Shown piece after piece: positions 1-64,000 of a DNA stretch of 64,000 nt. The stretch's first letter is position 1; every line of letters begins with the position of its first letter. The translations under genes and the position numbers were made by a program. Below the pieces are notes generated by a model. That model saw only the letters and a list, made by a program, of their open reading frames with translations, ran no database searches and had not been told where the DNA came from. Source of the stretch: Cristatella mucedo (taxonomy: Eukaryota; Bryozoa; Phylactolaemata; Cristatellidae); NCBI GenBank assembly GCA_009760855.2, contig WPIO01000090.1, positions 310,001 to 374,000 on the forward strand. Reading direction: 5' to 3'.

Positions 1-310
1 GGGTTACATGCACTGGGTCAGCATGCAAATGTGGTTAGTGGCAGCATGAACAGTGTCAGCATGCATAAGCACATCGAGGACGAATCACAAGGACCCACTA
101 AATGCTGTCCTAAATAGGTATGTTTTTAAGTTTCTTTTAAATGTGGTCAGGTCAGGGGATGTTCTGATGCAGGTCGGGAGGGAGTTCCAGGCTGTGGGAG
201 CATACGAGCTAAATGCACGGTCTCCAAAGGATTTAAGGTTTGTACGAGGTATTTCTAGACTGTTGGATTCCGAAAAGCGAGTAGGTCAAATCACGGGAGG
301 CCATACTTAA
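1..310 (-). mobile_element. LINE-A fragment, C-terminal coding part and 3' UTR
   Basis: On the minus strand this matches the C-terminal end and 3' UTR start of LINE-A, as in the better copy at 55148-56255: the stretch for LKSFGDRAF and PKAWNS followed by the CATGCTGACCC-type 3' UTR. The terminal tail is outside the window. It is a 5'-truncated, decayed copy, not a host gene. Confidence 0.75.
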
Positions 311-596
311 TTTAGAAAAAAATGATCTTACCTCATGGCTTTTATTTATTTAGTCTTTTGAGTTGCTTGTGTATTTCGGCTTGTGAGGCTTGCTTGCAGT
401 TTGTGCTGGCTTGCTTCAGTTGACAGTATAGGCGGTCCGAAGTAATGCCATGTTTTGGTTAGTGTCCTGGATCACTTCAGGAGCAGTGCGACGTGCTCAC
501 TTGCGCCACCCTTCTTATTTCTCTGTTCGTGTCTATGCCAAAATCGTGGTGTATCGCCTCAGCAATGGTCCACCGGAGTGCTGCAGTCGAGGATTT
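311..596. other. Intergenic or intronic stretch, nothing recognised
   Basis: Between two LINE-A pieces, with no splice-bounded open frame or known repeat that I can support. It probably belongs to an upstream intron of the MARK gene, because the first recognised MARK exon lies at 1466. Confidence 0.4.
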
Positions 597-985
597 AATA
601 ATAATAATAATAATAATAATAATGCACCTGATAAAGCGCCCTCAGGGAACTTAATCTCTTTCTAGGCGCTTTACATTTGCTGCAAAGGGAAATGCAGTAA
701 GTAAAATCATGCTTGAAAAACAAACATAATGAATAACATGGTTAGGGGTGACATGCACAGGGTCAGCATGCAAATGTGGTAAGTGGCAGCATGCACAGTG
801 TCAGCACGCATAAGCACGTGAAGGACGAATCACAGGGGCCCACTAAATGCGGTGCTAAATAGGGGTTTTTAAGTTCCCTTTAAATATGGTCAGGTCAGGG
901 GATGTTCTGACGCAGGTCGGAGGGAGTTCCAGGCTTTGGGACCATAGGAACCAAATGCACGGTCTCCAAAGGATTTAAGGTTTGA
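597..985 (-). mobile_element. LINE-A 3' end with (TTA)n tail
   Basis: A run of AAT/ATA trinucleotides (597-623) is the reverse complement of the LINE-A tail. It is followed by the conserved 3' stem-loop segment (AAAGCGCC ... GGGCGCTTT in sense) and the 3' UTR, then the end of the coding part (PKAWNS). The copy is cut off near 985. Orientation is minus and the element is 5'-truncated. Confidence 0.8.
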
Positions 986-1465
986 GATTAAGATTTGATT
1001 GTAAGATTTGACTAAGATTTGACTTACCTCCCCCCTCAGACATTGTGCCTCACATCTGTCTTTGAGTCCCTTGCAGATACTTATAACACTGCTTTGGACT
1101 GTCATGCTCTAGGTATGTCGATGTCAGCGACGTATGTGCCAGTGACCAGCCGATTCGGACTCTAGCTGCATGCACTGCCAGCCTGCCGTGTCAGCACACC
1201 TTGAAGGACTAGGCGGCTAGATGCCACCACAGTCCTAAATGGTTGTGGCTGCCTCGGCATGTCCCCTGTGACTAGCTCGACATTGCCTGTGACGTGTTGC
1301 CTGTGACGTGTTGCCTGTGCTCCCGGCCCGACTGTTTGCTGACGAGAGGGCAGATCATCATCGTCGTCGTCGTCGGCAGTTGTTGCGCCACCGGCCGACA
1401 CAGCCGACCTTGTGCATTGGTCATGCATCATTAGCAGCCAGGCCTTTTGCTTGCTCCCTCGCCAG
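986..1465 (+). other. MARK: MARK intron DNA just upstream of exon A
   Basis: GC content rises here and there is a short (TCG)n run near 1356-1376 and a duplicated TGCCTGTGACGTGT unit near 1287-1315. The last 25 bases are a pyrimidine-rich acceptor tract ending in CCAG at 1465. Open frames exist on both strands, but none carries a recognisable domain. Confidence 0.4.
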
Positions 1466-1683
1466 GTGGATCCAGTGCGCACTCGTCCCAGCACTCGTCG
1501 TCCCACCGCACATCCGGCCGGACCGTCAAGGATGCACCGAGCGTGCCCACGACCGCGGGAGCAGCCGACGGCGTCCAGTCCAACCGCTCGCGGACGCCTG
1601 CCAGCATTCAGCAGCAGCACACCCCTGCACAGCTTATGTCGACCGAGGCGCAGCCTCGTATCGACACACTATCTGATGGAGTG
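1466..1683 (+). CDS. MARK: MARK spacer exon A
   Basis: The acceptor is a pyrimidine tract plus CGCCAG. The donor GTG|GTGAGG follows residues LSDGV. It starts in phase 1 and ends in phase 0, and the phase-0 end joins exon B without a stop. It encodes about 72 residues rich in Ser, Thr, Gln and Ala (start [14 protein letters not shown]), as expected of the disordered MARK spacer after the UBA domain. There is no conserved motif of its own, so the call rests on phase, composition and position. Confidence 0.7.
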
Positions 1684-4600
1684 GTGAGGATGGCAGGTTC
1701 ACCCCCCCATGCATTCTTTGGTTGCTTGTGCATCAGGTGCTGCTTTACTGCCTGCTAGCAATTGCAGCTGCCCGATGAGACAGGCCTGCTTGTTTTCAGT
1801 TCGTGGGGCACTCTCAAGGTCTGCATAACAAGTCAATGCCTATGATGACAGGTGGCATAGCCACTGTGAGCTGTATTTCAACAGGTTAGCTGAGTGCAAC
1901 CAGAACTAGTTTTAAACATTCACCGACAGATTAGGAAAGATTAAAACAAAGCAGATATGATTTTGCAGATAATGTATTTTTTGTGCTCGTCAGGCTTTTC
2001 TTGCCGCATGATTAAAGGCAGTCTTGATTTTCGGTGGTGCCATTTCGTCTTGGTTGCTCGAGATATTTTTTGGTTGCTTCGTTAGCAGGCTATTGTTTTA
2101 GCATCAGCTGGCATCTTGCTCATTGTAGGTGGTAGTTCTAGTGTCGTTTGAACTTAAGTTCTGACGGTTTACCTTCCTATTAGTTTTCCATGACTGTACT
2201 CCAAAAAATGATGCTGAACTGGTTAGCCACCATTATTCCATAGCTTGTTAGCATCACGGACCAATAGGTCGGTTTGCCATCTTAAGAATCCACAGGTGCA
2301 TTAGATTTTGCTTTGTAGCAAGCTAAGGTTTATGCTGTGCAATCCTTGAGCATACGTGTTGCTTGCGGAATCTCGATGAAAGTTGATTCTTTCAGCTGTA
2401 AGCTGAAATGCCGTAGCAAAGCTGAGAGCTAGCAGAAACTAGTTCTCCAAGGCTTTCGTTTTTGTATGACCCAGTCGTCCTATCGTTTGGCATCGTAAAG
2501 CCATCGTACAGCTTCTTTGTTTCCGCCGTACCAAGCTGCAATTGCTACTTAAGGAATATTATAGCATACACAAGATTTTTGAGTGCCCTTTCGATGTGCA
2601 CTATATTTTGGCCTGTTGAATGCAGTGCCAAAATTTGTCCTGGAGGCAGCACTGTGCTTTGCTTATCTGTCAGTGTTCGATAGCAACTCTACTATCTCAA
2701 AAAATTGGCGTAGGAAAATTCACCAAGCTATCTGCTGGGAGAATATTACCATGCATATAGTAGCACTTAAGCATTCAACAAATGTTTAATGTAGGCACAT
2801 TAGCATAGAATAAAAGCCATTTTAAAGGCATCTCCAGTCTCACGATGTTACTTTTAAAGCAACATTTTCTTTTCCTCGGCCACGTGTAGTTGGGATTACA
2901 CTGTGCAATACGGATGTGCTGTGTCTGAGCCGTAGAATTTCTTCTTGCTGGCAGTCATTCCCACTTTTGCTGGCAGTCATTCCCACTTTTGCTGGGTAAT
3001 ACCTGGCCATAGAGGAAAAGGGCTCATAGCAGTAAGAGAGCTCGGAGACAGCGAAGAATCGGCGATGTCTTGCGTTGTTGATCTATTTTCTTTGGATTAC
3101 AGGGAGTCAGGCCCTCTTTACAGTCATCGATGAGGAAATCTTCCCAGGGATCAGCCGTGTCTCAGACACCAGAGCAGCCTGCTGTCGCCTGGTCGACCGG
3201 GGCTAATAACCATGTCGTGCCACCGGCCACCAGCATGACGTCACCAACGTCTGCCACAACTACCCATTCGCGACCTCAACCTAACATTGTGAGGCATCAC
3301 ACAATGGGAGCCCAGGAAGGACGTGGCGCAGGCACACCTGTGTGGCAGTCATCGAGTGCTGCGCAGCCCGGGGCTCCATCGCAGCTGTCGCATGCCAGCG
3401 CAACGGCAACCATCGCTGAGGCTGACGTCCATCATACTCCCAAGTAAGCCCATTCTTTATTAACGTAGCCTGTCAAAACCATGAATTCTGGCCATAAAAC
3501 AAAATAGCACTATATTATTTAACTGCAGAATAAAGCACCGTGCAATTTCAGTAGCAGTTTAATTTCAAGCTGACGACACTGTATCTAAATGCATTGCCAC
3601 AAAAGTTGCTGTGTTCAATTTTTGTGGCTTAGGCTGTAACTCTTCCTGAACGGGTCATTACCGACCTGAAAGAATCCAGCCCCGTTGAGGGAGACCCGAG
3701 TATGCCCGAATTATGGACCTCTGCAATTCTGACTGCTTCGGTGTTTTTTTCAAGCTTGTCCTTTTAGATTGCCCTTCCCCCATCTTTGCACCAAGGCTCT
3801 TTGCACCAAGGCCTAGCCAGCAGGTACTCTATTAGGTGGTAGAAAGGTGACTTAGTGTTGGCACTTGTACCTTTTCGTATCGTTTAGTGGCACTTGATTA
3901 CTTAATGGAAATAACTCGAGGAGTAGGTCATTTCAGCGACCAACGATATTGCTGTAACGATGTGGAAGTCGTACTATGCAAGTTCCCCTAAACAGCAACA
4001 GCAATGAACCTATATAGTTTTTTATTGTACTAAGGTCACTTATGTAAGTTCCTTTAACAAATGTGAATACTGATTCACATGCCAGATCTGACCAAACCGG
4101 AAGCATGCCTACAGGTATATGAATACTGAAGGCAAAATTGGTTCTCATAGCCGAAAGTTTTTGTTTAATCAGAGCTCGATAAAAATGTATACAGTTTTTG
4201 GTTATACAAATTATTGAGGGCTGTGATATAGTTTTATTTCATCTTTCCTCATTTAGTGATTTTTCTATATTAAGAAATAATTATGCGATTTTCAGTCAGT
4301 AGAGCAGATTGACCTGTCAGGTCAGTGAAAATCATACTCAGTCCAAAATAAAATTTAAGTATTCCTATTATTTCTCGGGTTTAGGCTATGGGTTTAGGCT
4401 AATTATAACCATAATAAGATGCGTGCATTAGTATTTGCTCTAATCGACCTATTCAATCTATTTAGGACTAAAGCTTTACGTAGTCTAGAAAAAGCACAGC
4501 GACTGATTAGTGATAGTTGCATGCACAATGGCAGTATGCAAAAGCTCAAAATGAAAGATTCATATGGGTGGAACAAATGAGCGGGGAAGTTGCGGGTTTT

Positions 4601-7600
4601 AGTTGCTCTTTGGATATCGTCAGGTCAAGGGATTTTGTGATGTCAGTGGGTATTGACTGCAAGGCTTAAGCAGTTTCTACTCGGGCGAGCGTTTGGATTC
4701 AAGACACCCGAAATTTCGATGCTACATCATCAGTTTTGACGGGTAAGGAGTGAACACATGTGGCTGATGGGAAGGCTCTTAGTTTCATAGGTCGGGTTCG
4801 AAGAATTAACCTGGCAGTCTACCTCTTAGTGGTAGATCAGAGACTTCCAAACAGCCGGCCAATCAGAAACAGACCGAGAAAGTAACACAGATTCCGTCTT
4901 CATAGATGTGGGGGACCAGTCAGTTCTGCTTAAAGAATTTGGAATACAGGAGTTTATTGGTAATTAAAGCTGCATATTCAAGAATCGTGGAACAATTTTA
5001 ATGACTGGTTTATGGTAGCAGATACATGTCCTTAAATAGCTCTTGTTCAATTTCCATTTGCTGAAGAACGAGGCTTCATGACCATCACACTTCCAAGATC
5101 TCTGTTGTTTCCTCCCCTCGCTAGAGAGTGGCCTCGGGTGGCTCCAAGTGTGAGCACCTTTGCCTAACTTCTTCGTAATACCTTCGGGTATTACGCTGTG
5201 ATCTTAGCTGTGACTTCCCTTGGGCTGTCCTCGAATATGCCACTCAAAACATCTGCTCAGCGTAATGTGTGAGTCGCCATTAGTCAGTATCTACCGGCTT
5301 GTCCCTGAATTCAGCGTTAGCTCTTTCAACCGATCTGCTATCAAACCTTCGAAATTTAAGTTTAAAGCAATGTTGATGATTTGTTGTGGTGTAGCTCACT
5401 CGCCATGCTTCAGAATGCTGACTAGTTAACTAGTCGACCGTCGGCCCTTACTTGAGTTCCTTACAAATGTGTTGGTGCTTTGCCTGCAGAGCTGGCTATG
5501 GGTCAGATTCTTAAAGTTCCTCTGTTAGATTTCTGGTAAGTATAAACTAAGGGACCTCTTGTCCATAATAAGTTTGTCCAGGAGAAGCTAGGTGCATTTC
5601 TGCTGACCGAGTGGCAGATGACGCCTGCTCTGATGGCTGTGCCCCCGAGAACACACCACCCTGGTTTTCGTTCTTCCAGTCCATGCGGTTTGAAAAGGCG
5701 GGTGGCGTGATTGCTGTCGTTGTTCGTGAATCGTTTAGCTATAAGACCTGGAGCTGTTCGTAGGAACCCTCGGTTCAGACAGCTGTTATCAGATCTCCAT
5801 CAAAGACCATGCCTCTCGCAGTTGTAATCTACCGACCTCTTTCTGGCTGTGTAAGCTTGTTTATGGAAGAGTTTTTGGAGTACACCACTAAATTATTCGT
5901 GTGTGACACGCCGTTATTGATCGCAGGACTTTCACGTTGACAACCTAAGCGACAGCCAGCCACGTCTGATAATAATTTCTTGCCGGTCTGAAGATCTTTG
6001 GTTTTATCCAGCGCGATAATCATGCCATTCATATCGGTATTCATATCCTGGATTCGTTTATCACTAAGGATGTCACTGACCGTGCTGTTCTCTATCGACA
6101 GCCTCGATACATTCACTGATGCAGTGAACATGAAACCTAAGAGTGCCCTTGATGAGAATGTTCCCTTAAATTCTGTTCATGTACGTAGTAATGCCGATTT
6201 CTTTCAACATATGCATTAGTAGAGACGAATTCAGTTATTCAAAATATTTCAAACGATTCACATTCTTAAGCTAAGGCTTGAAAGTCGCTCGAAATCCAGG
6301 CCTGATGGTGGTCTAGCCAATTTCAAAGACTTCATCTGAGTCTATTTTCGGCAGCCTAGAAAAGCCCGGCTTCTTTCTTTCACTCGAAAACTGAAGTCCT
6401 GACAATTGGCTAGGCAGCATACCCAAGTCCTTCAAATCGGCGATCATTAGACCGATGATAAAAACTGTGCATAGATTCAGAGGTCCTAGCAAATTATGGC
6501 CCGGTTTCCTGTCTTCCCTTTTTGCACCTTTTTTTTTAAAAGATTCTCGCCAAGCAGCTTGTAGTATACATTTCAAAGAATAAATTGTCGGAAAAATTTC
6601 TGTCGGGATTCATTCGAGGACAACACTCCATTGAAACTGCACTCTCCTCCCTGTAATCAACGACATCCTGTGCAGCAACGATGACGGGAATGTCACTGCC
6701 CTAGCTCCGTTGGATATATCAGAAGCGTTTGACACCAGTGATCACGATATCCTACTTGAACGATCAAGAATGACGATCGGACTGGCAAACGAGACACTGG
6801 CTTGGTTCAAATCGTACTTGTCCGATCGTGTCGAATCCTGTCGTGTGTGGTTCATGTCTCGTCCACAGGACCAGTCAGCTGTCAACTCCCACCAGGTTCA
6901 TGCTCGGTCATTTGGTGTTCTCCATTTATACCGAGCCTTTGAGTAAAGTAATTTGGGCCCATGAAAATCGGCTATTACTTTTATGCCGACGATACTCGTC
7001 TGTATTTGTCGTTTAAACCAGCCAGAATCTGCAGCAGTGACTGATGAAATGAATGCCTGCCTTGCAGACATTCGATCCTGGATGTCATCAAATTTCCTTG
7101 AACGTAACGATGATAAAGCGGAACTGCTACTCATAGTACACCCCCAGCGGGCGGCTGGTCTTGAAGACTTGGGTCTTGTAATAGGTAGGGCTGCCGTGTG
7201 ACCATCATCATCATGTGCTTGGAATTTAGGTCTTGTCTCACAACTACCTAAATTTTGAAAGTTTTATTAAGAAAACTGCCTTCACAGGTAGCAATCACGT
7301 CTGATCTAAATCGAAAATTAAGGACTGTCTACCTCAGGGGCTTGCAAACATTTAACCAGGTCTTTGGTTCCATCTATGCTGGATAATTGCTATTCCATTT
7401 TGGCCGGGCTATCTAAAAAAGCTACTAGATCTTTGCAGTTGGTGGAATGGGTGGTGATGGACTGTGGCTGCAAAGCCACTTAGCAAATCTCTGAGGTTTG
7501 ACCATGTGTCTAACTTGCTAAAAAAAAAAAGCTAGGATGGCTGTGGGTTGATCAACAGATACGGAGCAAATTTTGTATGCTGACCCACAAGGCCCACCAC

Positions 7601-10600
7601 GACTTGGCACCTTCGTACCTAGCTGAGCTGCTGCACCAGTTTAAGCCTCCTTAAGTCCTCATGGCCTCTATGACAATAAATTAGCTGTTCCATTTCTTTG
7701 CTCAAAGACCGTTTGCGATAGAACCTTTTGGTGTGAAGGTCCTTGACTCACTTCCACAATTCTCTGGTTACAGTTACTCTGTTGCTGCCGACTATGGAGC
7801 GCATTCTTTCTAGCTGTCCTGGGGCGCTACTTTCACACTACTCACTACCTGAATTGCCCTCCTGACTCAGCTATACTTCTCAATTGCTCTGTGTAATGTG
7901 GGATGAAGTCTGTTGGCTCCCGAAAGCCGATGAGGCTTAAGGTTCGCAATGGAAAACTCTCCTGCGAAGCATCCACTTAGTCTTTGTGGCTTTGTAGGGT
8001 TATAGCCGGGGATACATTGCATTACGTTGCCAGTTGTGAGGGAGTGTAGCTGTCACAGCCCATCAACGAGGCTAGTCTCAACTCTAACTCTTACACAGCA
8101 TAAACATGGCTGGTTCGAAGCTAGTTTGATTTCGAGACAATTTATGGGTGTCACGACTCTGAACGTTCGCCAGTGTTGACACAGCTTTGAGGGAACTGAA
8201 GCAGGCTATTTGTGAACGATTTGAGGTCGATTTGGGGCTCAACACGATCAGATTCAGAGGAATGGGTGGTATGATTGGAAGCTTGATGAGTAAGTATTTC
8301 AGATTGCTTAGTTGACTTTTAAGATTATTTTATCTGAATGAGTTTTGTGCAGTGATTTGTCTTTTCACACAGTATTGGATTATGTACATTTAAGCGTGTG
8401 CACAATCAGCAGTGCCCTCACAGCGTGCTGCTGCTGTGTGTGCTTTCGTTGCAGCTCGGCTTCTCGCGGAGCTGGTGACGGTGCTGGCATCACAGGAGCT
8501 GGCTCAGCCACCTTGCCCAAAAACAAGATGGAGCAGGCTCCGCGTGCATCCGGTGCCGGACTGACCGGTGCCATCAGTACCGACTCAGCTTCTCAGCTTG
8601 GCGCTGGCGCTGCTGCTGCTTCAGCAGCGAGCATCGGACCAGAGCCCGGCATGAGGGCATCAATAGGCAGTGAGATCCCGAGTACGCCGGTCGCGGCCAG
8701 GTGAGCAAGAAATGGCCTTTGCTGCAGCCGAGTTTTTTCGGCAGCCTCGTGAGCCGTCGCTCCGCTTTCCTGTGGCTTGCTGTATCGGAGCCTCTGATTG
8801 GTTGGCTTGCCCTACGCAATGTCAGTGGCAGGCTACAGCCGCGGCCAGACCGATTGGGTCTGGGGCCGCTTGCACTTTCGTAGCAGTATCAATCTGATAT
8901 CTCAACCGCTGTCCGCGTTTTGCCGTGCTCATTGGCTGCAGGTACCGGCAGCCGCTGAGCACCAGCCTCACTGGCGAGCTGTCGACGCTGCTACCTCCGT
9001 CGTCGGGAGGGGGTGTGACCGCCAGGGTCACCGGCAGCAGTGGCACGATACATTTGTAAGGATGGCCTCTGCCGTGGCTGCAAAACAATACCGACGGAAG
9101 TGTCGTCTGTTGATCCGAAAAAGCCTCGTCCTACCTTGACCTCACCCTCGTCGTCCGCATGTGCAAGCCCCAGCTCCTTCTGCCCTGGCATGGCCGTGGC
9201 ATTGTTAAGCCATTGATCCGATAATCTTGACGCCTTGCTTGTGTCCCTTCGGTTGTCCATCAGCTCTGCCTACAGCCCGACGTCTCTCGTGTCAACGCTC
9301 ACCACAACCAGGTCGCGTGTCATACCCAGCACACCCGGGTCATTCGTCTGTCGATCGCATGTGCTGAGCCAATCTGCCAATCTGCAAGTGTCGCTGCCGT
9401 CGGCGTGTCCTCCACGACCTCGGCAAGGTGCTTTCCTCAAGCTGTGAATGTCATGATGCCGCGGGCTCGAAGACTCCTAACCCGGCCCAGGTGCTTCCCG
9501 TCACTCTTCCTGCAGTCTCTTGCTGTCTGCCTGAGCCGCCTCCTCGCCCTCCACCAGGAGTGCTGGTTACATGCATGCGCGCCCAGCGCTCATCGTGTTT
9601 TGCACCATCTTCATTCTACCACGTGCCTCCTATGAGCATCGTTTGCAAGGCAGTAATAGTAATAACTTTTAGCAAATGCGCCCCCTTTTGCATTCTGACT
9701 AGAAGCACCGATTCGGCCTTGGGCGATGGCAATGAAAGTGTTAAATGAAGAATAGTGAATACCGAATCTAATGGCAGCCTGTCTAGTTACCACAGTATGA
9801 TTTCTGCCTAACAGGTGTAAGAGGTTTCGACTCTCTCTTATGCTAATCATCACATGTCTCTCTCGTCGTTCATCTCTATAGCTCTCCGTCTAGCGGTGTT
9901 TCAGTTTTTGTCTATGCGTGTGCATGTGCTTCCCTCCTGGTCTGTCTGTCAGTTGGTCTATTATATGCATTATCCTGTGTGTATATTTATCTGTCTCTCT
10001 CCCCCTGTCTGTCTCTTATTTATGAATGTGTCTATCAAGCATTCTGTGCATCTTTAGCCTATTTCCCAATCTACACTCGAGTGCAAAAGTATCGGTAAGG
10101 CTATAGAAAGGACGCACGACCAAAAAATCTAGTCTTGTATCAAAAGCATGACAGCAACCTGCTGTCATGATGTAACCATGCTGTGCATTAATAAGCTTAC
10201 GTAACACACGAGCAAAGTTTCTATGCAATTAATTAATGAATTTGGAGTGCTAAATTAAAGTTGCACCACCAATGTTAGTAATTACCTGTCTGAGATGCTG
10301 GCGAAAAGAGCAATTCACAAACATCCAGTGGCCTGGTTTGCCCTATTGGCTAGGTACTAGCCTTTCACGACCGAGGTTACTTTTAAAGTGCTAAACCAAA
10401 TTCACCAGTGACTGAAAAAATATTGAACACACTTAGCCGTGTTCTTATGGCCTTTGTCCTACCGGAGCACAAAGTGTCCCCGGAAAGGCTCATTGTACTG
10501 CTACGTTTTGGTGTAGCTGTAAATGGACGTCGTACATCAGGTTACTGCTTCCGAAGCAGCCCCTGACCGTGACCTCTTTGTGCACAAATTACACTATCCT

Positions 10601-11442
10601 GAAGGTAGTTATCCTTCAAACCTTCATAGGAGTAAGGATGCGCGCACTGAATACTTCTTTAATGCCAAAATGGAAATATGCTGTCTTCCCACCGTCTGAC
10701 TTGGCTCTAGTCTTCGTGGATCCAATGTACTCTTGCCCTAGTTCATTGCAAACAAGTAACTTTGTGCTTGACGGGCTCTCAGTAGCAACCTGCTGGCTTT
10801 GAGTGTGCGAGTCCTAGTAAGGGTGCAACGATGCCTGAAGATTGACAAACTTATTCTTGTCCAGTCTGTCTTCGAAGGCGTTGCGCTATTTTGTGGGGCC
10901 GAGTTTCTTTGCATTTTCTCTGTTGCCAGTTCTAACCATTCATCCAGGTTGGACCTCACAAACTGTCACCGATTAGCAATTGTTGTTGACCACTAGCAAC
11001 GTTGCTAACAATAATATTGATACACTTATATAGCATCCCCAGGAGACATGAACTTCTTTTCAGGCACTTTAAATATAGTGGACAGGAATAATATCAATTG
11101 GCTAGTGATTACTTGCATGACGTTAGCACGAATAAGCACACAAAGGACAATCCACACGGACCCAGCAAATGCTGTGATGGACGTGTGTGCTTTCAGCTTC
11201 ATTTTAAATGCAATCATGTTAATGGATGTCGTGATGGCATTGGCAAATGAGCTTCAGGCTTTGAGAGCATACAAATTCAAGGCAAAGTCTCCAAAAGGAT
11301 TTGACACTGGTTCGAAGCACAGCTAAACAACTCAAGTGCAAGCAGGCCAATGGTGCGATTCCTACCCTGATTGGGAAGTAGTTCGGGTAGGTAAGTCGGA
11401 GCAAGAGAATGTAAGGACGTAAAAGTGAGTGACACAACCTTG

Positions 11443-11487
<45 letters not shown>

Positions 11488-13294
11488 TGCGTGCGCGCGC
11501 GTGTGTATAGACACACACACACACACACACAACACACACACACACACACACTTCTCGATAGGGAGCCAATGCAGGTCGGTGCCATGAAAAGCCCACAGGT
11601 AGGCCTCGTAAAGGCAGTCAACTTGCTGGGCATGTGGATTGGCTGCTAGGTCTGCTATTATTGCCTGGTGGTAGGAAGTGAGCAAAGGCTGAGCGATTTT
11701 GTTTTCTTGCCACTGCATACGTGTAAGTACTTTCAAAAGACAATGCAGTTGCTTTCAATGGGCTATACAATGTGAAAATTTGAAATTTTTAGATGAGTTT
11801 ACTTGGTCAAAGATGCATTCTCCACTTATATTTCTGTCGTTTACACTGATTCATGGAAAGACTGCTAAATCGTCGTTGGGCACATTCGTTCTCTGTGACA
11901 GGTGATGGTGCAAAGGTCGAATGCCTATTGCTTAGCACGAACAAGAGGTTGCCTATACCTTTGCTCTTGAGTGTGCACATCTTTCAGTCTCTTTAGGTCT
12001 TCTAAGCAGTCACTGTGCTTTCTCACGCTTATCACCAGCGAGTTGGTCCGACCTTTAAAGGCTCATCAAGTGCTACAGTTGTCCGGCAAGTGGGTATGGC
12101 CGCTAGGCACCATGTGCCGCCTGCTCGAATGAGCCTGGTCGGTGCCTTAAGTCATGTCCATCAGTCGATCCAAGCTCTAGCCACACCCAACAGGCAACAG
12201 CAGGATGGCTATAGGTGCCAATGTCCCGAGTGGGCATGCGACGGAAGGGCTGGCAGGACTACATACCGATCTACCTAGTTCCATGCCCCGGCGAGTGCAG
12301 CAGTGCTTGAATGTGGTGGTGCTTCTGCAGGAAGTAGCTACTGAAGCACACTCGAAGTATCTCTCTTCACAGCGAGCGCCGTTGCTCGAGCCTGCGTTCT
12401 CTACTTTTTGGTCGACCAAGGTGAGTGCTCTCCGTCCACCGATGTGCAAGCTGATTCCCTTCAACTCCCAGTCGTTCCGGTGCGCGGTGGTATCAGCCGT
12501 TGCTGCTTGCATTGGAACTCCTCTTCAGCCATTCGTATCGTTCACTGTCCATGGCTCTCAGGCTTTTCCCAGCATTCTGCTTATAAGTTGCGAAGAGAGC
12601 CACCACGGCTTTAGGCAAATGCAACATCGGCGCGTTTCGTCGGCGATCTGGTTAAACGCAAGCCGAGGGGCGGTACCCCGACGGGTGGAGCGTGGAGTGC
12701 CCTTGCCCCGACGGGTGGAGCGCGGAGTGCCCTTGCCCCGAGCGGTGGAGCATGCATCCATAAGTGTGAGCAGTGCTTGCCACAGGGCAGTCAGCTAAAG
12801 GGACGTGACTTCGGTGGCTGTACGGGCACCGTGGTCTGCTGTGCCGCGTAGTCATGGAAGCATCCAGAGCAGTACGCAGCGCTCTCAATCTGCGGCACAG
12901 CAGCTCACGAGTGTGAAGACAACGGCTGGCGCCTTGCTTGTATCAACGACTGCAGGCTGCACTCATGTCAGCTTGTGTTCCTTTGGCTGTACGTGATTGG
13001 CCCCCACCGTGTAGAAGACCCGAGCATGTGGGCTATTTTCAAAAAGCGCATGTGCTGCTGTGTCTGACATCGGTATTTGGAGATCTCGAGAAGTATCTTG
13101 AAAGGATGTGCGCGTGCCTGGAAGCAAATTATCTTCTCGACTGCTCGCCCTTCCTGCGGGAGAGGTTGCCTTCTGCACGTACATAACCCATGCTGAAACC
13201 TCGTTCTGTCTTTTATCGCGTTCTCTCCTCTTCTTTCCATGCGCGCTTGCACAAGGCGCTAATTCAGCATCGGCACTATATATCCGCCTGTGTC

Positions 13295-13335
<41 letters not shown>

Positions 13336-16083
13336 GCGTGTGCGTGCGCGTGTGCGTGCGCGTGCGTGCGTGCGTGCGCGTGCGTGTGTGTGCCTCGGCG
13401 TGCCCTGTATGTGTGCCTGTGTGTATGTGTGTGAGTGCCCCTGCGTGCGCGCTCCTTTTGTGTGCGTTCGTGCGTGTGTGTGGGTGCGTGCATACTTGTG
13501 AAAGACAGCGTGACACGTAGTGCTCTAGCCGTGGCTTTTTCGTTCTGTTGATGACCCGCATTTTAGCAGCATCTACCATTTGGCCCGTGTGCTTGCAGCA
13601 CTGGAGCTGGCAGCAGTGGCGGGCAATTGACCAACGCGAGCAGTCGTCCTGGAAAATTCGTCAGGCACCTGCCGGAGCGAAGAACGTTTGCTGGATCACA
13701 GAAGAAGTTCGCTGGGACCGGCGCCGGCACCTCTCCGGGAAGCATTGTGCGTGACCCGGGTGACACATCGGCTTCGTACAATGCTGGCCCCTCGGGTGGT
13801 GGCGGCGCAACCTCTCTGCATCACGGCAGCAGCGGTGGGATGCGCCAGTCGTTCTTCAGCAAGATCTCGTCCAAGTTCCGTGGCAGGTTGGTAGCCTGCA
13901 AACGCTGCTCCGACCGAACCGAACCGCAGAGCGCACGAGTCCGCCCCGTGCCAACCAGTGCATTTCGTGCCAACCAGTGCATTTCGTGCCAACCAGTGCA
14001 CCTCGTGCCAACCAGTGCATCTCGTGCCAACCAGTGCATCTCGTGCCAACCAGTGCATCTCGTGCCAACCAGTGCATCTCGTGCCAACCAGTGCATCTCG
14101 TGCCAATGTGCGCAGTGCGGGCGGTGGCAGCAGTGGTATGCTGGACTTGAGTGTCAGAGCTGCATGGGCCATTCATGGTATTGAGTCCTCGAAAGAGCAT
14201 CTAGGATTTATTAAAAAAAAGCATAGCAGACAGTTTTATATTCTCGAACTCACACTAGTTCCGGCTTGCCTTCCTGTGGTCGAATGGTGACTAACTGTGA
14301 GCCATTGATGATTGGCAGGGCATGGTCCAAGACATTAGCAAAACCGGACGGAAGTAGTGCGAGACCCATCAGCACCGATTAAGCTTTTGGCTGTCGGATT
14401 GCTTTGCTGTTTGCTATTGACGTGTCAAAGGGCAGTTCTGCCAGTCTTCTTTGGCCGACCAGGAAATGGCCCACAGTGGTGTGGTACAATATGGCCGGAG
14501 TGAGCCTTTGCCGTTGAGATCCGACATGTGTTAATATGTTTGGCCACCTCCCGGTAAAATCCTTGGCATGCCTGTGTATGCACGAGATAACGGTGTACCG
14601 TAACAGCTTGCTTGTTAAGCACTTCCAGCTTATTTGCACTAGCAAGTGCTGGCTCTCATTTGGTCACTTGCCTAGTGCCTTCTGCTTGACGGCTGGCCGA
14701 CCGAGGGCGGCGAGTTTTTCAGCAGTAGAGTTCTTTTACAGTATCTTTAGATTTGACATAGCCTGCAGTTCTGTCCACGCCGGTCCCAAAAACTGCCACG
14801 ATGCCTGGCTGTTGCACGGGTCTCTGCCGGGAGGGGGGGTAACATGCTCAGTAATAGTGATTGTACTTGCTGATTTAACAGCCTCTTGTATAGCGACAGA
14901 ACAGCCTTTATAGGTATCACCACTGCTTCCAGTGTCAATAAAGGATCGCCCACTGCAGGATTCGAGCCCACGACCTCGGGACCGAATTCGTGAAGACCAA
15001 CCACCTTACCTAGTGAGCCATCACGGCTCAGTCTTCACGTTCTATCTAGTTCGAGTCATGCAGCAGACAATCCTTCATTGCCTGCTTGAATTCGGGCGAT
15101 AGCCCCCTGGGCTCGTGTGCACTATGAAAGTGAGACTATTGGATCAATCGTTGTCTAGTCTTCATTATCTTTGGGCAGACAAGCAGCCCCAGTCTGGAGG
15201 CAGCAATGGTTGGCATCAGACGGTTCGTGGCATTAGTTCCATCAATGCTCTTTGCCAACTGGGTAAAGTGGCAGAGCGTTGGTGCCACACAAACCACCAA
15301 GCAGCTGCTATCATGTGGCGCTGCTGCTGTCACGTGGCGCTGCTGCCGTGCAGCGGTCGGCTGCACCTATTACCTGCACTGTCTGTGTCGTTTCCGAGCC
15401 CCTCTCTGCCTTGGCACCGAGCCAGCGTCGGAGAGCTCGGTCTGTACAATTTTTTCTCGGCTCGTGTTTGTAGCAAGCTGTTCCGTCGCTCGACCACAGC
15501 TGACCCAATGCACGCCGGTGCGTCCAGCGCTGCGGCCGGTGGGGCTACCTCCACTGCAGGCAGCCCCGGCTCTCTGACGCCCTCCTCATCGGCCGGCGTG
15601 TCCTACGGTGGCGGTGGGGCAGCGGCGGGAGAGCAGCCGGCGAAGCCGCGCTCGCTGAGGTTCACGTTCTCAATGAAGACCACGTCGGCAATGGACCCGA
15701 GTGACATAATGAAAGAGATACGCAAGGTGAGCGAGCAGTGCTCGCGGACATGAATTGCCAGGCAATTTTGCAGACGCGGCGGCGCACGTGTCCCTCGCGC
15801 AGACGGCCTGGCCTGCTGCTGGTGCGCACGGCGGCACGCGCTCGCCCTGTATCCGCTGCCGCAGGTGCTGCAGGCCAACGGCTGCGACTTCGAGCAGCGC
15901 GAGCGCTTCCTGCTGCTCTGCATGCACGGTGACCCGGCCGTCGACAACCTGGTGCAGTGGGAGATGGAGGTGTGCAAGCTGCCCAGGCTGTCGCTCAATG
16001 GCGTGCGCTTCAAGCGCATATCGGGCACTTCAATGGGCTTCAAGAACATCGCGTCGAAGATTTCCAACGAGCTCAAGCTGTGA
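1466..16083 (+). CDS. MARK: MARK/PAR-1 family Ser/Thr kinase, C-terminal part (spacer and KA1 domain)
   Basis: MARK/PAR-1 kinases phosphorylate microtubule-associated proteins and control cell polarity. The C-terminal KA1 domain binds acidic phospholipids at the plasma membrane. Seen here: six exons whose phases fit (1466-1683, 3103-3443, 8455-8700, 13599-13886, 15474-15726, 15865-16083), giving about 520 residues to a TGA stop. The last two exons carry the family signature [19 protein letters not shown], then [20 protein letters not shown], then RISGTS, ending NELKL. The rest is a Ser/Thr/Gly/Ala-rich spacer with [11 protein letters not shown] and [10 protein letters not shown], which resemble the RSTFH and SKxTSKF patterns of animal MARKs. 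The kinase and UBA domains are not in the window and must lie upstream. Symmetric phase-2 exons suggest alternative splicing of the spacer. The KA1 end gives very high certainty; the 5' exon list may be incomplete. Confidence 0.93.
1684..3102 (+). other. MARK: MARK intron between exons A and B
   Basis: AT-richer than the exons. No mobile element recognised. The only structure seen is a 22-bp tandem duplication at 2945-2993. The intron closes with TTTGGATTACAG at 3102. Confidence 0.55.
2945..2993. repeat. 22-bp tandem duplication
   Basis: The unit beginning TTGCTGGCAGTCATTCCCAC occurs twice without change (2945, 2967), and a third partial copy starts at 2989. It lies in a MARK intron about 110 bp before the exon B acceptor. 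Confidence 0.9.
3103..3443 (+). CDS. MARK: MARK spacer exon B
   Basis: Acceptor TGGATTACAG, donor CCAA|GTAAGC. Phase 0 in, phase 2 out. It encodes 113 residues plus two bases, beginning [17 protein letters not shown] and ending EADVHHTP. It is rich in Ser, Thr, Pro, Ala and Gln with no hydrophobic core, so a disordered spacer. The split codon AA|C joins exon C in frame. Confidence 0.75.
3444..5529 (+). other. MARK: MARK intron, mostly unrecognised
   Basis: A diffuse resemblance to the LINE-A 3' region in minus orientation occurs near 4515-4760 (GCATGCACAATGGCAG, then GTCAGGTCAAGGGAT), probably a very old copy. A strong small hairpin lies at 5174-5195. Nothing else recognisable. Confidence 0.4.
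5174..5195. repeat. Perfect 9-bp hairpin with C(TTCG)G tetraloop
   Basis: CGTAATACC, loop TTCG, GGTATTACG. The stem is perfect and the loop is closed by C-G, the same sequence as the very stable cUUCGg RNA tetraloop. It sits in a MARK intron. Function unknown; it may be chance. Confidence 0.85.
5530..8045 (+). mobile_element. Decayed LINE-B copy with endonuclease and reverse transcriptase remains
   Basis: The longest LINE in the window. Near 5580-5870 are remains of an APE-type endonuclease ([17 protein letters not shown], then VIYRPLSGC). Near 6605-6840 the RT start reads GQHSIETAL, then [14 protein letters not shown] and WFKSYLSDR. Near 6900-7010 are the VFSIYTEPL and [12 protein letters not shown] segments with the catalytic YADD. 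From 7080 come [22 protein letters not shown] and the C-terminal domain (LAELLHQFK, near 7620). It ends with the LINE-B 3' UTR (CTTTGTGGCTTTGTAGGG) near 8030. Many stops and frameshifts: inactive. Clade CR1/L2-like by these motifs, inferred. Confidence 0.85.
8046..8454 (+). other. MARK: MARK intron before exon C
   Basis: No repeat recognised. The last 35 bases are pyrimidine- and TG-rich, ending GTTGCAG at 8454, the acceptor of exon C. Confidence 0.5.
8455..8700 (+). CDS. MARK: MARK spacer exon C (symmetric, 82 codons)
   Basis: Acceptor CTTTCGTTGCAG, donor GGCCAG|GTGAGC. It enters and leaves in phase 2, so its 246 bases can be skipped without shifting the frame. It encodes a Gly/Ala/Ser-rich stretch ([19 protein letters not shown], then [11 protein letters not shown]). 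The split codon AG|C gives Ser when joined to exon D. The call rests on splice sites, phase fit and composition. Confidence 0.78.
8942..9055 (+). CDS. MARK: Probable cassette exon of the MARK spacer (114 bp)
   Basis: The acceptor TTGGCTGCAG and donor ATTT|GTAAGG bound an open stretch of exactly 38 codons that begins and ends in phase 2, like exons C and D. It would read [20 protein letters not shown] and then [17 protein letters not shown], a typical Ser/Thr-rich spacer. Included or skipped, the frame is kept. It resembles no known motif, so expression is inferred. Confidence 0.5.
9276..9447 (+). other. Possible extra spacer exon, Ser/Thr-rich open frame
   Basis: After a CTGCCTACAG acceptor-like site a phase-2 frame reads [20 protein letters not shown] and stays open to a stop at 9447. 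A donor-like AG|GTCGCG after TTT would make a 36-bp microexon in the same phase as its neighbours. Composition fits a MARK spacer, but neither boundary is strong. Confidence 0.22.
9448..11019 (+). other. MARK: MARK intron, nothing recognised
   Basis: GC-rich to about 9640, then AT-rich. No repeat family, RNA gene or convincing exon was seen on either strand. Confidence 0.4.
11020..11600 (-). mobile_element. Old LINE-A copy interrupted by a GT/CA microsatellite
   Basis: Minus-strand similarity to LINE-A: the CACTTTAAATAT tail region, TAAGCACACAAAGGAC, the GACCCAGCAAATGCTGTG 3' UTR/stop region and the PKAWNS-type segment (GCTTTGAGAGCATAC). After 11400 it continues as GTAAAAGTGAGTGACACAACCTTGATG, is broken by the microsatellite at 11444-11551, and resumes with GGGAGCCAATGCAGGTCGGT. 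Heavily diverged. Confidence 0.65.
11444..11551. repeat. (TG)n - (GC/GT)n - (AC)n mirror-like microsatellite
   Basis: About 20 TG units are followed by a GCGCGTGCGTGCGCGCGC core, then GTGTGTATAG and about 20 AC units. The TG and AC arms are complementary, so the tract can fold into one long hairpin and also has Z-DNA-type alternation. It interrupts a LINE-A copy. Confidence 0.95.
12033..12675 (+). other. GC-rich intronic stretch with open frames of uncertain meaning
   Basis: A good acceptor (TTATCACCAG at 12042) is followed by a Ser-rich phase-0 frame ([19 protein letters not shown]) ending at a stop at 12278. A second frame ends at a strong donor, ACCAAG|GTGAGTG near 12420. Neither fits the phase-2 junctions of exons C and D as a cassette. 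It could be an alternative MARK exon, a noncoding transcript or chance. Confidence 0.25.
12676..12751. repeat. 30-bp tandem repeat, about 2.5 copies
   Basis: Units starting CCCCGACGGGTGGAGCG occur at 12676, 12706 and 12736 with few differences. GC-rich minisatellite within the MARK intron. Confidence 0.9.
13298..13500. repeat. (TG)n and TG/CG-alternating microsatellite
   Basis: Pure TG from about 13298 to 13330 grades into GTGCGTGCGCGTG-type alternation to about 13500. Long open frames here on both strands (poly-VCVC or poly-HTHT) are artefacts of the repeat. It lies about 100 bp before exon D. Confidence 0.95.
13599..13886 (+). CDS. MARK: MARK spacer exon D (symmetric, 96 codons)
   Basis: Acceptor GTGCTTGCAG, donor GGCAG|GTTGGT. 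Phase 2 in and out, 288 bases. It carries the recognisable spacer motifs: [11 protein letters not shown], comparable to the RSTFHGEQ-type motif of animal MARKs, and near the end [15 protein letters not shown], comparable to the SKxTSKF(V)RR element that precedes KA1. Joined to exon E it continues [13 protein letters not shown] minisatellite begins 60 bp after the donor. Confidence 0.88.
13947..14107. repeat. 19-bp minisatellite, eight full copies
   Basis: The unit CGTGCCAACCAGTGCATCT repeats head-to-tail at 13947, 13966, 13985, 14004, 14023, 14042, 14061 and 14080, with a partial ninth copy from 14099. Variation is limited to the ATTT/ACCT/ATCT end. All three frames stay open on both strands, which explains long spurious frames here. 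It starts 60 bp into the intron after exon D. Confidence 0.97.
14855..15045 (-). mobile_element. SINE-2 copy
   Basis: On the minus strand: a tRNA-like head with GAGCCGTGATGGCTCAC and a B-box-like GTGGGCTCGAATCC, then the body with ATCCTTTATTGACACTGG and the tail CTGTCGCTATACAAGAGG followed by CTGTTAAATC. The same family occurs at 47088-47262 and 63538-63705. It lies in the intron before exon E. Confidence 0.8.
15474..15726 (+). CDS. MARK: MARK exon E: start of the KA1 domain
   Basis: Acceptor GTGTTTGTAG, donor CGCAAG|GTGAGC. Phase 2 in, phase 0 out. After a Gly/Ser/Ala-rich linker the protein reads [20 protein letters not shown] and then DIMKEIRK, the diagnostic first strand and helix of the MARK KA1 domain (LRFTWSMKTTS in vertebrates). 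KA1 binds phosphatidylserine and other acidic lipids and restrains the kinase domain; this is family knowledge. Confidence 0.95.
15865..16083 (+). CDS. MARK: MARK terminal exon F: KA1 core and stop
   Basis: Acceptor CCGCTGCCGCAG. The 72 codons read [20 protein letters not shown], then [20 protein letters not shown], then the near-invariant [20 protein letters not shown] and [12 protein letters not shown], then TGA at 16081. The match to animal MARK KA1 is almost residue for residue. The intron before it is only 138 bp. Confidence 0.97.
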
Positions 16084-16277
16084 TGACGTCGACTGCCGCC
16101 CTCGATGTGCGGACACGATCTGTGGACACGAGCGGCCATGGTGTCGGCAGCAGCAGCAGCAGTAGCTGCTGCCGCCGCCGCTGCCGCTGCCGGCACCTCT
16201 GCTGCTGCCCTCTGCCTGCCTCAGCTAGTGACCTCATGGCCGGCCTGGTCCCCGGCCGGCCGCCAATGCCTGCTGGT

Positions 16278-16319
16278 GACGGGTTAGAGGCATGCCCGTC
16301 GGCATGCCTCTAACCCGTC
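16278..16319. repeat. 18-bp perfect inverted repeat, 6-nt loop
   Basis: GACGGGTTAGAGGCATGC, loop CCGTCG, GCATGCCTCTAACCCGTC. Perfect arms (16278-16295 and 16302-16319). In RNA it would form a strong hairpin 195 nt after the MARK stop codon. Confidence 0.95.
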
Positions 16320-16401
16320 TTCGCCTTACACGCACGACCATGGCCACCGCAAGCAGGTGCACAGCATTGCGAGCGACGCCTGATTTTCGTTGCCTTTGTC
16401 G

Positions 16402-16404
<3 letters not shown>

Positions 16405-16480
<76 letters not shown>
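16405..16480. repeat. (CT)n microsatellite, 38 units
   Basis: An uninterrupted CT dinucleotide run in the probable MARK 3' UTR. On RNA it is a long polypyrimidine tract. Frames of poly-SL or poly-RE here are artefacts. Confidence 0.98.
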
Positions 16481-16483
<3 letters not shown>

Positions 16484-16691
16484 TGAATCTCGAGCATAGA
16501 CCGCAGAACTTCAGTGTTGCCCCGGGTGCCTGCCAAGTCATGTGTGGCAGCCCCGCGCCCAGTGTGCTCATCGTTTGCCGAGCGCCCGTGGCTCGACCGC
16601 CGGAGCCGATGGCTGCACCCGCGTGAGATGCCGGCCGCTTGGGAGCCTCGTCACAGCACCCCTTCGCCTGCCAAGCGCTACGGCAAGTGAA

Positions 16692-16743
16692 CCGGCTCGC
16701 TCTGCCGACTGCTGCCGAAGCAGCAGCCGGCAGAGCGAGCCGG
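16692..16743. repeat. 24-bp inverted repeat, 4-nt loop
   Basis: Left arm CCGGCTCGCTCTGCCGACTG plus CTGC (16692-16715), loop CGAA, right arm 16720-16743. The arms are complementary except for one position. A second long hairpin in the same putative 3' UTR. Confidence 0.93.
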
Positions 16744-17110
16744 CTGACTGCTGGCAGCCCTTGCCGGCCGAAGTCGGCAGACGGATTTCCAGTCAGTGTG
16801 AGGCGGCTGCCCTCTTTCCACCCTCATCGATTTATGAGGGAGGGTGGTAGTGGCGCTGCTGCGAGGTCGAGTGACTGGCTGCAGCCTTTCCGAGCAGAGC
16901 GAGTGCCACTAGGAGGGGCTGCTCGTGTCCGTGACTGGGGAGGCCTGGCTGCTGCGCTGTGTGTGCTGGTGCCACTGCAGAGCCAGTCGTCTGCCGAGCT
17001 GCCCGGATTGCTTGCTAGAGCAGCTGCATCAATGAGACGCTGAAGCTGCTGACCGGATCGCGATGGCAAAATGGTGCTCCATCCCGGTTTGGCACACGAA
17101 TCTATTTAAA

Positions 17111-17451
17111 TGGCATTCTGTAATGATCTGTTTTTGTACAGTGTGTGGTCATTTTTGCATTCAATGAACGCATGCGCACTTATCTCTACAGTGGCGAGTG
17201 CGTTTTTTCCACCGACTCGTTAAAAAAGATGTATACTGTATACGAAGGCTGGTGATTCCATCTGAGCCTGACATCATGCTGTGCTCTGCGGGGTTGCTAG
17301 GCTGTTACTGCACCTCGAGGCAAGGTGTAGGTTGTAGCACCGAGCTGTAGCGCCGGTAGGCCTAGGCTGTAGCACCATGAAAGCATCATCGGGCTGGGTT
17401 CCTTATGTTTATTGTGGCTGAATACCATGCCGGCTATGACCCTGCTTGCAT
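17111..17451. other. Intergenic DNA after the MARK gene
   Basis: AT-rich, then mixed. A CTGTAGCACC-like unit recurs near 17330-17375. No gene or known element. Confidence 0.4.
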
Positions 17452-17553
17452 TAGGCAGTACAGGATTGTCTGCTGAAGAGCTTGAATCCATTAATCGGTC
17501 CTGAAGTAGGAGCACTCGACTCTTACGATCAGACCACGTGATCGCTCACGATC
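17452..17553. repeat. 102-bp segment duplicated at 18045-18146
   Basis: Starts TAGGCAGTACAGGATTGTCT and ends CGCTCACGATC. The second copy, about 590 bp downstream, differs at one visible base (ATCGGTC versus ATTGGTC). Which copy is the source is unknown; the downstream one interrupts a LINE-B. Confidence 0.9.
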
Positions 17554-18044
17554 ATATAAATGCAATTTTGTAAGCCCCTTTTCAGTTACTTTTAGCCACT
17601 TGAAGAACGTCTATTTATGGGGCATGACGGATTCTTCTATTTCTAGCCATTTGACCACCAAGGAGCCAGAGAACTCCCTTGAAGGAACCTTGGTTCCGAA
17701 AAATGGTAAAAGTAGACCACTTCTTACCATTAGGCCAAATGTGAAATCGCACAATCGGCAGCAGGAGAGTAGATTGCATAAGACCAATGAAAGCAATCTA
17801 GGACCTGCTGAAAATAAGCTTCTGTCGCCAATGGTATTTATGCTTAGTAATGGAATGGCTAATTGTACGAAGATAACCTGAGGACATGGGGAGGTCCAAA
17901 CAGGTGCAGCAGTTCAACTATTTCTGAAGGAGCCATGGCAGGCTTTGGGGTTAGTGTAAGAATGTCTTAATGTATGTATCTCCGTCAGTAACTCCACAAC
18001 GTCATAAAGACCGTGTGGGTGTTTTGTATAGCGCACTCACAGCC

Positions 18045-18146
18045 TAGGCAGTACAGGATTGTCTGCTGAAGAGCTTGAATCCATTAATTGGTCCTGAAGT
18101 AGGAGCACTCGACTCTTACGATCAGACCACGTGATCGCTCACGATC
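18045..18146. repeat. Second copy of the 102-bp segment, inside LINE-B
   Basis: Near-identical to 17452-17553. It is flanked on both sides by the LINE-B sequence GTTTTGTATAGCGCACTCAC (18021 and 18201), so about 27 bp of LINE sequence is duplicated around a roughly 150-bp insert, like a long target duplication. Confidence 0.85.
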
Positions 18147-19427
18147 CACAGCAACAACCCCGGGTTGGATTCCGAACCACCAGTGCAATGCCAGGAGAGT
18201 TTTGTATAGCGCACTCACAGCCTAAGCGGCTTTCGGTACGCATTCGGTAGCCAACAGACTTCGTCTCACACAACAAAGAGAAAGTGGGAAGCATAGCAGA
18301 GTTAGGAGAGCAGTTGAGGTAGTGAGTAGCATAGAAGTAGCTGTTCAGGACCGCTGAAAAAGATGTGCCATAGTCGGCAGTTGGAGAGTAGATGTCGTTG
18401 CGTAAGAATTGTGGAAGCGAGTTCCACAGTCTAGGACCTGCAGAGCTAAAGCTTCTGTCGCCAACTGTCTTTAAGCGGAGGAACGGGACAGCTAATTTAT
18501 TGTCCACACAGGACCTCAGGGCGCGAACAGGCTGAAACTGATGCAGCAGTTCAGCTAGGTACGAAGGAGCCAAGCCGTGGCGGGCCTTGTGGGTCAGCAT
18601 AAGAACTTTGCTCGGTATCCTTTGCTCAACCGGCAACCATCCTAGCTCTTTCAGCAAAGGTGACACGTGCTCAAATCGCTGGGACTTGAAGACCAGCCTT
18701 GCAGCCATATTCATAGTCCGCTGTAGTGGCATAATAGCTTTCTTTGGTAGCTCAGCCAAAAGGGAATTACAATAATCAAGCCGAGACAGAACTAAAGAGC
18801 TAGTTAAAATTTTTACAAGCCACTGTGGGAGACAGCTTCTAATCTTGGATAGGGATCGGATGTAATCGCTAGCTGTAGAGGTAGTCTTCTGAATGAAGCT
18901 TTTGAAATTGAGGCAGCTGTCGAACACGACACCTAGATTACGAGCACGCGTGGATCTACCTGGGGCTAATGCATCTCTACCAGCATAGCAGAAACAGGAC
19001 GGAACCCCTGGCATTTGTTAACTAGCACGGAATTGAAAAAATGTAGCCTAGAAAGAACCGGGAAGCTAGCGAAATTTACAGCAACCCACCGAGGTGAGAG
19101 GTCCCAATCTGAAATAGGGATTGGACGTGACAGCTAGTTATAAAGGCAGTCTTCTCAACGATTTTCAAAAATTAGGCTGTCGTAAAAGACAAACTTGAGC
19201 ACATGGTGACGATATCATAGCAGCATCATTTACTTAAAAAGTGATGTCAAATAGTGCAGCAAAATGCACGGAGTGACCTATGAGTAGCAGCTAGTCTTAT
19301 CGTCGTTAAGTTCAAGGCAATTGGCTGACATCCCGGATCAAATGTCTGCAAGGCAGGCATTCCATTTTATCCGTCGCTGCAGCCGATTGCGACTGGTTTA
19401 AATGACGAATACAGACTAGTATCGTCA

Positions 19428-19525
19428 ACATAATAGTAACAATGCACTCGATAAAGCTACCTCGGAACTCAAAAATCTTTCTAGACGCTTTACATTTGCT
19501 ACAAAGGAAGCACGTTCGAATCGTT
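19428..19525 (-). mobile_element. LINE-A 3' stub inside LINE-B
   Basis: Reverse complement of the LINE-A end: AATGCACTCGATAAAGC, then TCTTTCTAGACGCTTTACAT and TTGCTACAAAGGAAGCACG. About 100 bp only: an extremely 5'-truncated insertion. Confidence 0.75.
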
Positions 19526-19529
19526 AGTG

Positions 19530-19690
19530 GTACATATATATATAATTCATTTGTATAGCGCCCCAAGAGAACTTTATCTCTATTCAGGTGCTTTACATAT
19601 GCCTCGGGGCTCGAGCCCACGAACTCAGCCAGTCCTTGGTTGGGGCGAGCACCTTAACCACTGGATCGAACCAGCTCGGCGCGTAATAAA
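19530..19690 (-). mobile_element. SINE-1 copy
   Basis: On the minus strand: head CCGAGCTGGTTCGATCCAG and GGTTAAGGTGCTCGCCCC, B-box-like GTGGGCTCGAGCCCCGAGG, tail AAGCACCTGAATAGAGAT and TCTCTTGGGGCGCTATAC, then ATGAATTATATATA. It sits directly beside the LINE-A stub. Confidence 0.85.
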
Positions 19691-20499
19691 ATAATGGAAT
19701 ATGGTAGAATATATAATATATAGAATATATAATATAATAGAATATGGTAGAACATAGAAATGGTAGAATAAAAGTAATAGCCGACTCCAAGTGCCCAAAT
19801 CACTTTTCGCAGTGGCTTGGTATAAATGCAGAATAGCCAAGGACCGAGGATGAACCCTGGTGGGACATGACAGGTGACTGGTCTTGTAAATGAGACCTGA
19901 CTCACACGACGAAGGGATTCACACCTGTCTGATCGGACAGATGCGAATTGAACCACGCCAGTGCCTCGTCAGCAAGAAAAACCGATTGTCGTTCTCAATT
20001 GTGCATGTGCAATTTCGATTGTATAGCTGATAGATCCAGCGGTGCTAGGATCTGTCGCATTTCCATCATCGTTGCTTCGTACGATGTCGTTGGTTACGCA
20101 ATGAAGAACTGTTTCAGTTGGGTGGTGCCGGATTAAATCACGATTGACATTTTTCTGACAATTACTTACAAGATTACTTACGATTACTTACAAGATGTGT
20201 TACAGATTGCTTTGCGACACAATTTTAAAGAACCTTTGACAGACAAAAAGAAAGAAAACTGGGCGACAGTTTGCTAAGACATCTGAATCAAATCCAGGCT
20301 TTTTAAGTATCGGTCGAATGACGACCGATTTGATGGACCTGGGGACAAACCCCTAATTAAGACAAGCATTGCGAACCAGAGTTACAGCTGACCACGTTTA
20401 TCTGTCAGTGAAGACCGAAGAGGGAGTGGTATAGGTCTTCAGCAGACAAATTCTTTTTTGCTATACTTTATAAAGGTTGTAACAGCGTTCTAGGGTGAG

Positions 20500-21774
20500 G
20501 CTTCATCCCGCCCAACCCCGCCATGCTCGCCAAACCGCTCAGCTATACCAAGACGAGCGGCCGTTTGATCAAACCTCTCTATAACAATATCGCACCCACC
20601 AATAACAACGGGAACAAAAGAAAGCTACAGGGGAATGCAGTACATCAGGGTACGGGGGAGGAGGCGCAGGAAACCTCCTTACACTGTGGGAGGACAATCT
20701 TGGACCGGAGCAATCTTGAGGACAAGCTATAACCCACTAAAGTATAAGCCAAGATGACATTGGTGTGACGTTGGCTGCAGTAATGGAAAGTCGCTTTCAC
20801 GGTACAGGGGGGATGCAGAATAAACATGCCGTGAAAACGAGCGTGCACATCCCAGCCCTGCTCGGGCTTGGGGCCCTCGCTGCCATGCGAGAGTGGCTGC
20901 ATCTCCAGAGAGCGCCCGACACCGACCCAGGTGCATCACGGGGCGAGACCGAGTGCGCCAAACACCACGACTCTTCCGAATAACGTAAGGTTTTCAAAAA
21001 GACCTGGTGATATGGCGTCATAGCATATCCGGCCACTTCTATTGGTCAGACACCGGCCTAGCCGGAGACCCTCGTTGCATTACAGCCGCCCTATCCCAGC
21101 CAACCAAACCTAGCCCGGGTACAAGGAAACCACTTTGTTTGCAGTGATCTCGCGAAACCTCTTAAGGTCCTCACAGGTTGCAACTTAATAATTACCTTAG
21201 AAGGAGGGTGCTTTATGAAGACACGAATATGTGCAATGTTTCTACCAAGGAGGCTCAAAATATTTGTCGGCCGAATCGGTTATATCAAGAGAGTGAGACC
21301 TCTCCCGAGTTTGCAAGTTCTTCACCCTCTTATAAGTTTGCTTTGGGTCTGACTGGAAAAACCAGTCTTGGACTAAACAAGAAGCCCCATCCTTTCTTAG
21401 CTTACTTATAAGAAGTTTGAAATTTGCTAGATCTTCAGATCCAGACTCCTTACATCTGCGTTCGAGTCTTCGCGTAACACGGCTCGCCTTTTGAAGCTAT
21501 TGAGTAAATTGAAAAAAATCTCTATTAATTGCACGGAAAAATGTTGGGGAGCGCGATCGTCAAGGGCACTCCCAAATTTCATGTTTATTACATCAGTGAG
21601 GGTATCGAGGCTGTTGGTCAAGTCTGCTTCCAGATCAAAAAGATCTGCTACAAAGACAAACCGCAAATTATTTTCAGGATCAGTGCTTTCAAGTTGCGTC
21701 GCTAGACAAACTCGACATTACCCTCTTCGTGCAAAGGGAACAGTGAACGAGACTTAGCATTATAATATTTAATG
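20500..21774. other. Unrecognised stretch, GC-rich to about 21130
   Basis: Between a LINE-B and a LINE-A. 20500-21130 is clearly richer in GC than its flanks, with several open frames of 60-85 codons on both strands, none showing a domain, signal peptide or good splice pair. 21140-21770 is AT-richer and also unassigned. It may be an unknown repeat or the remnant of a gene. Confidence 0.3.
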
Positions 21775-22655
21775 TAATAATAATAATAATAATAATGCAT
21801 TTGATACAGCACCCTCAGAGAACTAAATCTCTTTCTAGGCACTTCACATTCGCTGCAAAGGAAGCACTACCGAATGGTTAATGGAAGCATGCTCAATAAA
21901 CAACAAGAATAACATTATTAGGGGTGACATGCACAGGGTCAGCGTGCAAGTGTGGTTAGTGGCAGCATGCAACAGTGTCAGTACGAATAAGTACACAAAG
22001 AACGAATCACAGGGGCCCACTAAACGCTAATGCTGTGAACAATAGATGCGTTTTTAGTTTCTTTTTAAATGTAGATAAGTCAGGAGATCGCACGACCCAA
22101 GTCGGTAGTGAGTTCCAGGCGTAGGGAGCAGACTAACTAAAGGCACGCTCTCCAAAGGATTCCACATTTGTACGAGGTATGGGTAAACAGTTAGATTCCG
22201 AAAAGCCGGCAGAACGATGCTTACCCAGGTGGGGGAGTAGATCTGTGTGAGCGGTATCGCTACCACGCCCCTCCCTAGCCCGATCAGGGCTTGAGTGCAT
22301 AACGCCTCTGCAGGCGGGTCCTTCCCGATGATTGGGTGAAGGCTTTACTGGATGGCAGGGCGGTCATGTGGTCATTCTTCATCAGTGCTTTTTGTCTATC
22401 TCTCGCAGCCGTAAGAGGACGTCTCGTCCGTCGCCAGCTCACACACGTGCACGGTACTTGGAGAGAAGAGCCTTGCGACTTCATTTCGTTGATTATATCT
22501 TGCGGAGAAGTCAGTGGCTTTGTTTGCCATCGGCTCACGCTGCACTGCATACGTGCTGGTCAACCTTCCGAGCACCAAGCCGACCCCTACACATCTCATA
22601 GGTAGGCTGGAGCAAAAAATAAAGGGACCTAAAAGTGACTGACAGAGCCTTGAAC
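21775..22655 (-). mobile_element. LINE-A copy split by an unknown 350-bp insert
   Basis: The (AAT)n tail at 21775-21798 is followed by the LINE-A 3' stem-loop, 3' UTR and C-terminal coding part in minus orientation. Near 22240 the match stops (after GGGGGAGTAG) and resumes at 22600 with AGGTAGGCTGGAGC and GGGACCTAAAAGTGACTGAC. The interval 22246-22593 is not LINE-A. Then a LINE-B piece begins. Confidence 0.8.
22246..22593. mobile_element. Unknown ~350-bp insert in LINE-A
   Basis: It interrupts LINE-A between two segments that are contiguous in the other copies. A short ATCT occurs at both edges, a possible target duplication. It is GC-richer than the LINE, has no long A tail and no terminal inverted repeat that I can see, and matches no other sequence in the window. 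Orientation and class unknown. Confidence 0.5.
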
Positions 22656-22785
22656 CCAGAGCAAAGTTCTTACGCTGACACACAAGGTCTGCCACGGCTT
22701 GGCTCATTCGTACCTAGCTGAACTGCTGCACCAGTTTCAGCCTCTTCGCACCCTCAGGTCCTACATCAGGTGGGAGCCTACATCA
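22655..22785 (+). mobile_element. LINE-B fragment
   Basis: Plus-strand match to the LINE-B C-terminal coding region: GCAAAGTTCTTACGCTGAC, TGCCACGGCTTGGCTC, then TACCTAGCTGAACTGCTGCA and CAGGTCCTAC. About 130 bp, truncated at both ends. Confidence 0.8.
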
Positions 22786-23984
22786 GTGGCCGATGCTGCA
22801 GCAATCATTGTAATAGCAGAAGCAGCTGGCGCACACATAATCGTACGTTTAGTGGTAGCACACACAACGTCAACTCCGACTGTGACCTGCAACAGGCATT
22901 CTACGTAATTTCAAGCAACTTCGCGATTCCACAACCCCACAGGCAGCGAATGGCTGCCAGTGGCACACCAGCAGCTGCGTACTAGTGGTTTGACTAGGTA
23001 GTTTGACAGCCGCGAGGAGGCCAGGCTCGAGATGTGAACGTTGACGAGCCTACGACGTCGCGCTGTGACCATCTAGGCTTTTGTGACCCGCTTTTAAAAG
23101 GAGAGCGTCTCGCGAGCGTCTAGCGCTGTCGACAAGGTCCGGAGCTGGCGCCCGCGCCCACTCGCCGCAGGCTCGATCCCGAAGTGCACGAAAAGAGAGT
23201 GCTCGTTCGCAGCCCTACCGAGCGGCAGCTGCGAGATGGCTTGGTTGAGCTGTCACAAAAGCAGGCGGATTAGAAGAAAATCAATAGTTGGATGCACTTC
23301 ACTGCACGTTTTAGCTGAGACTTCAGTAGTGCAAGGTCATCGAAAGTAGTGACCATAGCCAGATGGAGTTCAAGACTTTCGATGAATGATAGCAGCAAAC
23401 CGGAGCGCCAAAATATTTTAAACCCTTGCTACTTTAGTTTGAGTATTTTTGCAAGATGGCATCAGCATTCATTTTACAACAATTTTCGTGGAGTTTCTAT
23501 TTCGCGTATAATGTTTTTCTTAGTCCTCATTAAAGCACTTTGCAAATTGGCTAGAGGTGCTATGCTATACACTTTTATTAATGGACTTACGACGTGAATT
23601 CTCACAGGGATAAACCACAGAGATTATTATTAAGTACCTATGTACTTAAGTACTCGTACACTCACAATCAAGCACTTCGATCCGTGAATCGTAGTAGGAT
23701 TCGCTACATTTTAGGATGCGAAGTCGACATAAGTACCTGACAGCGTGTGACACATAGAGAAAAAGTTAAATAGAGAAATTTTCAGTAGCACTGGAGACTA
23801 AGACACTCTATGCTGCTCAGTTGATATGAAAAATTCCCATAAGCGGTCAAGTGCACTGGGAGACAGCAAAGAATGATGACCTCTGACGAAACGCGCGCTC
23901 GCTGGGGTTGTTGTCGTCGCCGCCAAGTAACTCCGCTTCGACCCCCGCCCTGGGATGCTGCAACGCCATTCGCTTTTATTTTCA
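22786..23984. other. Intergenic DNA upstream of the MAPK-like gene
   Basis: Moderately GC-rich around 22990-23260 (CGCGAGCGTCTAGCGC), AT-rich after 23280. No element or gene recognised. Confidence 0.35.
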
Positions 23985-24456
23985 TCGGACGTGCTGTTCG
24001 TGGAGAGCAAAGTTCGCCGATTCAGCAGCCGCATTTCTACAGCGGCATTAGAGCCTTGGCGACAGCCGAACTCGCTCGCAGTGTGCTGCACAGTATTGCA
24101 TGCAGGTGCACTTAAGGCAGTGCGCCCGAGGCGCGTGGCGAAGTGCGAAGCACCGATCCAGTGGCGAATCGCCCTCGCTCTGCTCGGCTTGCAGCTTCGC
24201 GGGCGGCGGCGCGCGACGACGCACCGTTGTAATATCGCTATTATTGTGACGCGTCATAAAAATATATTGTTATTGTTATCATTATTATTGCAATCGCCAG
24301 CTCAGCTCGATCGCGTTCGCATTTCGCGTCGCTCGTCTGACTGCGGGAGCAATTTTCGATTGAATTCGCAGGGCAAGCGGCTGTCTGTCTGTCTGTCTTG
24401 CCTCGGCGAACTCTCGGCCGCCCTCTCAGCACTAGTCAGCCAGTCAGTCAAGCCGA
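23985..24456 (+). promoter_or_regulatory. CpG-rich promoter / 5' UTR region of the MAPK-like gene
   Basis: CpG-dense DNA (GGCGCGTGGCGAAGTGCG, CGGGCGGCGGCGCGCGACG) directly precedes the ATG at 24457, with a short (CTGT)n run at 24381-24396. No TATA box at a convincing distance. The ATG context is CCGAATGG. The promoter role is inferred from composition and position. Confidence 0.5.
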
Positions 24457-24587
24457 ATGGCCGCCGTGACCTTGGAAGAGCTGGACTGGGAACTCGAGCG
24501 CTTCAATACGCACGCAATCCTCGTATCGCTGTCCAAGCGCTACGCGCCGGCCGGTTTTCTCGGCGCCGGAACCATCGCGAAAGTTGT
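24457..24587 (+). CDS. MAPK-like exon 1 (N-terminus and glycine loop)
   Basis: Begins ATGGCCGCCGTGACC after a CpG-rich leader; donor GTTGT|GTGAGT, ending in phase 2. It encodes MAAVTLEELDWELERFNTHA and ends RYAPAGFLGAGTIAKV, the counterpart of the MAPK start of N-lobe and GxGxxGxV loop. The split codon GT|G gives Val and leads straight into exon 2. GC-rich, unlike the later AT-rich exons, as is common for a first exon in a CpG region. Confidence 0.8.
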
Positions 24588-27500
24588 GTGAGTACGAGGA
24601 GCGTGCGAATCCGTGCGGCCGAGCGCCCGAGCGCCCGAGCTTCAATTTGCGACCGGGCTCCGAGGCGCAGCAGCCGCCGCCGCCGCCGCCGCAGCAGCTC
24701 GCTATGGTCCGATGGCCGCAAATCGCGTCTGCTGATCGACGCACACGTGTCTGAGCATGCGGCGGGGGTCATCGAATGGGTATTCTTTAGCATTTGGGTA
24801 TTTTATGGGCATACAAAAATTTAAGCAGCTATTTAGTTCTGCCTCGGCTTGATTATTGTAACTCCCTTTTGGTTGGGCTGCCAAAGAAAGCAACTAGGCC
24901 ACTGCAGCTGGCTATGAATATGGCTGCAAGGCTAGACTTCGAGTCCCAGAGGTTTGAGCGCGTGTCTCCTTTGCTAAAATAGCTAGGATGGATGGCGGTT
25001 GAGCAACGGATAGAGAGCAGAGTTCTTACGCTGACCCATGGCTTGGCTCGTTCGTACCCTAGCTGAACTACTGCACCAGTTTCAGCCTCTTCGCACCCTC
25101 AGGTCCTGTACGGACGATAAATTAGCTGTCCCATTCCTCCGCTTTAAGACCGTTGGCGACAGAAGCTTTAGCTTTGCAGGTCCTAGACTGTGAAACTCGC
25201 TTCCACAACTCTTATGAAACGACAACCACTCTCCAGCTGCCGACTATGGCTCATCCTTTTCAGCGGGCCTGAGCTGCTACTTCCATGCTACTCACTACCT
25301 TAACTGCTCTACTGACTCTGCTATGCTTCCCACTTTCTCTTAGTTGCGTGAGACGAAATCTGTTGGCTACCGAATGCGCACCGAAAGCCGCTTAGGCTGT
25401 GAATGCGTTATAGAAAAACTCTCATGCGTAACACCCACATAGTCTGTATGACTTTCTGGAGCTACAGACGGAGATACGTTACAATACATATTCAACTTAC
25501 GCACGCACAGTGTAGGCGGAAATTTATAGCCGCGACAATAAATCCCTCCTCTGAATGTCGGAGGAGCTGGCAGAGCGACAGCTAATTCATCAGAGGACTG
25601 GATAGGTAGCTCGGATGTTGAGGCGTAGTTTCCCGCTCGAGGCAGAATTCTTTTATCTGCTGAGAATCCCAGTCGTGCGGGCGAACGATGTCGGTGTCGC
25701 TTTGTGTGCGCTTGCCCGTCACTTATCAATAATGATGGGTGGGAACCTTCTTGAAGACTTTTGAAAGTGCTCCTATTTGTTTCGGATCAATTGCAATGAC
25801 AACTTGCTATACTTCCTTAATTTTATTGCTCTTCAATTATTTGTTCATCAAATCACGGTTATTCTTAATCTTGAAATTACATTTGACTATTCCAGTCTGC
25901 TTGCGTGGATTTTCTTCAGATCGGTTTGAGTCGGTAAGTGAATTGAAAATGAATGCCATTATTGGAGTGAGTGAACCTAATTTAAAGTAACTTTTAATTT
26001 ATTTCATATTTAACTTAATTTTGCATTTAAATTAAGGCAGACGTTGAGTCACTAAGCATTTTTAGTGTTCATTTTGCGGGCTGTCTTTCCACCGGTCCGT
26101 GTGGTTGGGTGAGTTAGCTGTGACTTCGCGTTTTCGTAAGGCACTAAAATAAATTGAACGTAATAATAATAAGTAAATAATAATTCACTTGTCATGGAAA
26201 CAAAACAATTTAGACGCACCTGAGTTTCCGGTGACCTAATCTTTAGCCCACCATATTCTCGGCAATTCCAGCAGTTCTTTATTGAGTCAGCGAAATCTGT
26301 ACATGACTGATGCTAAAATAAATTTCACGCGAGCGTTTTCTTCGAGAAAAAAAAAATTTCTTCCATGCCAAGAAACGTTTGATTAAAGTCAAGTATTCAT
26401 CGTTTTTCAAATGAAGGTTACTAATTGCCTCTTTTTTAATATTCAGCTGTTTAACATATCACAAGCAAAGTATTATTTGAGCATTGATAGGATGCTGCTG
26501 GAGAATTGTCTTCTTCTGTCTCTTGCTGTTACCGAGCTTGACGTGATTCGCCGAGTTTCTCGAGTTAAACTTGCGTTTATTAAAGCGTTAACTTAGCTTA
26601 ACTTAATTGAAGCGTTAAAATTACCTTGCGTTAATTAAAGCGTTGTTTTTTGGAATTTGTATGAAACAGTTAAGCTCACAAACAAGATATTAGTAGTAAT
26701 AATGCTGATGGTGCTTATTATTAAGCGTACCCAGACAACCATCTCCCTATACGGGTTCTTTAAAATCAACCGAGAGAAAACAAAACCAAGTACTAATTGC
26801 AAGAGACGCCCGATGCCTAGACGACGAGTATGCAACAATTCACGAAAAGATCAGCCCAACTACTAGTTGGTGGGAATCTTAGTAGGTTGCACAAACAAGA
26901 TGCAATTAAGCTAGCGACGCCGATTTGAAAGAAGAAGCAAAGCTCACCGAGGTAATGTATCTCCGTCAGTAACTTCAAAAAGTCATAAAGACCACGTGCG
27001 TGTTACGCAGGAGAGTTTTGTATAGCGCACTCACAGCCTAAGCGGCTTTCGGTACGCGTTCGGTAGCCAACAGACTTCGTCTCACGCAACAAAGAGAAAG
27101 TGGGAAGCATAGCAGAGTTAAGAGAGCAGTTGAGGTAGTGAGTAGCATAGAAGTAGCAGTTCAGGACCACTGAAAAAGATGTACCATAGTCGACAGTTGG
27201 AGAGTAGATGTCGTTGCGTAAGAATTGTGGAAGCGAGTTCCACAGTCTTGGACCTGCAGAGCTAAAGGTGCAGAGAAACTCAGCGGACGCACCGTTAGCT
27301 AGCTCTGCATTGATGCAAACAATATCCACAGTCTGGTTCTCCAGCACTCTCAGATAACTCGATCCCTTACAAGGCACTTTATATTTTCTGCAAAGGAAAC
27401 ATGATCGAATGGTTGGTAGCGGTCACGCTCGACGAAAACAGCTATAACATAGCACGGTTAGATGTGACTGGCACAGGGTCAGCTTGCAAATATAAATATA

Positions 27501-30500
27501 GTTTGTGGCAGCGAGAATAGGCATAAGCGCGAAAAGAACAAATCACATCGGAGTCACTCTCAATTACTGACATAAATGCTTTGTTATTTTTTGTAAAACA
27601 ATCAGCCGATTTTGGTTGACATCTTTGTTTAAATGAACCATATTTGTGATTTAAAATGCACCAGGAGCGTAATAATTCTCCGCCTACGTTCTGCTACCTT
27701 TGCGGGAGATTGCGAACAAAAGTGCAGCCGCCGCTTCTAATCGTTTTACATTCATCGAATGATACTATCATGCCTAATTCAGATGCAAACTTGGAGATCA
27801 GGATATAAATATAGCGGTTAAGGTGCTCGCTCCGACCAAGGTCTGACTGAGGTCGTGGGCTCGAGCCCCGAGGCATATGTGAAGCGCCTGAATAGAGATT
27901 AAGTTCTTTTGGGGCACTATATAAATAAATTATATTTATTTATTTTTTATTTATGCAGAGCTTCAGCAAGAATAACAAGCAAAAATTGAACAACCAAATC
28001 TACCATCAGCGATGCGAACCGTACCTCACAGTGATGAAGTGGGAGTTCCTGTTACACCTGTTACACTATATATTGACTGCCAGTGGTCTGAGTTCAACTT
28101 AAGGGAATGTGGATGAAAACTAAGGTGCTTTTAATGTTCCAACACCTAAACCAAGGTCAAAATCTGATCTTGCTGATATAATGAGAAAAAAAATTCTGCT
28201 GAATTAATGTACTAAATTAAACAAAAAACTGTCTACGCTGGGTACTAAGTGTTTGTAGTATAGACAGTGGTAAACATTTTATTCGTATTTTTTGACGAAG
28301 ATCAACTAGTTCAAAGGAGCACGATCGACGGTCTAGTTAACCAAACGGAAGTTAATTTTCATGATCGAACAGAGTAGAAACTCTTCATTAATTCATCCCA
28401 CCACAGTTTAAAGTGAGTTTTGCTTCACAATGGAAACGCACTCTCCTCCTTAACGGTTACAAATTCTGTACAGATAAAAGGAACTTAAGGAAACATGAAA
28501 ATACTTCTCGACGAAATCAAACGCGATCAAAAGCAGTGGCACACACGCGACGATTTAAAGGTAATTTCCTTCTGCTTGAAGTTCATGGTGGCTACACAAA
28601 CTATCCTTGCCTGTTATGTCTGTGGGGCAGTCGAGCTGATGCTCTTCATTGCCGACAGAAAGACTGGCCGGAGCGAACACATTTTGCGCCTGGGAGCGAC
28701 AAAATCTGAGCGCACCCTTGTTATCGACAGTAAAGTGCTACTTCCTAAATTGGACATAAAGCTTGGAATAACAATAAAAACATGCTAAGAATCTGAACCA
28801 AGAAGGTGATATTTTTAAGTACCGCACAAGAAACGTTTACCCAAATTGGATAGGCAAAGGTAAAAGCTAAATTTTTGTTTCTCCACAGATCAGGGATTTG
28901 TCCAAAGACACAGGGTTTACATCAGAAATAGCTGGGTTAGAGTTGCAGGCATCGGAGAGTTTTAAGTCACTATCAGAGAACTTTCTTGTCAATCACATCT
29001 CTGCTGACTACAAGCGTATCGTCGGGTACTTTACGTTGCGCTATCCGGCACTTGGCAGCAGAATGATTGTTAAGATGAATTTTATAAAATGCCAACTTGA
29101 CTATTTCTCCAAATTTAGAGCATTCAGTGACGAACTGGGTGAGAAATTCCTTCAGGGAATATGTAAAATAGAGCATAGATATGAAAATCGCTGCAATACT
29201 AACCGAATGGGCGATTACTGAGAAAAACCTGAAACCCCACAGTCCAGCTTGGCAGAGAATCGAGGAAGAGGAGGTTTAAAAGAATTTGAATAAATGTAGC
29301 AACAACTATGTTTAAAATGTGCATAGCCTAGATTATATTGTTATTTAACAATTGTAAGAATGTATGTGTTGCAAATGAGAGTATTGTAAAGTAAAAATAC
29401 AAGTTATTCAAAGTTCCGATGTACTGGATTAGAAAAAGTTACAGATTCTGAAAAAGCTTCCAAAAGTTTATTTGAATCGTATATAACATTGAAAAAACTG
29501 ACAGCAAGGTTTTATTTGCACGTCGGTGCAATAAAAATACCAGATCGATATTAACTTCAGTCAATGTTCTTGGAGGAGAGCTTAATTTACGTGTGGTCCT
29601 TGCTATAGAATGGTCGCCGAATTCTATCAGGTTTTCCTAATAAAGTGCCAGGTCGCGACCATATTCGCAGCAATATTTGAGTTCCGCAGTTCAGATCAGC
29701 TAGATTATCCGTTTTAGGCGAGCTCGTGATAACGTCACCCAAAAGCTAGTCGCTATTAAGAATTTCCAAGGCGTTAACGAAGATTATTTTACAGCTCTGC
29801 GTGTCTTGAGGGAGATTAAGTACTTGTCGATGCTCAGGCATGAAAACGTGAGTTAAAAATAAGATTACTAATGCGAAGTAGCGTGAATACGTATTTTAAT
29901 AATTTCAACTTGGACGATACAAAATCGTGCATCCCTGTGCATGGTTTGATGTTTTGATATTCTGTGCTTAAAAGATTTGTAATTCACTCTCAATGGCCGT
30001 CAGGACATTTCCAGACTGGTGAAACCTAAAACGAAAAGAAGCTGAAGCATATCAGTTTCTTAACGTATTTACAGGATCTTTGTAACCTTTGGATCCTTGG
30101 TATTGCTTAGGTACGCCTACACTGTGAATGCTTTTCGTAACGTCATTTACATGTTGACACTCTGCATGTTACCTCTAAACAAATGATTGTTGGCGCTGTG
30201 CATGTTACCACTAACCGTTTCATACGTGCTTCTATTACAGCATATATAAGGTGCTAGCTTAGCTCTTTAGTGTCACCTGCGTAAAATCAGAGCCTAGACT
30301 GTTCACGGCTGTTACATAGGCAACAAGGAAAGCAGAGATTGTGAAAGGAAATGAGGAAAGCACAGATCCTCGAGGTTGCTTTGCTTGAAAGGCTCCTATT
30401 ATAGTACTGTCTCAACCTGTCATTCAGTCTCTGAAATATCATGCAGAGATGGGTTCAAAGCCATTTAATTCCCAGGTGAGATTATTATCATCTTAAGATG

Positions 30501-33500
30501 AGCTTTGTAGTCAATGATAACCAACGCTGCCAAGAGATCCAGTCAAACTAGCAGAAAGACTCTACCTCAGACAAAGTTAGTGACATTGCAGCACATCTCT
30601 TAGTAGAGCCAGCGACTTGGTGCCTCAAGCTTGACTTTCTGAATTGAAATAAAGCTATTAATTTGGATATCAATATGCCCATTTGACTACATGTGCAGGT
30701 TTGGTTACAGGAGGACGCTTTGGTCGATCGATATCTACCAAGCTAAATTGCATTAGAGCCCCTTTTTGGGTGGGGTTAGAAGAACATGCCGAGCTGGGTT
30801 GGTCCCGCGGTTAAGGTGCTCGCCCCGACTAAGGTCTGGCTGAGGTCGTGGGCTCGAGCCCTGAGGCGTATGTGAAGCGCCTGAATAGAGATTAAGTTCT
30901 CTTGGGGCGCTATACAAATGAATTATATTTTTTATATTTTAAAACACCTCTCCGAGGCCATTTTGCTGATCCCATCTCCGAGGCAAGGCTCGTAAACTGG
31001 TGATGTCTTACAGTTAGGGGACGTGACACCTGTCTCAAGTGAGTTCCATGGTGCGAGTGCACACGAATATGGGGTTGGGTAGAGCCGTAGCTAAACGAAT
31101 CGTGTCATAAGAGCATGAGGTACGGTGTCATGTCAGATTGGGAAATAGCTGTTATAGTAGTCAAACGAGTCGTTCGCATATTTGAGGCCATTCTGAATCG
31201 CTTTAGCTGAACTGGAGTTTGCTCCAATAATTTTAAAGTTTTCCAAAATACAACTTTATTATAGGACGCCATTATTTTACTAAACGAAATTAGATAAAAG
31301 CACTTCTATGTGGGAGGTCCATTGAGTTAAGCTTGATGGTTTTCCAGGCTGGTGAGTTTGACTCTTCATAAATAAGTTTAGCGGCTGGTGATGAAGAGGT
31401 GCCGGTGGCCACAAGATTCATCGGTGAAAAATGGCTGAATGTTACTAAATGTAAGCCTAGGATTTAGATTTCGCTCATCCATTTCCAATAAATGTCTTTC
31501 AAGTGATCACGGTGATGCGAATTCAAAATAAGCTTACATGTCAATAGAAAAGCATGATCACTCAAAGAGCGCAGTAATTCTGTTACTATATTAGCTCGTG
31601 AAAATGACAGAATCACTTACAATATTTAAAAAATAACAAATTCTGTAATTAAAATACTAAAAAAGACATTATGGATAATATAGAATGATACACTTATGGT
31701 AGAAGGTATTAAGCATTCCAAATTGAAGGCACTCAAATGAGTCTTTAGTTAAATGCGTTTGATCATTATCATTTCCATACGGCTCATGTACATTAACACT
31801 TTAATACATGCGGTCGACCCAAGTCGTCACTCCAAGTGTTACTGCTTAATATTAAGGTGGTTTTTATAGGCTCTTACGAGGCTGCCAAAGCAGGTAAAGG
31901 TGCGAATGCACTTCGACTGCTAAATAGTGTATTCGCGCTGGAATGGCAATATGGTCCTATGCATTTGACTATGCTGGGCTGTCTCAGAAGGATAAGCAAC
32001 TTTGCAAAACATGACCTGCACATCTTTCCTTGCCTGAGCTAAACAGAGATATCAGTTCCAGGTATAACCTCTTTCTAAATTACTTAAAAGTTATCTATAA
32101 ATATTAGCCTTTACTTTCATTAACTACGGGAGTGTTTGATCAGAGCTTTTGATGTGCGAGTCAAAGGTACTTTATTTTGAAAGCAAGGTATACTTTCTGC
32201 AGTAGTATCTACTGTTCTAATCCACTGCGTATGAGACTGACACTATAGCTAATGGCTGGCTTTGTGTGCTACAAATTTTCGCAGCTTGCCATCTTGACTG
32301 TCATTTAGTCGCTGAAAATTTTGATTTTGCTTTAGTTTTTGGTGTTAGATAAAAAAATTTCGCTGTCATTTCATCAGCAGCAAATTCTCATGTCCAGAGA
32401 GAGCAAAAACATCTCTAGAGTGCATTCACTTATATCCTAATAATAATAATATTAATAGGAATATAAAACTTTTACAGTTCCATCAGATCAGCGAAATCTG
32501 TATTATGAGTTCAAATATACTGCAAATAAATCTTGTCTACATGGATTATAATAAATGGAACAGCATCAAGATGTCTAGGCGCATACTGGATTACGGACGC
32601 GGGTCCAGAAAATCCAGGCGAATGGACTCTGTTTTGGCATCTATCTAAATATCATCAAGACAGAGAATGTCTCGACTAGCGGCATTCGCCAGAAAGCTCC
32701 AAGATTTGGCCTCCGATTTAGGTAAAGTATCCAAAGCATTTGAGATTGTTTGAGGAACAGCTAAACGACTAGAATTATTAGAGTGGGTAAAACGAGGCCT
32801 ACTATGATGGGAAAGATGTTTCAACAGGTAGACTAGAAGAAGCGAGTAAAGGCACCTAAAAGTGAGTGGTGCAATCTTAGTTTGAAGTGCTGCTTGACGG
32901 AAAGCAAGCACAGGTTGGTAAGCATTGGTGTAACGGGCAAGCACAATGCTCACCTCAGACAAGCCTGGTTAGCATGGCTTGAACAAATTATAGCTACCTT
33001 ATTGCCAGAACCAAAACGCCTGAAAGTAGTCCAAGATATAGAAAAACGATGCGGAAAAAACTGTACTGTGATATCTTTGTCTCGGCAGGTCTCAAGTTTT
33101 TGCACTTTCATTTAGGCAAAAGTAGGCAGACGTGACGACGGAGTTTATGTGGTTGGCTAGAGAAAGGTTACTTTAGAACGGGAGACCAAGATTTCGTGCA
33201 CACGCTATAGAATATGCTGGCCCATATCAACTTTCCAAATTCCATGCTCTGAAGTTTCCCACTCAGATAGGCCCTAAGCCATTGGATAGCTGTGCCAATG
33301 GTGCACTCGGGATGTGAGAGGCGTTTGACCTCGGGCGATTTTTAGTATCAAAAGCTTCCGTAAATTCCACCAAAAAAGTAAAGAGACTTCGCATAAGTAC
33401 GCCTACTTGAGACAGTCCTAATACATTCGTGCCAACGCTGAGTTTAGGGAGTGATTAACTCTTAAACACGACCCGAGCTTACTTTCCAGGCTTGCGGTGT

Positions 33501-36500
33501 CGATATAAAATTATCGGTTGACTGCAACTGCGCGTTCCAGTTTCTTCCATGCGAACGGCTGTAGGTAGATCGACTGTAATCACTTAGGTCCACCACGTCT
33601 AGGATTGGCCTTGGTAGCTTGACAAAAGCCTTTTTCAAAGGTGCGCGGATAAGAGCCGAGTCTTAAAGAATGTTGCAGGGGCTCGCGCGCGCGACGGCGG
33701 GGCGACGAGAATGACGAATAGTGAAGCCTCATATGAGTCGCGGGCGTCATGTGACGGCGGCTGGACTGTACACAGGCGACGCAGACGAGCGAGCGTACAC
33801 ACTCGCGTCGTAGCCATCGTGAATGCTGCTCCGGAGCACGCGGAGTTGGGAAAGGGAGAGAACGAGAGTGGGTAGATGCCGTGCGTCCAGGCCAACGTAC
33901 AAGCTTGTAGTACGAAGCTGCAGCGCCGGCCGGGTCAGATAGCCCGCCTTGCACTTTGCAATTAAAGCGAGCTTAGTCGGCCGATACGGCTTGACTGCAG
34001 GCTCTCATGAGCTGATGCACAGCGTGCCCGCGGGTTGGGAGGAGTGGTTTTGAGTCTGGCTGAGATGGAGTGGAGGGTGGTGGTGGGGAACTACTTTGCG
34101 GCGGAGCCACGTCCACGATGTTACGAAGGCAAAGTTACGCTACCGCCGAGCGTATGCACTGCGAGAAGAGAGCAGTGGCTATCGTTTCTAAATTGCAAGT
34201 GGTCTTCTAAGACTACTAGAGGATTAAACTCAAGCTGAGGTCACTAGTGGCAAGCAAGACCGTGAAAATTAAAATGTTGCACGGGACTGAGATGTAGATA
34301 ATTACAGCACAGATGACACTAGCGCAGGCGTTGTGTTAGGATGCTACCTTGGAAATGGGCTCGCTGACAGGTTTCATCTTATGGACAACGGTGCTAGAGA
34401 AACGATCTGCTAGGTAGCCCCGAGGATCGTTTTAAAGGTTTGATCCAATATCGGTGGATGGTCGACATCAGAACTTTTGGCTAATGCACGTTTAATAAAC
34501 CACATCTTTCTAGATCCAGAGCTAAGACTTTTCTGGGACAGATTGCTGCGATCTACGACAGTCATCCTTGACCAGTCAATGATCGGTCAGTCCTGATCTT
34601 TTCTACGCTTTCTCACTCTCCAGTATCTACTATTATTCTTTGCCTGGAAAGCTTCTCCATTTAAAATGAGTAGTGACTAAATAGTAAACATTATATACCA
34701 GCTCTTAAAATAACTAGTAGCTATCGATTTATTCTGATTTGGAACTTAATTTCTCATTTGTCAGTTGAATTTATAAAAAGCTACAATGCATTGTTTGTAT
34801 TTTGTACTTATACTGTCAAAGTGACTTGAGCGTATGGCTGGTGATTTGCAACTGAGTATCTTAGGGTCATAGAACAAATAGTTTCAAGTTAAGTACGTGA
34901 CATTTTCAACAGCTTATGGGTGTGTTCCTGATTTCTTCGTTGCTATTCCATAGTAGCTATATCAGCCTGTATTCCGTTGTATCCTCAAAGACTCCTTAGC
35001 CGTGCTTCAATGCGCTAGCTTCACCAACTTTAGTCTCACATTTGCATAGACCGACCAAGTTATGTGAGCTGTGCTTGTTGCGAAGAGTTATAGATCAGGA
35101 GCTGTCAGAGCGTCTTTGTAACGTTGCTTTTGGAACTGCTACTGGGGGTTTGAGCAGTCTTCTTGTGGTAGTCATGACTGCGAGACTAGAACGCGATACA
35201 AACTACATAGTTTTCAGCAGCAGTCCAAAAATTCTGACAGCAACGTTATGAATAAGCTTTAATTGCTATTAAGCTAAAGCTATTTGCCGCTAGATGCTGC
35301 TGAGCAATGTAGCTCAAATAAAGATTTGGTTTATGTATGAATTAAGTCATGTACTTAATCTTAGCATCGAGTTCCTTAAAGTTGAAGTTGATGTCTCCTT
35401 CTAACAGCAGCTCCGATTCTGAATCATGAACCCTTAAAAATACTCGCCAAGTACTCCACAGACTGGGCTATTAAAATGCTCGTCGTACAGGGCTGAAAGA
35501 GGGTGCTTTTAAGCTTCGCCTGGATGCTAGTGGCACTGTAAGGGGCAGAAAACTTAAAATTGTGAGAATTATTTTACTCTCGAATTTTCTATGCTAAAAG
35601 AGAGAACAAAAGCATCAGAATTTCTTAAATTTTATTTAAAGGTACACAATTTTATTAGTTCAAGGACTGTGTTATTTTACAGGTGATCAACATCGAAAAT
35701 GTAATAGCAGAAATCCAGGATCCTTGGTTGACGGATGTGTATCCTTGTAAGGCTTCATCAACAAACCGCAAATTAAGTGATTAATTTTGAATTTTTATAT
35801 TTTACATATAATTTAGCATATGATTCATATTTGTTATGTCCACTGGCGTGTAAGTATAGGACGATATAACGCTATTTATATTTAACGATATTCGCACACC
35901 ACAAAATTTAAAAAAATTACTCCATACAGCAGAAATCAAATATAAGGAAATCCTGAAGGCCTATTGTGATTACACCTATAAGGTCCTAACTGATAAACTC
36001 TCTGTTACTAGCTGCATTTTATCAATAATAATGTTGACCAAGATCGTTTGCTTTTCAGATGTTTCGAAAAAATATTCCAGCTTCTCTTACTGCCTAATTC
36101 AACCCAGCAATTTTTGGCTCTTAATCTTCATCCACATTGAACTGCATCATCTGATAATCATTACTCTAATTACTTATTAGAATGCAATTAATTTTTAAGT
36201 GATTCTTGAAGCTGAATAATATATGCTTCTTCTTTTTTGCATGAGACATATGGGACTATCTCGTAAATTATTCTTAGAAAGTCGCGTGTGCAGGAAAAGA
36301 TTCAGGAAACACTCTTTCGCATTTAAATACTGTAAGCACTTACCTTACTTCATAATACCTTTCTAATGTTTCGCTTAAGTTTTGTGCATTAGATATGTTC
36401 AAATGGAGCTGATGGATTACACTCTTGAGAGTTGCATCAAGGAAAGATTTCCGATCATTTCTGAGATGATCGGCGTGAAACAGTGCATGTTCCAACTACT

Positions 36501-39168
36501 GAAAGGCCTGCATTTTATACATAGCGCTCAAATCGTCCATCGTGACCTATCGACTGCCACCGTCCTTGTCCATGTCGAAAAACGTCAGTTCAAGGTAGGT
36601 TCTGAATTTGAACCCGATTGCTAGCTGCGCTCATGCTCAACGCATTGTAAGGCCACACACTAATCTTTAGATCGCCGGCTTCGACTGGGCTCGAAAATTG
36701 CATGAAACCGACGACGGCTACTTGACGATAGGTGGAAAAGCCCCTCTCCTCCGAGCTCCCGAAGTGCTTTTGACACCTTCGACGTACACACAGGCTATCG
36801 ACGTGTGGTCAATTGGAGGCATTCTTTTCGGCCTATTCAGTTCAAGAAACTTCCTGTCTGGCTGTATCCTAAGAGAGGCTATTCAGAGTCTTTAAATTTG
36901 CAAAACAGCATACGCAAAGCGTTCCGAGTGTTATATGTTACAGTGTGCTATTTAAGTTTTTGTCGTACAAGCACATGCTCCTGTTGTTTTGTCTGACTCA
37001 AGTCATAGATGGACGAGTTAGGAACATCCATCAGTACCTTGACGTTATAGGAAGTCTCGAACAGAAAGATGTCGAATTCATTAGCGACGAGCAGGTAATT
37101 AAAAATATGTCTAATTTATATTTAGCTAAGTGAACTGAAGTTTTATCCAGGTCCTTCACAAATGCGGCAGGGCTTAAACTCACGATCTCTATTTATTGTC
37201 AAAGGCAAGCATCTGAACCACCTGGCTAAACCATTGCAGAGTAGTTGAGTTGTGGGACTTAAATCAACGCTGCGATTGTAAATTCCAGAAAAGATATTTA
37301 CTAATAGAAATTATTGGCTTAGCTCCCGAGTTAGAACATGCTTTAAGGCTTACTTGAATAGCCAACGCTGAAAGTTAAAGAGAGATATACATTGGTTTCA
37401 GGGTGCGTTCTTTTTGTATTGGATGCATTTGCTGCGCTATTAACATCCAATGGCATATCTGGGTTTCGATTTTCAATAACTTAATTTAATCATAATCGTC
37501 ACATACAAATTTGATTTGTGGGATGCAGAGATAAAGAGCTGTAATTCCGGTCGTCCAAGTCTTTCCATATCGCAAATCACGCTACACCCTTTCTCCGTGG
37601 TTGTGGTGATGTAGTATAACATACATCGACTTACATGTACAAATTGTCGCGCCTACAGTACTTGCAACTATTACGCCGTGCTTAATTTCAAGAGTATGTG
37701 AAATCGCGTCTAAATTGATATAGTAAATTCTTTTATAAATACCAGCCTGCTACTGTGGTTGTCTAAAACTAGTGCAGAACTCAGCAACCTTCAACGCTGT
37801 GGCTGCTACAGAACGCTGCCTCCGATTATACTGCAATGGCTCCCAATATCAATGCATAATATATTTACACTTGCAATCTCTGCAGAATATTCCGTATACT
37901 TTAAAATCTTCTGCGTAAATTATGCACGATTTTGTAAATATATTTGGTACTCTCGACTTAAGCTAAATGAGTGCATATCCAATGCTCTCTAGTTCATCTA
38001 GATGACTGCCTTATATAATAATAATTATGCAGCAATAGATCACATATTAGGTTTCCTTAAAATTTTGACGTTCCAAGCTGGAGAGAGATAGTCGAGTAAG
38101 AAGCTTAGCTATCACAAAGGCCTTCTAGAAACTACTGAAAACTGACATGCTATAAACTAAAGGATTTTTCAAGAGCGAGAGAAATAAAAACAGAGAGAGG
38201 GAGAGAGAAAGAGTGACGCCCGTGTTAAGCTGTGGATTGGCTATGCGATGCGATCTCTGATTTATGATAGGATAAAGGATGAATAGCTTGACATGTGGGA
38301 GCCGCACAGTGCATTCTCACAATCAGAATTTATCAGAGGCATCTACGCTTTCGCTAAGCATTTTGCTCGACTAACTTGCTAGTGAGTGAACAAATGATAT
38401 TTCAGACAAGAAAGTACTTAATGAATCTCACCACCAAGCCTAAGGTTCCGTGGCGAACATTCTGTCATGGAGCACCTGAAGAAGGTAAGTAATTGAAGAT
38501 CTCTTTGAATTCCAGCTTATTTGTTCATAAGGTGAGAGCATATTCAGCAGAGAATTCTAGCAAGGCCCGCTGTGCAGCGGGTAGAAATGGCAGAGCGCCA
38601 TCTCTCTCTGACTTGAATCTGTCTATCAGGATGGGCTTCGAAACAAAGTTTAGTCTACGAAACCATGTCTACAGTTTTATATGCACTAAAAATCCGGAAC
38701 TCTGTAACAGCTGACACACCACCAACCTGAAGGATTGAAGGAATGACATGAAATGACTGCTCCACAGGATTTTTTGTCGATTTTAAATTTATTGCAAAGA
38801 TTATCCTTAGAAGCAGGTGATTGAGTCCGAATAGGCATGCATGTCTTTATTCGGGCTGCTATTGCGCTATTAAGATCGTTAAGCAACTCAATTACTAATA
38901 ATATAATTCATGTTAATGCTTAATATTAAAAGTTGCCGTAACGCTCTTAATTGCTTAGTGTTTATAACATGGCAGGCAGCCGTCCCTACCCAGATATTCC
39001 TCCAAGGCAAACACACCCAATATTCATATATACGTGGGGGGTGTATAAATTTGTAAGCAATAGCTTCTGTAATGTAATGTAATTTATCTCCGTCTGCAAC
39101 TCTACAAAGCTATAAAGACTATGTGGGTTTTACGCAGAAGAGTTTTATATGGCGCACTCGCCGCCTAA

Positions 39169-39207
<39 letters not shown>

Positions 39208-41202
39208 CACTTGATAAAGCGCCCTCAGAGAACTCAGTCTCTCTCTAGGCGCTTTACATTTGCTGCAAAGTGAAATGCAATTGAATGGTGAGTAAAATCA
39301 TGCTTGATAAACAAGCAAAATGAATAGGATGGTTAGGGGTGACATGCACAGGGTCAGCATGCAAATGTGGTTAGTGGCAGCATGCACAGTCTCAGCACGC
39401 ATAAGCACGTGAAGGACGAATCACAGGGACCCACTAAATGCTGTCCTAAATAGGTGTGTTTTTAAGTTCCTTTTAAATGTGGTCAGGTCAGGGGATGTTC
39501 TGACGCAGGTCGGGAGGGAGTTCCAGGCTTTGGGAGCATACAAACGAAATGCACGGTCTCCAAAGGATTTAAGGTTTGTACGAGGTATTTGTAGACTGTT
39601 GGATTCCGAAAAGCGGATGGTACGATGCTTGGCCTGATGGGGGAGTATGTCGGAGAGATAGGCTGGAGCCATAGAATAAAGGGACCTAAAACTGAGCGAC
39701 AAAACCTTGATGTCAATCCGTTGCTTGACTGGTAGCCAGTGCAGGTCGGTGAGAAGTGGAGTAATGTGGCAACTGCGACGCTCACGACAGACAAGCCTAG
39801 CTGCAGAGTTTTGCACTAGCTGCAATCGCCTGATCGCACATGCTGGTAGGCCAGTAAGCATAAGCATAGCCAAAGAATGAACAAGTGGCTTTCGGTGCGC
39901 ATTCGGTAGCGAATAGACTTCATCTTACACAAAAAAGAAAATGGGAAGCATAGCAGAGTCAGGAGAGCAGTTGAGGAGGTGAGTAGCATGGAAGTAACAG
40001 CTCAGGACCTCTGAAAAGGATGAGCCATAGTCGGCAGCAGGAGAGTAGTTGTCGTTGCGTCAGAATTGTGGAAGCGAGTTCCGCAGTCTGGGACCTGCAG
40101 AGCTAAAGGTTCTGTTGCCAACGGTCTTTAAGCGGAGGAATGGAACAGCTGGCCATTACAGATGGTTAGAAGTGCTTCTGCCCCAAGGCTTCTCCAATCC
40201 CAATAGTCTTCACAAGAGACCAATTACTCCCCGTAATTGACATAATAGCAATACATTTGTTATAGACCTCTCAGAGAACTATCCCTTTCGCCGTCGTAAT
40301 TGCCAGACATAAATTAGGCTTTCAATTCTATGCAAATGGCAGACAACTCTAAGTAGACTTTGATCGCTTCCTACGTGTTATAATGTCTAACTCTCTAAAC
40401 ACCTTTGGTGTGAGCATTAAGGAAATTTGCACATTGATCACAAAAACCAAATACAATTTAGTGAAGATAAGCTGACAAACTAGTGATTGGTGAACTGCGA
40501 GCGACTCAGAGATAGGAAAATATATTTTTATGGGCTCTGCATGCATATTTCGTGTAGCATCTGCCAGAAACAACCCAGTTGTCCTTTTGCACAGTTACCT
40601 TTACTAATCGATTGAATCAACTCCAAAGCCAAGCCTCACTAATTTCAGATACATTTAGACGTTACTTGCCAAAAACTTAGAAATCTGCATGGGATCCCCG
40701 AGCTTGTCCAGTGATACAATCTAAATAGCTCTGATGCTAAGAAATGTTCTGCTCATTGGAGAACCATTCATGGTCTAGTGTGCCGTTCCTTATTAGTAGC
40801 CCAACCATAGACTTTTTGAAAGGTTTACGGGCAAGACCTGAGGCTAAAGACATATTTATTATGTTAGCCATGCAAGGAGCAATTTTATACATCGGACAAT
40901 TAGGAAAGTGGGAATAGGATCTTAAGGGAATAGCAGTCTTGTTTGATTTGTAGCCGAGTTAGAGGATGAAACTCTAGTTTGAAATACAGTATCTTGATGA
41001 CAACGCTTGCAGTTGGTAGATACGACAATGAAAGCCAAACCCTCAACCTGGATAGATAGCAGCGAGCACCTGCCCCCCCCGTGGTAAGACTTCGGATTTC
41101 CAATGACCCAGAAATGTCTAGTACCTAGTTCTGCACTTATCTGGAACCAATTGACTGACGAATGGAGGAGTAAACCAAAATGCTACGTTGCACAAGCAGT
41201 TA

Positions 41203-41238
<36 letters not shown>

Positions 41239-44200
41239 GTTTATATGTATATAGACATACCTACTTCCAATATTGCCAATTACTTCCAATATATGCTTAT
41301 TTAGATAGGCCACGGGCATGCTTGGCATGCTCAAATAAATATCTCAAAACGCTTGGGGATTTTAGCTCATGAGTAATGATACCTCATGCGACAATCTGTA
41401 GGTCGTGGGTTCGAGTCTCACGGCAGTCTATTATTTATTGTCAATGCAAGCGATGTTATAGAGGCCATGGCTCTCGAACTGCTTCATAAATGGGGTAGTT
41501 GGATAATTCTATTCTGAATTTCACATTATGATTAGCCGAGAATACCCAGATCGACAGATATTTAGTTCACAAAAGCCATAACGTTACTCTGAATCGGTTC
41601 CGAAACCAATCAATTGAGTATTGAAAAAACAAGGATTCTTAGGTGTTTTCGGTCAATATTTCAACTGTGTTTGAGGTGTTAAGGGGAAAAGATAGTGGAA
41701 TTACATTTACTTAGTTTAGTTTAAGTCTCAATGGTATAGTTAAAGAATTAAAAGAATATAAATATTTATTAATTTTAAAATGAAATTCATAATTAATATA
41801 TAGTATATTGTATCATTAAATAATATACTTTAAATTATATTAAATTGGTAAATAAATAAATAACATGCATCAAAAGTTACATGGGTATAACTAATTCGAC
41901 GAATGTGTCAAGTATGGTCGAAACGTAAAAAGCGAGATTGCCATGCAATAATTGACGTCGTCGGATGGCGTTGGCACAAGACAAATAACCATTTTCCGTT
42001 GTCAGCATAAGCTAGTTTCCTATAGAATGTTGACATCGTAATCTTTGAATTACGAAATTGCATACCGGGTTTCAGTTTTTATAATGACAATGTCATATGT
42101 TGGTTCTAAAATCGTCACCTCATCCTGTTTTATTGGCTAAAATGTATCGTAATCCTGATGCTGTAAGTAGTTCAGTTAAGAAGAAACCTAACATTAGTAC
42201 AGGCTTGCAGTAAAAGTAGTTTTTTTAATAAGTATTTAACCTACCATTGCAAAAATTGCACAAATAAATCCACAGTGGACTTCTTATTTGAGGTGCACTT
42301 GCTTCAACTACTTAGAGGCTACCAATATCTGCCCCTGCCATGGGTGTAGCTTGACATTCAGGAAAGCAAAGACCGGCTCCCGTAAGTCCAAAGCAAGTCT
42401 TATTCTGTAACAATTTGTGCAGATTGTTCTGCTCATTCAATGGCCCTGTAAACCCGACTCAGGCTAAAATGTTCACGCACAAAATCTACAAGCAAAAGTA
42501 AAATAGGATGCAAATAGAGAAACATTTATCTGTTTTTAGTCTATTTATACTCTTGCTATGACCTTTATTTTTTGAAATAATTCCTGAAAATGCACTTTAA
42601 AGTTAAGATTCCTCCAAAGGTTTTAAAATAGGATATCCTGAGTTATTGAAATTCAAAACATGCAAGTGACCGCTGTTTTTTAAAGCCTTAGGCACAACAG
42701 TGTAATTGGTCTGGTGAGCGCCAATTGAGCCAATCTACCAATTGAGATGCTTTTTTCAGTACCTGCGCCGTTTCAAGCAGCATAAATTAAATTAAATTCT
42801 ATAGTTCTGTTGTTACTAGAAGGATCCCGAAGAATCATAATAATATTCATAATTCTCAGTGTTTTTCGCATAACCACTATCCCTTGTGTAGCCACTTTAT
42901 AATCCAAATTGTTTTGCTCAACAGCAGGTACATATATAGAGCTACAACTAGAGCCCCAATTAATGTGGATACAGTGATATTATTCTCTTGGGGAGCCATA
43001 GAAAGTCTTGTTATCACGATCACGGAACTGCTGCTCGCAGGACACTCCATGCGTGTGGCTGGACAGCTGCCAAAATTTTCAAAAATTCATTAAAGATACT
43101 GCTTCCACAACTAGCTATGGTGGTTGATCACTATTTAAGATTAGGAACCTAATGTGGAACTCACTTCTAAAGTTCTTACGCAACGGTACTGATCTTCTAC
43201 TGCCGACTGTGGCACATCCTTTCTAGCAGTCCTGAGCTGCTATTTCCATGCTACGTACTACCTCAACAGCTCTCCTGACTCAGTTATGCTTGTCACTTTT
43301 TCTTCGTTGCGCGAGATGAAGTCTGTTGGCTTTTGAATGTCTACCAAAAGCCTCTTGGGCTGTGAGTGGGCGATGCAAAACTTTCCAGCGTAACGTCCAC
43401 GAAGTCTTTGCGGCTTTATGGAGCTATAGTCTGACATACCGTCACCAAATATGAACACCAGTGATGATGATCTCTTCCAAGGACAGAACGTAGAGATCAA
43501 TTGGACTACCTACGAGTCTATGTTGACGAAAAGGTCTCTTTGAAATCCAGCGTATCTTCCCTGCAAATATGCAGATAAAAAATTGAGTAAATCTAAAGAT
43601 TTGTATTTTTAATACATATACAGTGAAGAGGAATGCGTTCTTTTTCATATGAATCTTTTGCTAGACCACATTTGACGTGTTTAGAGCTAGTTTGGCATAG
43701 TGGTTAAAGTGCTCGCCTCGACCTAGGTCTGGTTGAGGTCGTGGGCTCGAGCCTAGTGGCGTATGCGAAGCGCCTGAATAGAAATTAAGGCCTCGCAGCG
43801 AGTTATAAAAATGAATTATAAGTCTTTCAAAAAATATATTTCAACTTCAAAATTGGCATTACATAGAAATAATCGGAATCTGAAAATTCATTCTTTTAAT
43901 CGCTCGAAGAAAATTTAGATAAAAACAAGGACCGAGCTCAACTGGTAAGGTTGACTGCCCTTTGATAGACATCAGAGACAATCCTAGCAAAGTCAAAGTC
44001 TTGCTTCTATAAAGCTACTATTGAATCTTAGATAAACAATGCGAAAATGCTGATGTCTACGATGAAGCATCTCCTTAACCACTCCCAGCTTACTATCTTA
44101 CCTATTAATTCTTGTATTGTTCCAGCTAATCGCTTCCATGGCTTCTTTGTCAGAATGATAAACAGGATCAGAGGGTCGAATCCTGAAGTAGAAGCATCCT

Positions 44201-47200
44201 CTCGCGAACCGTTTCCCTCACTAACAGCCTTGAAGGACTCCTTACCATAAATTCTGTGCTGCACGTCAATTTATACATTCAAGGTGGCCATGGGTGATCC
44301 CATCCCGACAATCATTCTGAAACCTGCCCCTTTCAAAAGGCTATAATTAGGCCGCCAATTAAGAAAGCAAAACTAGATCAAAAAAACTAAAGCAACTCGC
44401 CAAGTATCCCTTCGATCAATCTAATCAAAGAAAGTGGAATAAGTTGTGGTAAACCATGTACTCAATACTCAAGTATTCAAAACTTAAACCTATAAACTAA
44501 CTTGAATTCTTTTCCAGAGTCACTGCATCGAAATTGGTCCTTGCATTTGTGATATCAAATCTCGATTTTAGCAACCCAGTACTTGCTTGTCTAGCGGAAG
44601 CTGCAATCCGGTGCTTACAGAAGTTACAACGATCTGCAGCTAGGTTGGTGTGGCGTGAGAGGTGCAGATACAGCATCACACCACTTCTCGCTTACCTGCA
44701 CCTTCTCCCAGTCCAGCAGCATGCCAAGTTCAAGGTTTAGCCATTCTCTGTTATGCCTCTTTCTTCTCTGGCTCTAGCCTGCCGGTGCAATATAATTTCC
44801 CTATGGGCTAAGTATAAATAATAAATGATTTTCTTACTCAAATTTATAATTATTAATTTGAGTCAGAAAATGTACGAGGTACAGCTTATGAGCTATATCG
44901 CGTATGAGCGTCACGTCTTTTGGAGTCCGTGTCTTTGGTTTGTACACCCCCAAATCCTAAAAATCTCTGTTGACTAACCTCGAGGCATTTCCCGACTCAA
45001 CAACATTAAAAAAAGAAGCTAAAGCACACCGTTATTTACTGCAGTTGGCGTATTCTGGCGAGCCATTCTTTGTGGACGTGTTGGCGCTGACCAAATGTAC
45101 ATGCTACCAGGAACCATTTTTATTACAAGTTTACTCTGTGAATTACATCTCAAGCCTCACAATAGTAATTTATTTACAACTCAAGTAAATAAATCTAGAA
45201 AATAAATAAATTCCCAGAGTGTGCCATGCAAATGTATTCTTAATTTATAATAATTATTACTCACAGGTTCGTTTGACGGCTGGCTACAGTTCGTGTTATT
45301 CAATCACGTGTTACCCCAACTTGCATTGTAGGGCTGCAGCTGCTCGAAGGCCTACTGCAGTTCAATCCCAATAAAAGGCTGACGGCATTTGAGGCGCTAC
45401 AGTCGGAGTTCATCGCCAGCGTAAAGCCCGAGTACGACCAGCTGGTAGGTGGTGCGTTGTTAATAGGAAGGTAGCGAAGAGATTACAGAAAGTGCATTTT
45501 TTTCTTTTTACCCCCATTAAGCAATGCCTTTACTTATTAGTCATTACTTATATCTGTCCAGCCCCTATTGTAAGCAATGCAATTACATCACTGGGCAGTG
45601 AAGTCACATCTAAGTGGACCTTCCCTCATGCAAAAAGATTAGCTGATTTACAGCCTCATTTATATAGCTCTAGAAGAGCCTTAACAGCTATCACAATCGC
45701 TTGCAGGGGCAATTAAAGATAATCCACTACAGGAATCGAACCAACTATCAGGGTCAGCAAGAGCAAGCACCCTGACCCCTAAACAAAGATCCAGGACTTG
45801 GGCACCGGAAAACAAGTTTTTTATACTCTTTAAAAATGAGTTTTAAGATCCATCGATGAATTATGAAGTTGTGCCTCTCTTGCACTAAGGTTAATAATAA
45901 TGTACTTGATAAGTTTCACGAATTGCTAGCGGGACAGTGAAATTGAGAATTTAAAGATGATGGTTAAGTACTACGGAAAATAGAGAGAAATTACATGGAA
46001 CAGAAAATCCGGATGAAAGGCGGTCAATAAGGTATCTAAAATCCCGATATGCAACAATCAGGAAGCGTAGTGATCTGGTGACAGTAAAAACTGGCTGACA
46101 ATTACTGAAGTGTCTTTAGAATCATGCTGTCTAGCACTGTGATCGGTTAGTCTTAGCCATCTTCTCATTCGTTTTTTCTGCATATACTCTGCCCCTGACA
46201 CATTTCATAGCCTAAAGAACTTGGCATTCATTTAGACTTTATTACAATGACATTTTTGTAATATCGGACCTTTCTAAGCCTCGCTTGCATCAGTTGCACA
46301 TAATAACCCTTTAGGTCCAAATTGGTGCACCTGCTACGTCTAGCTACCATTTAGTGGTACAACTGTCTGAGATTCATTGGCTACCTCCCAAGCAACGCTT
46401 TTTGGCATCGTTGCACAAGATTGCAACATTCGCAAGACTGCATCATTCACAATGTTGCATCCAATTTCCGCTAGTCTGGCTGACAGGGTGCTCTACACGG
46501 TTTCACCAGCTTATCGCAAGCCCAGTGTAGCCTTGCACTTTACCAGCTCACCCGCTTGTAGTTTTCCTTTTTCCTCGAACGACGCTGGCATGTTTTGAGG
46601 ATCCGGCTTTCGGTAAGTTCGAATGAAAGTCTGGATCTTGTTTCCAGCCTCGGTCACTATCGAAAAAATCATTGTGTAATTGAACTCTCAGCCAACCAGA
46701 TCTAAGATGCGGTCGGTTTTCGCTTCTCTTCACCTCAACATGAATCTTTTATTAGTGCGCCGTTGCGTCGCTCACCTGACTATAACTTGGTTCATAGCAC
46801 TACCAGCGGTCCTGGAACCGGTGGCCATATCTTCTTAACAACAATAATAATGCATTTGAATAGTGCCCTAAGAGAACTCAATCTATTTCTAGGCAACTTA
46901 AATACAAGAAAAGGATAGTAAAGAAAGCATGATCATCAGATTGATAGCAGGATGCACAATGTCAACCAGCATAACACGGTTAATGGTGACATGCACAGGG
47001 TCAGCTTACAAATATGGTTAGTGGCATTATGCACAGGGTCAGCTAGCACAAGTACACACTAAAGGAATCGCTAGGACATAATAAATGATGAGCCGTGATG
47101 GCATACCAAGTAAGGTGGTTGCTTTTCACGACCTCGGTCCTGAGGTCGTAGGTTCGAAACTTTCGGTGGGCAATACTATATTGACGCTGCAAGCGGTAGT

Positions 47201-50200
47201 GATAGCAGTAAAGAATTTTCTGTCGCTATGCAAAAGAGGCTGAAAATCAACTAGTATTTTTTTTACAATAAATGCTGAGATAACTAGCCGCGTTTTAGCT
47301 TCTTTTTAAATGCAATGTTATATGTTAATGCAACGGGTGTTATGATGTCAGCCTAGAGTGAGGTCCAGGCTTTGGAAGAGTACGAACGAGAGACAGATCT
47401 CCAAAGGATCTGAGGGCCTTACGGCAAGGAGCTACCGGTATGCGATGTGATTCAGAATAGCTGCTGGTGTGATGCCTGGCTTGATGAGGGAGTAGTTTCG
47501 ATAATTAGGCTGGAGCCAGAGAATGAAGAGATCTAAAAGTTAATGACATAACCTCGAAGTCGACGCCACTTGATTAGGATCTTCTGAAAGTCGGCAAGAA
47601 GTGATAGGAAGTGGCAATTGAGGCGCTCAAGGCAGACGAGTCTAGCCTCAGAGTTTTGCACTAAGTGTATAACTGGTATCTCAGGCAAGTAGAAAAACAA
47701 GCAGTAATAAAAATGATGATGATAATAATAATAATACAAATAATACCCTTCATAAAGCGCCCCAGATATATACATCTCTTTATATGCACTTTAAATTTAT
47801 TGCAAAGGAAACTCTATCGAGTGGGGAGTGGTATCATGCTTGATTAACAGCATGGATAACATGGTTAGCGTTGAGCTACACAAGTCAAGACGGGATGTTG
47901 AAAGTGCATGGGCTACTTTGGATATAGTATCCCTGTCTAAGAATGCTTGAATTTCAGCACAGTTATGTGGCTGAAGGTATGAAAACTTTACTGTGGAACT
48001 GATGTAGTCTCTATTGCAAGGTATCTTTGGAACAGGACACATAGATTTGTGCATATTTAATAGAAGATATGCTGACAGAGCCTCTTTAGAGCGATAGGCT
48101 TTCCGAATTGAGAGTCACACTTGGTTCGCCCACAACAGTACCTTGTTTCTTGTGTTTTTTTAGAATTATGGCCTACAACGGCTCTTATATATTCTTTAAT
48201 ACTTATATATAATATATTAGTTTGTATAGCGCCCCAAGAGAAATTAATCTCTATACAGGCGCTTCACAAATGCCTCGGAGCTCGAGCCCGCGACCTCAGC
48301 CAGACCTTGGTCGGGGCGAGCACCTTAACCGCTGGATCAAACAATACTTGGCAGGACGTAATGCCGTGCTTGTTTTAAACCAGTTCGTCATTGATTATCT
48401 GACACAAAGACTAAATCTCCCTGATAGAGATATAATTCTCTTAGGTTGCTTTGTCAAACCTATTATTATTAGTATTGATATAATATTCGCACCAAACGCG
48501 GTGGTTAGCAGGACTTTTATCGCACTCAGGCAATTGAGAAAGACAATTAGTCTGAAAGACGAAGTATTGGCTTGTTTAAGTTGTACTTGTCCTATCGGAT
48601 TTAATCCTTTTTATGTTGTGGTCAAGTCACATCCACCAGATCGGTCACTTGTGCAGTACCTCAAGGTTCTGTTCTCAGTGATACTGAGTCTCTAGGAAAA
48701 ATTATAGGCTCCATTAGAAGGGCCGTCACTTTTATGCTGATACTACTAAGCCGTATTTATCATGTAAACCATTAGAATCCACTGCTGCAGCAGAGAAACT
48801 GATTGCTTGCTGCCTCGCACATGTAAAATCCTGAATGGTGGCCAATTTCCTCAAACTGACAGACGATAAAAACCAGATCCTTCCAAAGCACGCTACTGGA
48901 CTAGAGGGCTTTGGTTCTTTAACTGGTTATACTGTAGTTGCGACTCTTATTATTTCACGAACTCACGTTTCCTCTTAGATACATGCTTTATTTTGAAGAA
49001 TCATCAAAAAGGCTACCACACAGCTGACGAGAACGTCTGATTCCTGTCTAAGATTTGCCTATTCTACCACGGCGACTAGCTAGAATTTTAGTTGACTCCC
49101 TGGTTCTATCCAGGCTGGGTTACTGCAATTCGGTTTTGTGTGGGCCACCGAATAAAGTCGTTAAACTCTGTAGCTGTTAATGAAAACGGCTGAAAATTTA
49201 GCAAAAAATCCCAGAGTCCTAGAGATTTTACCCTGGCCTTGAATCTCCTTGGTTGACGGAGCTCCGATGGCTAATGTAATGTATCTCCGTCAGTAACTCC
49301 ACAAAGTCATAAAGACCATGTGGGTGTTACGCAGGAGAGTTTTGTATAGCGCACTCACAGCCTAAGCGGCTTTCGGTACGCATTCGGTAGCCAGCAGACT
49401 TCGTCTCACGAAACAAAGAGAAAGCGGGAAGCATAGCAGAGTCAGGAGAGCAGTTGAGGTAGTAAGTAGCATAGAAGTAGCAGCTCAGGACCGCTGAAAA
49501 GGATGTGCCATAGTCGGCAGTAGGAGAGTAGTTGTCGTTGTGTAAGAACTGTGGAAGCAAGTTCCACAGTCTAGGACCTGCAGAGCTAAAGCTTCTATCG
49601 CCAACGGTCTTTAGGCGGAGAAATGGGACAGCTAATTTATTGTCCACAGAGGACCTGAGGGCTCGAACATGCTGAAACTGATGCAGCAGTTCAACAGAGA
49701 CAGACTTACACTGACTATGGTGGATTATAATGGCTTAGCTCCTTCATACCTAGCTGAGCTTACGCACCAGTTTCATCCTCCTAGATGTTGTCAAGTTCCT
49801 CTCTTGATATTAAATCAGCTGTCTCATTAATTCACTCATTTACCTTTGGTGACAGAAGCTTTTGTTCTGGACGTCCTTGACTGTGGGACTCGCATTCGAT
49901 ATTCTTAGGTAGCGACATGTTCTTCCCTGCTGGCGTCTGCGGAAGATTATTTCCAGCAGCCCTGAGCTGTTACTTTCATGCCGTGCTACTAATCTCCGTG
50001 ACTGCCTATTGACCCATTTATGCGTCTCACTTCCTTTCTGCACCTTGAAAAAGAAGCCTGGTGGCTTCCACATGCGTTGGCGATGCCACTTCGGCATTAA
50101 GTGTGCTAAAGAAAGCTCTACAGCGTAACTACAACCCACTTAATATTTGCGGCTTAGTCGAGTAATGGATGGAGATAATAATACTGACTTAAATTCAGTT

Positions 50201-51068
50201 GTGAATTATGGTGATCATGGCGCTTATTTTTGAATTTTGTGACGATTCATACGTTGGCGTACTTACTGTCTTCCACGTAGCTGACAAGCTATTGTACGGC
50301 TGACCGTTTCTCCACGTTCCGTCTCATCACGTCTTTCCATCAATTAAGAGCCAGGAGCGATTACAAATTTTAAAGGCTAGCACAATTCAGGTCACCCTGG
50401 ATAAGATCCTTTGTGCAAGTACAATGCCCAATGGAAGAGCTTCTAAATATGAATGAGTGAAGCACATGAGAAATGCCTTAACAAGATTTAGTTCTTATTC
50501 GGGCACCGTAAATATGTATTAAAATCGCTGTCAATAAAATTGGCGCACTTTATTTATGCCTACAGAGCCAGGAAAGCCTTTTGGCGGATATTGCCACTAA
50601 CTATAGTTATCAATGGGTTATGAACTTCAACACATTGCTGCAATCCATTGAAATGCATTTCCTATGGCAAATGGTGTAAAGTGCGGGTTCCAAACCGGGT
50701 AGAAATTGAGCACTTCACTAGTGAATCTTAATGCAGCGCTTGCAAAAATTTCACTTTGAGAAAAATAGCAGTTATTCTACAGGACTATGGACTTTCGTGC
50801 GTTCTACAGATATTGCGTAATCTTCCTTACTACGCTGTCATTTATTCGAGACATTGGCTATATCGTTTAGACTGGTCGCGATGGGTTCTCCCGACCTAAT
50901 CGACTAAAATATCTGCTTTTGTTGTTTTAGCCAGTGTACATGGGTCCTGAAGTCGCAGACTTTAATACCTATCTTGGCTTTGGAGAAGTTATGAAACTTA
51001 TCAAGCAGTGTATTACCATCAACTTGTCAGATTTAGATCCATCTAACCAGACGTCTATGGCTAAATGA
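24457..51068 (+). CDS. MAP-kinase-like pseudokinase, nine exons, 375 residues
   Basis: MAP kinases are proline-directed Ser/Thr kinases switched on by double phosphorylation of a TxY motif. Nine exons (24457-24587, 29718-29847, 35683-35738, 36393-36594, 36671-36863, 37009-37094, 38406-38484, 45332-45444, 50931-51068) total 1128 bases. All junction phases fit and there is no internal stop. The protein aligns along its length with ERK/p38: glycine loop GFLGAGTIAKVV (33-44), VAIK lysine K58, helix-C glutamate E76 in LREIKYL, LLKGLHFIHSAQIVHRD (141-157), LLRAPEVLL (199-207), IDVWSIGGILF (216-226), YLMNLTTKPKVPW and LLEGLLQFNPNKRLTAFEAL. Odd residues: the third glycine of the loop is Ala41, HRDLKPSN is HRDLSTAT (K to S159, N to T162), DFG is GFD (176-178), and TEY is TIG (192-194). 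Phosphotransfer is therefore unlikely; ATP binding, docking or scaffolding are possible. The intact frame and spliced structure argue against a processed pseudogene. The exon model was built by eye from splice signals and family homology. Confidence 0.85.
24815..25492 (+). mobile_element. LINE-B fragment, C-terminal coding part to 3' UTR
   Basis: Plus-strand LPRLDYCNSLLVGLPKKATR, then AARLDFESQRFERVSPLLK, then LAELLHQF-like, AGPRLW-like and GDEICWLPNA-like segments, ending near 25490 in the LINE-B 3' UTR (AGTCTGTATGACTTTCTGGA, GACGGAGATACGTTACA). 5'-truncated and decayed. It begins only about 230 bp after exon 1. Confidence 0.85.
26953..27268 (-). mobile_element. LINE-B 3' fragment
   Basis: Starts GTAATGTATCTCCGTCAGTA, the reverse complement of the TTACA-type LINE-B terminus, then GTTACGCAGGAGAG, GCGCACTCACAGCCTAAGCG and the reverse of the SSAGPRLWNSLPQFLRND coding part. 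It ends at ACCTGCAGAGCTAAAG. Confidence 0.88.
27366..27560 (-). mobile_element. LINE-A 3' UTR fragment
   Basis: AAGGCACTTTATATTTTCTGC, AAAGGAAACATGATCGAATGG, CACAGGGTCAGCTTGCAAAT: a diverged LINE-A 3' UTR in minus orientation without its tail. Confidence 0.65.
27808..27945 (+). mobile_element. SINE-1 copy
   Basis: GCGGTTAAGGTGCTCGCTCC, CTGAGGTCGTGGGCTCGAGC, then the tail AAGCGCCTGAATAGAGATTA and GGGGCACTATATAAATAAAT. The 5' end of the tRNA-like head is truncated. Confidence 0.85.
28413..29260 (+). pseudogene. Broken copy of a multicopy invertebrate gene family (unknown function)
   Basis: The segments GGYTNYPCLLCLWGSRAD, QKDWPERTHFAPGSDK, KVLLPKLDIKLGI and, further on, NFLVNHISADYKRIV and ELGEKFLQGICKIEHRYENR recall a family seen in many copies in arthropod and cnidarian genomes (typical forms GYTKYCCFLCLWDSRA, LLPPLHIKLG, EQGERFHQDI). 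These come from memory and were not searched. The copy spreads over more than one frame, with about three breaks, and is not functional. The family's role is unknown to me; a link to a mobile element is possible. It lies in intron 1 of the MAPK-like gene, in the same orientation. Confidence 0.6.
29718..29847 (+). CDS. MAPK-like exon 2 (VAIK lysine and helix C)
   Basis: Acceptor TATCCGTTTTAG, donor GAAAAC|GTGAGT. One base of a split codon plus 43 codons: RARDNVTQKLVAIKNFQG ... LREIKYLSMLRHEN. Compare ERK2 AYDNVNKVRVAIKKI and LREIKILLRFRHEN. The ATP-anchoring Lys58 and its salt-bridge partner Glu76 are both kept. Confidence 0.9.
30788..30935 (+). mobile_element. SINE-1 copy, near full length
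   Basis: GCCGAGCTGGGTTGGTCCCG, GCGGTTAAGGTGCTCGCCCC, GAGGTCGTGGGCTCGAGCCC, then AAGCGCCTGAATAGAGATTA and TCTCTTGGGGCGCTATACAA, ending ATGAATTATATTTTT. The A-box-like and B-box-like tRNA promoter segments are clear. Confidence 0.9.
33640..33960. promoter_or_regulatory. CpG-rich block inside intron 2
   Basis: GCTCGCGCGCGCGACGGCGGG and CGACGCAGACGAGCGAGCG stand out from AT-rich flanks. It could be an internal promoter, an unknown repeat or the edge of an antisense gene. Minus-strand frames here show no domain. Function inferred from composition only. Confidence 0.3.
35683..35738 (+). CDS. MAPK-like exon 3
   Basis: Acceptor TATTTTACAG. I place the donor at GATGT|GTATCC because this phase (2) alone keeps exon 4 open and gives LTDVYVQMELMD, matching MAPK KDVYIVQDLME. 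The 18 codons read VINIENVIAEIQDPWLTD. The donor GTATCC is weak; a competing GTAAGG lies 8 bases downstream but would break the frame. Confidence 0.78.
36393..36594 (+). CDS. MAPK-like exon 4 (hinge to catalytic loop)
   Basis: Acceptor TTTTGTGCATTAG, donor TTCAAG|GTAGGT. It encodes YVQMELMDYTLESCIKERF, then CMFQLLKGLHFIHSAQIVHR and DLSTATVLVHVEKRQFK. HRD is present (155-157), but the family HRDLKPSN reads HRDLSTAT, losing the catalytic-loop Lys and the Mg-binding Asn. Confidence 0.92.
36671..36863 (+). CDS. MAPK-like exon 5 (GFD, altered activation loop, APE)
   Basis: Acceptor CACACTAATCTTTAG. It encodes IAGFDWARKLHETDDGYLTI, then GGKAPLLRAPEVLLTPSTY and TQAIDVWSIGGILFGLF ... FLSG. At the ERK KICDFGLAR position it reads KIAGFDWAR, and at GFLTEYVATRWYRAPE it reads GYLTIGGKAPLLRAPE. 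The donor is taken as GGCT|GTATCC (phase 1); the frame stays open to 36895 if unspliced. With exon 6 the spacing to the next conserved block equals ERK2 exactly (15 residues). Confidence 0.85.
37009..37094 (+). CDS. MAPK-like exon 6
   Basis: Acceptor AAGTCATAG, donor GAGCAG|GTAATT. The codons GRVRNIHQYLDVIGSLEQKD and VEFISDEQ correspond to the ERK [20 protein letters not shown] segment. The acceptor could instead be 6 bases upstream (CTCAAG), adding two residues. Confidence 0.8.
37150..37235 (-). mobile_element. tRNA-like SINE fragment
   Basis: The minus strand reads TTTAGCCAGGTGGTTCAGAT, then AATAAATAGAGATCGTGAG and TTTAAGCCC, i.e. an A-box-like and a weak B-box-like segment in tRNA order, plus the TTGACAATAAATA body seen at 41362-41465. 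No tail is visible. Too divergent to be a working tRNA gene. Confidence 0.45.
38406..38484 (+). CDS. MAPK-like exon 7
   Basis: Acceptor ATATTTCAG, donor GAAG|GTAAGT, phase 0 in and phase 1 out. It encodes TRKYLMNLTTKPKVPWRTFC and HGAPEE, the counterpart of ERK [20 protein letters not shown]. Confidence 0.9.
39071..40160 (-). mobile_element. LINE-B 3' copy split by a LINE-A
   Basis: Left part 39071-39172 begins TGTAATGTAATGTAATTTATC (terminal repeats) and stops at CGCCGCCTAAG. The right part 39885-40160 resumes TGGCTTTCGGTGCGCATTCG, exactly the next LINE-B sequence, and runs through SSAGPRLWN-type coding DNA to GGAACAGCTGG. The interval between is a LINE-A. Confidence 0.9.
39173..39884 (-). 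mobile_element. LINE-A inserted in LINE-B
   Basis: The (TAA)n at 39173-39206 is the reversed tail. The 3' stem-loop, 3' UTR and an intact C-terminal coding part follow (39421-39873, 150 codons: LQLVQNSAARLVCRERRSC ... HWLPVKQRID ... LKSFGDRAFRLYAPKAWNSL ... LFRTAFSGSL). It ends within LTGLPACAIRR, so it is 5'-truncated. Short flanking TAAG/CAAG could be the target duplication. Confidence 0.92.
41205..41235. repeat. (AT)n microsatellite
   Basis: About 15 uninterrupted AT units in intron 7 of the MAPK-like gene. Confidence 0.95.
41362..41465 (+). mobile_element. Diverged SINE-2-like copy
   Basis: TTAGCTCATGAGTAATGATAC, GTAGGTCGTGGGTTCGAGTC (good B-box), then TTATTTATTGTCAATGCAAGC and GATGTTATAGAGGCC, comparable to the SINE-2 body. 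A lone tRNA gene is unlikely because no cloverleaf is evident. Confidence 0.6.
43080..43442 (+). mobile_element. LINE-B 3' fragment
   Basis: Plus strand: ATGTGGAACTCACTTCTAAAG, TTCTTACGCAACGG, the TCCTGAGCTGCTATTTCCATG segment and CGAGATGAAGTCTGTTGGC, ending AGTCTTTGCGGCTTTATGGA. It includes the C-terminal coding end and the 3' UTR. Confidence 0.85.
43682..43825 (+). mobile_element. SINE-1 copy, diverged
   Basis: GAGCTAGTTTGGCATAGTGG, TTAAAGTGCTCGCCTCGACC, GAGGTCGTGGGCTCGAGCC, then AAGCGCCTGAATAGAAATTA and ATGAATTATAAG. Confidence 0.85.
44047..44745 (+). mobile_element. LINE-A remnant, linker and C-terminal part
   Basis: Plus strand: HLLNHSQLTILPI and NRFHGFFVRMINRIRGS (the endonuclease-RT linker type also present at 58480-58640), then after a gap LVLAFVISNLDFSNPVLACL, LQRSAARLVWRERCRYSITP and LLAYLHLLPVQQHA. 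Most of the RT is missing. Confidence 0.7.
45332..45444 (+). CDS. MAPK-like exon 8
   Basis: Acceptor ACTTGCATTGTAG, donor CAGCTG|GTAGGT; phase 1 in, phase 0 out. It encodes LQLLEGLLQFNPNKRLTAFE and ALQSEFIASVKPEYDQL, matching ERK [23 protein letters not shown]. The run PEYDQL falls where the acidic common-docking region of MAPKs lies. Confidence 0.92.
45640..45800 (-). mobile_element. SINE-2 copy, diverged
   Basis: Read on the minus strand the order is head (GGTGCTTGCTCTTGCTGACC), weak B-box (GTTGGTTCGATTCCTG), body, and the TAGCTGTTAAGGCTCTTCTA tail region. A clear but old relative of the copies at 14855 and 63538. Confidence 0.65.
46140..46800 (+). mobile_element. Very old LINE remnant
   Basis: VQLSEIHWLPPKQRFLASLH near 46357-46420 recalls the HWLPVKQRIDFKVLSL motif of LINE-A, and preceding sequence recalls the LFYYNDIFVISDLSKPRLH order. 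Too decayed to assign to a family. Confidence 0.4.
46838..47675 (-). mobile_element. Old LINE-A copy with a SINE-2 inside
   Basis: Minus orientation from AATAATAATGCATTTGAATAG (tail) through the 3' UTR (GGTGACATGCACAGGGTCAG) and C-terminal coding part to GAGTTTTGCACTAAGTG. It is interrupted at 47088-47262 by a SINE-2. Confidence 0.75.
47088..47262 (+). mobile_element. SINE-2 inserted in LINE-A
   Basis: GATGAGCCGTGATGGC, GGTTGCTTTTCACGACCTCG, GAGGTCGTAGGTTCGAAAC (B-box), GACGCTGCAAGCGGTAGTG, CTGTCGCTATGCAAAAGAGG. AATAAATG stands on both sides (47081 and 47268 regions), a likely target-site duplication. Confidence 0.85.
47725..48060 (-). mobile_element. LINE-A fragment with internal deletion
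   Basis: An AAT-rich tail, TTCATAAAGCGCCCCAGATA and the start of the 3' UTR to about 47870, then a jump to the upstream coding region (CAAGTCAAGACGGGATGTTG, GGATATAGTATCCCTGTCT, AATTTCAGCACAGTTATG), i.e. the LDKDTISKVAHAL-type segment. Minus orientation. Confidence 0.75.
48205..48350 (-). mobile_element. SINE-1 copy
   Basis: Minus strand: GTTTGATCCAGCGGTTAAGG, TGCTCGCCCCGACCAAGGTC, GGTCGCGGGCTCGAGCTCCG, tail AAGCGCCTGTATAGAGATTA and TCTCTTGGGGCGCTATACAA. Confidence 0.88.
48370..50190 (+). mobile_element. Old LINE (RT to 3' end), LINE-B-like, split by a younger LINE-B
   Basis: Plus strand: a degenerate RT (QYLKVLFSVILSL for the GSVLGP region; TTTTATGCTGATACTACTAAG for YADDT near 48730), SRLGYCNSVLCGPPNKVV near 49108-49160, then after 49690 [33 protein letters not shown]-type and a 3' UTR ending near 50190. 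The antisense LINE-B at 49275-49690 interrupts it. Confidence 0.65.
49275..49690 (-). mobile_element. LINE-B 3' copy, relatively fresh
   Basis: Begins TAATGTAATGTATCTCCGTC (terminal repeats), GTTACGCAGGAGAGTTTTGT, GCGCACTCACAGCCTAAGCG, then about 106 open codons (49327-49647: [20 protein letters not shown] ... SAGPRLWNLLPQFLHND ... KSAGYRMRTESRLGCECAIQ). It stops at CTGATGCAGCAGTTCAACAG: strong 5' truncation. Confidence 0.92.
50931..51068 (+). CDS. MAPK-like exon 9 (C-terminal tail and stop)
   Basis: Acceptor CTTTTGTTGTTTTAG, phase 0. The 45 codons read PVYMGPEVADFNTYLGFGEV, then MKLIKQCITINLSDLDPSN and QTSMAK, then TGA. It takes the place of the MAPK C-terminal extension (L16), but the sequence itself is not conserved with ERK or p38. 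The assignment rests on phase, splice signal and expected length. Confidence 0.72.
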   Translation, partial: PVYMGPEVADFNTYLGFGEVMKLIKQCITINLSDLDPSNQTSMAK

Positions 51069-51238
51069 ATCTTCTCCAAAAATAGCTTGCATGGCAGCTC
51101 TTTCTATCTAGGTACCTAATTAGAAAAGTCCGCTTCTCAATGGTTATCAAGAGCGAAGTCATTACGTGCTTATGAGTATTTGTCTTGATCAAGAGATATA
51201 CTATAGGTGACTGTAAGAGCGGTCTTTCTCACTGGACT

Positions 51239-51244
51239 AATAAA
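51239..51244 (+). terminator. Candidate polyadenylation signal AATAAA
   Basis: AATAAA lies 171 bases after the stop of the MAPK-like gene; another AATAAA occurs near 51338. Either would give a short 3' UTR. Confidence 0.45.
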
Positions 51245-52469
51245 AATTTCAGCAGGCTAGGATGGCATTGCAGCGGCTGCTACAGGATGTAACCGGTGAT
51301 TAGTGCCCTTGATTGCAGTCATTTGTCCACTCTTTAAATAAAAAATGAAGGACCGCAGTGATAATTTTTTCATGGTCGGTCCTGGCGGAAAAAAGACTTC
51401 TACGGATAGCTGTGCTTGAATGGTCAGCCGAAGTGCCTCAGTGGACTGCGCAATAACGACCTCCACTCTATTCACTTTTTGTCGCCATGCAACTAATTTT
51501 CTATAACAAAGTGAAACGCATTTTTGGGAGAATGCATTGATCGAAGCTGAATCCGCAGGTAAAGCTCCCACACCGCTCTGATACTGAAAACGGCACAATG
51601 TGACCAGTCATCAACTGCTGGCATGGTCCTTCCAGCAAAAATATGTCGTCTAGCATTTCTCATGGCTTCCGCTGGAAAATCAAAGCTAAGTGTCAAATAC
51701 TTGTCATTTCAATCAACAGCGACGAACGATGGCTACTTTCAGCGCTGCTTCCGCCTAGCATTCAGCTCATATCCCAATCCATTAGTGCTAGCTGATAGAA
51801 TGATTTACTAGTTCAGTTGCTACCGAGCCGTTTAAGAGGCGGTGCAGAATGTTTTTTTAGAAAAAACAAGTCGGAAAGAAAACAAGACTAAGTCGGTGCT
51901 GCTGGTGCCAGACAATACTTCCAGAGCCGAATCTTAGAAACAAGGCATACACCAGAACATAAGAGGAAAGCAAAGTTACCAAAAACCCTTAAATGACTAT
52001 CAACGAGTTCCGTCATGCTATTAAGTGAAACCACACGGCGTTTCCAGCCGTATACCGAGTTTACCCAGTTGAACCATGTGGAAAATCAGCCATGGCTCAC
52101 CCCTGTGTTAGATTACTTATATTATTACCGACGCTTCATCGCATGCTTTAGCCAAATTAGGTTCATGCGAGAAGGTTTTGTGAGCTAATAATCCTTTGTT
52201 ATCACCAAAATTAAGGAATCATTACTCTCCGTAGGCTGCTGGTCATCCAAGAAGTTTATTTGAGTAGATAATAAATTTGAATTCAGATTTAGTACTGCCT
52301 CTTCGATCAGAATAATTAGATTCTAGCAAAAACTTGCAAAATCTTTTTGATGCTGGTCAGCAGTAAATTGTGCTGGCTGGAGCAATTGCAGCAACAAAAT
52401 TTGCAGAAGTTCATCACAAATCTACTTTTCGATTCGATGAAATCCGTTAAAGTTCTGCAACTATAGAGC
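51245..52469. other. Intergenic DNA after the MAPK-like gene
   Basis: No recognised element or gene. Minus-strand frames of 60-110 codons near 51257-51696 show no family motif. Confidence 0.35.
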
Positions 52470-53470
52470 CCAATTCACGAGATCAGGCAAGCAACCAAGA
52501 GAAGTGAGGAGCATAGCTGAGTCAGTAGGGCAGTTGAGGTATTAAGTAGCAGCAAGGAAGTGGCTAGTTAGGACGGGAAAGAATGTGCCATAGTTGGCAG
52601 CATGGGAGTAGATGTCGCTGGGTATTAGCTGTGAAAGTGATGTAATGCAACGAATCTCTGTCTGTAACTCCACGACGAGAATGTAAGTGTTTCGTAGGAG
52701 AGTTTCGTATAGCCGACTCACTACGTAAGCGGCTTTGGGTACGCTTTGGGTACAGTCGATAGCTAACAGACTTCATCTCAGGCAACAAAGAGAAAGTGAG
52801 AAGCATAGCTTCGTCAGGAGAGCTGTTGAGGTAATGAGTAGCATCTTATGGCGGCTGAAAAGGATGAGCCATATTCGGCAGCAGAAGAGTGGTTGTCGTT
52901 GCGTAAGAATTGGAGTTCGACAGTCTGGGACCTGCAGAGCTAAAGCTTCTTCCTCCAACGGTCTTTAAGTGGGATAATGAGCAGCTAATTTATCGTCAAT
53001 AGAGAACGCCGATTGTCACGAGGAGTCACGAGGAGACTGAACCCGGCGCAGCAGTGAAGGTAGGTATGAGAGAGCCAAGCCATCGAGCGCGTGTGGGTCA
53101 GCGTAAGAACTTTGCTCTGTGTCCATCGATCAACCGGAAGCTATCGACACTCTTTCAGCACATGAGAAACCAGGTCAAACCTTTGGGATTTGTAAACTAG
53201 CATTGCAACCATAGTCACCTTCACCTGCAGTTGCTTTTTCCAGTAGCCCAGCTTAAATGGGATTAAAATAATTTATCCGAGACGGACACAAGAAGCAAGT
53301 TAATTTGTTTGCAAGCCGTAATGGAAGAAAGTTCATAATCATGTCTAGGTATTAGACGTTATTGAGAGCTGTGAAATCATTCTTCTTAACGGAGCTTCAG
53401 AAATTTAGGTAAATTTCAAAGACGACACCTAAATTACAGGCACTAGGTGATTACAAGGCAGCGTTACTTG
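52470..53470 (-). mobile_element. LINE-B copies, two adjoining decayed pieces
   Basis: 52470-52630 is a reversed C-terminal coding piece (GTCAGTAGGGCAGTTGAGGT). At 52640 a second copy begins at its 3' end (GTGATGTAATGCAACGAATC, TCTGTCTGTAACTCCACGAC) and runs to about 53470 through reversed GPRLW-, LAELL- and LDYCNSLL-type sequence. Both are diverged. Confidence 0.75.
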
Positions 53471-53520
53471 TTTAGAAAAAACCAAAGTCTTCATGTCCAC
53501 CCAAACACTTGCGGTATAAT

Positions 53521-54440
53521 AAAAGTAATAATAATGCACTTGATAAAGCGCCCTCAGAGAACTCAATCTCTCTCTAGGCACTTTACATTTGCTGCAAAGG
53601 GAAATGCAATTGAATGGTGAGTAATATCATGCTTGATAAACAAACAAAATTAATAAAATGGTTAAGAGTGACATGCATAGGGTCAGCATGCAAATGTGGT
53701 TAGTGGCAGCATGCACAGTGTCAACACGCATAAGCACATGAAAGACGAATCACAGGGACCCACTAAATGCTGTCAAAAATAGGTGCTTTTTCAAGTTCTT
53801 TTAAAATTTGGTCAGGTCAGCGGATGATTATACGCAGGTCGAGAGGGAGTTCCAGGCTTTGGGAGCATATGAACGAAATGCACGGTCTCCAAAGGATTTG
53901 AAGTTTGTACGAGGTATTTGTAGACTGTTGGATTCCGAAAAGCGGGTGGTACGATGCTTGGCCTGATGGCGGAGTATATCTGAGAGATAGGCTGGAGCCA
54001 AAAAATGAAGTAACCTAAAAGTGAGCGACAAAGCCTTGAAGTCAATCCGTTGCTTGACTGGTAGCCAGTGCAGGTAGGCGAGAAGTGGTGTCATGTGGCA
54101 ACTGCGACGCTCACGACGGTCTAGCGGTTAAGGTGCTCGCCCGGACCAAGGTCGGACTGAGGTCTTGGGCTCGAGCCCCGAGGCATATGCGAAACGCCTG
54201 AATAGAGATTAAGTTCTCTTGGGGCGCTATATGAATGAATTATATATGTATATACGACAGACAAGCCTAGCTGCGGAGTTTTGCACCGGCTGCAATTGCC
54301 TGATCGCACATGCTGGTAGGCCAGTAAGTAGTGAGTTGCAGAAGTCAAGACGGGATGTCACGAATGCATGGACCACCTTGGACGTGGTATCCTTATCTAA
54401 AAAAGCCCGAATTTTAGCAATGTTATGAAGCCGAAAATCC
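53521..54440 (-). mobile_element. LINE-A copy carrying a SINE-1
   Basis: Reversed tail (AAGTAATAATAATGCACTTG), stem-loop, 3' UTR and C-terminal coding part (NPTVYKYLVQTSN frame and its partner) run to 54117, are interrupted by a SINE-1, and resume at 54255 with CAGACAAGCCTAGCTGCGGA up to the LDKDTTSKVVHAFVTSRLDF coding part near 54440. Confidence 0.9.
54118..54250 (+). mobile_element. SINE-1 inserted in LINE-A
   Basis: GGTCTAGCGGTTAAGGTGCTC (A-box-like), TGGGCTCGAGCCCCGAGGC (B-box-like), tail AACGCCTGAATAGAGATTAA and TCTCTTGGGGCGCTATATGA, then TA-rich end. LINE-A sequence is continuous across it and ACGAC stands on both sides, the likely target duplication. The 5' end of the tRNA-like head is truncated. 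Confidence 0.93.
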
Positions 54441-54463
54441 AATTAGTGAATTTATTCTATGTG

Positions 54464-54605
54464 AAGAGCTGGTTTGGTCTTGCGGTTAAGGTGCTCGCCC
54501 CGACCAAGGTCTGACTGAGGTCGTGGGCTCGAGCCCCGAGGCATATGTAAAGCGCCTGAATAAAGATTAAGTTCTCTCGGGGTGCTATATAAATGAATTA
54601 TATAA
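54464..54605 (+). mobile_element. SINE-1, best full-length copy
   Basis: GAGCTGGTTTGGTCTTGCGG, TTAAGGTGCTCGCCCCGACC, GAGGTCGTGGGCTCGAGCCC, then AAAGCGCCTGAATAAAGATT and TCTCTCGGGGTGCTATATAA, ending ATGAATTATATAATTATATA. Confidence 0.93.
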
Positions 54606-54647
54606 TTATATATCTTATCAGCTCCGTTTAATCATCATTTAGTTTTA

Positions 54648-54830
54648 AGAAATAATAATAATAATAATAATACACTTGATAAAGCACCCTCAGAAAACTC
54701 AATCTCTCTCTAGGCGCTTTACATTTGCTGCAAAGGAAAATGCAATTGAATGGTGAGTAATACCATGCTTGATAAATAAACAAAATGAATAACATGGTTA
54801 GGGGTGACATGCACAGGGTCCTGATATCTA
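54648..54830 (-). mobile_element. LINE-A 3' stub
   Basis: Reversed (AAT)n tail, GATAAAGCACCCTCAGAAAAC, CTCTAGGCGCTTTACATTTG and the 3' UTR as far as GGTGACATGCACAGGGTC. It then joins a reversed RT piece of LINE-B. Confidence 0.88.
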
Positions 54831-54873
54831 AGATCGTATGTCTGCAAGACAAGCATTCAATTTATCCGTCACT

Positions 54874-54939
54874 GCAGTAGATTTTAACGGTTTAAACGAC
54901 CAATATGCAGTAGATTTTAACGGTTTAAACGACCAATAT
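54874..54939. repeat. 33-bp perfect tandem duplication
   Basis: The unit starting GCAGTAGATTTTAACGGTTT occurs twice (54874-54906, 54907-54939), followed directly by the TGTAATGTAATG terminus of the next LINE-B. It belongs to a reversed LINE-B RT segment just after the YADD motif and keeps the frame. Confidence 0.95.
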
Positions 54940-55147
54940 GTAATGTAATGTGATGTAATATTCCGCCAATTGTAACTCCAAAAAGCGACAAAGATTATGC
55001 GAGCATTATGCAGAAAGATTTTGTATAGCGCACTCACAGCCTAAGGAGCATTCGGTAAGCATTCGGTAGCCAACAGACTTAATCTCACGCAACAAAGAAA
55101 AAGTGGGAAGCACAGTAGAGTCAGGGGAGCAGGTGAGGTAGTGAGTA

Positions 55148-56255
55148 GTATGGAAGTAGATGACACTCAGTTGTACCATTGCTTTGATCCCTCCCACCCT
55201 TCGAGCACCTCAAATTCTCTAAACTCACTAGCTGCATGCATTGATGACATCCGCACATGGATGGCAGCAAATTTTCTAAAACTTAACGATGATAAAACTA
55301 ACTTACTAGTTATGGGCAAACCCAGTGTGATCCAGAAATTGGAAAGGCTGACTCTCAAAATTGGCTCTGCCAGCATATCTCCAGTTGAATCAGCTCGAAA
55401 TCTAGGTGTCATATTCCAAAACGACTTCTCGTTAGACGACCATATCAGCTCCACAGTCAAATCCGCCTATTTTCAGCTTCATAACATTGCTAAAATTCGG
55501 GCCTGTTTAGATAAAGATACCACGTCCAAGTTGGTCCATGCACTCGTGACATCTCGTCTCGACTTCTGCAACTCACTGCTCACTGGCCTACCAGCATGTG
55601 CGATCAGGCGATTGCAGCTGGTTCAAAACTCTGCAGCTAGGCTTGTCTGTCGTGAGCGTCGCAGTTGCCACATTACTCCACTTCTCGCCGACCTGCACTG
55701 GCTACCAGTCAAGCAACGGATTGACTTCAAGGTTTTGTCGCTCACTTTTAGGTCCCTTCATTCTATGGCTCCAGCCTATCTGTCAGATATACTACCCCAT
55801 CAGGCCAAGCATCGTACCACCCGCTTTTCGGAATCCAACAGTCTAGAAATACCTCATACAAACCTTAAATCCTTTGGAGACCGTGCATTTAGTTTATATG
55901 CTCCCAAAGCCTGGAACTCCGTCCCGACCTGCGTCAAAACATCCCCTGACCTGACCACATTTAAAAGGAACCTAAAAACAACCCTATTTAGGACAGCATT
56001 TAGTGGGTCCCTGTGATTCGTCCTTGATGTGCTTATGCGTGCTGACACTGTGCATGCTGCCACTAACCACATTTGCATGCTGACCCTGTGCATGTCACCC
56101 CTAACCATATTATTCATCTCGTTTGTTTTTTCAAGCATGATTTTACTTACCATTCAATTGCATTTCACTTTACAGCAAATGTAAAGCGCCTAGAAAGAGA
56201 TTAAGTTCTCTGAGGGAGCTTTATCAAGTGAATTATTATTATTATTATTATTATT
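55148..56255 (+). mobile_element. LINE-A, best copy; 5'-truncated at the RT ADD motif
   Basis: An open frame of about 290 codons (to 56016) starts at DDTQLYHCFDPSHP (remains of the YADDTQLY catalytic motif) and continues ACIDDIRTWMAANFLKLNDD, SARNLGVIFQNDFSLDDHIS, LDFCNSLLTGLPACAIRRLQ, HWLPVKQRIDFKVLSLTFRS, and ends LFRTAFSGSL. The 3' UTR and the stem-loop near 56187-56230 follow, then (ATT)n at 56233-56254. AAGTA stands on both sides, a target duplication inside LINE-B. It lacks the endonuclease and most of the RT. CR1/L2-like by motif; clade is inferred. Confidence 0.95.
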
Positions 56256-56524
56256 AAGTAACAGCCCATAACCGCTGGAAAGGATGTGCCATAGTCGGCA
56301 GCAGTAGAGTAGTTGTCATTGCGTAAGAATCGTGGAAGCGGGTTACACCGTCTAGGACCTGCAGAGTTAAATCTTCTGTCGCCAACGATCTTTAAGCAGA
56401 GGAGTGAAACGGCTGATTTCAGGTTCTTACAGGACCTGAGGGCACGAGGAAGCTGGAACTGGTACAGCAGTTTACCTAGGTATGGAGGAGCCAAGCTGTA
56501 GTGGGCCATGCAGGTCCGCTTAAG

Positions 56525-56605
56525 AAATGTAAAGCACCTAGAAAAAGATTGAATTCTCTGAGGGCACTTTATAAAGTGCATTATTATTAATAATATTATT
56601 ATAAA
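56525..56605 (+). mobile_element. 80-bp LINE-A 3' stub
   Basis: AAATGTAAAGCACCTAGAAA, AAGATTGAATTCTCTGAGGG, CACTTTATAAAGTGCATTAT, then ATT repeats, between LINE-B CCGCTTAAG and AAAGAACTTTACTC. Only the stem-loop and tail were copied. Confidence 0.9.
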
Positions 56606-56692
56606 GAACTTTACTCTCTATCCGTTGATCAACCGGCAGCCACCCTAGCTCTTTTAGCAAAGGAGACACGCCCTTAAACCTCATTCTTAGTA

Positions 56693-57030
56693 ATAATAAT
56701 AATAATAATGCACTCGATAAAGCGCCCTCGGAGAACTCAATCTCTTTCTAGGCGCTTTACATTTGCTGCAAAGGGAAATGCAATTAAATTTAAAGTAAAA
56801 TATTGCTTGAAAAACAAACAAAATGAATAATATGGTTAGGGGTGACATGCACAGGGTCAGCATACAAATGTGGTTAGTGGCAGCATGCAAAGTGTCAGCA
56901 CGAATAAGCACATCAAGGACGAATCACAGGGACCCACTAAAGGCTGTCCTAAATAATGTGGTCAGGTCAGGGGATGTTCTGACGCAGGTTGGGAGGGATT
57001 TCCAGGCTTTGGGAGCATACGAACTAAATA
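56693..57030 (-). mobile_element. LINE-A 3' copy inserted in LINE-B
   Basis: Reversed tail (TAATAATAATAATAATAATG), GATAAAGCGCCCTCGGAGAA, 3' UTR, end of the coding part (to CATACGAACTAAATAG) with a small internal deletion after GGCTGTCCTAAATA. Flanked by LINE-B on both sides. Confidence 0.9.
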
Positions 57031-57489
57031 GCCATTCTCAGTGGTCTACTTGCGTTTTTCCGTTTCATATCCAAAAGAGAATTGCAATAATCAAGCAGAG
57101 ACAGAATTAAGATACTAGTTAAATGTTTTGCAAGCTTGCCGTGGAAGTCAGCCGCAAATATTAGACAAGGATCTGACGTGATGGCTAGATGCAGAAGCAG
57201 TCTTTTGAACGAAGCTTTTACAAATTTAGCCGGTTATCAAAAAAGACACCTAAATTTTGCTCAAGTGGTGATGGTCGAACAACCGCATTACCTATTAGAA
57301 GAACAAAGCCTTATAATCCAGCCACAGGCTTAGGTTGTCTTAGGAGCAGCACTTAAGTTTTTCTAGTCAATTAGTTTCGAAAACTTTCCGCCATCCAAGA
57401 TCAAATGTCGGCAAGAGAAGCTGTAAATTCATCAGTTGCTGCAGCAGATACCGACCATTTGAATATCAAATACAGCCAAGTATCATCAG

Positions 57490-57755
57490 CATTAAAACAG
57501 CTTTCAGCTAAATAACATTGCTAAAATTCGGGCTTGTTTAGACAGGGATAAAAAATCTAAGTTGGTCCATGTCTTTGTGACATCCAGTCTTGACTTCTGC
57601 AACTCACTGCTTACTGGTCTACCGGCATGTGCGATCAAGTGCTTACAGCTAATGGAAAACTTTGCAGCTAGTCTTATCTGTCGTGAGCGTCGTAGTTGCC
57701 ACGTCACACTACTTCTCGCTGACCCGCACTGGCTCCCAACCAAACAGTGCTTAGA
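57490..57755 (+). mobile_element. LINE-A middle fragment
   Basis: AACATTGCTAAAATTCGGGC, then LVHVFVTSSLDFCNSLLTGL, PACAIKCLQLMENFAASLIC and the HVTLLLADPHWLPTKQ segment. Truncated at both ends. Confidence 0.85.
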
Positions 57756-58299
57756 ATATAGGTTATTGTATAATACAGTTCTTTTTGTTGTGGCAACTCC
57801 CAACCATAAAATTATTGTGTGAAAACTGTGGAGATGCGTGTTTTCCGCCGGTCTTTGGCTACCCTGTGAAGTGGTCTCTTGACCCCCAAAGATGTCGCGA
57901 TAAGTAGGTTGACAACCGCTGGTATAGATTTAGGATATATACTTTTATATTTGAAAAGCATCATTTAACAATGAACCACTGGAAATCACAGATTAAGGGT
58001 TTGCTTTTGCATTGCTAGTCTTTACATTAAGTGAATCTCGTTGGTCGCCGCATGCATCTATTGATTGGACCATGGCTGCCGACACCCACCAAACGCCTGG
58101 CATTTATAGCTGTACTGGTGCGAGAAGCCCAGGGCATTAACCCAGAAAACTTTTTGCCAGCCTCCAAGTGTTTAGAGTGAACGAAGCAGCAGGCCAGATG
58201 ATCTTCGTCTTCAGCAGTGGCCAGTGAGCGATGACGTCACGAAGTTCACGATGACCTCGGAGAGGGGTCGTGTTTCTTCCGGCAGCTCGATGGCTCAAC
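57756..58299. other. Unassigned DNA between LINE pieces
   Basis: No gene or repeat recognised. A moderately GC-rich patch near 58050-58310 has no splice-bounded frame. Confidence 0.35.
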
Positions 58300-59165
58300 T
58301 GCAGCGTTGCCAACTTCTGCTAATATTCCTATCGTCCAAACAAGCATGCTTCTATGTTTAAGCCTTTTAAACAAAGTTTTGAACAAAAATTTCCGATTTG
58401 ACCTAGTATCCAGCATGCTGCAAAGACAGCCAACTCTCCTGGCTTTTAATCTAGCTTCAATGAAAACATCGTTGAATCACAAGTGCAAAAGTCTACTATA
58501 AACCATCTTCTTAACCGCATCCAGATTAGAAACTTCCCAAGCAATCATTGTTGTGATCTAGCTGATCGCCTTTCAAGCTCCTTTGTCAACAAGATAGACT
58601 AGATCATGGAGTCCCTCCCTAGGTCTCCCCAACTCCCCAAGAATCCTGTCCCTCTAGTCCATGCAGCACCTCAATTTCTCTATTTGGTTAGGCTACAACT
58701 GGCCTTATCCTGAAGGTAATGTCCCAACCAAGAAAGATTATTATTTATATAGACCCTTGACTTATCCAAAGCCATCATGTATAACTATATTCTTAAAGAT
58801 ATTATTAGCCTCTAGTCATAACCCAGCACCTTCCAAAAAGGCTGCAGTGAGGCCACTAATAAAGAGTGCAACTCTGGCACAAGATAACTTAAGCAACTTT
58901 CACCCGGTCAACCATCTACCTTTCCTATTAGACACTGAAACAAGTCGTGGCAAACCTACATAGAAATGCAGACATGCATAGAGTTTCTCTGCTTGGTTTG
59001 CTCGATCTTTCAGCGGCTTTTGATACTATCAAGTGCCAAGTCCTTCTTGAGCGCCTCTCATCTCGCCTGGGCACTACTGGCAATGCATCGCAATGTTTCA
59101 GGTCCTATCTGTATAGGAGTCTCCAGAGTATGATGTGAATGGAAACCGAATAATTCCAGAAACCT
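58300..59165 (+). mobile_element. Decayed LINE-A, endonuclease-RT linker and RT start
   Basis: The stretch near 58490-58640 encodes TIFLTASRLETSQAII and the ADRLSSSFVNKID type linker. RT motifs follow near 58980-59130: HRVSLLGLLDLSAAFDTIKC, QVLLERLSSRLG and FRSYLYRS. It complements the part missing from the copy at 55148. Several stops and frameshifts. Confidence 0.75.
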
Positions 59166-59399
59166 CTAAAGTATTCACGATTTAAACTCTCATTCTTGCC
59201 GATATGATTGCCGTACAGCATTATTGTGGCTAATTTAAGGCATTTTTAGTTTGTGGGCCAAAGGCATTTATGACCTACTTATTTCCTCTGCAGCCAGTTT
59301 ATTGCAAAGTATTACCTATGCTCTTGTTATTCCCGCTGAGGCCAGTTGACATCCCAGTGGAGTTTATAGTGCTGCTGCCGGTCTATGGGCCATTGTGAT
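59166..59399. other. Unassigned DNA
   Basis: Nothing recognised between the LINE remnant and the CpG-rich block. Confidence 0.35.
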
Positions 59400-59880
59400 T
59401 GAAGGCGGTAAGTGTTTAACGAGAGTAAGTAACGGCCTGCAGACGCCCGGTAGTTCCAACTAGGACGCAAGGCGGACCGGTCGAGTGCTGGCCCTCTTTG
59501 GCGTCCTTGTGAACATACGTCTACTGAAGCCCGGTACGGTAACGAACTGTCGTCTCGTGTGACTGCTCCCGTGACGCGGATGGAAACGGGCGCGAAAGCG
59601 TTTTAGACGGTCGTTTTGGCTGCCGGCTAGCAGCAGAGCGCTTCGGCCTAGCAAGAGCTTTGCTGGATTCAGCTAGCTACGGCGATTGCTTGTCTCGACT
59701 GCGACGGTGATTCGGCGATGGAAAAAGCAATTAGGTCAGCCACTAATTACGCAGAAACCTACAAACTGTCTTTACTGAGGTTTCGCCTTTCTACTGAAAA
59801 CTTCATTCTTTAGTCGCAGCTGGCTCGATGGAGGCGCGAACATGAGCACACATTTCCATTCCACGAGAAAGGTAGGAACA
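59400..59880 (+). promoter_or_regulatory. CpG-rich block, possible promoter and first exon of an unseen gene
   Basis: CpG-dense DNA (GACGCGGATGGAAACGGGCG, GGCGCGAACATGAGCACAC) in AT-rich surroundings. A short frame from an ATG near 59841 (MSTHFHSTRK) meets a donor-like GAAAG|GTAGGAA at about 59872. Another small frame (MEKAIRSATNYAETYKLSLL) begins near 59718. No partner exon was found downstream, so gene identity is unknown. Confidence 0.3.
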
Positions 59881-61560
59881 GTTTTAGGTCAAACATTTAG
59901 CATCTCGGTAGCTTGAGCTCTCAGAGTTGTCCAGCAGATGTTTGACTGTCTTTACATGTGGTTTTAGGTTGGAATAGGATGCCTTTAGTTTCAAGTAAAG
60001 AAGAAGCATTTCAATATGAAGCTTCCGGGCGTAAATGCGTAGAAATTCCCTGCCATTGATTAAATTAGAACTAGTCCCCAGTGTCTAAACCGGGCTTTCA
60101 AGTCACGCTTAAATTTGGAAAACAAGTTGAATTTTTTGTGTAAATTGAAAGGAATTTTCACTGCTTCGTATGCGGACAGAGTTAAGGGAAGAACGCTCTT
60201 CGCGAACAGTTTTAAATTTCAAGTATACTCAATGGATATGCAAATTAATGTGCAAGCAGAGTCTGGGTGCACATAACAAAAACTGGATCGCAGATTAGAA
60301 AAGTTCTCAGTACCCATTCTTTTTGAGTGGTATTGACAGACCAACTTGACTCTCACCTTATACGATGGAACATGAGCAGTTAATGATATGGTGCTATAAG
60401 CTGAGCGTGGGAGCAGGCACGCAATAAGCTCAGTGTTTCAGAAGCGTTTTTGCCTCGCAAGAGTAAGAAAATGACTGCAGACATGAGTTGCACGACTAAC
60501 GTGCAATGCACTAAGCAGAATTTATCCAAGTAGTCGAAAAATGAACTCACCTGACTATTACCATGTTCGTCAACGTGAATTTCGAAGTCAACCTCAGCAA
60601 TCAGCAGCCGCTTTTCACCCTACAACTATTTACAGCTGAAAATTGATCCGTAGATCATGAAATGCAAGAGTATTTTTCTTTGATGACGATTTGATTGCAA
60701 AATATTCAAGCGACGTTCCTTTCGAAAAGAACAGTCAGTCTCATAGCCGAGCGACTTATAAACAATAGCAGCGCCTACACTGAGCATCTCGTCACACCAC
60801 ATAGTCGTAAATCATGTATGCCTTACATGGCCGAGCTTTTTCTGCTTAACCTCTATGGTATTTATCAGTAAAAGCTCGTATAGCATACGGTTTGAACTTG
60901 CAATGTTCCACCTTGAATTACCTCCAAGTAAAAATATCCCAGCAGTGACATATTGTTTCACGCTCATAAAAAGAAGCAAGTGATTACTTACGGATAAAAG
61001 CCATCCGTAATTCTTTTCTACGTGCATACAGAAAGCTATCATTTTTTAGACACTTTAATTAGAGAGAAAACAAGCATGATGAACTGACAGGTAATAATAG
61101 CTCAAGTGATTTCAGCTAAAATACTTGCATGCTACAGCGGCTTGCTGATCTCAAAGCCCTACTAGCGACTAAGGAACCTCAATGGCTAAAGCTAAATGTT
61201 ATGGTAAAGCGTATTAGGCCCTGCAGCCAAAATGCCCACGACCAGCGTCATGAAGCTCGAGTGCTTTGCACCGGTATAAGACCCATAAACAGAACTGATT
61301 ATTTACGTAACGAAAGCAAAAAGTCTGAGAGACATTGTATTTTTAGCTTTCGTCAAACTATTCTCGTTACTGGGTATGGATATGTAGTTCGAAAGCCAAT
61401 TAAATAAAGAAAGGTAAGTGGTATGGTTCCATTTGCTATAAAAAGTTTTTAGCACCTTTCGGGCTGATAGATGTGCAGTTAGGCGCCGGTTTTCTGCCGC
61501 GCTATCGATCGTAGCCATAGCTATTGAACTCAGATCGAAGCTCCAGGTGTGTGGTAATCT
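59881..61560. other. AT-rich DNA, nothing firmly recognised
   Basis: A 92-codon plus-strand frame at 61129-61407 (MLQRLADLKALLATKEPQWL) follows an acceptor-like ATTTCAG but has no recognisable motif. No repeat families seen. Confidence 0.3.
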
Positions 61561-61925
61561 TTGGGAGACCGCGCCTTTAGTTCGTATGCTGCCAAGGCCT
61601 GGAACTGACTCCAGACCTGAGTAACGACATCTCCCGACTTGTCTGCAAATAAAGGAAACTTAAAACGCATCTATTTATGACGGCCTTTAGTGGGTCCCTG
61701 TGCTGTGAGCTGTCCTTTATGTGCATGCGAGTGCTGACACTTTGGAGGCTGCAGATAACCACACTTGCATCCTGACTCTGTGCATATCACGCCTAACATT
61801 GTTATGCTTGTATATTGCTCAGCATGCTACCACTAACCTTTTGATCGTGGTTCATTTGCAGCAAATATAAAGTGCCTTAAAAAAGATTGAGTTCTCCGAG
61901 GGCAGCACAAAAAGTGTATAATCAT
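61561..61925 (+). mobile_element. LINE-A 3' fragment
   Basis: GGGAGACCGCGCCTTTAGTT, then CGTATGCTGCCAAGGCCTGG (the GDRAFSSYAAKAWN segment), TGACGGCCTTTAGTGGGTCC, 3' UTR, then AAGTGCCTTAAAAAAGATTG and CTCCGAGGGCAGCACAAAAA. Diverged copy with a degraded tail. Confidence 0.85.
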
Positions 61926-63537
61926 GATCATTTTTATTAACTCTAAAATGACAAAAACTACATTGTAGACGATTTCGCAACATGGCATACTTCTCAAATG
62001 CAATTGTTCCAGCCACATGGAGCTGGCCTATTCTTTCACATAATGTTATATATTGATGGTTACACGAGTTTGTTAATTACATATTATAAAATTTAAATTG
62101 CAGAAATAAAACAAACAGTTTGATACAATACTATATAGTGCTAATACTTTCTAAATGAAAAATCATTTTTGCTGTAATAATTTTAATATATTACTCGAAG
62201 GTTTATTAGCTAATTTGCAGTTAATTTTTAATTTTTCAATGGACATTATTATATTTATCATCCTCTTACATCGAATGACTTATGCAGCAAGACATTTCTT
62301 CATATAACAATAACGAATTTAATGGATTTCTCAGATTAACTATCATATAAACCAACATGGTGACTACTTACCTAACTTTCATCTAGTAGCTTGAAAATGA
62401 GCAAATAATAGGGATTACCGGATTTACTGTAAGCAAACTGGCAGGCCCGGTTGATCTTCACTGACTCCGCAGCATCTAAATATTCACTAGATGATATAAA
62501 AACACACTAGTTTGTCATTGTACATATTGGATTCATTTGGCACCGTTTTACTTGTTGTAATATAAACTTCATTTTCCGTATACCCGTGGACCCCCTAATA
62601 TGCACACAATTTCATGATCCGTCAATTGAATTGGCAAATGGGGTTAGCCGTTAATGGAAACCTTAAAACCTTTAGCATTAAAACATCTCATCTTACTGTC
62701 AAGCTATTACCACGTGGAAAGAAACAGAAATGAGGCTCCTCAAATGAATTGGAATAGACACTGATGTTGATGCACCAAACAAATCGGAAAACAAAGATGG
62801 CTAGAAATCCTCTAGATAGTTATCAGCTGCATAGAGTTATTTGTCTCTCCAAACTTGGCATTAAACGATCATCAAAAAAGTCCTGGACTAACTGGTACGT
62901 AAAACAATGGATTTTTTTTTATGAAATTAGAGTTTCTTGTAACTGCGTGACAGTAACAGTAAAGTAGCTGTTTTCCAACTAAAATAAAAAACAGTTGACG
63001 GCTAATTTTTGTAAATGTTTTCTAATGATGTTTATTGCGTAAAATTTGGAAAAATAGATACTTTAACTGAAAAGCATCTTTAAGGATTTTAAATATGTAA
63101 ACGGAAGTGTTTTCTACACTTCTGTTGAATGTGTCAGTGATTTTTTTACAATGATTTTATCAAATTGACCCAAAAACTAAAACTAGAATACAATTTTGCA
63201 AATATTCAGCAAGATATAAATTAAATTGACCTTGTAGCATCAACAAAAATTTACTTTCTTTTCACGCATGTCGTCAGTTTTGTGAAATAGGTCACAAAGG
63301 AAAAAATCAAACTATAAAAGAGCTAGAAGGTGAATGTGGACGATACAATACGATCATCAAATGACTTTTACAAATTCACGGATAAGTTGAAGAATCATAT
63401 GAAAATACAAGAAATTTATTTTGATAATCTTGGTGGATGTTGTTAATTCAAGGAATGGAACATAAGAGAAATATAATCATTGCAGATATCCTGGGGCTAA
63501 AGAGTCTAATAGAATATTGGTTAGAGCTAAAAAATAC
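61926..63537. other. AT-rich DNA, nothing recognised
   Basis: Low GC throughout, short frames only. No domain, splice-bounded exon or repeat family could be supported. Confidence 0.4.
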
Positions 63538-63705
63538 TAGTTGATTTAACAGCCTCTTTTTGTATAGCGACAGAAGAGCCTTGACTGCTATCAACACCGC
63601 TTGCAGTACTGATACAGGATCGTCCACCACAGGATTCGAACCCACGACCTCGGGGCCGAGGTCGTGAAAAGCAACCGCCTTACTTAGTGAGCCATTACGG
63701 TTCAA
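63538..63705 (-). mobile_element. SINE-2, best copy
   Basis: Minus strand: GAACCGTAATGGCTCACTAA, GGCGGTTGCTTTTCACGACC, GAGGTCGTGGGTTCGAATCC (near-perfect B-box), GATCCTGTATCAGTACTGCA, then CTGTCGCTATACAAAAAGAG and GCTGTTAAATCAACTAGTA. Confidence 0.9.
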
Positions 63706-64000
63706 TATAAACAAGTATATATATAAGGCGATCAATTTTATGGAATGAATTCAAACTTGCAGCGAGAAAATGCATTGTAATAAAGCTGGTGCTACATGAT
63801 TACGAAGAAAAGAAGAGCGAAGTGATTGCTGACATTAAGCGACAAGTCTAAAGCGAAGTACAATTTAGCATGACTGTGGATTGACACGCAACCGTGAAAG
63901 GACGTCGATAGTTCGGAGTTAACATTTATGAATGGGGGATGCAACGACAATTAAGAAGGTTCTCCTGTTTGGTTCGTGCACTGCTCTCAATATGTTCGAA
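63706..64000. other. Window end, nothing recognised
   Basis: Mixed composition, no supportable feature. Confidence 0.35.

Follow-up and report, generated by a model that had tools for sequence, protein, structure and literature searches.

A spliced gene of the MAP kinase family that probably codes for a pseudokinase

The window, a stretch of DNA of 64,000 nucleotides, contains a real gene at 24457-51068 on the plus strand that, judged by its sequence, is a member of the MAP kinase (MAPK) family by descent. We think it likely that an ERK-type MAP kinase gene was duplicated and that this gene is the inherited copy, intact and spliced, with two introns that look minor, and that it codes for a pseudokinase. 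With similar confidence, we expect its product to be non-catalytic. Table 1 lists its parts and other features of the window.

Table 1. Positions of features in the window.
Feature	Position	Strand	Remarks
Exon 1	24457..24587	+	Start codon; glycine-rich loop GAGTIA (third Gly to Ala); donor GTGAGT
Exon 2	29718..29847	+	VAIK with beta3 Lys58 (29758-29760) and alphaC Glu76, both retained
Exon 3	35683..35738	+	beta4 region up to the DV/Y junction, phase 2
Intron 3, U12-type candidate	35739..36392	+	Donor GTATCCTT; branch-like TCGCTTAAG 14 bases from acceptor
Exon 4	36393..36594	+	Hinge, alphaE, catalytic loop
HRDLSTAT	36538..36561	+	HRDLKPSN in four MAPKs; HRD retained
Exon 5	36671..36863	+	GFD, activation segment, APE, DVWSIGG
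GFD at the DFG position	36677..36685	+	Asp to Gly, Phe retained, Gly to Asp
TIG at the TEY position	36725..36733	+	Thr retained, Tyr to Gly
Intron 5, U12-type candidate	36864..37008	+	Donor GTATCCTA; branch-like TTGTCTGAC 12 bases from acceptor
Exon 6	37009..37094	+	First portion of the presumed MAPK insert region
Exon 7	38406..38484	+	TRKYLMNL...KVPW; further portion of the presumed MAPK insert region
Exon 8	45332..45444	+	NPNKR Arg308, end of kinase domain, partial CD docking site (Asp328)
Proposed exon 9	50931..51068	+	C-terminal tail and stop; open, in phase
AATAAA	51239..51244	+	Possible polyadenylation signal; second AATAAA about 100 bases further
Tandem repeat	13947..14106		19-base unit, 8.4 copies, 97% matches
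KA1 domain	15754..16080	+	Pfam, E 1.6e-21
Open frame	18142..19017	-	Resembles reverse transcriptase
Open frame	39424..39924	-	Resembles reverse transcriptase
Open frame	55045..56013	+	Resembles reverse transcriptase
SINE core match	19601..19626	-	
SINE core match	27849..27874		
SINE core match	30842..30867		
SINE core match	43735..43760		
SINE core match	48272..48297	-	
SINE core match	54159..54184		
SINE core match	54517..54542		

When the gene was rebuilt from the DNA, nine in-phase exons gave 375 codons followed by TGA, with GT-AG at all eight introns and an in-frame stop 5' of the exon 1 ATG. The 375 codons, the end points, and the motifs HRDLSTAT (residues 155-162) and GFD (residues 176-178), as described in the initial annotation, were all recovered. 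Given the frequency of stops in the introns (0.061 per codon), an unselected frame of 375 codons would be open with P ~6e-11, or with P = 5e-7 if every exon-length piece picks its own frame; both values treat the exon boundaries as fixed, though their choice was free. Exon 2 was also matched by ERK2, by ERK5, and weakly by CDK2 in tblastn searches.

Eight of the nine exons first proposed are firm, but the ninth, which is plausible as the last exon of the gene, has no support from homology. The peptide of exon 9 was no more similar to the tails of four MAPKs than shuffled peptides were: the fraction of 500 shuffles that scored at least as high was 0.88 for ERK2, 0.53 for p38, 0.37 for JNK, and 0.07 for ERK5 (0.068, which is borderline). 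Between 45445 and 53000 there are 44 acceptors, counting that of exon 9, behind which 40 or more codons are open in phase 0, and exon 9 ranked 45th by tail similarity among 376 candidates. Among the 28 candidates with a decent polypyrimidine tract, it came second, with a score tied with others. Its acceptor is the most pyrimidine-rich of the gene's eight, and an AATAAA lies 171 bases 3' of its stop. Because exon 8 already completes the kinase domain, what we say about HRDLSTAT and GFD does not depend on exon 9.

An error in the gene model or the assembly, with pieces of a canonical kinase joined wrongly or misread, might also yield such motifs. Exon 9 is an arbitrary choice, and a more U1-like GTAAGG sits 8 bases beyond the donor of intron 3. 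However, STAT and GFD each lie within a single exon, away from the junctions. The alignment DVYVQMELMD is obtained with the GTATCCTT donor; splicing at GTAAGG instead would move the reading frame by 8 bases. In addition, a second copy of a kinase was not detected anywhere in the window by tblastn with six kinases; the best match outside the exons was a stray stretch of ERK5 similarity at 22102-22191 (E 0.089). Such an error is extremely improbable. For related loci, pattern searches gave 7 matching stretches among viral contigs and 12 among genome contigs, none of which tblastn confirmed.

Several comparisons point to the MAPKs. The Pfam Pkinase model matched residues 33-320 (E 9.2e-43), and ERK2 was closest among 2264 matching sequences from the PDB; together these uphold the alignment along the kinase fold that had been described. 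The best 60 of the 2264 matches comprised ERK2 and ERK1 entries, a single ERK2/p38 chimera, and an entry named just "mitogen activated protein kinase, putative." Among five kinases compared by BLAST, the bit scores were 167 for ERK2 (33.5% identity over 313 residues), 157 for ERK5, 135 for p38alpha, 107 for CDK2, and 91 for JNK1. (Of the sequences used, those of ERK2, p38alpha, JNK1, and ERK5 were confirmed in the PDB.) The best match is thus to a MAPK over the full domain, with CDK2 60 bits below ERK2. From DxWS to NPxKR, 34 of 93 residues are identical to ERK2 and 18 of 93 to CDK2. We take exons 6 and 7 to encode the MAPK insert. Late in its C-lobe the protein has an insert region like that of ERK, which aligns to ERK2 without gaps; CDK2 has an insert too, so length is not decisive by itself.

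We rejected a six-sequence tree as evidence for a subfamily (ERK1/2, ERK5, p38, or JNK): in it the gene fell beside the outgroup, its branch was very long (2.1 substitutions per site; support 55), and the deep nodes had supports of 55 and 62. Because of that branch and its support, we claim descent from the MAPKs but not from a given subfamily. The gene resembles ERK1/2 (MAPK1/MAPK3) in having a full-length kinase domain, an insert region of ERK length, GYLT before the activation Thr (GFLT in ERK2) and, like ERK2, minor-type introns. However, it is only about one-third identical, and it is without the catalytic-loop Lys, both Mg ligands, the TxY Tyr, the P+1 pocket, and one Asp of the CD site.

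At the motifs of an active MAPK, the predicted protein has HRDLSTAT for HRDLKPSN, GFD for DFG, and TIG for TxY. HRDLSTAT puts Ser in place of the catalytic-loop Lys and Thr in place of the Mg-binding Asn. Losses in the glycine loop and around HRD and DFG, with the ERK2 residue first, are G37 to A41, K151 to S159, P152 to T160, S153 to A161, N154 to T162, D167 to G176, and G169 to D178; those in the activation segment are Y187 to G194, V188 to G195, T190 to A197, R191 to P198, and Y193 to L200, and VATRWY, which follows TEY in ERK2, reads GKAPLL. Together, these changes remove the two Mg ligands, the Lys of the catalytic loop, the Tyr of TxY, and the P+1 pocket. By the bioinformatic definition, a pseudokinase is without at least one of the VAIK Lys, the HRD Asp, and the DFG Asp (PMC4718504), and this protein falls within it by its missing DFG Asp. 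The reading of the gene as a MAPK-family pseudokinase by sequence is therefore borne out, and the losses go beyond those first listed: they extend to the Tyr of TxY, to the P+1 pocket, and to the glycine loop, whose third Gly is replaced.

Much else is retained: the beta3 Lys, the alphaC Glu, the HRD Asp (Asp157), the hinge residues, APE, and DxWSxG, or, in ERK2 numbering, K54, E71, H147, R148, D149, F168, R172, T185, A195, P196, and E197, as well as D210, W212, S213, G215, and R301. At the positions where we take the docking sites to lie, the CD site has Pro for Asp318 and retains Asp321 as Asp328, with Glu326 close by; the DEF pocket has Arg for Tyr233, and its remaining positions are retained or conservative.

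Across the positions that are invariant in four MAPKs, 58 of 94 are retained and 36 are lost. The losses are concentrated in the catalytic and activation segments, where 5 of 17 positions are retained versus 53 of 77 elsewhere (Fisher P 0.005); the 17 positions (glycine loop, KPSN, DFG, and activation segments) were picked post hoc from the alignment. With CDK2 added, the counts are 5 of 13 versus 42 of 56 (P 0.019). The 24 of 77 invariant positions lost outside these segments, such as C216, E220, and P229, count against a fully conserved fold. Hydrophobicity is largely kept: 100 of the 114 columns that are hydrophobic in all four MAPKs remain so. Where the residue in such a column differs from those of all four, it is hydrophobic in 35 of 49 cases, versus 55% expected from random changes (P 0.014).

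Another explanation is that a duplicate freed of catalytic constraint is now decaying and is open only because that constraint ended recently. This would fit the very long branch, the 36 lost positions (including those outside the active site), and the lack of a recognizable MAPK tail. However, there is no stop, frameshift, or lost GT-AG across the 375 codons and eight introns, and the U12-type donors described below are intact as well. In a simulation of decay, for which we assumed that half of the substitutions are transitions, that 0.12 indels occur for each substitution, and that 32 splice bases matter, the fraction of neutral copies still intact was 0.12 at a divergence (d) of 0.01, 0.036 at 0.015, and 0.014 at 0.02, so under these assumptions a neutral phase beyond about 1.5-2% divergence is unlikely. 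Counting only stops gives a weaker bound that would allow several percent of drift (0.115 intact at d 0.05 and 0.028 at d 0.1). Since wholly neutral drift is bounded at about 1.5-2% once indels and splice sites are counted, and the protein is about two-thirds unlike ERK2, most of its divergence arose under constraint. The bias of the changed residues toward hydrophobic ones also argues against decay. We consider such recent decay unlikely. The initial annotation had proposed that the fold is kept for a non-catalytic job; the 58 retained positions, the enrichment of losses in the catalytic segments, and the intact gene are consistent with this.

Introns 3 and 5 both start with GTATCCT, which is a signature of the minor (U12) spliceosome. 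The donor consensus of the minor spliceosome is (A/G)UAUCCUUU, and ERK2, MAPK11, and JNK1 are among the genes named as having minor introns (PMC8199999). In the window, GTATCCT occurs at 5 of 3726 plus-strand GTs, which gives P = 5e-5 for at least two of eight junctions, with the motif having been named post hoc. The branch-like sites are not distinctive: about one-quarter of the AGs in the window have a consensus score of at least 6 of 9. Because such scores are so common, the case for U12-type introns rests on the donors. We had considered these donors to be weak and possibly decaying, and we dropped this idea once the U12 consensus was recognized; U12-type identity accounts for donors that are poor for U1. 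We presume that introns 3 and 5 are at the same positions as the minor introns of human MAPKs. The minor introns, together with the number of introns, argue for a gene inherited as a MAPK duplicate, rather than a retrocopy, as far as its sequence can tell.

Other features of the window are as follows. A KA1 domain ends about 8.4 kb 5' of the pseudokinase gene on the same strand; it probably forms the end of a kinase gene of MARK/Par-1-like type, whose spacer may lie in the open frames upstream. A 26-base core, which we read as belonging to a tRNA-like SINE, has seven matches with at most three mismatches (mean 0.00 in shuffles), and four of these are inside introns 1, 2, 7, and 8 of the pseudokinase gene. 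Three open frames resemble the C-terminal parts of non-LTR retrotransposon reverse transcriptases; none of the three had a Pfam match at 0.01. The 19-base tandem repeat lies within open frames on both strands. ARAGORN found no tRNA in the window, and no Rfam family reached its gathering score there. A SINE pattern taken from the window had 0 exact matches among viral contigs and among genome contigs. The spliced genes, the KA1 domain, and the LINE-like and SINE-like repeats suggest an animal genome.

Might the protein be an atypical but active kinase that, like CASK, needs no Mg for its use of ATP, or in which the displaced Asp178 stands in as a metal ligand? Lys58, Glu76, Asp157, and the hinge are retained, and the first and third PDB matches were ERK2 chains that carry DFD in place of DFG. 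CASK phosphorylates independently of cations although it is without the DFG Asp (PMC4718504), so loss of this Asp alone is no proof of inactivity. However, the best predictors of activity are an intact glycine-rich loop and VAIK (PMC4718504), and the third Gly of the loop is Ala here; the catalytic-loop Lys, the P+1 Thr, and the TxY Tyr are gone too. We consider such activity highly improbable. CASK, STRADalpha, and ILK are similar to the predicted protein in having an altered DFG or catalytic-loop Asn; their pockets are usable, as the one here may be, and they belong to other kinase families. In ILK and STRADalpha, the altered pockets hold an active-like shape, and ILK carries a charged residue for the DFG Gly (DVK) (PMC4718504).

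Returning to the pseudokinase, normal Mg-ATP phosphotransfer would not be expected since both Mg ligands are gone, despite Lys58, Glu76, and the hinge, and we would expect no Pro-directed recognition of substrates. The retained spine positions (as we assign them), Lys58, Glu76, and the charged residue at the DFG Gly may favor an active-like shape, fixed in the DFG-in state. Since the P+1 pocket is gone, binding is the likeliest output, and the protein probably works, if at all, through binding other proteins. As a decoy or as an allosteric activator, it might occupy proteins that a real MAPK works with, such as a MAP2K, a phosphatase, or a transcription factor. A role as a decoy or allosteric partner within a MAPK module is a tentative proposal, to which we give somewhat less than even chances. 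Because the D-motif docking site is half eroded, simple competition for D-sites is a weaker form of this idea. p38 up-regulates minor splicing in human cells, and a bolder scheme is that this is a lineage-specific animal pseudokinase, held in an active-like shape by GFD, that steers a MAPK module without phosphorylating anything and whose expression is gated by its two minor introns, so that a stress MAPK would control its own dead decoy. We consider that scheme very unlikely.

Pseudokinases are found in many kinase families, and yeast Mlp1 is a paralogue of the MAPK Slt2. Mlp1 (Kdx1) is a pseudokinase of the Slt2 MAPK pathway that is catalytically inactive and acts by binding: it is phosphorylated, acts in a mono-phosphorylated form, and activates Swi4/Swi6 (PMC9106771). 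The likeness to our gene is that of a non-catalytic pseudokinase of a MAPK pathway; Mlp1 is fungal, and we liken the two by description and claim no closer relation. ERK itself acts non-catalytically on topoisomerase II, PARP-1, MKP-3, and Rb-lamin A, but the topoisomerase II and PARP-1 cases require phosphorylated ERK (PMC3215182), which weakens the analogy with them because the TxY here retains only its Thr. Among kinase-like non-kinases, a human protein has GFD at the start of the activation loop, and a 216-residue mouse protein has MAPK as its closest subfamily (PMC2754085); members of that class by definition lack the HRD Asp, which is retained here.

Among open-licence PMC papers, broad searches led to Mlp1 and to general papers on pseudokinases and kinomes, and we found no description of an animal MAPK in which the two Mg ligands and the TxY Tyr are all lost; passages of a Fasciola kinome paper mentioned no MAPK pseudokinase. 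The initial annotation had stated that no MAPK paralogue with this combination of residues is described. Within those papers the same combination was indeed not found, but yeast Mlp1 and the mouse MAPK-like and human GFD proteins exist. MAPK pseudokinases are known in principle, from yeast Mlp1, and this gene would be another, with a new combination of residues.

If minor-type introns are kept here, they would show that such introns can persist in a gene stripped of its enzyme function. The separation of MAPK binding from MAPK catalysis has been approached through the kinase-independent functions of ERK (PMC3215182) and through yeast Mlp1 (PMC9106771). Expression and conservation of this gene would make it a natural split of the two in an animal.
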